Of a DNA stretch of 29,733 nt, positions 1 to 29,733 are shown in pieces. Position numbers and translations under genes: made by a program. The notes under the pieces are model-generated. The model saw nothing but the letters and a program-made list of their open reading frames with translations, ran no database searches and had not been told where the DNA came from. Source of the stretch: a virus. The stretch lies in the IMG/VR virus record IMGVR_UViG_3300028007_000007, positions 1 to 29,733 of that record, one strand, 5' to 3'. Each line of letters starts with the position of its first letter. Position 1 is the stretch's first letter.

Positions 1-484
1 ACCGCGCGCGGTCCACGGTGCCGTGCCCAGGATCCCAGGAGGGGCCGGTCCGTCCGTCGGCGCCATCCGCGTCGAGCAGGATGTCGACGTGCGGGATCTG
101 TGGCTGCCCGGTGTCGTACGTCACGAAGTCGATGGACCGATCCATCCAGCGGTTGCCGCTGTCCTTGTGGAGCAGCCCCCACCGGGTCGTCCCCTCGAGC
201 GCGTTGAGCTCGTGCGCCATGCGGTTGACGAAGGCGAGCGACTGCGCCCGGCTCTCGTCGCCGAACGGCCGCGGCGACAATCCGAGTTCACGCCAGCGCC
301 GCGCGACGTACGCACCGTGGTCGGGGACCTGGACCGGAGCGGACGTCATGCCGACGATCGGCGGCAGTTCGTCCAGGAAGCCGATCGAGGCCTCCGGCGA
401 CTGCACGCGGTCGGCCTGGAGAAACGCCGGCGCCGGCGTCAGCAGAAATAGCAGCAAGAACAGAGACGCAAAGACTCGACTCAC
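1..484 (-). CDS. Exported protein of unknown function, 3' end cut by window edge
   Basis: An open frame runs from a GTG at 484 to the window edge without a stop, so about 161 residues are visible and the C-terminus is missing. The GTG has a GAGG ribosome site about 7 bases upstream. An in-frame ATG at 499 is possible but has a weaker site. The product opens with a clear Sec signal peptide: a basic start, a Leu/Phe-rich core near residues 6-16, then PAPAFLQA. The mature part contains WGLLHKDSGNRWMDRS and HVDILLDADG. I do not recognise a family. It is the last visible gene downstream of the endolysin, where phages often place lysis accessory or host-surface genes. The frame follows the codon style of its neighbours, so I take it as real. 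Confidence 0.72.
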   Translation of the reverse strand, partial: MSRVFASLFLLLFLLTPAPAFLQADRVQSPEASIGFLDELPPIVGMTSAPVQVPDHGAYVARRWRELGLSPRPFGDESRAQSLAFVNRMAHELNALEGTTRWGLLHKDSGNRWMDRSIDFVTYDTGQPQIPHVDILLDADGADGRTGPSWDPGHGTVDRAR

Positions 485-573
485 GGGACACCTCACCATT
501 CGCCGCCGGGGCTCGGCAGTTGACGAACAGCGCGCGTCCTGTGAAAGGAGGAACGGGCGCGGACGAACGCAGA

Positions 574-840
574 TCAGAACATCTTCACCTGGCGTTTGCG
601 CACGCGGCGCCGATCTCGCGGATCGTCGCCACCTGGTAGCACCAGGTCACCCTCGCGAATCAACTGGTCGAGCGCATCGCCGACGCGTGCCGTCCACCGC
701 TGCTCCACATCGGAGTGCGCGCGGTACTCCGCGGCGCGGCGGGTCTTCCCCAGCAGTCGCCGGAGCTCCGACAGGATGCGGCGGCATCCGTGGATGCGCG
801 AGCGCGGCCGCGGCGGTACCGCCTCGAAGAGATCGCTCAT
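574..840 (-). CDS. Small basic protein downstream of endolysin
   Basis: An 88-residue protein whose ATG overlaps the stop of the endolysin gene by 4 bases (ATGA), so it is translationally coupled to it. It is rich in Arg and Lys, with RVRKRQVKMF at the C-terminus and a helical middle (RILSELRRLLGKTRRAAEYRAH). There is no signal peptide, membrane segment or cysteine pair. I do not recognise a family. The position suggests a lysis-cassette accessory or a small nucleic-acid-binding protein, but no motif shows either. It is not a spanin: it lacks both a lipobox and a transmembrane anchor. Confidence 0.7.
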   Translation of the reverse strand: MSDLFEAVPPRPRSRIHGCRRILSELRRLLGKTRRAAEYRAHSDVEQRWTARVGDALDQLIREGDLVLPGGDDPRDRRRVRKRQVKMF

Positions 841-1391
841 CGCGGCCCCGGGTCCACGCCGGTGCGGATCATGTGACAGACGCGATCGGCGCGACCGCGC
901 TTCCCCCCGAGCCCGTCGTCGACCTGACGCGCCCAGAGCGAATCCATCATGTGAAACGCGCAGGCGTCCCAGCAGGCCTGCGCCAGGCGCGGATCCGTCT
1001 GCGCGAGCGCGAGTCGACCCGCAGCGATCGCGCTGGTGAACGCGGCGGCGCGGGTGGCGCCCAGGTTGAACACGAAGTCGATGATCGCCCGCTGCCGGAC
1101 CGCCCCGAGCTGGTCGTACCGGGGCAGGCGCTCGCGGATCTGCGCCTCGAACGTGGGGATGTCTCTCCGGAGCACCGTCAGGGCATCCTCGCGGGTCAGG
1201 CGCCCGGCGCGCAGATCCTCGATCGTGACGCTGCGGCCAAGCGCCCGCTGCAGCGGGATCAGTCCGCGGTCCGACACGTTGTACCCGACGCCCCACGTCA
1301 GCTTGCCGCTCGTGCACAGGTACAGCGTCAGGCGGAGGCCTTCGTGCTGGATCAGCTGCGCCTCGAGCGCCGCGTAGTCCTGCGGTGTCAT
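837..1391 (-). CDS. Endolysin, T4-type lysozyme (GH24 muramidase)
   Basis: A 184-residue N-acetylmuramidase expected to cut the MurNAc-GlcNAc bond of host peptidoglycan at lysis. The N-terminus carries the family signature HEGLRLTLYLCTSGKLTWGVGYN. Aligned by eye to T4 lysozyme (Glu11, Asp20, Thr26), the catalytic positions are Glu17, Cys26 and Thr32. Cys in place of Asp is known in active family members such as P1 Lyz. The helical C-terminal lobe contains the expected RQRAIIDFVFNLG region. The length is normal for a single-domain enzyme. There is no signal peptide or signal-arrest-release segment, so it should depend on a holin for access to the wall. The ATG overlaps the upstream holin-like gene by 4 bases. 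Confidence 0.95.
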   Translation of the reverse strand: MTPQDYAALEAQLIQHEGLRLTLYLCTSGKLTWGVGYNVSDRGLIPLQRALGRSVTIEDLRAGRLTREDALTVLRRDIPTFEAQIRERLPRYDQLGAVRQRAIIDFVFNLGATRAAAFTSAIAAGRLALAQTDPRLAQACWDACAFHMMDSLWARQVDDGLGGKRGRADRVCHMIRTGVDPGPR

Positions 1392-1768
1392 ACGGTCGCC
1401 CCAGGCGGCAACAGCCGCGTGGTCTCGATCGCGCGCGCGAGCCGCGCGTTGGTCGCCTCAGACGCCGTGAGGGCCGCCGTGTTTTTCTCCACCAGGACGA
1501 CGAGGATCTGCATCCGTTCGTCCTTCGCCGCGTCCTGCCGGCGGTGTTCGCGCTGAATCCACCAGAACAGCACGAGGCAGACGATCGTCAGCCCTCCCTG
1601 GGTCAGTGCGTACTTAAAGAGCTGCTCGTCCATGGGTCCCCCGCTCGCCGTGGTCCGCCCGTCCTCGGCTGCCGGTGTCACCGCTGCAGCGGGGATCTGG
1701 GCGGACGACGCCGCGGGCTGGCTGAAGGCCAGACCCAGGAGAGCGCCGGCGAAGAGGAGCGCACGCAT
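1388..1768 (-). CDS. Holin-like membrane protein, possible dual start
   Basis: Taken from the ATG at 1768 this is a 126-residue protein. It has an N-terminal signal-like stretch (MRALLFAGALLGLAFSQ, then PAASSAQ), a transmembrane helix near residues 58-70 (LTIVCLVLFWWI), and a charged helical tail (EHRRQDAAKDERMQ). A second in-frame ATG at 1633 gives an 81-residue form starting MDEQLFKYAL, and it has a stronger GGGGGA ribosome site 3 bases upstream. The short form matches the general build of small phage holins or XhlA-like proteins: one membrane helix plus coiled coil. It lies directly before the endolysin, with which it overlaps by 4 bases. The holin role rests on topology and position, not on a family motif. 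A GTG at 1786 would extend it by six residues but has less support. Confidence 0.75.
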   Translation of the reverse strand: MRALLFAGALLGLAFSQPAASSAQIPAAAVTPAAEDGRTTASGGPMDEQLFKYALTQGGLTIVCLVLFWWIQREHRRQDAAKDERMQILVVLVEKNTAALTASEATNARLARAIETTRLLPPGATV

Positions 1769-1785
1769 TTCTCGATCGTCAGTCA

Positions 1786-1812
1786 CAAAATCGGTCGCCG
1801 GGGCGCGCCGAT
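1786..1812 (-). terminator. Possible intrinsic terminator before the lysis genes
   Basis: In the transcript sense (minus strand) ATCGG pairs with CCGAT around a GC-rich loop and is followed directly by TTTTG. It falls in the 64-base gap between the large tail protein gene (ends 1851) and the holin-like gene. The stem is short, so this is a weak terminator or attenuator at best. Confidence 0.35.
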
Positions 1813-1850
1813 GCGGACAGTTTCAGGTTCGGTACCTCAGGAACGGCAAG

Positions 1851-3545
1851 TTACGTTCCGAGCCGGTCCAGGAGGTAACGCTTCTCGTCGGCCGACAGGA
1901 TCACCAGCTCCGTCGACTGTCCGAGCTTGTTCCGCAACACCGTTGGCAGGTCCGTCGCGCCGCCCCGCCAATAGTCGAACCGGTTGGGCCGCGCGGGATT
2001 GGCCTCGAGGAAGGCCCGCGCCCAGGCGCGCAGCACTGGATGGTCGATCATGCCCGTCGGCCGACGGTCCGCGAACGGCATGACACAGACGATCGGGAAC
2101 TCCCGAATCCACCGCTCGTAGAGCGGCATGCACTCGACGATCTCCGCCACGGTCGCGCGACCGTTGCGCGTGAAGAAGGCCGGGGTGAGCGCCAGGGAGG
2201 TCCCCCACTGCGCGACCCGGTGCAGCATCGCGGTCACCCGCAGGTCGAAGGTCGCGAGGGGCTCGCCGGGATCCCGGTACGCCATCACCGACGGCCACAC
2301 CCGTGCCGACATCCAGGCGGGCCGCTGCAGGGGCCAGTCCTCGGCGCGCATCTTGTCGAGATACGCGATGACCGGCTTCTCCGGCCAGCCCAGCGCCACC
2401 TCGACCTTCTGCTCGAGCGTCGGGAGATCGGCCGCGTGCACGAACCACGCGATCGTGGTGTTGATGTGCACTGCGTCGATCGGCTCCTCGACCGCGACGA
2501 TCATCGGCTGACCCAAGCGCCGCACGCGGTCGAGCTCCGCGTGGATGCGGCCGGGGTGCTCGCGGTCGTCCCCCTCGACGTACACCGCGTTGCCGACGTG
2601 GTCCTCGATCGGCGTGTCACCGTACCGGTGCGAGTGGGTCTTGAACGGCGCGATCCACAGTTTCCGCGGCCAGGGACGGACCGCCGGAACCGGAACCGGT
2701 ACCGGCGCCTCGAGGAGCGCCACCATCGGGGCGCCGAGATCCTGCACGCGCACCTCCTGCTCGCCGGGTCGTGCGCCGGCGAAGACGGACCAGCAGACCA
2801 GCGCCTGCCCGTCGACGTCGCGCAGCTGCAGGCCGAACGCGCCGGCGTCCGGCCGCTGCACGAACGGGTACACGTATCCGCGGGTCGGGTCATCGGCCCG
2901 CCGAAGGACGACTTGGTAGCCGAGCTGATACGTCAGCCACCAGGTCCCCGCGACCTCGGCCAGGCGCACCAGGTTGGCGCCCTGCGGCAGCCCGACCGGT
3001 TGCGGGACACCGACGAAGTGCCAGCGGCCATCGTGCGTGCCGAAGACCGCGCGCCCGTCGCCGAGCAGCGTGAGGCTGTGCACCACGCCGGCGTAGAGTT
3101 CGACATCGTGGCCGTTCGGGTAGCGGAGCCGCACCGGGAAGTTGCGGAAGTCGGTGTACGCGATCGCGCCGTCCGGCCCCACGTCGTGCACGAACAGGCC
3201 AGGGTCGGCCCAGCCCGTCGACGCGAGCAGGCCGTCGCGGCTGGACGACACCGCCCACACGCCGCCGCCCGCTGCCCCGGCGTTTGCGCCACGCGGCGCG
3301 ACGGGGGTTACCGTCTGGGTGCGCTGGTCGTACAGCGCGATGCAGAGCCCCTGCGGATCCGTGCCCGCGGTCGGCGGGTCGAGCCGCGCGACGAGGACCG
3401 CGGTGTCCACGTCGTCGAGCCAGCCGACCGCGCCGGCGTCGGCCAGCCGGCTCCCAGCGTGCGTCGCCGACAGCGGCACGTTGGTGATCGACACCGGCCC
3501 CCACGTGCCGGCGAGCACGTCACCGCGACGGTTCGGATGCGCCAT
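1851..3545 (-). CDS. Large tail-region protein, propeller-like N-half and barrel-like C-half
   Basis: A 564-residue protein. The ATG at 3545 is chosen over the in-frame start at 3590 because it has a GTAGGAG ribosome site at good spacing. The N-terminal half (about 1-280) is a run of short beta-rich units with Trp/Gly turns such as GVWAVSSSRDGLL, GRAVFGTHDGRWHFVG and GTWWLTYQL, which looks like a beta-propeller. A proline run (APVPVPVPAVRPWPRK) links it to a C-terminal half. Alternating hydrophobic strands there (MIVAVEE, VIAYLDK, WPSVMAY, SLALTPAFF, FPIVCVMPF) suggest a glycosidase-like alpha/beta barrel. This is inference: I cannot name a family or assign catalytic residues. It follows the fibre genes and precedes the lysis genes, a typical place for receptor-binding or capsule-degrading proteins. 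Confidence 0.85.
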   Translation of the reverse strand: MAHPNRRGDVLAGTWGPVSITNVPLSATHAGSRLADAGAVGWLDDVDTAVLVARLDPPTAGTDPQGLCIALYDQRTQTVTPVAPRGANAGAAGGGVWAVSSSRDGLLASTGWADPGLFVHDVGPDGAIAYTDFRNFPVRLRYPNGHDVELYAGVVHSLTLLGDGRAVFGTHDGRWHFVGVPQPVGLPQGANLVRLAEVAGTWWLTYQLGYQVVLRRADDPTRGYVYPFVQRPDAGAFGLQLRDVDGQALVCWSVFAGARPGEQEVRVQDLGAPMVALLEAPVPVPVPAVRPWPRKLWIAPFKTHSHRYGDTPIEDHVGNAVYVEGDDREHPGRIHAELDRVRRLGQPMIVAVEEPIDAVHINTTIAWFVHAADLPTLEQKVEVALGWPEKPVIAYLDKMRAEDWPLQRPAWMSARVWPSVMAYRDPGEPLATFDLRVTAMLHRVAQWGTSLALTPAFFTRNGRATVAEIVECMPLYERWIREFPIVCVMPFADRRPTGMIDHPVLRAWARAFLEANPARPNRFDYWRGGATDLPTVLRNKLGQSTELVILSADEKRYLLDRLGT

Positions 3546-3611
3546 CTGAGCTCCTACCTTTGCTTGGGGCCTACCCGAGAGGCGAGACAATGAGCATGAG
3601 TGGTCGCGGCC

Positions 3612-3896
3612 CTATTGCGGCATCGTGCCGCCCACGGCTTCGATCGCGATCTGCTGCTGCTCCGGCGTGGCCACGTCGAATTTCTCCAACAGCTCATTGG
3701 TCACGCGTTCCTTGTAGCGGCGGAGCATCGCGCTGACGTATTCGCCGATGCGGCCCTCGAGGTGCTCGCGGGCCGTGATCGCGCGGCCTTCCGTCCGGCT
3801 CGCCTCCTGCGCGGCGAACGCGAGGGCGCGCTGCTCCTTCGGGCCAAACGCGATTTGGACGGTGAGCGGGTTGATACCGACGATCGTGATCTCCAT
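3612..3896 (-). CDS. Small helical protein paired with fibre B
   Basis: A 94-residue protein starting at the ATG at 3896, which has an AGAGG ribosome site about 8 bases upstream. It begins with a short beta-like segment (MEITIVGINPLTVQIAF), then a long charged helix (EHLEGRIGEYVSAMLRRYKE) and a helical C-terminus (VATPEQQQIAIEAVGG). It starts 11 bases after the stop of fibre B. A protein of almost the same size and layout (95 residues, at 16149-16436) follows fibre A at the same spacing, so the two probably share a role. Fibre assembly chaperones and tail-length helical bundles are candidates, but no motif decides this. Confidence 0.8.
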   Translation of the reverse strand: MEITIVGINPLTVQIAFGPKEQRALAFAAQEASRTEGRAITAREHLEGRIGEYVSAMLRRYKERVTNELLEKFDVATPEQQQIAIEAVGGTMPQ

Positions 3897-3907
3897 GTGG
3901 AGTCCTC

Positions 3908-5794
3908 TCACTGAATCTCGAACGTGATCTGCCCGATCACGTCGGTGCTGTTGGTGGCGGTCGACCAGTTCGCGGCGGTGCGCTTGTTGAACACAATGAG
4001 CGTGCCCCCGCTACCTACCGACGCGTACGCGTCCACGATCGTGCCCGCGTCCGCCGCATAGCCGATGGGCACGAGCGTGCTGCGGGCGGCCGTGAAGCCG
4101 CCCGGGATCGCGACGCGCAGCGCGCCAGGCGCCGCGCTCACGCTGGTCGACGTGAGCCGATACGTCACCGTCATGGTCTTGCCGACGAGCGTGTAGCCGA
4201 GTACCTCCTGGTCGGCACTCTCCACCGTCCACGTCCCTGCCGACGCCGAAAAGTGGCCGCTGTTGTACGCGACCGACTGCCATTCGCCGAGTGGCGTCGC
4301 GCGGTTCCGCTCCGTGATGGCGCTCGACGTGGAGAGCGCGCCCGTGATACTCGTCGTGCCCGTAAGCGCGATCTGATCGGCCACGAGCTGGGCGGCGGAA
4401 ACGGTGTTGCTCGACAGGCTCGTGAGCGTGAGCGAGGCCCAGTTCGACGGCGTGGGCCCCACGCTGTAGCTCCGCGCGCGCAGGATGATCCGGCCTTGCG
4501 ACGCGCCGAACGCCGGCGCGAGGTCGTTTTCCAAATAGAGATCCGTCAGACCTGATCCGGCGACGGAATAGAGGTCGAAGACCCCGCTGTGATTCGACGG
4601 CCGCGCGAACTTCAGCGCGTTGCTCGACAGGTAACTCGCCGCGGTGCCGAGGGTGATGTCGGGACCGGTGATCACGGCGCTCCCGCTGGCGTCAAGGCTG
4701 ATCTTCGTGGTGGATCCGTGGCCGATGCGGAGGCCATTCGTCGGATCGATCTTGATCCACGCCGCGGCCGGATCTCCAGCAGCGAGGCCGAAGACGCGCG
4801 AGCTGTACCCGAAGAATCCGTCGAGATTGCCCACGACGACGCGTGGCGTGAACGCGTCGTGGGTCACCCCCTGCTGCCCCCAGATCGTGCGGGGCCCAGC
4901 CGCGAGGTGCGCGATCCGCCCATCCCCAGCCGAGCCCAGCACCAAGAACGGCGTGCCGGCCGCCCACTCCGGGTCGGTCCCATGCGCGCCGGCGAGATCG
5001 CGCGTGACGGCGTAGGTGGTGCCGCTGACGAGCGCGCCCACCTGCAGGTACTCGACCTTGACGTCGCCGCTGGTGTCGTGCGCGCGGATTTCCACCCAGT
5101 CGGTCGCCGTCATCGACCGGCCGAAATCGATGCTCGTGTCCGACGGCGTCACCAGCGACGCAAGGGTCCCCGCCCCTTTGCCGATGATGTTGTAGCCGCC
5201 GAAGATCGTTTGCGTCGACGCGCTGAACACCAGCGAATGCAGCTGCCCGATCCACGCCTCGCGCCAGATGCGATCCGCACGACCCACATGGAACGCGTCG
5301 TGAGTGGCCGGCATCAGATGCGCCCCGATCGGCCCGAGAAACTGCAGATCCAGCGTCGACTCGCTGCCGCTCGTGTTCCGCACGGCCCAGTTCAGCCACC
5401 CGCTGCCGGACTTGTTCAGCAGCCAGGCGCCATCGCTCCCGATATAGAGCCCCTGACGCGCGAATACATTGCCGGTCGCGTCCACCGAGCCAGAAGCGCT
5501 GAGATCGGTCAGATTCGCCGACCCGACGAGCACGCCGTTGGCATCGGTTAATGCGCGCCACGCGCCGGCGATGTGCTGGTACCACTGCCCGGTGTCGGTG
5601 CGGAAGTACATGCTGCCGGACGGCGCCGAGGCCGAGGGTGCGCCCGAGCCGCTGTGGAGCGTCGCGGCGGGCGACCCAAGATAGATCCGCGAGACATCGA
5701 TCTCGGGCGCCTGCGCCAGCGCCGGCGCCGCCGCTGCGCACATGACGAGCGCGAGCAGGGCGCCTCTACACACGTTCAGATTGCACGAGCGCAT
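3908..5794 (-). CDS. Tail fibre-like protein B with signal peptide
   Basis: A 628-residue Ser/Thr/Gly/Ala-rich protein of fibre type. The N-terminus is a textbook Sec signal peptide: RSCNLNVCR, then a hydrophobic LLALVMCAAAAPALAQ, with predicted cleavage at ALA-Q. Next come the phage-fibre segment PSGSMYFRTDTGQWY and many short repeats (GNVFARQGLYIGSDGAW, GRADRIWREAWIGQL, TKISLDASGSAVITG) typical of beta-helical or triple-stranded fibres. The C-terminus (about 490-628) is beta-rich and less repetitive, as expected for a tip or receptor-binding domain. The ATG at 5794 has GGAG 9 bases upstream and lies 29 bases inside the hub gene. An export signal on a virion fibre is unusual. Confidence 0.85.
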   Translation of the reverse strand: MRSCNLNVCRGALLALVMCAAAAPALAQAPEIDVSRIYLGSPAATLHSGSGAPSASAPSGSMYFRTDTGQWYQHIAGAWRALTDANGVLVGSANLTDLSASGSVDATGNVFARQGLYIGSDGAWLLNKSGSGWLNWAVRNTSGSESTLDLQFLGPIGAHLMPATHDAFHVGRADRIWREAWIGQLHSLVFSASTQTIFGGYNIIGKGAGTLASLVTPSDTSIDFGRSMTATDWVEIRAHDTSGDVKVEYLQVGALVSGTTYAVTRDLAGAHGTDPEWAAGTPFLVLGSAGDGRIAHLAAGPRTIWGQQGVTHDAFTPRVVVGNLDGFFGYSSRVFGLAAGDPAAAWIKIDPTNGLRIGHGSTTKISLDASGSAVITGPDITLGTAASYLSSNALKFARPSNHSGVFDLYSVAGSGLTDLYLENDLAPAFGASQGRIILRARSYSVGPTPSNWASLTLTSLSSNTVSAAQLVADQIALTGTTSITGALSTSSAITERNRATPLGEWQSVAYNSGHFSASAGTWTVESADQEVLGYTLVGKTMTVTYRLTSTSVSAAPGALRVAIPGGFTAARSTLVPIGYAADAGTIVDAYASVGSGGTLIVFNKRTAANWSTATNSTDVIGQITFEIQ

Positions 5795-7598
5795 ACGCGG
5801 ACACTCCGTTCGTATCGGTGATCACGTCGAGCCGGTACCGTTTGCCGGCCTCCTCGGTGACCAGGAATTCGGTTTCGATGAGGACCTGCGGCGTGACCGC
5901 AGTGACCCAGCTCGATTCAACATCTGTTCCGTCGGTGAGGTTGTGCCACCGCACCTTCACCGCAACGCCGGCTGCCCGGGCGCCGAGTGCCGCGCGAATT
6001 CGCCGCGTACCGGTGGCGCGCGCGACGTGTGGGAGCCAGCCGACGATCGGCGTCCAGGCGGGCGGTGCCCCCATGGGCACCGCCATCTCCCTTGAGCCGC
6101 CGTGGAAGACGGAGGCGACATCTCCACCGGTCACGACGGTCACGCCTCCCGGCGGCGCCGCGGCATTCGAGCCGCCGCCCGCCGACCAGCCGGCGTAGGT
6201 GTCTTTCCAGGACGTGCGTGGCCACACCGTGCCGGAGATGGCTGTGACGTACCAGACGGGCCGGAACGGTTTCGGGCGACGCACGCGCACGTTCGTGATG
6301 AGGTGCGTGCCCGTCGCGCCGCGCGCCGGCGCTTCAATCGTCTGCGTCTGCCCCTTCCGCAATCCTGGGCGGCGGGTGGCGTAGGTGACACGAGAGTAGG
6401 AGGACTGCACGGCCCGGGCGAGATACGCTGCGGCAAACAGCTGGGCGACGTCGGCGGTGTAGACGTCCTCGCGGACGACCAGCGCCTCCCAGACGCCGAC
6501 GCCCGGCTTCGCCTGCTCGACCGCGTCGTCGACGACGACCTCATTGCCGAGCCCGGCGTCGAGGCCGAACAGGAGCGTCGACGTCGGTCCGCCGCCCTCG
6601 GTGAACCACCCCGCGCCGCCCGACGTGGAGTCCACGCCGATGTTGTTGCCGGCGCTGCCCGGCGTGAGGGCCACGACGCGCAGCGCAGTCGCGTGTTGAA
6701 AGTAGGCGGACACCTGCGTGTGCACGGCCGTGGCCGCCGAATAGAGCACTCCAGCCCCCACGCGATCCGCTGACGCGATCGCCAGCATCAGGTGAGACAG
6801 GCTCTCGTGCAGGTCTGGTCCAATCAGCACGCTGCCGCTGGAGCCCTGGAGTTCGTCGTGAAACGTATAGGTGCGCGAGCCGATCGTCACCTGGTCCCCA
6901 TCGACGACGTTCCCGCCGCCCCCGTAAAAGGCATAGGCTGCGAGCGCGGCGAAGGTGTAGCGCAGCCGGATCCGGTTTCCGTAGTCCAGGTCGACGCGCT
7001 CAACCTCGAGGTCACCGTAGACGTTGCCGTCACCTTCGACGATCGCGAACGGCGCGGGGTCGGTGCCAGGCAGAAACATCCGCACCGCGAGCGTGGGACT
7101 CACGTCGAGCGCGTAGCCAGTCACCATTTCCAAGTCCCCGGCGATGTCGGCGCCGCGGGTCGGCTCGGGATACGGCATCTCCGGCAGGTCGAGAGGCCCA
7201 TCCACCTGTGCCGGATCGAGCTCGAGCCCGTGCCCTGAGAAAAACGACACCAGCCACTGGAGCTTCGTTTTCAGTGACCCTGCCGGCATCGTGCCGGTGA
7301 CGTAGAGACGGTCGAAGATCGCGACGGCGTCGAGCGCCGTCACGTGGGTTTCCACCGGCGTCAGGCCGACGCCTCCAACGCCTGCCGACCGCGGCGTGTC
7401 AATCGTGCCGCGCGCGATCGGCACGCCGTTCTCGCGGACGAGTACCGTTTGCCGCTCGGCGGGAATGAACGACGCGTCACCGGAGGGGACATCAAAGGCG
7501 ATACTCCCGCGGCCGTCGAGATCCCACTCCACATCCAGTGACGTGGCGACGAACGGCCGGACGACGCCGTTGATCTCGATCTCATGGTCGACCGGCAT
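5766..7598 (-). CDS. Baseplate/tail hub-like protein
   Basis: A 610-residue protein starting at an ATG that shares one base with the tape measure stop (TGATG). The N-terminus (1-110: EIEINGVVRPF, VLVRENGVPIARG, VTALDAVAIFDR) resembles the beta-barrel hub domains of siphophage tail proteins. An inserted domain at about 228-352 contains the phage pattern GDQVTIGSRTYTFHDEL followed by a small helical/beta unit ending LLFGLDAG. The stretch FAAAYLARAV and RRPGLRKGQTQTIEAP match hub proteins in style. Position right after the tape measure supports a hub or distal tail role. The C-terminal 140 residues are beta-rich and may bind the fibres. The exact family is not certain. Confidence 0.82.
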   Translation of the reverse strand: MPVDHEIEINGVVRPFVATSLDVEWDLDGRGSIAFDVPSGDASFIPAERQTVLVRENGVPIARGTIDTPRSAGVGGVGLTPVETHVTALDAVAIFDRLYVTGTMPAGSLKTKLQWLVSFFSGHGLELDPAQVDGPLDLPEMPYPEPTRGADIAGDLEMVTGYALDVSPTLAVRMFLPGTDPAPFAIVEGDGNVYGDLEVERVDLDYGNRIRLRYTFAALAAYAFYGGGGNVVDGDQVTIGSRTYTFHDELQGSSGSVLIGPDLHESLSHLMLAIASADRVGAGVLYSAATAVHTQVSAYFQHATALRVVALTPGSAGNNIGVDSTSGGAGWFTEGGGPTSTLLFGLDAGLGNEVVVDDAVEQAKPGVGVWEALVVREDVYTADVAQLFAAAYLARAVQSSYSRVTYATRRPGLRKGQTQTIEAPARGATGTHLITNVRVRRPKPFRPVWYVTAISGTVWPRTSWKDTYAGWSAGGGSNAAAPPGGVTVVTGGDVASVFHGGSREMAVPMGAPPAWTPIVGWLPHVARATGTRRIRAALGARAAGVAVKVRWHNLTDGTDVESSWVTAVTPQVLIETEFLVTEEAGKRYRLDVITDTNGVSAYALVQSERV

Positions 7599-10500
7599 CA
7601 GCGCCGCCTTCCCGGCCCGACGCGACGCTTCACGACGTGCGGGATCTCCGGCACGACGACGTCCGCGAGCACGCGATGGTCGCGGGTGACCAACGTCACG
7701 TTCTCAATGACGACCTCGCCACCACCGACGAGGCCCCCGCCCGCCTGGCGGAGTGCCGTGGCGATCGCGTCGGAGATCACGTTCGGGGAGCCGACGATCT
7801 CCGGTTCGCGCTCGGCGAGGACGCGGAACGTCGGCCGCGTGAACAGGCCGCCGGCGGCCGCGCCGCGGAACGTCGGCATGCCCAGGCCGCTGTCGTCCGG
7901 CGCGTACCCGGACGCCGGCAGCTCGCCGTGGGTGCGCACGTGCGCGTTGATGTCGATGTCGACGCGTCGCGGGATGTTGTTCAGCGCATTCGGCAGATCG
8001 ATCCCGAGACCCTTCAGTAGCTTTTCGAGGAGATCCGCGATCCGCTCGAGCCCCACCTTGATCGGGTCCCCGAACGACATCCCGTTGAGGTCCTCGATCT
8101 TCTCGCCGTTGGCGTCGAGCAGCAGGCCTTTGTCGACGAGCGCCTGCAGGATCGGCCGCATGTTTTCCGGCATCGAGATGCCCAGCCGCATCGCGCGCTG
8201 CGCCACCTCGGAGATCTCGTCGGCCATGTCCTCCAGGATGCCGGTCGGTTCGGCGCCGCCGCGGGTCAGCAGGTCGTAGTCCTCAAGGATCTGTTGCACC
8301 GACGCCGAGATCTTCGCGTTGTTGAATCCCTGTCCCAGCTTGTCGACGTGGATGCCATAGCGGGCGGCCGCTTCCTCCATCCGCTTGTAGTCGATCGTCG
8401 CCTGGTCGCCGAAGCCACGCAGCAGCGCCTGCGTGTCCTCCGTGAGCAGGTTCATCTCGCGGAGCTTGTCGAGCGACGGCTGGAGCGCGGCCGGAATCGA
8501 GAAGCCCATCCCGCGGAATTCCTCGAGCACGCCACCGAGGTCGCGGTTCACGCGCGTGCGCAATTCGCCGACGGCCTTCTCGAATTCCTTGGCGTCGAGC
8601 TTGAACTGTTCGAGGCCCTTTTTTCCGGCGTGGCCGAACGATCCCGCGATGTCCTTCCCCGTCATCTGGCCCAGCAGACGCAGGTTCTCCATCGAGCCGT
8701 AGGTCGTGAGGAGCTCCCCGCCGAGTGCGCGGACCTCCTTCGTGGCCGCCTCGTTCTCCTTCCGTTCCTTGTTGCCGAAGAAGCTGAACACCTTGCCGAG
8801 CAGCGGTCCCGCGAGCGCGCCGATTGCACCGCCGAGACCCGGGATCATCTCGGCCAGCCCACCGAGCGTCCGCGCGCTGATCAGCCCCTTGTTGAACAGC
8901 CCCTGGAAGCCCTTCGTCATGAGCTTCTCGGCGCCCTTCCCGAACAGGCTTTCGCCGATCTGGACGGACAGGGCCTGGCCGAATCCCTTGGCGCCACCCC
9001 CGCCGGTGAACGCCGATTTCAGGAGCGATGGAACGGCCCCGACGATGTCGCGGAACCGCTTCCCCCAGGAATCCACCTCGCGCCGCATCCGTTCGAGTTC
9101 GGTGTTGTGCGCGAGCCGGGCGGCCGCCATCTTCTCCGCGGTGACAGCTCGAATCAGCTCGAGATTCTCGGCGGTGGCGTATCCGAGCCGCTGCAGCTGG
9201 AGGATCTTGGCGTCCTCCTCGCGCTGGATGACCTCGAGCTGGTACTGGAGCTCCGTCATCGTCCGCTTCGCCACCAGGTCGTGGTACTCCGCGAACGCGC
9301 CGGCGCGCAGGTCGAGCGACGTCGTGAACTTCGTGTTCATCGCGTCGACGGCCTTGAAGTGCGTCGCCTGCTGTTCCTTGATGATCCGATCGAACTCCTT
9401 TGCGGCGAACTGCGCGCCGTCGGCCTTCATGTTGAAGACTAGGGCGTCCTTTAGGGGACCCTGCAGCGTCTTGCCCACGGTCATCGCATCGATGGCGAGC
9501 TTCTGGAGCGCGCTGGCGTTCTGACGCGCCCACGCCTCGAGCACGTTGTTTTTGGCAGCGGCGTCCGCGGCCGCGGCCATCTCGCGGAGCTTCTTCGTGA
9601 CCTCCGTTTGCAGCTTCGCGAGCTCCGCGCTCGACTCGCCGAGCGCGCCCTGCGTGCCGATCAGCCCCCGGCCGGTCCTGGAGGCCTCGCCGGTCGCCTC
9701 GCCGGCGGCACGCATGGCGAGCTCCATCTCGGCGAGCTTTCGCCTGAGGTCCTCGCTCTTCGTGGCGAGGTCCTTGTTCATCTGCGCCGCGAACGCGGCG
9801 TCGTCACTGAAGCCCTTCGTGCGTCCCTGCAACTGCGCCAGTTCGTCTTCGAGCGCACGGATTTGATTGCGGACCTCCTGGGATCCCTGGTTCATCGCCC
9901 TGAACGCGTCGAGCAGAATCTCGGTCTCGCGGATCTTCTTCGCATTCAGCGCCGCCATCGTTGCGCTGAAAATCTCGCGAACCTGGTAGTAGGCGCGGGC
10001 GACCAGCTCCGCTCCGCTCACGAGGTACTGCGCCGCGTTGACGCCAGCGATGGCGACGTGGCCGATCAGCCGCGCGATCGACTTCACCTGCTCCTGAGGG
10101 TCATGACCGAAGGCGGCAGCCATGCCACCTACGATGTGATTGAGCGCGGTGTTCAGCTGGGGCGAGGTGGCGATCGCCTCGCCGAGCCGATCGGTCCAGT
10201 TCTGGACGAGCGTTTCGGCCGCCTTGAGGTTGTCGTTGAATCCGTTCTGGACGGGGCCGTTCTCGCGCAGGAGCCGGTTCGCCTCCTCGAGCACGGCGTT
10301 CTTCATCGCCTGCTGCTTCTGGGCCTGGCTGAGCGCGCTCGATTCCTTGCCCCACGCGGCCGCCTGGCGATCGACGGCGCGCTCGATGTTCGCCATGTTG
10401 ACGCCGAGGTCACGCAGCTCCCGCTCGTTGCCGCGCCCGATCGCGCTGAGGAACCTGTCGAAGTTTGCCTTGCCGTCTCCCCCGACCTGGTTGGCGAGGA

Positions 10501-10966
10501 TCCGCGCGCCCTGGGTGAGGACGCCGAATTCCTGCGCCGTCATCCCCACACCTTTGCGCAGCAGCTCGTTCGACGACTTCATCAGCTCGAAGTCGTTCAC
10601 CGTGTGTCCGAACTGGGTGCGGAGCTCCTTCAGGATCGCGTTCGCCTGCTCGCCGCCGCCCGCCAGCCCGACGAACGCCTCCTTCACGTCGGCGACGTCG
10701 TTGCCGCGCTTCGCGATTTCCATCAGCTGCCCGGGGATCTGTGCGACGGTGCCCAGCACCGATTTGAAGGTCGACGAGATGAGGTTCCCCACGGCGACCC
10801 CGCCGGCGATCGTGGCGAACCACTTGCCCCAGCTCTGCGTCCCTTTCGCGGACGTCGCCTCTGAAGCGTCCTCCAGGTGTTTGATCGCGTCCGCGACCTT
10901 CTTGAAGGCAGCTTCCGTCAGGTTCTTCGCCCTGATTTCCAGCTCGACGTTGCGATCTTTGGCCAC
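7598..10966 (-). CDS. Tail tape measure protein
   Basis: At 1122 residues this is the longest gene of the window. It starts at GTG 10966, only 3 bases after the stop of the frameshifted chaperone. It sets tail length and is expelled during DNA injection. It shows the usual make-up. The N-terminal third is helical and charged. A hydrophobic patch near residues 50-85 (FATIAGGVAVGNLISS) is followed by long coiled-coil segments. A Gly-rich hydrophobic region near 660-760 (GGAIGALAGPLLGKVFSFFG) comes next. The C-terminus has the common GGLFTRPTFRVLAEREPEIVG motif. By the usual 0.15 nm per residue, the tail would be near 170 nm. No peptidase or lysozyme domain is visible. Confidence 0.93.
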   Translation of the reverse strand: MAKDRNVELEIRAKNLTEAAFKKVADAIKHLEDASEATSAKGTQSWGKWFATIAGGVAVGNLISSTFKSVLGTVAQIPGQLMEIAKRGNDVADVKEAFVGLAGGGEQANAILKELRTQFGHTVNDFELMKSSNELLRKGVGMTAQEFGVLTQGARILANQVGGDGKANFDRFLSAIGRGNERELRDLGVNMANIERAVDRQAAAWGKESSALSQAQKQQAMKNAVLEEANRLLRENGPVQNGFNDNLKAAETLVQNWTDRLGEAIATSPQLNTALNHIVGGMAAAFGHDPQEQVKSIARLIGHVAIAGVNAAQYLVSGAELVARAYYQVREIFSATMAALNAKKIRETEILLDAFRAMNQGSQEVRNQIRALEDELAQLQGRTKGFSDDAAFAAQMNKDLATKSEDLRRKLAEMELAMRAAGEATGEASRTGRGLIGTQGALGESSAELAKLQTEVTKKLREMAAAADAAAKNNVLEAWARQNASALQKLAIDAMTVGKTLQGPLKDALVFNMKADGAQFAAKEFDRIIKEQQATHFKAVDAMNTKFTTSLDLRAGAFAEYHDLVAKRTMTELQYQLEVIQREEDAKILQLQRLGYATAENLELIRAVTAEKMAAARLAHNTELERMRREVDSWGKRFRDIVGAVPSLLKSAFTGGGGAKGFGQALSVQIGESLFGKGAEKLMTKGFQGLFNKGLISARTLGGLAEMIPGLGGAIGALAGPLLGKVFSFFGNKERKENEAATKEVRALGGELLTTYGSMENLRLLGQMTGKDIAGSFGHAGKKGLEQFKLDAKEFEKAVGELRTRVNRDLGGVLEEFRGMGFSIPAALQPSLDKLREMNLLTEDTQALLRGFGDQATIDYKRMEEAAARYGIHVDKLGQGFNNAKISASVQQILEDYDLLTRGGAEPTGILEDMADEISEVAQRAMRLGISMPENMRPILQALVDKGLLLDANGEKIEDLNGMSFGDPIKVGLERIADLLEKLLKGLGIDLPNALNNIPRRVDIDINAHVRTHGELPASGYAPDDSGLGMPTFRGAAAGGLFTRPTFRVLAEREPEIVGSPNVISDAIATALRQAGGGLVGGGEVVIENVTLVTRDHRVLADVVVPEIPHVVKRRVGPGRRR

Positions 10967-10969
10967 CGT

Positions 10970-11886
10970 TCACTCGTTCCGTCTGTTCTTGCGCCAGGTC
11001 TCTGTGTCTCGCCTGCGCGCGACCTCCGCCATCTGCTCGTGGGCGATGGCGTTGTGGACGCCCTGCAGCAGCTCCAAGGTTTCGAGGAGCCGGTTGTCCT
11101 GGTCGCCGAGCCCTCCCTCGTGCGGCAGCGCCGTCCGCACCCACTGCGCGTAGCCCTGCTCGATCACCAGGCGATGCGTGCCGGTGAACCACATGAGCGC
11201 CGCCTTCACATCCGGCGTGAAGAGCAGCACCGGACAGGTGGTCAGCTCGAGGGGGCCGTCGCTCCAGACGGGCTCGTCTCGGGCGACCCCGTCGCATCCG
11301 CGCTCGCCGCAGAGGCTTCGCTCTCGGCAGGCGCCGCAGTCGAGTCCGGTGTCGTGCCAGGCGCCACTGCTCTGCCGCTCGAGCCACGCTGAGAAGCGCG
11401 CAGCACCTGCAAGGTTTTTTTTTGCTCGGCGGACAGGCGGTTCTCGAGGAGGACGGCCGTCAGGATCTCCGCCAGCACGTCGGGACGCTGCCCGAAGAGG
11501 CGCACGATGTCAGCGCCGTCCGTCACGTAGCGGCCCGCCTCCTCGTCGTACAGGGCGTCGGCCTCGGCGGTGACGTAGGCCGAAATGGACGCGTCGGTGA
11601 ACGCGGCGGCCCGCAACTCCTCGGCCTTTTCCGCTTCGAGCTGCGCCTCGCGCTCGTGCAGCGACAGCGCCATGAACCGCTTCGCCTCCACCTGTTCGCT
11701 CGTGAGTCCGTCCTCCCCCGGCTGCCGGTCCTTCAGGAGGAGCTCGCGGCCGCGCAGCAGGCGGCCGCTGCGCTCCATCTCCGCGCTGAAGTCGATCCAC
11801 TGCTCGCGCGTGAGCTTCTTCACGCGGAGCCGCAGCGGCTCCCCGTCGATGTAGAGGGTGGTCGGATATGAACTGGCAACTTTCAC
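10970..11886 (-). CDS. Tail assembly chaperone fusion made by -1 frameshift (GT-like)
   Basis: The frame that ends at 10970 is open without a stop back to an A9 run at 11423-11415. It lies exactly in the -1 frame of the upstream chaperone. Slippage there would join 157 residues of the first protein to 148 new ones, about 305 residues in all, as in lambda G/GT. The added part begins NLAGAARFSAWLERQ, carries a Cys cluster (CGAC, then LC and GC: spacing C-x2-C-x5-C-x4-C) and ends in a helical segment (LLETLELLQGVHNAIAHEQM). A GTG at 11230 could start the downstream part alone, but it would discard the Cys cluster and has no clear ribosome site. Position between major tail and tape measure genes is the classic one. 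Confidence 0.85.
11242..11886 (-). CDS. Tail assembly chaperone, unshifted form (G-like)
   Basis: A 214-residue protein. I choose GTG 11886 rather than GTG 11940 because a strong GGAGGA site lies 6 bases upstream of it. The N-terminal half (LYIDGEPLRLRVKKLTREQWIDF) looks like the tail assembly chaperone fold, with a beta segment followed by charged helices. The middle (EREAQLEAEKAEEL) is helical. The C-terminal 45 residues after the slippery site are low-complexity Ala/Ser/Pro/Thr, as expected for the unshifted tail of such a gene. The protein should coat the tape measure during tail assembly and be absent from the finished virion. Confidence 0.82.
   Translation of the reverse strand: MKVASSYPTTLYIDGEPLRLRVKKLTREQWIDFSAEMERSGRLLRGRELLLKDRQPGEDGLTSEQVEAKRFMALSLHEREAQLEAEKAEELRAAAFTDASISAYVTAEADALYDEEAGRYVTDGADIVRLFGQRPDVLAEILTAVLLENRLSAEQKKTLQVLRASQRGSSGRAVAPGTTPDSTAAPAESEASAASADATGSPETSPSGATAPSS
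11415..11424 (-). promoter_or_regulatory. Programmed -1 ribosomal frameshift slippery site
   Basis: In the transcript sense the site reads C followed by nine A, in frame as CAA AAA AAA ACC. Tandem AAA codons are the most slippery arrangement known in bacteria. After a -1 slip the frame reads AAC CTT GCA and stays open for 148 codons. I checked every codon between 11416 and 11230 by eye and found no stop. Such a homopolymer stands out sharply in a GC-rich phage. Confidence 0.85.
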
Positions 11887-12043
11887 GGCGCTTCCTCCGG
11901 GGACGTCGAACGATGGATCGTGGGATGACGGCAGCGACACGACGGCTGCCGAGGGACCGACGAGGCGTTCGCGAGGGGGACGCGGAACCCTCTCCCCTGG
12001 ACAAGGTGGGCCCCGCGTCAGCGAACGAACTGGTGTTGCGAAC

Positions 12044-12157
12044 CTATTCCTCTGGATCGCCAGGTGGCGCGCAGCGTGGGCACGTCCAGGCGGCGATCCG
12101 GAGCTGTCTCAAGAGCACACGATCTGTCGGCGACAGATGCGTCGGGTGCTCGCACAT
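12044..12157 (-). CDS. Possible 37-residue Cys-containing protein
   Basis: A short frame starts at an ATG 6 bases after the major tail protein stop and encodes MCEHPTHLSPTDRVLL and WTCPRCAPPGDPEE. The CxxC pair and early Cys/His could bind zinc. There is no convincing ribosome site, so expression would rely on coupling to the upstream stop. It overlaps a strong hairpin. The gap 11887-12163 holds nothing else I can support. The frame may be chance. Confidence 0.3.
   Translation of the reverse strand: MCEHPTHLSPTDRVLLRQLRIAAWTCPRCAPPGDPEE
12113..12151 (-). terminator. Two-part hairpin after the major tail protein gene
   Basis: GAGCAC/GTGCTC forms an outer stem, and ATCTGTC/GACAGAT forms a perfect 7-bp inner stem with a 3-base loop. 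It lies 13 bases downstream of the major tail protein stop. There is no T-run after it (TTGAGA follows), so it is more likely a Rho-independent attenuator without U-tract or an mRNA 3'-end stabiliser than a full terminator. Confidence 0.5.
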
Positions 12158-12163
12158 GACGAT

Positions 12164-13306
12164 CTACAGCAGGCCGAGCGCGACTTCGTCGTCGCCGGCG
12201 TTCTCGTTCAGCACGCCGGCGAAGCTGTGCGTCAGCACGCCGTTGTCGTCCGGCAGCTGCGGCACGTGCTCGATCTCGGCCTTCGGCGCGTGGATCGCGA
12301 CGATGTTGCCTTCCGTGAGCCCCGTCTGCAGGAGCAAGTCGAACAGCGCACCGTCCTCCGCCAGGTCGTACAGGGTGTAGTCCGTGTCGGCGCGCCGTTC
12401 GAACGAGAACGTCACGTCACGGAAGTCCGGCTCGTCGAAGGCCTCGGCCATCGACGTCCCGTAGTTTTCCGAGATGAGCTCCCGGCCGAGATCGATCGAG
12501 ACCTCGCACTTCATGAACTTTCGCGCGACGCCGTTGACAATCAGGCCGCTGCCGGCGAGCCCCGACGGGGGGTTCTGCGAACCGACCGTCGTGAAGCCGG
12601 GGAGCGCGGCGGCGCCGCGCGGGGCCTGCTGCGCCGGACCTGCGAGGCGGAACTCGGGCTCCTTGTTGCGCTCGAAGCTGAGCGTCAGCTCGTTCGGGAG
12701 CCCGCCCTTGACGGTGCGCTTCAGGTCCGTCAGGTAGTGGGCGAATCCGATCGACTTCGCGAGCGCGCCGAATCGGTACGTCACCCCCGCCTTGACCGTG
12801 TCATTCGCCGCGGGAATCCCGCCGAGGGGCGCATTGAGCGTCAGCTCGTCGCCGGCCTTCGAGAGGACGCGACGCGCCTCGGGCACGTTGCCGTTGGCCG
12901 CGCGACGGACGCTGACGAACTCGCCCGCGACGACGCTCGCGCCTTCGCCGGCCTGCAGCGTGAACACGGTCGTCGACGCCGCGGCCGCGACCGTGCCGTT
13001 CAGCGTGCCGACGATCGCGGCCCCGAACCCGTGTCGCAGCAGCGTGTGCGCCTCGGGGATCGTGCCGATCGTGCCCGACGGGCGCAGGATCGCGGTGAGA
13101 TCGAAGCCTGCGGTCCGCGCGCGATCGAAGCGCACTTTGCGGCCACGGGTGGCCTTCTTTTCTTCGCTCGGCACCCGGTTCCGCGGCTGGTACTCGGCGG
13201 TGAAATTGAGGTGCCGCACCGCCATCGTGGCGAGCAGCGCCGGCGTGTCGCCGTACGCGGCTTCCTCGAAGGCGAGCAATCGTCCGAGACGTCCTACCTG
13301 TCGCAT
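12164..13306 (-). CDS. Major tail protein (tail tube)
   Basis: A 380-residue protein starting at an ATG with an AGGAGT ribosome site. It opens MRQVGRLGRLLAFEEAAYGD, a start style common in siphophage and myophage tube proteins. Next comes LLATMAVRHLNFTAEY, then several beta-rich segments (VRFDRARTAGFDLTAIL, ELTLNAPLGGIPAANDTVKAGVTYRFG). The C-terminal half (DVTFSFERRADTDYTLYDLAEDGALFDLLLQTG) fits tube proteins. The position is decisive: it follows tail completion genes and precedes the frameshifted chaperone pair and the tape measure. It should polymerise as hexameric rings. It is followed by a stem-loop, in keeping with high expression. Confidence 0.85.
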   Translation of the reverse strand: MRQVGRLGRLLAFEEAAYGDTPALLATMAVRHLNFTAEYQPRNRVPSEEKKATRGRKVRFDRARTAGFDLTAILRPSGTIGTIPEAHTLLRHGFGAAIVGTLNGTVAAAASTTVFTLQAGEGASVVAGEFVSVRRAANGNVPEARRVLSKAGDELTLNAPLGGIPAANDTVKAGVTYRFGALAKSIGFAHYLTDLKRTVKGGLPNELTLSFERNKEPEFRLAGPAQQAPRGAAALPGFTTVGSQNPPSGLAGSGLIVNGVARKFMKCEVSIDLGRELISENYGTSMAEAFDEPDFRDVTFSFERRADTDYTLYDLAEDGALFDLLLQTGLTEGNIVAIHAPKAEIEHVPQLPDDNGVLTHSFAGVLNENAGDDEVALGLL

Positions 13307-13350
13307 TGCGGTCTACTCCTGGGGCGCACGCCTCGCGCGCGCGTCGTTTG

Positions 13351-13635
13351 TTACTCCTCGACGTCGTCGGTGGCCGCCGGCGTCAGCCGCGGCCGCTCCT
13401 GCGGGGATGCTGCCTCCACCGGCACGAAGCATTCCAGCCGGCCGGCCAGCAGGTCCTCGATCGTGACGGACCGAGCCGGCGCGAGCTCGCGGCCGTCGAC
13501 GTCGGTCACGGCCGCCTGGCGCCCGACGACCTGGTCGAAATCGACCACCGCGCCCCCGCCCAGCTCGCGGCTGAACTCGCCGTAGCTGAGGGAGATTTCC
13601 GACACCGAACTCAAGGCGCAGCGCATCAGTCGCAC
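13351..13635 (-). CDS. Small protein before the major tail gene
   Basis: A 94-residue protein starting at GTG 13635, which has a perfect AGGAGG site 6 bases upstream, the strongest ribosome site in the window. It contains ISLSYGEFSRELGGG and RSVTIEDLLAGRLECF and ends in a Pro/Ala/Asp/Glu-rich tail. I do not recognise a family. The start follows directly after a large hairpin with a T-rich tail. The strong ribosome site predicts abundant product, so a structural or assembly role in the tail is plausible. Confidence 0.75.
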   Translation of the reverse strand: MRLMRCALSSVSEISLSYGEFSRELGGGAVVDFDQVVGRQAAVTDVDGRELAPARSVTIEDLLAGRLECFVPVEAASPQERPRLTPAATDDVEE

Positions 13636-13647
13636 GTGTGTCCTCCT

Positions 13648-13713
13648 CAAAACGAAAAGCCACCCAGCCGCGGGCGCCGGCGACATACGCGCCGGACCGC
13701 GGGCGAGGTGGCT
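13648..13713 (-). terminator. Strong intrinsic terminator-like hairpin
   Basis: In the transcript sense AGCCACC pairs with GGTGGCT, with nested CCGCGG/CCGCGG and CCGGCG/CGCCGG stems, followed at once by TTTTCGTTTTG. It sits in the 176-base gap between the tail terminator-like gene (ends 13812) and the small gene starting at 13635. The rest of the gap shows no coding potential I can support. Its structure resembles the hairpin at 21637-21707. Confidence 0.65.
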
Positions 13714-13811
13714 CTCGAACTCGCTACCCGTGACTCGGGAGAGGCGCCAGCGCGACGGGCGCGCGCGGACGCGGGGTCATGACGCCCGCGCCTGGCGATC
13801 TCCAACAACCG

Positions 13812-14282
13812 CTACGGTGCGCCGTGCTGCCGATGCTGGCTGCAGCGGACCGTCACCAACACCACGACCTTGGACTGCGTCCCCATGCCGGCCAGCGGCG
13901 GATCGGCGTGCACCACGCGCAGATCGAACAGCTGCCCGCCGAGCGTCACGTCGACGCACAGCGTCCGTTCGACGTCGCCGATCAGGTTCTCGCCGGCGAT
14001 CACCTTGCGGTCGGGCGCGGTGCCCGGCGCCTCCACCAGCCCTGTAATCAGGACGTCAAATTCGTCTTCGAGCTCGTTCGCCGGCAGGAACTCGCGGCTG
14101 TTCTCCGAGAGCTCCACCAGGAACAGCGGCGCTTCGGTCCCGGAGATCGCCAGCAGGTTGACCGGGTCGGTGTATACCGATCCGGGCCGGACGTCCCAGT
14201 GGTACCCGGTCGCCACCGTCATGGCGCGGAGCCGATCGGCGATCGCCTTCAGGGCCTTGCCGCGCTTCGTGTCGAAGATCAT
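13812..14282 (-). CDS. Tail terminator / tail completion-like protein
   Basis: A 156-residue protein whose ATG overlaps the stop of the gp10-like gene by 4 bases. It begins with a charged helix (DTKRGKALKAIADRLRAM). The remainder is beta-rich (LLAISGTEAPLFLVELSE, VERTLCVDVTLGGQLFDLRVVHADPP, SKVVVLVTVRC). Size, layout and position match tail terminator proteins, which cap the tube and join it to the head (lambda gpU-type role). Assignment is by context and general fold. Confidence 0.68.
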   Translation of the reverse strand: MIFDTKRGKALKAIADRLRAMTVATGYHWDVRPGSVYTDPVNLLAISGTEAPLFLVELSENSREFLPANELEDEFDVLITGLVEAPGTAPDRKVIAGENLIGDVERTLCVDVTLGGQLFDLRVVHADPPLAGMGTQSKVVVLVTVRCSQHRQHGAP

Positions 14283-14941
14283 CCGTCGCTCCCAGCGGTC
14301 TTCTCACCGTTCGCGCCGTCCGCCGCCGCCGCGCCCAGCTGCTCGAGGATCCACGCCCGGCGCTCCTGCACGGTGTCCCGCATGTAGTGGCGCCCCGGAA
14401 TCGTGATCTGCTTCTTGAGCGCAAAGAGCGCCTCGATCGACCCGTAGCCGTCGACCGCCTCACCCTTCCGCTTCCGTTGCTTCACGCCGAAGATCACGCC
14501 CTTGGCCGTGAACGCGTCGACGTAGCCGACGGACTGCGGATTGTCGAAGAGCTGCCGCGCGCTGAACCGGGCGACGCCCTTCGCCGTCCGTGCCGCCTCG
14601 AGCGGCACCGTCAGGTTCTCGGCGTGCACCGGGCGCACGGTCCCGCCTTCCTCCTGGATCGCGGCGTACGCGGCCTTCTTCCCGTCGGCGCCGACGATCA
14701 GGACCGCGTCCTTGCCGTCGAGCCGCAACTTCCAGAACAGCGCGCGCGTGAGCGTGCCGGTCCGCCGCGTCAGCGCCGCACCGGTCCCCGCGGCGCCGCC
14801 GCCAGAGAGCTTGTCGCGGGCGATGATCCGGATCAGGGCTGCGCCGATCGTGCGCAGCTGCCGGACGATGTTCGCCCCGATCAGTTTCGACGCCTGGCCG
14901 TAGTCGGAGACGACCTCGCCTGCCTTGAGCCGCAATTCCAT
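14279..14941 (-). CDS. HK97 gp10-like head-tail / tail completion protein
   Basis: A 220-residue protein starting at ATG 14941. The N-terminal helix (ASKLIGANIVRQLRTIGAALIRI) and the following RTGTLTRALFWKLR, then VLIVGADGKKAAYAAIQEEGG, have the pattern of the HK97 gp10 / virion morphogenesis family: a helix, then an R-T-G-x-L segment, then a strand and YAAIQE. The C-terminus contains RHYMRDTVQERRAWILEQL, the usual closing helix. It should sit at the head-tail joint or tail top. It is preceded by a 20-residue hydrophobic mini-gene and overlaps the next gene by 4 bases. Confidence 0.8.
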   Translation of the reverse strand: MELRLKAGEVVSDYGQASKLIGANIVRQLRTIGAALIRIIARDKLSGGGAAGTGAALTRRTGTLTRALFWKLRLDGKDAVLIVGADGKKAAYAAIQEEGGTVRPVHAENLTVPLEAARTAKGVARFSARQLFDNPQSVGYVDAFTAKGVIFGVKQRKRKGEAVDGYGSIEALFALKKQITIPGRHYMRDTVQERRAWILEQLGAAAADGANGEKTAGSDG

Positions 14942-14948
14942 CGCGTCG

Positions 14949-15011
14949 CTACCCGAACAGCGGATGCATCGCGGCGATCAGCACCATCACGATGAATGAC
15001 AGCGTTCGCAT
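14949..15011 (-). CDS. 20-residue hydrophobic mini-protein
   Basis: A 20-codon frame starting at ATG 15011, 2 bases after the stop of the connector gene, with GGGGG about 4 bases upstream. The product starts MRTLSFIVMVLIAAM and is essentially a lone signal-peptide or single membrane helix. It ends 7 bases before the start of the gp10-like gene. The junction bases, ribosome site and hydrophobic content argue for a real gene, but its size leaves doubt. It could be a leader used for coupling. Confidence 0.4.
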   Translation of the reverse strand: MRTLSFIVMVLIAAMHPLFG

Positions 15012-15013
15012 GC

Positions 15014-15571
15014 CTACCCCCTCACGTCCCGGATCGAGTCGAGGAACTTCTCGATGCGCGGGTTCAGCCCCGGCCGGATCACCATCGACTGCGGGCCGAC
15101 GGAGATCGACGTCGCCGAGATGGCATTGGCGTCCCACTCGTCGTAGTGGCTCTTCGCCAGGTCGAGCGCGGCCGCGGTGATCTGCCGGCGCCGCGGGTGC
15201 GTCTCGTCGTAGCCCGCGTTGAGGATCACCCGCACGTTGCCGACGCCGGCGCGGAACGTCCGCGTGCGCAGCTGGATCTTGCCGGCCTCCGCGTACACGA
15301 AGTACTCCGACGGCGCGATGTCCATCCCGTCCACGGACAGACTCTCGACCGAGATGATCGGCCGCGGCAGCCGGAGGAGCTTCGTCGTGCCGTCGCCGCT
15401 GCGCTCGATCGTGTAGACGCGCGGCTTGAACTGCTGGCCGACGCGCGCCTCACAGTACGCCGAGGCGGCGTTGCCGATGACCGACAGGATCGCGTCGCGC
15501 GTCCCGTCTGCCGCGGAGATCTTGCAGTGCGCCTTCAACGCCGGCAGGTCGAACAGCGCGAGCGGGTCCAT
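15014..15571 (-). CDS. Head-tail connector (gp6-like adaptor)
   Basis: A 185-residue protein. The start LFDLPALKAHCKIS, then AILSVIGNAASAYCEARVGQQF and the closing strands (VRVILNAGYDE), fit the HK97 gp6 / QLRG-type DNA packaging connector family that forms a ring under the portal. The central beta region (VYTIERSGDGTTKLLRLPRPI, YFVYAEAGKIQLRTRTF) is typical. The C-terminal helix ALDLAKSHYDEW closes the fold. It overlaps neither neighbour, with 3-base gaps on each side. Confidence 0.85.
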   Translation of the reverse strand: MDPLALFDLPALKAHCKISAADGTRDAILSVIGNAASAYCEARVGQQFKPRVYTIERSGDGTTKLLRLPRPIISVESLSVDGMDIAPSEYFVYAEAGKIQLRTRTFRAGVGNVRVILNAGYDETHPRRRQITAAALDLAKSHYDEWDANAISATSISVGPQSMVIRPGLNPRIEKFLDSIRDVRG

Positions 15572-15574
15572 GGG

Positions 15575-16012
15575 CTACCGCCGCTGGCTCCGGCGACCAT
15601 TCGTGGCGGGCGGCGTCGCCGGCGCCGGCTCGCTCGGCGCGGCGCTCGATGCGGCGTCGGCCGCCGGGTCGGGCTGCGCGGCTGCCCGGGCGGCGTCTTC
15701 CGCCTCGCGCGCCTGGCGCTCCGCGTCCTCGCGCGCCTGGCGCTCCGCGTCGAGACCCTCGGCATCGGCCTGCCGCATCGCGTCGGCCGCGGCCGCGCCC
15801 AGCGCCAGGTAGTACGCCTTCCGGCCGGCCTCGACGTCGATCCGCCGGGTCCAGCCCTGCTGCACGCCCACCTCGAGCGGCGCTTCCACGAGGGCGGCGC
15901 GGCGGCACGTCCGGCCGAGATACTTGTGCGGCGTGAAGACGGGATACACGTCGCCACCGACGCGCACCTCGTCGCATCGCCCAGGAACCGGTACTTCGAA
16001 GATCGGCTGCAT
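15575..16012 (-). CDS. Protein with beta-rich head and Arg/Glu/Ala repeat tail
   Basis: A 145-residue protein starting at ATG 16012, with a GAGGAG site 11 bases upstream. An earlier in-frame start at 16063 lies inside a hairpin and is less likely. Residues 1-70 look beta-rich (IFEVPVPGRCDEVRVGGDVYPVF). Next comes a charged helix with a tandem unit (DAERQAREDAERQAREAED), then an Ala/Pro tail ending RRSQRR. I do not recognise a family. Position just before the connector suggests a small head or neck component. Confidence 0.72.
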   Translation of the reverse strand: MQPIFEVPVPGRCDEVRVGGDVYPVFTPHKYLGRTCRRAALVEAPLEVGVQQGWTRRIDVEAGRKAYYLALGAAAADAMRQADAEGLDAERQAREDAERQAREAEDAARAAAQPDPAADAASSAAPSEPAPATPPATNGRRSQRR

Positions 16013-16033
16013 GATTCGTTGGTCTCCTCTGTC

Positions 16034-16093
16034 GCACCGCAGGCGCCGGGATCCTGCTTTCACCCAGGAGGGCCCGGCGCCTGTCTGCGGTGC
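16034..16093 (-). terminator. Long hairpin between fibre A cassette and connector genes
   Basis: GCACCGCAG/CTGCGGTGC (9 bp) is stacked on GCGCCGGG/CCCGGCGC (8 bp) with a 4-base bulge on one side, and a small CCTG/CAGG-type top stem. It is the strongest inverted repeat in the window. It lies 55 bases after the 95-residue protein gene and just before the ribosome site of the next gene. There is no T-run, so an attenuator or RNA-processing/stability element is as likely as a terminator. Confidence 0.55.
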
Positions 16094-16148
16094 ACCGCTC
16101 GTGCGTGCTGCCGGGGCCCCGACCCGCCGACACGCCGTCGCGATCTCG

Positions 16149-16436
16149 TTACGTCGTCGGCACCCCCAACAGCTGCCGTGCCTCCTCCAGCAGGGGCAGG
16201 ACCTGCGCTTTGAGACCGGGGGGCGCCGCGATGAAGGCCGGGATCATCGGCTCGATCGACTGCCGCGCGATCTCCGCTGTACGCGCCTGCGCGTAGCTCG
16301 TCACGAGGTCCTGCACACGCGCATGCAGATACGCGGAGGGCGACGGCGCCGGATCCGCGCCCGATCGCTGAATGGCGTGCGCGAGCCCGGCGAGCTGCTC
16401 GTCCGTGAGATCGACTTCGAGCGTGATGCGAGGCAT
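16149..16436 (-). CDS. Small helical protein paired with fibre A
   Basis: A 95-residue protein starting at ATG 16436, with AAGGA about 6 bases upstream. It begins with a strand (MPRITLEVDLTDEQLAGL), then a long helix (AYLHARVQDLVTSYAQARTAEI), then a helical C-terminus (GLKAQVLPLLEEARQLLG). It follows fibre A by 10 bases, exactly as the 94-residue protein follows fibre B. Size and strand-helix-helix layout agree between the two, though identity is low by eye. Function is unknown; fibre folding or attachment is a guess from the pairing. Confidence 0.8.
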   Translation of the reverse strand: MPRITLEVDLTDEQLAGLAHAIQRSGADPAPSPSAYLHARVQDLVTSYAQARTAEIARQSIEPMIPAFIAAPPGLKAQVLPLLEEARQLLGVPTT

Positions 16437-16446
16437 ATGTGTTCCT

Positions 16447-17643
16447 TTACTTGGCGACCCAGCCGGTGTTGGTTCCGGTCCCCGATTCCTTGACGTAGAG
16501 GCTCGTGCCTGCACCGCCATCGGTGCGGTGGTAGATCGCCCCTACGGGAGCAGTGACAGCACCTTCAGGAGAGCCAGACCCCACGCGCTGATACATCGAC
16601 TGGAAGCTGGCAAACACAGAGTCGTCAGCAAGACGCACTTGGAGTTCCGCTCCATTTCGCTTCAGCCCCGGGAAGCTGCTCGTCGTGCCGCCGAACTGGA
16701 GGCGGTTGAAATCGTTTTCAGCGTTATTCGTGAGGCGTAGAACCCCGTCACTAGGGCTGGAAATTGCGCTCCTGCTGGTGAAATACAACACGCCAGCCAG
16801 ACTTTGAAAGCCGCCGATAAACAGATTTCGCGGTCTATTTGCTAAGCTCGCGCCGATGTCGTAAGTGTTGTCGGCGTCCGCAAGCAAATGGCCGCTGCCA
16901 TTGATCGTCCAACGGTCGGTATTGTTCGTGCGGAACTGAATGGCTGCGTTTCCTGCCGTTCCGAAGCGCATTGCGCGAGCCGTGCCGGTGCCTGCCTGCT
17001 GCACCATCACCGAGAAGCGGTCGCCGTCCCACCCTGCGTGGAGTCGTTCGTAGTTGCTCGCGTCTGTGAACGTGCCATAGAGTCTGAACGTCTGCGCGTT
17101 CGCCCCGCGCCGCAGCGCGAGGGTGTCCGCGGCATCGCGCACAACGGTGAGATCCGACGATCCTCCCGGCGTCCCCCACGACAGATTGCTTGCCGACGCA
17201 ATCTGGACTGATCCCGACGTTAGTGTGAGTTGGGTCGCACCACCCGAACCGAGATAGAGATAGCTCGTCCCACTTCGGAACTGCGTCCACGTCGAACCGC
17301 TCCCGCCGTTCTCAATCAAGAGCGCATTCACCCCGCTCATGGCGAGGTTCACTTGGTTGCTGGCCCGATACCAACCCGTGTTTGTGCTATTGCCGAAGGT
17401 GAAGGACGGCGCGGACGCGCTGCCATCGCCCACGCGGACGGCCGCGCCGATTGAGAGGATGTCAGTCGTCTTGTTGAACGTCAGGCCGGATGTCGCCCCG
17501 AACGTCCCGCCGTCGTTGAAGATGACCTGGGTGTCGACGCCGGGGATGGCGAGCGTCGCGCGTGCCGGGATGATCTCCACCTGTCCGGCCGCTGGGCGGA
17601 CGACGGCTACGACGAGCGCGAGCGCGAGGACGGTCCGTCTCAC
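16447..17643 (-). CDS. Tail fibre-like protein A with signal peptide
   Basis: A 398-residue protein starting at GTG 17643, coupled to the upstream gene by a GTGA overlap. It opens with a signal peptide (RRTVLALALVVAVVRPAAGQ). It then has the repeated motifs of phage fibre/virion structural proteins: PSFTFGNSTNTGWYR, TNNTDRWTINGSGHLLADADNTYDIGAS, NRPRNLFIGG. It ends with the well-known segment GAIYHRTDGGAGTSLYVKESGT and GWVAK. These repeats suggest a beta-rich trimeric fibre. Two features are odd. It lies between capsid and connector genes, not near the tail tip. Its base composition is also lower in GC than its neighbours, pointing to a different history. Confidence 0.85.
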   Translation of the reverse strand: MRRTVLALALVVAVVRPAAGQVEIIPARATLAIPGVDTQVIFNDGGTFGATSGLTFNKTTDILSIGAAVRVGDGSASAPSFTFGNSTNTGWYRASNQVNLAMSGVNALLIENGGSGSTWTQFRSGTSYLYLGSGGATQLTLTSGSVQIASASNLSWGTPGGSSDLTVVRDAADTLALRRGANAQTFRLYGTFTDASNYERLHAGWDGDRFSVMVQQAGTGTARAMRFGTAGNAAIQFRTNNTDRWTINGSGHLLADADNTYDIGASLANRPRNLFIGGFQSLAGVLYFTSRSAISSPSDGVLRLTNNAENDFNRLQFGGTTSSFPGLKRNGAELQVRLADDSVFASFQSMYQRVGSGSPEGAVTAPVGAIYHRTDGGAGTSLYVKESGTGTNTGWVAK

Positions 17644-18011
17644 GGCTCCTGCCCTTTCGGCGGCGTCGGCGCGCGCACGAGCGTCTTCGTCTGCCAGTCG
17701 AACGTGTCGCCCTTCTCCGGGTCCCCGCCGAGGGCGCGCACCATCTTCTCGCCGAGGGTCTTCTGTCGGGCCGTGAGCTGCTGGGTGAGGAGCTGCGCTT
17801 CGAGCGCGAGCGCGTCGTTCGAGGCTTTGGCGAGGTTGGCGCGCAGCTGCGCGTTCTCGACCGTGAGCGCAAACACTTCGAGCTCGAGCTCCAGTTCCCG
17901 CGTCAGGGTCGGCTTGGCCGGTGCCTCCGACGGCGCCGCAGCTTGCTGCGCCGACGCGGCACTCAGCAGGCTGCAGCACATCACAATCGTCCAGACGGCG
18001 CGGAAGGTCAT
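17640..18011 (-). CDS. Exported coiled-coil protein
   Basis: A 123-residue protein whose ATG overlaps the previous stop by 4 bases. Residues 1-22 form a Sec signal peptide (FRAVWTIVMCCSLLSAASAQ). The mature protein is a long charged helix (LTRELELELEVFALTVENAQLRAN, then ASNDALALEAQLLTQQL) likely to form a coiled coil, with a short C-terminal tail (DTFDWQTKTLVRAPTPPKGQEP). No family recognised. It is encoded directly upstream of fibre A and may be its periplasmic or structural partner. It has no lipobox, so a spanin role is not supported. Confidence 0.78.
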   Translation of the reverse strand: MTFRAVWTIVMCCSLLSAASAQQAAAPSEAPAKPTLTRELELELEVFALTVENAQLRANLAKASNDALALEAQLLTQQLTARQKTLGEKMVRALGGDPEKGDTFDWQTKTLVRAPTPPKGQEP

Positions 18012-18385
18012 CGTGCACACTCCAGCGGCAACTTGCCGCTCGTCGCGCCGGTGCGAATGGCGCGGAAGGTTTCCAGATTCGAGGTACCGCGAATCACGAT
18101 CGTGTCGCCGACCTCCAGCAGGATCCCGTCCGACGCCGTGGGCGTCGCACTGGTCCAGTACCGGACCTGCGCGGTTTCGAGGCGGCCGCGGCACTCGCGC
18201 GCGACTTCGCCCGTGGCTGTGGTGATCGTCGCCGGCGCGATCCGCGTGGGCTGGTCCGTGATGGTCAGCGTTTCGCGCGAGATCACCTGCTGGGCGCCGA
18301 GCACCGCCATCAGGGCGCACACGGCGCCGCCGATGGTCAGGGCGATCAGCCGCGCCCGCGGTCCGGGAGAACGATGACGACGCAT
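18008..18385 (-). CDS. Small exported or anchored protein after the capsid gene
   Basis: A 125-residue protein starting at ATG 18385, with AAGG about 7 bases upstream. It has a basic start (RRHRSPGPRARL), then a hydrophobic segment (IALTIGGAVCALMAVLGAQQ) that could be a cleaved signal or an anchor. A beta-rich part follows (LTITDQPTRIAPATITTATGE, ILLEVGDTIVIRGTSNLETFRAI). Two cysteines (CRGRLE and LECAR) could form a disulfide outside the cytoplasm. The size and place after the major capsid gene recall capsid decoration proteins, but the leader argues otherwise. Function unknown. Confidence 0.75.
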   Translation of the reverse strand: MRRHRSPGPRARLIALTIGGAVCALMAVLGAQQVISRETLTITDQPTRIAPATITTATGEVARECRGRLETAQVRYWTSATPTASDGILLEVGDTIVIRGTSNLETFRAIRTGATSGKLPLECAR

Positions 18386-18424
18386 CAGTACGCCTTGTGA
18401 AGAGGGGGAGCCGACAGACCGGAA

Positions 18425-18458
18425 GGCTCGGCTCCCAGCGCGCGCCAGGAACCGAGCC
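18425..18458 (-). terminator. Hairpin after the major capsid gene
   Basis: GGCTCGG pairs with CCGAGCC around a GC-rich loop, 13 bases after the capsid stop. The transcript continues TTCCGGTCTG without a real T-run. An alternative pairing GGGAGCC/GGCTCCC with downstream bases is also possible. It is likely an attenuator or 3'-end stabiliser of the abundant capsid message. Confidence 0.5.
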
Positions 18459-18471
18459 TCACGATCGCGAT

Positions 18472-19881
18472 CTACGCCCGACGGGCGATGTTCCGGATCA
18501 CCGCATTGGCGCCGGGGAAGTAGATCTTCACCGCCTCGTCGACGAGGACCTCGAAGTCCCACGCCGGACGGGTCGGCGGGTAGTCGATCTGCATCCACTC
18601 CTGGAGCGTCTCGATCTCGATCGGGTTGTCGATGTCGCTCGCGGAGAACGGCATCTCGAACGTGAAGATCCCGATCGTCCCCTGCTGCTGGTACGGGTGC
18701 ACCTCGATCGGGATGGCCTTCCCGGTCGCCTTGTTGATGTAGTGCGTCACCCGATAGCCGCCGGTGACGGACGACTGGTCGTCGTTCCGCGTGACGTACA
18801 GCGTCGGGCCGCCGTTGGCGGCGAGCACGAGCTGCGTGATCTTGATGGACTCCTCGGAGTTCACCGAGATCAGGTCCGGATCCGTCCGGTACTCGTCCCA
18901 CATGTTCTGCAGGACGCCGTCGACGTCGTCGAGCGACAGCTGCGTGCCGGTGCCCAGGACGCCGGTCGGCAGGGTCTTGTTGATGTTGAACTGGCCGTCG
19001 AGCTGCGCGAACAGCCCGTCGAACGCCAGCACGTCACCGCCGTTGCCGGTGTCGGCCGCCTTCACGGCCGCGACGTCGACGCCGGTGCCCTTCAGCGCGC
19101 TGATCGCGACGCTGTTGATGCGGGTCACCGCCTCGAGGCGGCAGTTGGCGTCGGCGCCCACGCCGACGTACCACTCGTAGCGGCTCGCCCCCTCGACGTA
19201 CGGCACCGAGGCCGTGATGATCGAGTCGTTGCCGTTGGCCACGGCACCGGTGGACACCGCCGCCGAGAAGCGGCCCTTGGCCGTCAGGCCTTCGCCCGGC
19301 ATGTGGCCCACGGCGCGCACGTGCACGTTGTACGTCGCGTCGGCCACCGTGCCGCCGCCGTTGATGACGGCGACCGTGGGGTTGGTCACCGCCGGCAGCG
19401 CCGCGTTGCGGCCGCCGAGGATCCCCTGCTCCTCGCGGATGATCCCGGTCTTCAGCAACCGCTGGATGGTCCGCGCCTTCACGTCCTCGAACGAGCGGCC
19501 AGCCCACTGGCTCTTGAACGTCACCTCGTCGCCGAGGGAGATCGTCTTGAACGCGGCGTTCCTGTCGGTCACCGTGACCGACACCTTCGCCGCCTTGACC
19601 CCTTCCGCGGTGAAGACGGCCGACTTCGCGGTGTCGAGCGACCGGATGACCTTCCAGTTGACCGCGGTGCCGCCCTTCGTGTTCCCGACGCGCGGGATGC
19701 GGTTGCGCAGCGGCGAGTACGCCGGCTGGAGGAGCCGCGCGATCGGCTCGAGGTTGTACGCCACCAGGCCGGTGGCGGTGTTGACTTCCTTGCGGACGGA
19801 GCTGTACGGCTCGCCTCCGCCTTTCAGGATCTCGGTGATCTTCGTCACCGCCTCCTGGGTGAGCTCCTGGATGTTCTTCAT
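18472..19881 (-). CDS. Major capsid protein with inserted domain
   Basis: A 469-residue protein starting at ATG 19881, with GGAG 9 bases upstream. The N-terminal part (LVAYNLEPIARLLQPAYSPL, RNRIPRVG), a strand pair (AVNWKVIRSLDTAK) and the C-terminal region (GIFTFEMPFSASDIDNPIEI, then DEAVKIYFPGANAVIRNI) fit an HK97-fold capsid subunit. Residues about 163-270 look like an inserted Ig/Fn3-like domain (TVADATYNVHVRAVGHMPGEG, then ASRYEWYVGV) of the type that decorates capsid surfaces. The gene sits directly after the protease, as in HK97-like phages. There is no separate scaffold gene; the long tail of the protease may fill that role. Confidence 0.88.
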   Translation of the reverse strand: MKNIQELTQEAVTKITEILKGGGEPYSSVRKEVNTATGLVAYNLEPIARLLQPAYSPLRNRIPRVGNTKGGTAVNWKVIRSLDTAKSAVFTAEGVKAAKVSVTVTDRNAAFKTISLGDEVTFKSQWAGRSFEDVKARTIQRLLKTGIIREEQGILGGRNAALPAVTNPTVAVINGGGTVADATYNVHVRAVGHMPGEGLTAKGRFSAAVSTGAVANGNDSIITASVPYVEGASRYEWYVGVGADANCRLEAVTRINSVAISALKGTGVDVAAVKAADTGNGGDVLAFDGLFAQLDGQFNINKTLPTGVLGTGTQLSLDDVDGVLQNMWDEYRTDPDLISVNSEESIKITQLVLAANGGPTLYVTRNDDQSSVTGGYRVTHYINKATGKAIPIEVHPYQQQGTIGIFTFEMPFSASDIDNPIEIETLQEWMQIDYPPTRPAWDFEVLVDEAVKIYFPGANAVIRNIARRA

Positions 19882-19942
19882 GGTCGTGTACTCCGTGACT
19901 CCATGCCGCGGCGACGCGGCGAAACTGTGTGCGTGCAGGTCC

Positions 19943-21601
19943 TCAGGATGGCCGGCGCGATTCCGACTGCCGCATCACGACGGCGCCGGCGCCAGTCGTG
20001 TGGTGGAACTTCAGGAGGTTCTCGGCGATGCGATCGCGCTCCTCCTGGGTCTTGGCGTCCTTGGCCAGCTGCTGGGCGAACGCCTCCACGGCAGCCGGGT
20101 CCACCCCGGCGAAATCCGCGAGGCCGGTGTTGCCGATCGATTTGTGCACCGGCGTGCCCTCGGTGCCGGTGGCCCGGGCCTTCGGCCCGCCGGGCGCGGG
20201 TTCGTTCGACAGCCTCTCGACGCGCGCCTGCAGCTCCGCGATCGCCGCGTCGGATGCCGCCTTCTGCGCGCGCATCGCCTCGTCGGACGTCGCCTTGTGA
20301 GCCTGCAGCGCCTGGTCGACGGCTGCCTTCACGATCGCCTGCACGGCCTCGGTGTCGAGGCCGGCGGCCTGCTGGACGGGCGTCGCCGGCGTGCCGTCGG
20401 CGCGCTTCGTGGCGGACTCGACGCACTTCGCGCAATCCGTGGCGCCGAGCGTGACCGCCGTGTCGTGCATCGCCTGGATCATCTGGGTGTCCGCCTTCGA
20501 GTGGCGGGCGCCCGCCTTGGCGATCCACAGCTGGCCGGTGTGATCGAGCTTCTGGAAGACGATCGGCAGCGCGAACGCGGCCTGCTCGACGAGCGCCGCG
20601 CGGCGGGTGATCGCCGCGTTCTCGATCGAGACGCCGGCGGCCTCGGCGTCGAAGTCCGCGAACTGCGCGTTGAATTCGGACAGCAGGTACGCGATCACGA
20701 GCTCGATCGCGGTTCGCAGGACCTGCAGCTGCGCCTTGTCGGTCGTGGCGTCCTCGTCGGCGCTCTCGGCGTCGCGGGCCTTCCACCACTCCTCGGCGAG
20801 GATCCGCTCGAGCAGCGCGATCGCGCCGAGCGTCTGCTCGATGTTGTAGGGGGTCGGGTAGGACCGCTTCTCGACCGATCCGGCGGGGACCTCCGGCAGC
20901 GGTGCCGTGAGCTTCGGCTCGGCGGCCTTCAGGACCTCGAGGGCGCGGGGCGCGTCGGCGAGCTTCGCCAGCAGCTCCGCGAACTGAGCCGGCACGACGA
21001 GCACGCGCGGCTGCGCGGCCTTGTCGGCGCTGCACGTGCAATCCGCCTTCGCCTTCTGGCAGTCGGCGCAGGCCTCGTCGCCCTTCTCGACGTCCTCCGG
21101 CTGCACGTCCGTCGGGTGACCGTCGACCATCTTCACGACCTCGAACCTCGCCGTCGGGCAGGCGCCGCTGTCGACGAGCGAGATCTCGTGGAGCTTGTTG
21201 AGGAAAATCCGCTTCTCCTCGCTGCCGTCCGCCTTCTTCGAGATGACGCGCTTGCCGGTACCGCCGATGGAGTACATCGAGAGGGTGCCGTCCTCGACCT
21301 TCGCCCAGGTGTCCGGCGCGCCCTTCGAGATCCGCGCGCGGAGGATCGTGGCCTTCGCCGCGTCGTCGCTTTCCACCCGCACCGCCTTGCCGACGGCGAT
21401 CGGCTGGTGCATCTCACGGATGTTGCCCGGCCACTCCAGGAGGACGGCCTTCATCGACTCGTGATCGACCACTTCGCCGTGGACGTCGACCACCTCCTGC
21501 GTGCAGATCCCCTCGACCTCCCGCTTCTCCTTGTCGACCTTCGCGATGCGGACGGAGAAGTGGACGGGGATGTCCTGCTCGATCACCTGGCCTGCGTTCA
21601 T
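19943..21601 (-). CDS. Prohead protease fused to a scaffold-like region
   Basis: A 552-residue protein. I choose ATG 21601 (ACGAGG site 5 bases upstream) over a TTG at 21634. The N-terminal 160 residues match the HK97-type prohead protease: His65 in REMHQPIAVGK, Ser111 in MYSIGGTGK and Glu139 in LHEISLVDSGACP are the likely catalytic triad. The remaining ~390 residues are helical and charged (EELLAKL-like and ALQAHKATSDEAMRAQKAASDA segments), typical of scaffolds. The stretch at 178-190 (CADCQKAKADCTC) holds four cysteines, an unusual feature for this family. The protease should cut the capsid precursor and the scaffold during head maturation. Confidence 0.87.
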   Translation of the reverse strand: MNAGQVIEQDIPVHFSVRIAKVDKEKREVEGICTQEVVDVHGEVVDHESMKAVLLEWPGNIREMHQPIAVGKAVRVESDDAAKATILRARISKGAPDTWAKVEDGTLSMYSIGGTGKRVISKKADGSEEKRIFLNKLHEISLVDSGACPTARFEVVKMVDGHPTDVQPEDVEKGDEACADCQKAKADCTCSADKAAQPRVLVVPAQFAELLAKLADAPRALEVLKAAEPKLTAPLPEVPAGSVEKRSYPTPYNIEQTLGAIALLERILAEEWWKARDAESADEDATTDKAQLQVLRTAIELVIAYLLSEFNAQFADFDAEAAGVSIENAAITRRAALVEQAAFALPIVFQKLDHTGQLWIAKAGARHSKADTQMIQAMHDTAVTLGATDCAKCVESATKRADGTPATPVQQAAGLDTEAVQAIVKAAVDQALQAHKATSDEAMRAQKAASDAAIAELQARVERLSNEPAPGGPKARATGTEGTPVHKSIGNTGLADFAGVDPAAVEAFAQQLAKDAKTQEERDRIAENLLKFHHTTGAGAVVMRQSESRRPS

Positions 21602-21630
21602 GAGTGCCTCGTGAGAAACGGAGCCGCCAA

Positions 21631-21707
21631 ACAAAAAGCCGCCGCAACCGGCCGCGGCCGCAGATCGCGCTGCGGGCGCCGGGTGCGAGCGGCTCTAGCT
21701 CGCGGCT
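21631..21707 (-). terminator. Terminator-like hairpin upstream of the protease gene
   Basis: In the transcript, AGCCGC (two copies, near 21707 and 21694) can pair with GCGGCT, which is followed by TTTTGTTTG. Inner CGCAG/CTGCG and GCGAGC/GCTCGC stems add stability. It occupies part of the 222-base gap 21602-21823 between the MuF-like and protease genes. The rest of that gap shows CCCGGG palindromes and no coding frame I can support. A promoter for the capsid genes could lie here but no clear -35/-10 pair is visible. Confidence 0.55.
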
Positions 21708-21823
21708 CTCCTCTGGCGTTGTCGATCCTGGCAGCGGAGAGCCCCACTGCCGCAACCCGGGTTCATGAGGCCCGGGCGGACCGACGACCTGAAATCTGAA
21801 TGAGCCCTCTCTCAGGGCAAGGT

Positions 21824-22450
21824 TCATTCCCGGTCCGACTCCTCCTCCTCGACCGGGAAAAAGGCCCGCACGCAGTTCGGGTGCGCGATCGGGTTGTTCA
21901 GGCACTTCGTCCCGCTCCACACCTGCCCGTTGGCGGCGGCGCACTCCGGATCGTCGGTGCCATCGATGACCTCGAAGCTCTTGAACCCCGCCTGCTCGGC
22001 GCCGAGGACCGCCCCGTGGTTGTAGGCGATCGCGCTCTCGGTCCGCGCGATCCGCAGCGCGCGGAAGACCTCGTAGTGCTCGTAGGTCTTGCGCACGGCC
22101 CCGAGGATGCGATCGGCGAGCGTCGCCGGCGTCAGGTCGTCGCCGCCCTCGAGCGCCCGGGTGACGGTGCGGATCACGTCTTTTTGTGATGTCCGCGACA
22201 ACTGTGTAATCCGCTCGCCGAGGTATGCCGTCATGTGCTTCTGCAGGAACGGGTCGTCCTGATTGAACGTGACGTCGTGCGCCGCGGCCGCGGCGGTCCC
22301 CTGGCCGACCACGAGATCGCGATACACCTGCTCGAGCTCCGGAGCGAGCTGCTGGTTCCACTCGGCCCAGGGGAAGGATTTCACGAGCGCGCGCAGCTGC
22401 TTCGCAGTGATCGGCCGCTTTTTCGGCGGGTCCTTCTTCTCGACGATCAC
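21824..22450 (-). CDS. MuF-like minor head protein
   Basis: A 208-residue protein starting at GTG 22450, with GGAG 9 bases upstream and a GTGA overlap with the upstream gene. An upstream extension of the frame to 22612 lies inside that gene and is not needed. The C-terminal half carries the SPP1 gp7/Mu gpF head morphogenesis signature: FRALRIARTESAIAYNHGAVLGAEQAG, then DGTDDPECAAANGQVW and HPNCVRAFFP, with Cys/His at the usual places. The N-terminal half is helical (PWAEWNQQLAPELEQVYRDL). These proteins bind the portal inside the head and may be ejected with the DNA. No toxin domain is fused. Confidence 0.88.
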   Translation of the reverse strand: MIVEKKDPPKKRPITAKQLRALVKSFPWAEWNQQLAPELEQVYRDLVVGQGTAAAAAHDVTFNQDDPFLQKHMTAYLGERITQLSRTSQKDVIRTVTRALEGGDDLTPATLADRILGAVRKTYEHYEVFRALRIARTESAIAYNHGAVLGAEQAGFKSFEVIDGTDDPECAAANGQVWSGTKCLNNPIAHPNCVRAFFPVEEEESDRE

Positions 22451-22881
22451 GGCCGGTGCTCCAGCGCGAAGCAGAACGGATCCGGCTTGCCCTCGAACAG
22501 CGTGCGCTCGCCCGGCGCGCACACGCAGCCAGGGAACAGGTCCGCGTGCGGCATCGCCGCGGCCAGCATCCGGTAGGCTTCCGTGGCGTGGTGCTCCGCT
22601 TGGAACTCGCACACGAAGGCGCTACGCCGACGCAGATGAAACGTGGTGCGACCGCACCAGCGACAGGGCAGCGGCACAGCGCTGATCTTCGCCGGCGCCG
22701 GCCGCGGCACGAGGAGCCGGTCGTCGATCGGCGGTACCGGTACCGGCGGCCGCCGGCGCAGACGCTGGACGACGCGGCCGCATCCCTTCAGCAGCAGGAT
22801 CGTGCCGAGCACGACCACCAGCACGGTGAACCAGGCCACCGCGGCGATCGCCGTCCCGACCCGTCCGACGGTCCTCACCAT
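22447..22881 (-). CDS. Membrane-anchored Cys/His protein
   Basis: A 144-residue protein starting at ATG 22881, overlapping the ParB-like gene by 7 bases. An upstream in-frame GTG at 22893 is less likely. Residues 10-31 form one membrane helix (AIAAVAWFTVLVVVLGTILL), followed by a basic, Pro-rich linker. A Cys/His-rich part follows: CRWCG at 73-77, C91, HH at 97-98, and C119/C121. The basic flank after the helix predicts a cytoplasmic C-terminus where zinc could bind. No family recognised. A membrane protein placed between portal and MuF genes is unusual. Confidence 0.78.
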   Translation of the reverse strand: MVRTVGRVGTAIAAVAWFTVLVVVLGTILLLKGCGRVVQRLRRRPPVPVPPIDDRLLVPRPAPAKISAVPLPCRWCGRTTFHLRRRSAFVCEFQAEHHATEAYRMLAAAMPHADLFPGCVCAPGERTLFEGKPDPFCFALEHRP

Positions 22882-23477
22882 GTGTGTCCGCACTCCGGGC
22901 AGATCGTCTGGTCCTCGTCGGCGGGATCGTGCGCCGGCGCTGCGGCCGCGTCCGGCTCGATCGAGCGGCCGGCTTCCGGTTTTTCACACTCTTCGGAGGG
23001 TCCCCTCGTCCGCTTGGTGTTGTCCGGGAGCGGGGCCAGCTCCCCCTTCTCGTCGGCCTCCCCGAGGATCCGCGCGAGCTCGCGGTCGAAGAAGTACTCC
23101 GACAGGCTGACGCCGGGCACGTGGTGGAGCAGGACGTTCGGATCCCAGTCGAGGCTGACCTCGCTCGTCCGGTTGTCGGCGATCGCCAGCTCCCGCGCAC
23201 GCGCGTCCGTCCCGCTCGCGAGATCCAGATCCATGCGTTGCACGACGACGAGCTTCCGGCCGTCCGTCCTGACGACCTCGACGTCGAGGCCCGCCTGGCC
23301 GGCCATCTCCCAGGTCTTGTTGCCGGCGATGATCACGCCGTGCCGATCGACGACGATGGATCGCCCGGCGCCGTTGCGCTCGATCGAGCGCTCCAGAAGA
23401 TCGTGACCGCGCTTCGTGCCCTTGTTCGCGTTGTGCGGATCGGGGGTGATGTCGGCGATCTGGCGGATGGTCTTCAC
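22875..23477 (-). CDS. ParB/Srx-fold protein with C-terminal zinc pair
   Basis: A 200-residue protein starting at GTG 23477 (AGGGGA site 7 bases upstream, GTGA overlap). The N-terminal half matches the ParB/sulfiredoxin fold: TIRQIADITPDPHNANKGT, then DLLERSIERNGAGRSIVVDRHGVIIAGNKTWEMA. The ParB box is changed (GNKT at 52-55 in place of the usual GERR/GNRR). The second half has RARELAIADNRTSE, as in the phage ParB-like proteins often found beside DNA methylases, and VSLDWDPNVL. The last eight residues, CPECGHTW, form a CxxC pair. It could bind or nick DNA, or act as a CTP-type switch. No partner ParA or methylase gene is visible in the window. Confidence 0.85.
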   Translation of the reverse strand: MKTIRQIADITPDPHNANKGTKRGHDLLERSIERNGAGRSIVVDRHGVIIAGNKTWEMAGQAGLDVEVVRTDGRKLVVVQRMDLDLASGTDARARELAIADNRTSEVSLDWDPNVLLHHVPGVSLSEYFFDRELARILGEADEKGELAPLPDNTKRTRGPSEECEKPEAGRSIEPDAAAAPAHDPADEDQTICPECGHTW

Positions 23478-23956
23478 CGCGGGTCCCCTTCGATCGTCAG
23501 GATTTCGGCGCGATCACGACCGACCACCTTGCCGCGGCTATCGATGACAGCGGCGGTGAACACGTAATGCGCCGGCGGCATGTCGCGCAGCCAGTCCGTG
23601 CGCACCGCCGGCGCCTGGTCGCCCTCGAGCGGGACCTGGTAGCCGCCGTCCTTGCCGTTTTCCGACAGCCAGGAGACGGCGAGGAGCCGATGATCGGCGT
23701 GTCGCGGGATCCGCGCCTCGACCGACACGTCGCCGCGGCGCAGCATGGCCTGGGGCCGCACCTTCAGCGTGAGGCAACTCGCGGCGTGGACCTGCGTGCC
23801 GCACCAGAGGCCGACGATGAACGTCAGCGTCACGAGGGCCAGCAGCCACGGCCAGCGGCGCGGCGGGCGCGGCGAGGTCGCGATCGGCAGGTACTCGCGC
23901 AGCCCTTCGCCGGCAAAGCCCTGCGGCACCGCGATAGGTTCATGCCGCAGCGTCAT
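23474..23956 (-). CDS. Single-pass membrane protein with Ig-like external domain
   Basis: A 160-residue protein starting at ATG 23956 (ATGA overlap with the portal stop). Residues 33-34 are basic, then residues 36-52 (WPWLLALVTLTFIVGLW) are a membrane helix or uncleaved signal. The following ~105 residues have alternating strands (LTLKVRPQAMLRRGDVSVEA, HRLLAVSWLSENG, HYVFTAAVIDSRGKVVGRD), the pattern of an Ig/Fn3-like sandwich. Topology suggests the domain faces the periplasm. No family recognised. Such an anchored protein could change the host surface during infection, for example superinfection exclusion, but this is inference. Confidence 0.78.
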   Translation of the reverse strand: MTLRHEPIAVPQGFAGEGLREYLPIATSPRPPRRWPWLLALVTLTFIVGLWCGTQVHAASCLTLKVRPQAMLRRGDVSVEARIPRHADHRLLAVSWLSENGKDGGYQVPLEGDQAPAVRTDWLRDMPPAHYVFTAAVIDSRGKVVGRDRAEILTIEGDPR

Positions 23957-25854
23957 GATCCGAGCCCCTGCTTGAGGTGCTCGGCGAGCGCCCGCCCCTG
24001 CGCCCTGAAGTGCCGCTTCATCAGCCGCTGGTAGGCCTTCGCGGCGCGCTGCTCGAGCCGCGTCATGGTGCGGCTTTCGCCGGCCTTCGTGACCTGGTGA
24101 TCCGCGATCGCCAGGTCGAAGGCGACGACGACCTTCCCGACGTCCCCCGAGGCGGCCGCCAGCTTGACGAATCGCTCGACGCGCACGTGCAGCTCGAGCG
24201 GGATGGTGTCGGACACGAACTCCGGCACGGCGCGGCCCGCCTTCACGGCCTTGATGGCACACGCGCGCCACTTCCGCAGATCAGCGAGCGCCGCGTCGGA
24301 CAGCTTCTCGGCGCCGTCCTCCTGCGCCTCGGCGAGCGCCTGCGCGGCACCCTTCCCAGAGGGCGTGGTCTTCGCGTCGCCGTCGAGCGTCTCGCCCGCC
24401 GGCGTCCGACCGCCGTCGGTCGTGGTCAGGTCCGCGTCGGGGTCACGACCGGTGAGCAGCTCGTCGACGAAGATGGGGCCCATCGCGGTTTCGATGTAGG
24501 GCCCCAGGCCGATCGGCTCCTGGCCATCGCGCGACCGCAGCTCGTCGACGCTCGTCTTCCCCATCGAGACGTAGATCCTGTCGGCCTGGGCCTGCTTCAG
24601 CTTGTCTTCGACCTCGCCACCCGTCCACACCCATTCGAGCTCCGCCGCATCCATCGCGACGAGGGCCTCGTCGAAGATGCCCTTGAAGAACCGGCCGAGT
24701 GGCTTCACGCCGCGGCGGTAGGCGACGTTTTCCTGTTGCTCGCCCGTGGCCTTGTTCACGTCGGCCGTGAATCCGACTTCCTGCGGCGGGACCGCGAACG
24801 CGGCGCAGCGGACCTTCAGGAGCCACTCGTCGTACACGCTGGTGAAATCCGGCTCCTTGAACTCATGGACCTTGCTGCCGGACCCGACGACCTTCAGGCG
24901 CCGACGCCGCCCGAGGTTGTCGAGCCCGGCGAGATAGTCGTCCAGGTATTCCTGGAAGTCGGCCATCTGCTGCGTGGTCGTGAAGGAGCTCGGTACCTCG
25001 AGGAGCCCTTCGGGCACGTTGCCCTCGGTGTAGTACTGCAGGTTGAACACCTGCCGACTCAGCGCAGCGTTCACCGTCAGCAGGACCGCCTCGGTGGGCG
25101 AGAGGCCGTACGGCGTGTGCGTCCGGACGGTCCGCGGGCGGTACATCAGCTCGTCGACCGTGCAGTCGCCGCCCTCCATCGGCACGCCGTTGATGATCTG
25201 GCGGTACGCGATCTTCGGCGGCAGCGGCAGATCCCCGTCCTCATCGAGGAGCGGCAGAAAGGTCGTGCCGTCCTTCAGCTCGAGCGCGTACAGCCGGCCG
25301 CCGCGCGTGCGCCGACGGTAGATGCTCAACGCATCCACGACGAGCACGTCCTCGATCGCCATGCGCAACCAGGTGCTGAAATCGCGGCGCCGATCGGGAC
25401 GCGCGAAGAACTCCCGCGCGAGCTGGATCTTCGCCGTCAGCCCGCTCCCCTGTTTCTTGTCGCGCGGGACGATGTCCCAGTCGAGCGACGTCATCTGATC
25501 CTTCCGCGTCTCGATGCAGATGCGGATGATGTCGTCGACTTCGGCGAGCTGGCGCAGGACCGCGAAGGGCGTGAGGGCCTTGCTGCGCGGTGTCCAGACC
25601 TGGTTATACGCGTAGGGGTAATTCCAGCGGATGGGCGCGTGCCGCAGGTTCTCGGCGGGTCCGGTCTCGCCGGACGCCGGGATCGGGCCCGGGTGCGGAC
25701 GCGCGCCGGCCGCCGGGGCCCCCTGATCCGCGAAGGCCCCGCGTCGGCTGAGGCGATCGGCATCGGCCGACAGATCACGCGCCGCCACCCCGCCGGCGGG
25801 GATCTTCTTCGTGACTGAGTCGGGTGTGGGACTGATGTCCCCGAAGATCTTCAT
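23953..25854 (-). CDS. Portal protein
   Basis: A 633-residue protein starting at ATG 25854. The portal is the dodecameric ring at one head vertex through which DNA enters and leaves. Portal signatures are clear: RIRWNYP-like NYPYAYNQVWTPR near 78-90, DDIIRICIETRKDQMTSLDWDI near 107-128, THTPYGLSPTEAVLL near 246-259, NLQYYTEGNVPEGLLEV near 271-287, and FAVPPQEVGFT followed by EQQENVAYRRGV. The N-terminal 70 residues are low complexity and the C-terminal 150 residues are a helical extension. It sits two genes after the large terminase and before MuF, the standard place. Confidence 0.93.
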   Translation of the reverse strand: MKIFGDISPTPDSVTKKIPAGGVAARDLSADADRLSRRGAFADQGAPAAGARPHPGPIPASGETGPAENLRHAPIRWNYPYAYNQVWTPRSKALTPFAVLRQLAEVDDIIRICIETRKDQMTSLDWDIVPRDKKQGSGLTAKIQLAREFFARPDRRRDFSTWLRMAIEDVLVVDALSIYRRRTRGGRLYALELKDGTTFLPLLDEDGDLPLPPKIAYRQIINGVPMEGGDCTVDELMYRPRTVRTHTPYGLSPTEAVLLTVNAALSRQVFNLQYYTEGNVPEGLLEVPSSFTTTQQMADFQEYLDDYLAGLDNLGRRRRLKVVGSGSKVHEFKEPDFTSVYDEWLLKVRCAAFAVPPQEVGFTADVNKATGEQQENVAYRRGVKPLGRFFKGIFDEALVAMDAAELEWVWTGGEVEDKLKQAQADRIYVSMGKTSVDELRSRDGQEPIGLGPYIETAMGPIFVDELLTGRDPDADLTTTDGGRTPAGETLDGDAKTTPSGKGAAQALAEAQEDGAEKLSDAALADLRKWRACAIKAVKAGRAVPEFVSDTIPLELHVRVERFVKLAAASGDVGKVVVAFDLAIADHQVTKAGESRTMTRLEQRAAKAYQRLMKRHFRAQGRALAEHLKQGLGS

Positions 25855-25855
25855 C

Positions 25856-26260
25856 TCATCGCTCCTGACATCCCGCCTCTGCGCTCCGGGAGCGTGGCTT
25901 CGGGCGACCGAGGGTGCCGATCTGCCAGCGGCCGGACAGCGCCGGCGCCGCGCTGTTGGCTTCGGTCGTCGCGCGGCCGTTCGGGTCGAACTTCCGCACG
26001 TGCACGCCGTGCGGCAGGTCGGCGGACGTCACCGGCGCCGGCGGACGCGGCGGGTTGGTGTTGAGCCAGGTGCGCGCGTGCGTCTCCTGCACGGCGTCCG
26101 CGAGCAGCGCCACCTCGGCCTGCAGCTGCGCCAGCGTCTGGCCGATCTCCGTGGCGGCCGCGGCGGCTGGCGCCGCGTGGGCGATCACTCGCAGCTGGGC
26201 GACCACGTCGCGGGTGGACGCCGTGAGCCGCGCGAGGGCCTGCAGCTGCTCGCTGGTCAT
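25856..26260 (-). CDS. Helical protein between terminase and portal
   Basis: A 134-residue protein starting at ATG 26260 (ATGA overlap with the large terminase stop), frame chosen for its clean protein-like sequence MTSEQLQALARLTAST. Residues 1-65 are mostly Ala/Leu/Gln helix (TEIGQTLAQLQAEVALLADAV) and probably a coiled coil. The second half is Pro/Arg-rich and likely disordered (NPPRPPAPVTSADLPHG, GRPKPRSRSAEAG). A competing frame in the same DNA gives an Arg-rich, low-quality product. No family recognised. Confidence 0.72.
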   Translation of the reverse strand: MTSEQLQALARLTASTRDVVAQLRVIAHAAPAAAAATEIGQTLAQLQAEVALLADAVQETHARTWLNTNPPRPPAPVTSADLPHGVHVRKFDPNGRATTEANSAAPALSGRWQIGTLGRPKPRSRSAEAGCQER

Positions 26261-28056
26261 CCACGGCCCTCGCGCTCCTTGCGCGCGCGCTCCGCGTCCC
26301 GCGCCTTCAGCTGCTTCATGAAGTCGAGCATCGCGTTGTGCGTGCCGCGGAGATAGGTCACGAGCTGGGTGAACGCGTCGACGTCGTCGTCGTGCCGTCC
26401 CTTGGGGAACACGGCGCAGTTCGCGACGAAGCGCTGCACCCACGCCCGCTCGGGCATCACCTTCCCTGTCCTGCCGTCGATCGGGTTCGGCAGGTAGACG
26501 TTGCCGCCCTTCAGCGTGGGCTGCGCAGCGAACGCGCGGGCCACCTTGCCGCCCTGCGGATCGACGTCCACGATGCCGGAGATCTCCTGCCGGAGGACCT
26601 CGATCACGGCGGGTCCGTTGGCCTTGTCCTCGATGAGGATCGCGGGCAGGTGCGGGTACCGGCTGCGCATCTGTCGGATCTCGTCGCAGCTCGCGCCGAA
26701 GCCGCGGCGGTCCATGAAGTACGCGCGAATGTAGATGTCGGGGCCGTACAGCTCGCCGACGAGGCAGGCGATGAAGTCGGACGTCTTGAGATCCTTGAAC
26801 GCGAGGTCCCACGACTGCGCGCCGTGATCGGGCTTCCGCGGCTTTCCCTCGGCGTCGACGGGCAGCGCATCGTAGTACCGCCACCACTGCTCCTGCAGGA
26901 TCTGGCCGCCTCGCGGGGCCGGGCGCTGCTGTTGCTGCGCGGCGAAGACGACCTCGTCCTCCGCGCGCATCTTGTCAAGCGCTTCGCGCGGGAACCGCTT
27001 CGGGTTCAGCGGCTCACCTTCCTCGGTGCGCGGGTCTTCGAAGAAGAGGACGCGTTTGTGGCCGACCGGCGCTACCTGCCGCAGTGTGGGCAGGTCCTCT
27101 TCGGCGGCGGGGGTGGCGGCGGCGCCGGTCGAATCTGGTTCGTTGGTACCGGCCTCGGCTCCTGCGGCATCATCCCTCCTCACGTACACGAACGTCCGGC
27201 ACCGATCCTCGACCTCGAACGCCGCCGGCAGCTTCAGGTGGACCCAGCCGTCCTCCTTCAGCACGTGGCCGCACAGGTCGTTTTCGTGCAGCCGCTGCAT
27301 GATGATGATCCGGACGTCGTTGATCTGGTCGTTGAGGCGGGTGACGAGCCCCGTCTTCCACATCTCGACGATGTGCTCGAGCTCGTTCTGGCTCGCGAGC
27401 TTGTTGGCGTCGATCGGATCGTCGACGACGAGGTAGTTCGCGCCCTCGCCCATGACGCCGCCGCGCATCGAGCCGATCATGCGGTAGCCGGTCTGGTCGT
27501 TATCGAAGCGGTCCTTCGCGTTCTGGTCGCCGGTCAGGCGGAACCGCGCGCCCCAGTTCTGCTGGTACCAACCCGACGTGATGACCGCGCGCGTGTAGCG
27601 CGAGTCGCGACGCGCCAGGCGCAGCGCGTGCGTGATGAAGATGAACCGTTTCCCTGGCAGGTTCCGCGGGCCCCACACCCACGAGGGGAACGCCACGCAC
27701 GTGGTCGTGGACTTCGAGTTCCGCGGCGGCACGTTGATCACCAGCTGGTTGATCTGCGGCCGCTCGTTCGGTGGCGCGACCGTCGCCTGCAGGTGATCGC
27801 AGATCGCATCGACGTGCCAGTTGTCGACCCGCGGCTGCAGGCGCTCGACGATCTTCCACTGCTGGCGGTAGAACGATCGCAGCGAGGTCTCCGCCTTGCG
27901 CGCGAGCAGCTCTTCCTGCGCCTCGATCGACCGCAGCAGTTGCTTGGCGGTCGGCCGCGTGCGCACCGCGGCCTGCTCGCCGGCGGTGGCCAGGCGCACG
28001 TCACCCACGAGCAGCGCTCCGATCGTGGCGAGCGCGACGCAGAGCGCGCGGATCAA
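26257..28056 (-). CDS. terL: Terminase large subunit
   Basis: A 599-residue packaging motor with ATPase and nuclease halves. The adenosine-binding region starts DNWHVDAICDHL near 78-89. The Walker A-like loop is VPPRNSKST near 109-117. Walker B is YLVVDDP near 208-214. The coupling region is IIIMQRLHENDL near 250-261. An acidic Ala-rich insert lies at about 286-330. The nuclease half has WDLAFKD (Asp417), ILIEDKANG (Glu476/Asp477) and HDDDVDAF near 555-562. The start is TTG 28056 with GGGAG 8 bases upstream, overlapping the TerS stop. This start adds a hydrophobic leader (RALCVALATIGALLVG) not normal for the family; a GTG at 27999 (residue 20) is a possible alternative. Confidence 0.95.
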   Translation of the reverse strand: MIRALCVALATIGALLVGDVRLATAGEQAAVRTRPTAKQLLRSIEAQEELLARKAETSLRSFYRQQWKIVERLQPRVDNWHVDAICDHLQATVAPPNERPQINQLVINVPPRNSKSTTTCVAFPSWVWGPRNLPGKRFIFITHALRLARRDSRYTRAVITSGWYQQNWGARFRLTGDQNAKDRFDNDQTGYRMIGSMRGGVMGEGANYLVVDDPIDANKLASQNELEHIVEMWKTGLVTRLNDQINDVRIIIMQRLHENDLCGHVLKEDGWVHLKLPAAFEVEDRCRTFVYVRRDDAAGAEAGTNEPDSTGAAATPAAEEDLPTLRQVAPVGHKRVLFFEDPRTEEGEPLNPKRFPREALDKMRAEDEVVFAAQQQQRPAPRGGQILQEQWWRYYDALPVDAEGKPRKPDHGAQSWDLAFKDLKTSDFIACLVGELYGPDIYIRAYFMDRRGFGASCDEIRQMRSRYPHLPAILIEDKANGPAVIEVLRQEISGIVDVDPQGGKVARAFAAQPTLKGGNVYLPNPIDGRTGKVMPERAWVQRFVANCAVFPKGRHDDDVDAFTQLVTYLRGTHNAMLDFMKQLKARDAERARKEREGRG

Positions 28057-28664
28057 TGGCCGTGCTCCCGGTCATCGTCCGCCTCGAGGAGCGCCGCGTT
28101 CTCGCGCGCGCGCGCCAGGAGCTCCTCGTCGGTGAGCTTCTCGAGCGGCCGGCGCTGATCGACGAGATCCACCTTCTTCGGCGCGTCGATGCCCCACAGC
28201 TTCCGCTTGTCGGCGAGCGCCATCAGCGCCGTCTGCAGGAACAGGAAATTGCCGTCCGACGTGCAGGCCTCGTCGGTCGTCTCCTCGCGGAGGGTCAGCG
28301 GTGCGCCATTCCGTCCGGGCAGGGCTACGCCGTCCGGCAGTTGTGCGAGCTGCGTAGGCGAGAGACCGGCAGTGAGCTTCTTTCGCTTGGACTTCTTCTT
28401 CGGAGTCTTCGACTTCGCCCAGGCCTCCATCGACTCGGCGTAGATGTGTTCCAGGCGGACGTCCTGGATCACCTTCTGCCGGGCGACGGAGCCATCGAGG
28501 TCCTTGAGCACCCGGGTGGAGACGCGTTTCAGGATCTGACTGACCGCCGGCTGGGTGATCCCGAGATGCTCGGCGATCTCCGACTGCGATTTCCCGGCAC
28601 ACGCCATCCGCCACGCGGTCGTCTCGCGTTCGACGACGAGCGCACGCGGAACCTTCGACGGCAC
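28053..28664 (-). CDS. terS: Terminase small subunit-like DNA-binding protein
   Basis: A 203-residue protein starting at GTG 28664 (AAAGG site 6 bases upstream). A helix-turn-helix is clear at residues 25-47 (KSQSEIAEHLGITQPAVSQILKR), as expected for recognition of the packaging site. A central helix (QDVRLEHIYAESMEAWAKSK) may form the oligomer core, followed by a very basic stretch at 84-97 (KSKTPKKKSKRKK). The C-terminus has LEKLTDEELLARARENAAL, common to small terminases. It overlaps the large terminase by 3 bases. The direct repeats upstream could be its target. Confidence 0.85.
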   Translation of the reverse strand: MPSKVPRALVVERETTAWRMACAGKSQSEIAEHLGITQPAVSQILKRVSTRVLKDLDGSVARQKVIQDVRLEHIYAESMEAWAKSKTPKKKSKRKKLTAGLSPTQLAQLPDGVALPGRNGAPLTLREETTDEACTSDGNFLFLQTALMALADKRKLWGIDAPKKVDLVDQRRPLEKLTDEELLARARENAALLEADDDREHGH

Positions 28665-28825
28665 TCCGGCCTTTCTCCGAGCGCAGCGCGGCCGCGCGCA
28701 CGGTGTTCGCCCATAAGGCGCAGCGAATAAGTTGTGGTGGTTGGCGACGCGCCGATCCGGCTCAGGACCGTCGCGTCAGTCTGGAGGGTCGCACGACCGA
28801 ATTCCCGTGCAAAGGCTCAGTTTCG

Positions 28826-28879
28826 TCCGTTGCGTCGGTGCGTTCCACGCGTTCCGTCGCATCGGTGCGTTCCGTGCGT
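28826..28879. repeat. Two 27-bp direct repeats upstream of terS
   Basis: 28826-28852 and 28853-28879 are adjacent copies with 23 of 27 bases identical. Both begin TCCGT and share TCGGTGCGTTCC. Each also holds shorter GCGTTCC-type sub-repeats. They lie in the 224-base non-coding gap 28665-28888 between terS and the zinc-ribbon gene. The remainder of the gap holds a GAATTC within a weak inverted repeat (GCACG/CGTGC) and an AT-richer stretch near 28726, but no promoter I can support. Direct repeats beside terS are typical of cos/pac recognition sites. Confidence 0.6.
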
Positions 28880-28888
28880 TCGGTGGGC

Positions 28889-29299
28889 TTATGAGGCGGA
28901 GCGCCCCCGGTTCCATCTGTGGCGGCGCTCGTAGTCGTCGAGGTCGGCCGGCGCGATCCGGTAGATCGCCCGCTTCCCGTCCCGTTTCCAGACCGTGGCC
29001 GTGAGCCGGCCGTCGCGGATCTCCCCGATCACGAACGCCGTTGACACGCCGAGCCGGTCGGCGACGTCACGGGTCGTGAGGGTGGGATCGCTGGCTCGAC
29101 GGCCGTCCTGCAGGGCGTGCTGGCGGCGAGGATCGCGGCGCTCGCGCGTACCGCCAGCAGGTGGCCGGCGAGGCGGGTCAGGCGGCCGCGCCGGTTCGGC
29201 CCGTCCGAGGCTCTGGCTGCCCCCAGAGCGCCGACAAACGGCGCAGGCGGGGTTCCCCATGGCCTGTCCGCAAGCCTCGCAAATGACCCGGTAGGCCAT
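28889..29299 (-). CDS. Zinc-ribbon plus helix-turn-helix protein
   Basis: A 136-residue protein starting at ATG 29299, one base after the previous stop. The N-terminus has a zinc-ribbon (C7, C10, C19, C22: VICEACG and CAVCRR). A Pro/Arg-rich linker follows, then an excisionase/MerR-type winged helix (TTRDVADRLGVSTAFVIGEIRDGRLTA, split here by residue limits in reading, ending RIAPADLDDYERRHR). The DNA-binding half is convincing. It may regulate the late operon or help at the packaging site directly downstream. The linker is low complexity and differs in frame quality from the ends. Confidence 0.75.
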   Translation of the reverse strand: MAYRVICEACGQAMGNPACAVCRRSGGSQSLGRAEPARPPDPPRRPPAGGTRERRDPRRQHALQDGRRASDPTLTTRDVADRLGVSTAFVIGEIRDGRLTATVWKRDGKRAIYRIAPADLDDYERRHRWNRGRSAS

Positions 29300-29300
29300 C

Positions 29301-29648
29301 TCAGGGCCTGAACCCCTTCCGCGCCGGCCGCGGGCGAGGCGGCCGCGTCAGGACGCGCACCTTGTGGTCGCACACCCACGCCAGGGAGCCGTCCTCCAGC
29401 TCCCGCTCGACCACCAGCGGGTGCTCGGCGCACCGGTCGTCCTTGCAGCCGACCATCAGGAGCAGGTCGTGCCGCTCGGCGATCCGGATGGCCGCCAGGA
29501 TCGCCTTCCGCTCCTCCTCGCGCCACACCTCGCGCGCGCGGGGGGCGTCACCCTGCGGGACGAGAAGCCCACCCGGGCCGAGGGCGAAGCCGGCCGGGAT
29601 GTCGTCGGGGCCCGCGATCGGGCCCTTGATCGTGCGGGGGTCGTCCAC
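29301..29648 (-). CDS. Small unknown protein
   Basis: A 115-residue protein starting at GTG 29648, with GGAGGTG 5 bases upstream. It contains FALGPGGLLVPQGDAP, a helix (EVWREEERKAILAAIRIAERHD), then LLMVGCKDDRCAEHPLVVER and LAWVCDHKVRVL, giving three cysteines and two histidines that could bind a metal. The C-terminus is Arg/Pro-rich. I do not recognise a family. Its place suggests an early or regulatory gene before the packaging genes. Confidence 0.72.
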   Translation of the reverse strand: MDDPRTIKGPIAGPDDIPAGFALGPGGLLVPQGDAPRAREVWREEERKAILAAIRIAERHDLLLMVGCKDDRCAEHPLVVERELEDGSLAWVCDHKVRVLTRPPRPRPARKGFRP

Positions 29649-29678
29649 CCGAACACCTCCGCACCTCAGTGTAGACAG

Positions 29679-29733
29679 TTATTTGCGGGCGTCCAGCAGG
29701 CGGAACCGGGGGCACGGGCAATCCTTGCAGCTC
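29679..29733 (-). CDS. Cys-rich protein, only the C-terminal end in window
   Basis: The last 17 codons of a frame that enters from the right edge, reading SCKDCPCPRFRLLDARK then TAA. The CxxCxC cluster is like those of other proteins in this operon. It ends 30 bases before the next start. With so few codons its reality is likely but not certain. Confidence 0.45.
   Translation of the reverse strand, partial: SCKDCPCPRFRLLDARK

Follow-up and report, generated by a model that had tools for sequence, protein, structure and literature searches.

Genes at the locus

The window, that is, the whole 29,733-nucleotide stretch of viral DNA analysed here, encodes a tail hub, two fibres with predicted signal peptides and a number of further proteins with hydrophobic N-termini; all of the features described lie on the minus strand. 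The hub gene (5766..7598; 610 residues) specifies a protein with neither leader nor cysteine, in which a gp27/gp44-like core is followed by a CBM6-like C-terminal region. Its AlphaFold model is of low confidence (pLDDT 56), and it is on this model that Foldseek matches to 3cdd (E 2.9e-12), 1wru (1.3e-9) and 1uxz (9.5e-5) were obtained; the predicted fold is gp27/gp44-like.

The next gene after the hub encodes fibre B (3908..5794; 628 residues). It has three candidate starts (ATG5794, GTG5773 and ATG5743), each of them upstream of the presumed cleavage site, and its predicted signal peptide, MRSCNLNVCRGALLALVMCAAAAPALA-Q, spans 5714..5794; the A-Q junction was set by comparison, the scorer described below placing the cut two residues earlier. 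Fibre B matches no Pfam or PHROG family, yet it is homologous to the shaft of L020, a fibre fused to its hub (51% identity over 235 residues). A small leaderless protein, p99 (3612..3911), follows; its counterpart in L011 is 81% identical.

Fibre A (16447..17643; 398 residues) matches the tail fiber family phrog_9942 (E 2.8e-7) and is 32% identical to the L011 fibre over 231 residues. Its signal peptide, MRRTVLALALVVAVVRPAAG-Q (17584..17643), is that predicted by the scorer; a leaderless form would result if an in-frame GTG at 17580 were used. The GTG start of the gene overlaps by 4 bases the stop codon of cc (17640..18011), which encodes a coiled-coil-like protein of 123 residues with the leader ASA-Q, and the ATG of cc in turn overlaps by 4 bases the stop of p125 (18008..18385; leader LGA-Q). 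The mature part of p125 contains two cysteines (65 and 123), and a tblastn search with p125 in phages added nothing. Similar layouts around cc-like genes occur at L011:8061-8366, L019:11381-11722, L005:11374-11670 and L113:11672-12061; a leadered coiled-coil-like protein is found at most two genes from a leadered fibre in five phages, the coiled-coil leader of L113 scoring just 8.8. Inspection of cc by eye found no lipobox, and a leader is predicted in place of a spanin-type anchor. The protein may be a spanin or a periplasmic chaperone.

Searches for relatives of the hub yielded little. Two hub queries against 50,697 phage records (E 1e-3) found no match, and nothing was gained from query A1 against genome contigs, from a hub profile against 10 terL genomes, from query A6 against 195 genomes belonging to the same phylum as G013 or from two further viral scans. 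Query A3 gave two weak, short matches within the phylum of G013, and the hub was not found in the Sphingomonas genome of L092. A weak match in the hub search, G1157, was rejected as VgrG-like on reading.

Leader prediction across the window

Leaders were predicted with a home-made n-h-c signal-peptide scorer, which gives 10.6-13.1 for seven known E. coli leaders; the cut-off was 9.5. Gene starts were re-read, including overlaps, and 32 window genes were scored. Eight of these reach at least 9.7, with N-termini that resemble known signal peptides: the left-edge protein (12.6), fibre B (12.1), fibre A (11.6), cc (10.9), p125 (10.4), terL and p144 (10.1 each) and the holin (9.7). The characteristic charged n-region, hydrophobic core and small residues at -3 and -1 are, by this scorer, present in fibre B, fibre A, cc, p125, the holin and the left-edge protein, as well as in seven further fibres. 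It gave the connector 4.9 and found no leader candidate in the other window genes, among them p134 and two genes further upstream, nor in an alternative frame. The first-pass annotation had described a wave of leaders running through a virion operon. This description does not hold, because portal, major capsid protein, protease, tube, tape measure, hub and connector all lack a leader by the scorer. The Ala/Gly-Gln motif that it had read at five predicted cleavage sites, on the other hand, was present at all five on re-reading (fibre B, ALA-Q; fibre A, AAG-Q; cc, ASA-Q; p125, LGA-Q; holin, SSA-Q). The scorer itself prefers to cut at the Gln in fibre A, cc and the holin, but one residue earlier in p125 and two earlier in fibre B.

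The same annotation counted leaders in about ten of some thirty proteins, of which those of the fibres and several small proteins look real, that of the terminase is doubtful and those of p144 and p160 read as membrane anchors. The remaining hydrophobic N-termini are a mixed group. The holin gene (1388..1768) belongs to lysis and encodes a BhlA-like protein (Holin_BhlA, 22.1 bits against a cut-off of 22.6) with an extra N-terminal leader, which would be bypassed if translation began at a second in-frame ATG (1633). The left-edge protein (2..499), truncated by the contig end, is, like p125, small and leadered. In p144 (22447..22881) the hydrophobic N-terminal stretch is followed by an Arg-rich one, and in p160 (23474..23956), whose ATG overlaps the portal stop by 4 bases, hydrophobicity begins at about residue 38. 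A hydrophobic mini ORF of 20 residues (14949..15011), below the length that the scorer can handle, is unproven.

The large terminase (terL, 26257..28056) acquires a hydrophobic N-terminus when read from TTG28056, a start favoured by its 4-base overlap with the terS stop. Homologues lack this N-terminus: 14 of the 15 listed align from residue 38 or beyond, and the remaining one, from an Erythrobacter phage, aligns from residue 3 by tblastn and only from residue 59 by BLASTP, and has no hydrophobic N-terminus. Export of the terminase is therefore doubted. A genome scan with terL found no close host, the best match being 36%.

The background set comprised genes located after terL in 63 of 80 loci, 17 having been excluded by eye before counting. 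Leaders are more frequent in the window (8/30) than in this set (22/291; p=0.003), also when terL is left out (7/30; p=0.011). The number by itself is nevertheless unremarkable, since it does not exceed that in the Acidobacteriota subset of the background (5/28; p=0.53) or in the host genes of G067 (24/149 at a stricter cut-off; p=0.19). The first-pass annotation had also considered that leaders may have been captured from host genes; of the 24 leaders predicted in a related host genome, 7 have an [A/S/G]Q site. The leadered genes of the window stand out by their position, not by their number.

Split and hub-fused fibres

A separate fibre after the hub was found in eight lineages (the window, L011, L005, L016, L117, L019, L024 and L113), and in all eight it carries a predicted leader ending in A|Q, with scores of 10.6-13.4 by the home-made scorer. 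Assignment of the cut to A-Q was manual, and in the window, L019 and L113 the scorer places it two residues earlier. In four of the eight, the start of the leader and the hub stop share exactly 4 bases. From the Gln onwards, L019 and L024 are identical at 29 of 30 positions, against 7 of 17 in the leader, and for L016 and L117 the corresponding values are 19/28 and 7/18. The mature part is not always the better conserved, however: in the distant pair formed by the window and L024, 10 of 15 leader positions are identical and 8 of 28 mature ones. In-frame starts closely follow the presumed cut in fibre A, L016 and L019, and leaderless isoforms are therefore possible.

In L020, L021 and L121 hub and fibre read as a single fused protein and no leader precedes the fibre part; the same is true of L144, which is assigned to this class by length and reading only. 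The contrast between split and fused forms (8/8 against 0/3, p=0.006; against 0/4 with L144, p=0.002) assumes independent lineages, and the p-values overstate that independence because the lineages share ancestry. L021 and L121 extend past contig ends, the hub N-terminus of L121 is unreadable, and that of L020 scores 8.6, under the cut-off. A seam motif, GT..L..W....GDS, is similar in the three fusions and in four split fibres, where it lies after the putatively exported N-domain; L144 has neither this motif nor a fibre family match. The extra region at the C-terminus of the hub aligns in all eight split hubs and is missing from the three fused hubs aligned. As a counterpoint, the fusions show cytoplasmic assembly to be possible for shafts of this kind.

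A fold search with the fibre N-domain, on a model of pLDDT 57.5, gave a best E of 1.3. A domain resembling this N-domain lies at the C-terminal end of the annotated gene in all six cultured-phage records inspected, of 33 that match.

Cysteines and fibre identity

Both window fibres are devoid of cysteine in their mature parts, and the argument for disulfide bonds consequently rests on their relatives. All six complete leadered fibres with at least two cysteines show clustering at p<0.05 (L011,.046; L005,.014; L016,.0005; L117,.0024; L019,.039; L113,.0038), and five have even counts, L019 having 15. The combined p is 2.7e-8, or 7.6e-7 without L117, for lineages that are not fully independent; when the first 60 mature residues are omitted, values range from 0.0015 to 0.08. 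The partial L024 fibre gives 0.28. Among the controls, five hubs with at least two cysteines give 0.23-0.85, the fused L020 gives 0.29 and L144 gives 0.42.

By their PHROG tail fibre matches, fibre A, L005, L019 and L020 can be placed among the trimeric tail fibres, and an S74 domain is present in both the split L005 and the fused L020. Lectin or CBM domains in the L113 and L019 fibres likewise speak for their identity as fibres. The L011 and L113 fibres have no PHROG match, and L016 and L117 no tail-fibre PHROG match.

A proposed route of fibre maturation

That these phages export fibre forms, as the first-pass annotation had suggested, thus gains support at the level of sequence: the leaders that it proposed to seek in related phages are present on the separate fibre in all eight split lineages and absent before the fibre in the four fusions, and six fibres appear to have paired cysteines. 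Relatives without the leader, which it had set against export, were found among hub fusions only; there was no separate leaderless fibre, and L026/L027 and L145 belong to neither class. It seems to us about an even chance that these are tail fibres which are exported by Sec, oxidised in the periplasm and joined to the hub at lysis. In the route that we infer, the fibres would be synthesised with a Sec signal peptide, leave the cytoplasm late in infection and lose that peptide to signal peptidase I, which would cleave at A|Q. In the periplasm they would fold and, in the relatives with cysteines, form disulfide bonds, the co-exported cc perhaps acting as a chaperone or adaptor. Once lysis opens the envelope, the exported fibre would meet a tail hub built in the cytoplasm, and docking would pair the N-domain behind the cut with the hub's extra C-terminal region. 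In the hub-fused relatives, a covalent link would stand in place of both. A fuller version is put forward somewhat more tentatively: assembly would occupy two compartments, with heads and tails made in the cytoplasm and Sec-exported fibres trimmed, trimerised and oxidised with the aid of a phage periplasmic helper, docking only during lysis, and evolution would have switched between this and assembly in one compartment by fusing fibre to hub and discarding the leader, the N-domain and the extra part of the hub.

The fibres might instead be exported without becoming part of the virion, as secreted adhesins that coat the host or debris and so mask receptors or block superinfection, the CBM-like region of the hub binding the receptor in split phages. 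Leader and cysteine pairing would fit this, as would the lectin or CBM domains in the L113 and L019 fibres and the absence from the aligned fused hubs of the CBM6-like region seen in the window hub. We nonetheless consider it rather unlikely, as the position of the gene and its overlap with the hub gene in four of eight lineages suit a tail part, and a fusion of the hub with a homologous shaft is seen in L020 and, by reading, in L121. That a long trimeric fibre is kept in the periplasm until lysis is, for its part, something that we infer.

Tailed phages as a rule assemble in the cytoplasm, and the hydrophobic segments near the N-terminus might accordingly be retained and, with no export, insert into the tail tip as a trimerising plug or inner-membrane tether. 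The A-Q is constant in all eight lineages while the hydrophobic part drifts, conservation between L019 and L024 begins right at the Gln, and the cysteines of six relatives lie in close pairs, all of which makes retention improbable. Least probable is that the leaders are fortuitous or reflect misassigned starts in a genome of high GC content with many Ala, Leu and Val codons. The terminase may be an example of just this, background genes also score as leaders, and the window count is not above that of Acidobacteriota loci or host genes; but the leader is at the identical place in eight lineages, with 4-base overlaps in four, and is present in L117 at lower GC (0.61). For fibre B, whose leader is conserved, such a reading is unlikely.

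Relation to known systems

The proposed exported tail fibres share with trimeric tail fibres, which have an S74 intramolecular chaperone or shaft repeats, the shaft, the S74 domain in L005 and L020 and the position after the hub; they differ in the cleavable-looking Sec leader of the split form and in the paired cysteines of six relatives. The gene before the fibre resembles, in its predicted fold, the baseplate hubs Mu gp44 and T4 gp27, but has an extra C-terminal region in split phages and is fused directly to the fibre in others. Filamentous phages export the virion proteins pIII and pVIII through Sec with cleavable signal peptides; the present phage, in contrast, is tailed, with terminase, portal and capsid genes.

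According to the available text of the sources, Lys44 of phage fOg44 is an endolysin with a signal peptide, exported by Sec before lysis (PMC6116005; PMC8878798); it and the SAR endolysins share Sec export with the present case but are lysis enzymes, not tail parts. Lambda Lom, in the portion of PMC12309495 available, is exported and has its gene among those for tail fibres, and is an outer-membrane barrel rather than a fibre. As far as their available text goes, PMC10698182 reports no signal peptides in its phages, PMC12989515 none in its own phages, though it names them elsewhere in an endolysin and a holin, and PMC6199706 describes phage DGR target proteins without them; PMC5723332 gives two for one Bacteroides phage and one for another, the genes being unnamed in that text. 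Full-text searching, within the text available, found no report of exported tail fibres. The leadered fibres, judged from their sequences, point to a maturation route so far unreported for tailed phages. The phages concerned apparently come from soil and have Acidobacteriota as hosts.

Tail fibres set host range, and their folding and attachment are assumed to be cytoplasmic. Were fibres indeed exported, disulfide-bonded and attached at lysis, the view of how tailed phages assemble would change. The Sec and Dsb enzymes of the host would become phage maturation factors, and the fibre would be a naturally secretable one. With the proposed route, odd leaders in the phages of a poorly cultured phylum also gain an explanation that can be tested.

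The window phage and its leaders

The window record, classed as linear and 29,733 bases long in the IMG/VR virus collection, is matched over bases 272-29,733, with one mismatch, by another IMG/VR record, G001, of 57.4 kb. The phage looks temperate because the other 28 kb of G001 carry, by reading, an integrase gene, repressor-like genes and early genes. In the window the structural genes are on the minus strand, and the starts of the coiled-coil protein cc (17640..18011), fibre A (fibA, 16447..17643) and the small protein p160 overlap the preceding stop by four bases, as does the TTG of the large terminase gene, terL. A leaderless 579-residue protein encoded at 1851-3590 has weak kinship (30-34%) to stretches of the relatives L011 and L013, and is possibly a spike or an enzyme. 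The BhlA-like holin (1388-1786) may have a dual start, with in-frame ATG codons at 1768, including the leader, and at 1633, excluding it and preceded by a G-rich stretch.

The first-pass annotation counted about ten leadered proteins. An n-h-c scorer of simple design, which gives seven E. coli leaders 10.6-13.1, puts 8 of 32 window genes (p134 in corrected frame) at 9.7 or more. FibA, fibB, cc, p125, the holin and the left-edge protein look cleavable, while p144 and p160 read as anchors; the terL leader is doubtful, since homologues lack its hydrophobic N-terminus. The five Ala/Gly-Gln sites proposed are all present; in fibB and p125 the scorer prefers a cut a little before the site. L007:3025-3591 (minus), near the integrase end of the phage and outside the virion operon, has a leader-like N-terminus (score 9.7) with a VAQ site; other genes listed nearby score at most 8.4.

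The background was taken from 63 of 80 genome loci, where 22 of the 291 genes lying downstream of terL reach a cut-off of 9.5, against 8 of 30 in the window (p=0.003; p=0.011 without terL). Similar rates to that of the window are seen in the Acidobacteriota part of this set (5/28, p=0.53) and, at a stricter cut-off, in host genes of G067, the genome holding relative L113 (24/149, p=0.19); an [A/S/G]Q site is found in 7 of the 24 leaders predicted across ten 20 kb pieces of G067. The number of leaders is therefore ordinary for such a genome, and it is their presence on fibres that needs explanation.

Split and fused fibre genes

FibB (3908..5794, minus) follows a gene (5766..7598, minus) whose predicted structure, a low-confidence model (pLDDT 56), resembles the Mu gp44/T4 gp27 tail hub (3cdd, E 2.9e-12) and also matches CBM6 (E 9.5e-5). 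L011 (G002) and L005 (G003) were first found through fibB; all later relatives were sought with the upstream hub gene, and so were not selected by their leaders.

A separate fibre gene directly follows the hub in eight lineages (window, L011, L005, L016, L117, L019 with its near copy L018, L024 and L113), and in all eight it opens with a leader and an A-Q junction. In four others (L020, L021, L121, L144), hub and fibre are taken to share a single frame, and the fibre part is not preceded by a leader. Two of these frames, L021 and L121, are cut off by the contig end, and in L121 the N-terminus of the hub cannot be read; L144, assigned by length and reading only, has neither the seam motif described below nor a fibre-family match. 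The alternation, uncorrected for kinship, is 8/8 versus 0/3 (p=0.006), or 0/4 counting L144 (p=0.002). Outside both classes are L026/L027, with a hub-like frame and no separate fibre, and L145, where a leaderless non-fibre gene follows the hub; L025 (not readable), L023 and two weak hub matches were left out.

In the fused L020, L021 and L121, a Gly-rich stretch joins the hub core to the motif GT-x-(L/V)AKW-x-GDS. A similar motif lies behind the exported N-domain in the split L016, L117, L019 (LPVW in place of LAKW) and L024. An extra C-terminal hub region of about 110 residues aligns in the eight split hubs and is absent from the three fused hubs aligned. In split phages, then, the block of extra hub region, stop, leader and N-domain takes the place of a covalent link. 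This comparison, including 51% identity over 235 residues between fibB and the fused L020 fibre, speaks for a tail fibre as the product of the leadered gene; the extra hub region and the N-domain are suggested as docking partners.

In four of the eight split lineages, the start codon of the leader and the stop codon of the hub have precisely four bases in common. Close pairs bear out the reading as a leader: L019 and L024 are identical at 29 of 30 positions from Gln onward but at 7 of 17 in the leader; for L016 and L117 the figures are 19/28 and 7/18. The pattern is not general in distant pairs and is sometimes reversed (window/L024: mature 8/28, leader 10/15). FibA, L016 and L019 could be made in a leaderless form, from a GTG that lies shortly after the putative cleavage site.

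Cysteines in the mature fibres

Mature cysteines number none in fibB and fibA, two in L011, four in L005, ten in L016, eight in L117, six in L113, an odd 15 in L019 and two in the partial L024 fibre. They form closer pairs than random placement would give in all six complete fibres with at least two (p 0.0005 to 0.046; combined p 2.7e-8, or 7.6e-7 without L117; p 0.0015-0.08 without the first 60 mature residues); L024 alone gives p 0.28. Controls show no clustering: five hubs with at least two cysteines (0.23-0.85), fused L020 (0.29) and L144 (0.42); three tape measure proteins have no cysteine. An N-domain pair, 15-18 apart, occurs in L005, L016, L117, L019, L024 and L113 and is absent from the window and L011. 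These patterns fit disulfides in the relatives' fibres, which would in turn imply an oxidising compartment.

Neighbouring genes and candidate hosts

In five phages a small leadered coiled-coil-like protein is encoded within two genes of a leadered fibre: the window (cc, adjoining fibA), L011, L005, L019 and L113, where the leader scores only 8.8. A-Q sites occur in the window, L011 and L113 only, and inspection found no lipobox. The L011 and L019 proteins are homologous (E 2e-9), and the others are connected through gene layout and a loose likeness of the C-end. Our guess is that these proteins would serve the fibre as a periplasmic chaperone or adaptor.

Other small leadered proteins were seen. 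L113:13499-13888 and L016:16119-16499 encode homologous tail-region proteins (34% identity) with a close Cys pair; L117:15647-16024 has a like layout without alignment. In L117, a leaderless gene directly behind the leadered fibre (13069-13866) reads like a glycoside hydrolase. Two Acidobacteriota loci whose head genes are akin to those of the window (L038:12012-12551, L071:6328-6867) conserve a leadered 179-residue protein with two mature cysteines between terL and portal. On a 4.86 Mb Acidobacteriota contig, L144:2150-2632 lies between tape-measure-like and hub genes and seems to encode a lipoprotein, with an LTAC lipobox by reading.

Among the loci compared, the window portal and MCP are most like those of L038, L071 and the Sphingomonas locus L092. 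The L113 locus comes from G067, on a contig of 41.9 kb that may belong to a phage and have been binned with this genome; G067 was the one match among 396 genomes drawn from the phylum of G005 (the genome of L071, titled Terriglobia bacterium, a class of Acidobacteriota). Near the end of a phage-like contig of G067, L123:307-2331 encodes a leadered 674-residue protein with SAQ, five cysteines and no family match. Fused-read frames occur in G640, from the class of G067 (2 of 193 genomes matched, including G067), and, on a 4.86 Mb contig, in G870, from the class of G005 (1 of 299). Near the G870 frame, a gene encodes a leadered protein of 609 residues with clustered cysteines (p=0.022) and a Pfam PTR phage tail repeat that scores above cut-off. 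A sample of 199 Planctomycetota genomes gave one clear and one weak hub match.

Proposed route of the fibre

Searches of the open full-text literature, which excludes most subscription papers and preprints, brought up no account of tail fibres being exported. Nearest among the passages they gave are those on signal-peptide endolysins (PMC6116005; PMC8878798) and lambda Lom (PMC12309495).

Judged from sequence, export of the fibres is very probable. The main rival to a virion role is a secreted adhesin acting outside the virion; leader and cysteines would suit either reading, and the position after the hub gene and the fused relatives speak for a tail part. For the exported fibre to end up in virions, the chances are put at roughly even. 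Most likely, the fibre would be expressed late, together with the hub, exported by Sec, freed of its leader by signal peptidase and oxidised in the periplasm, and would dock at lysis.
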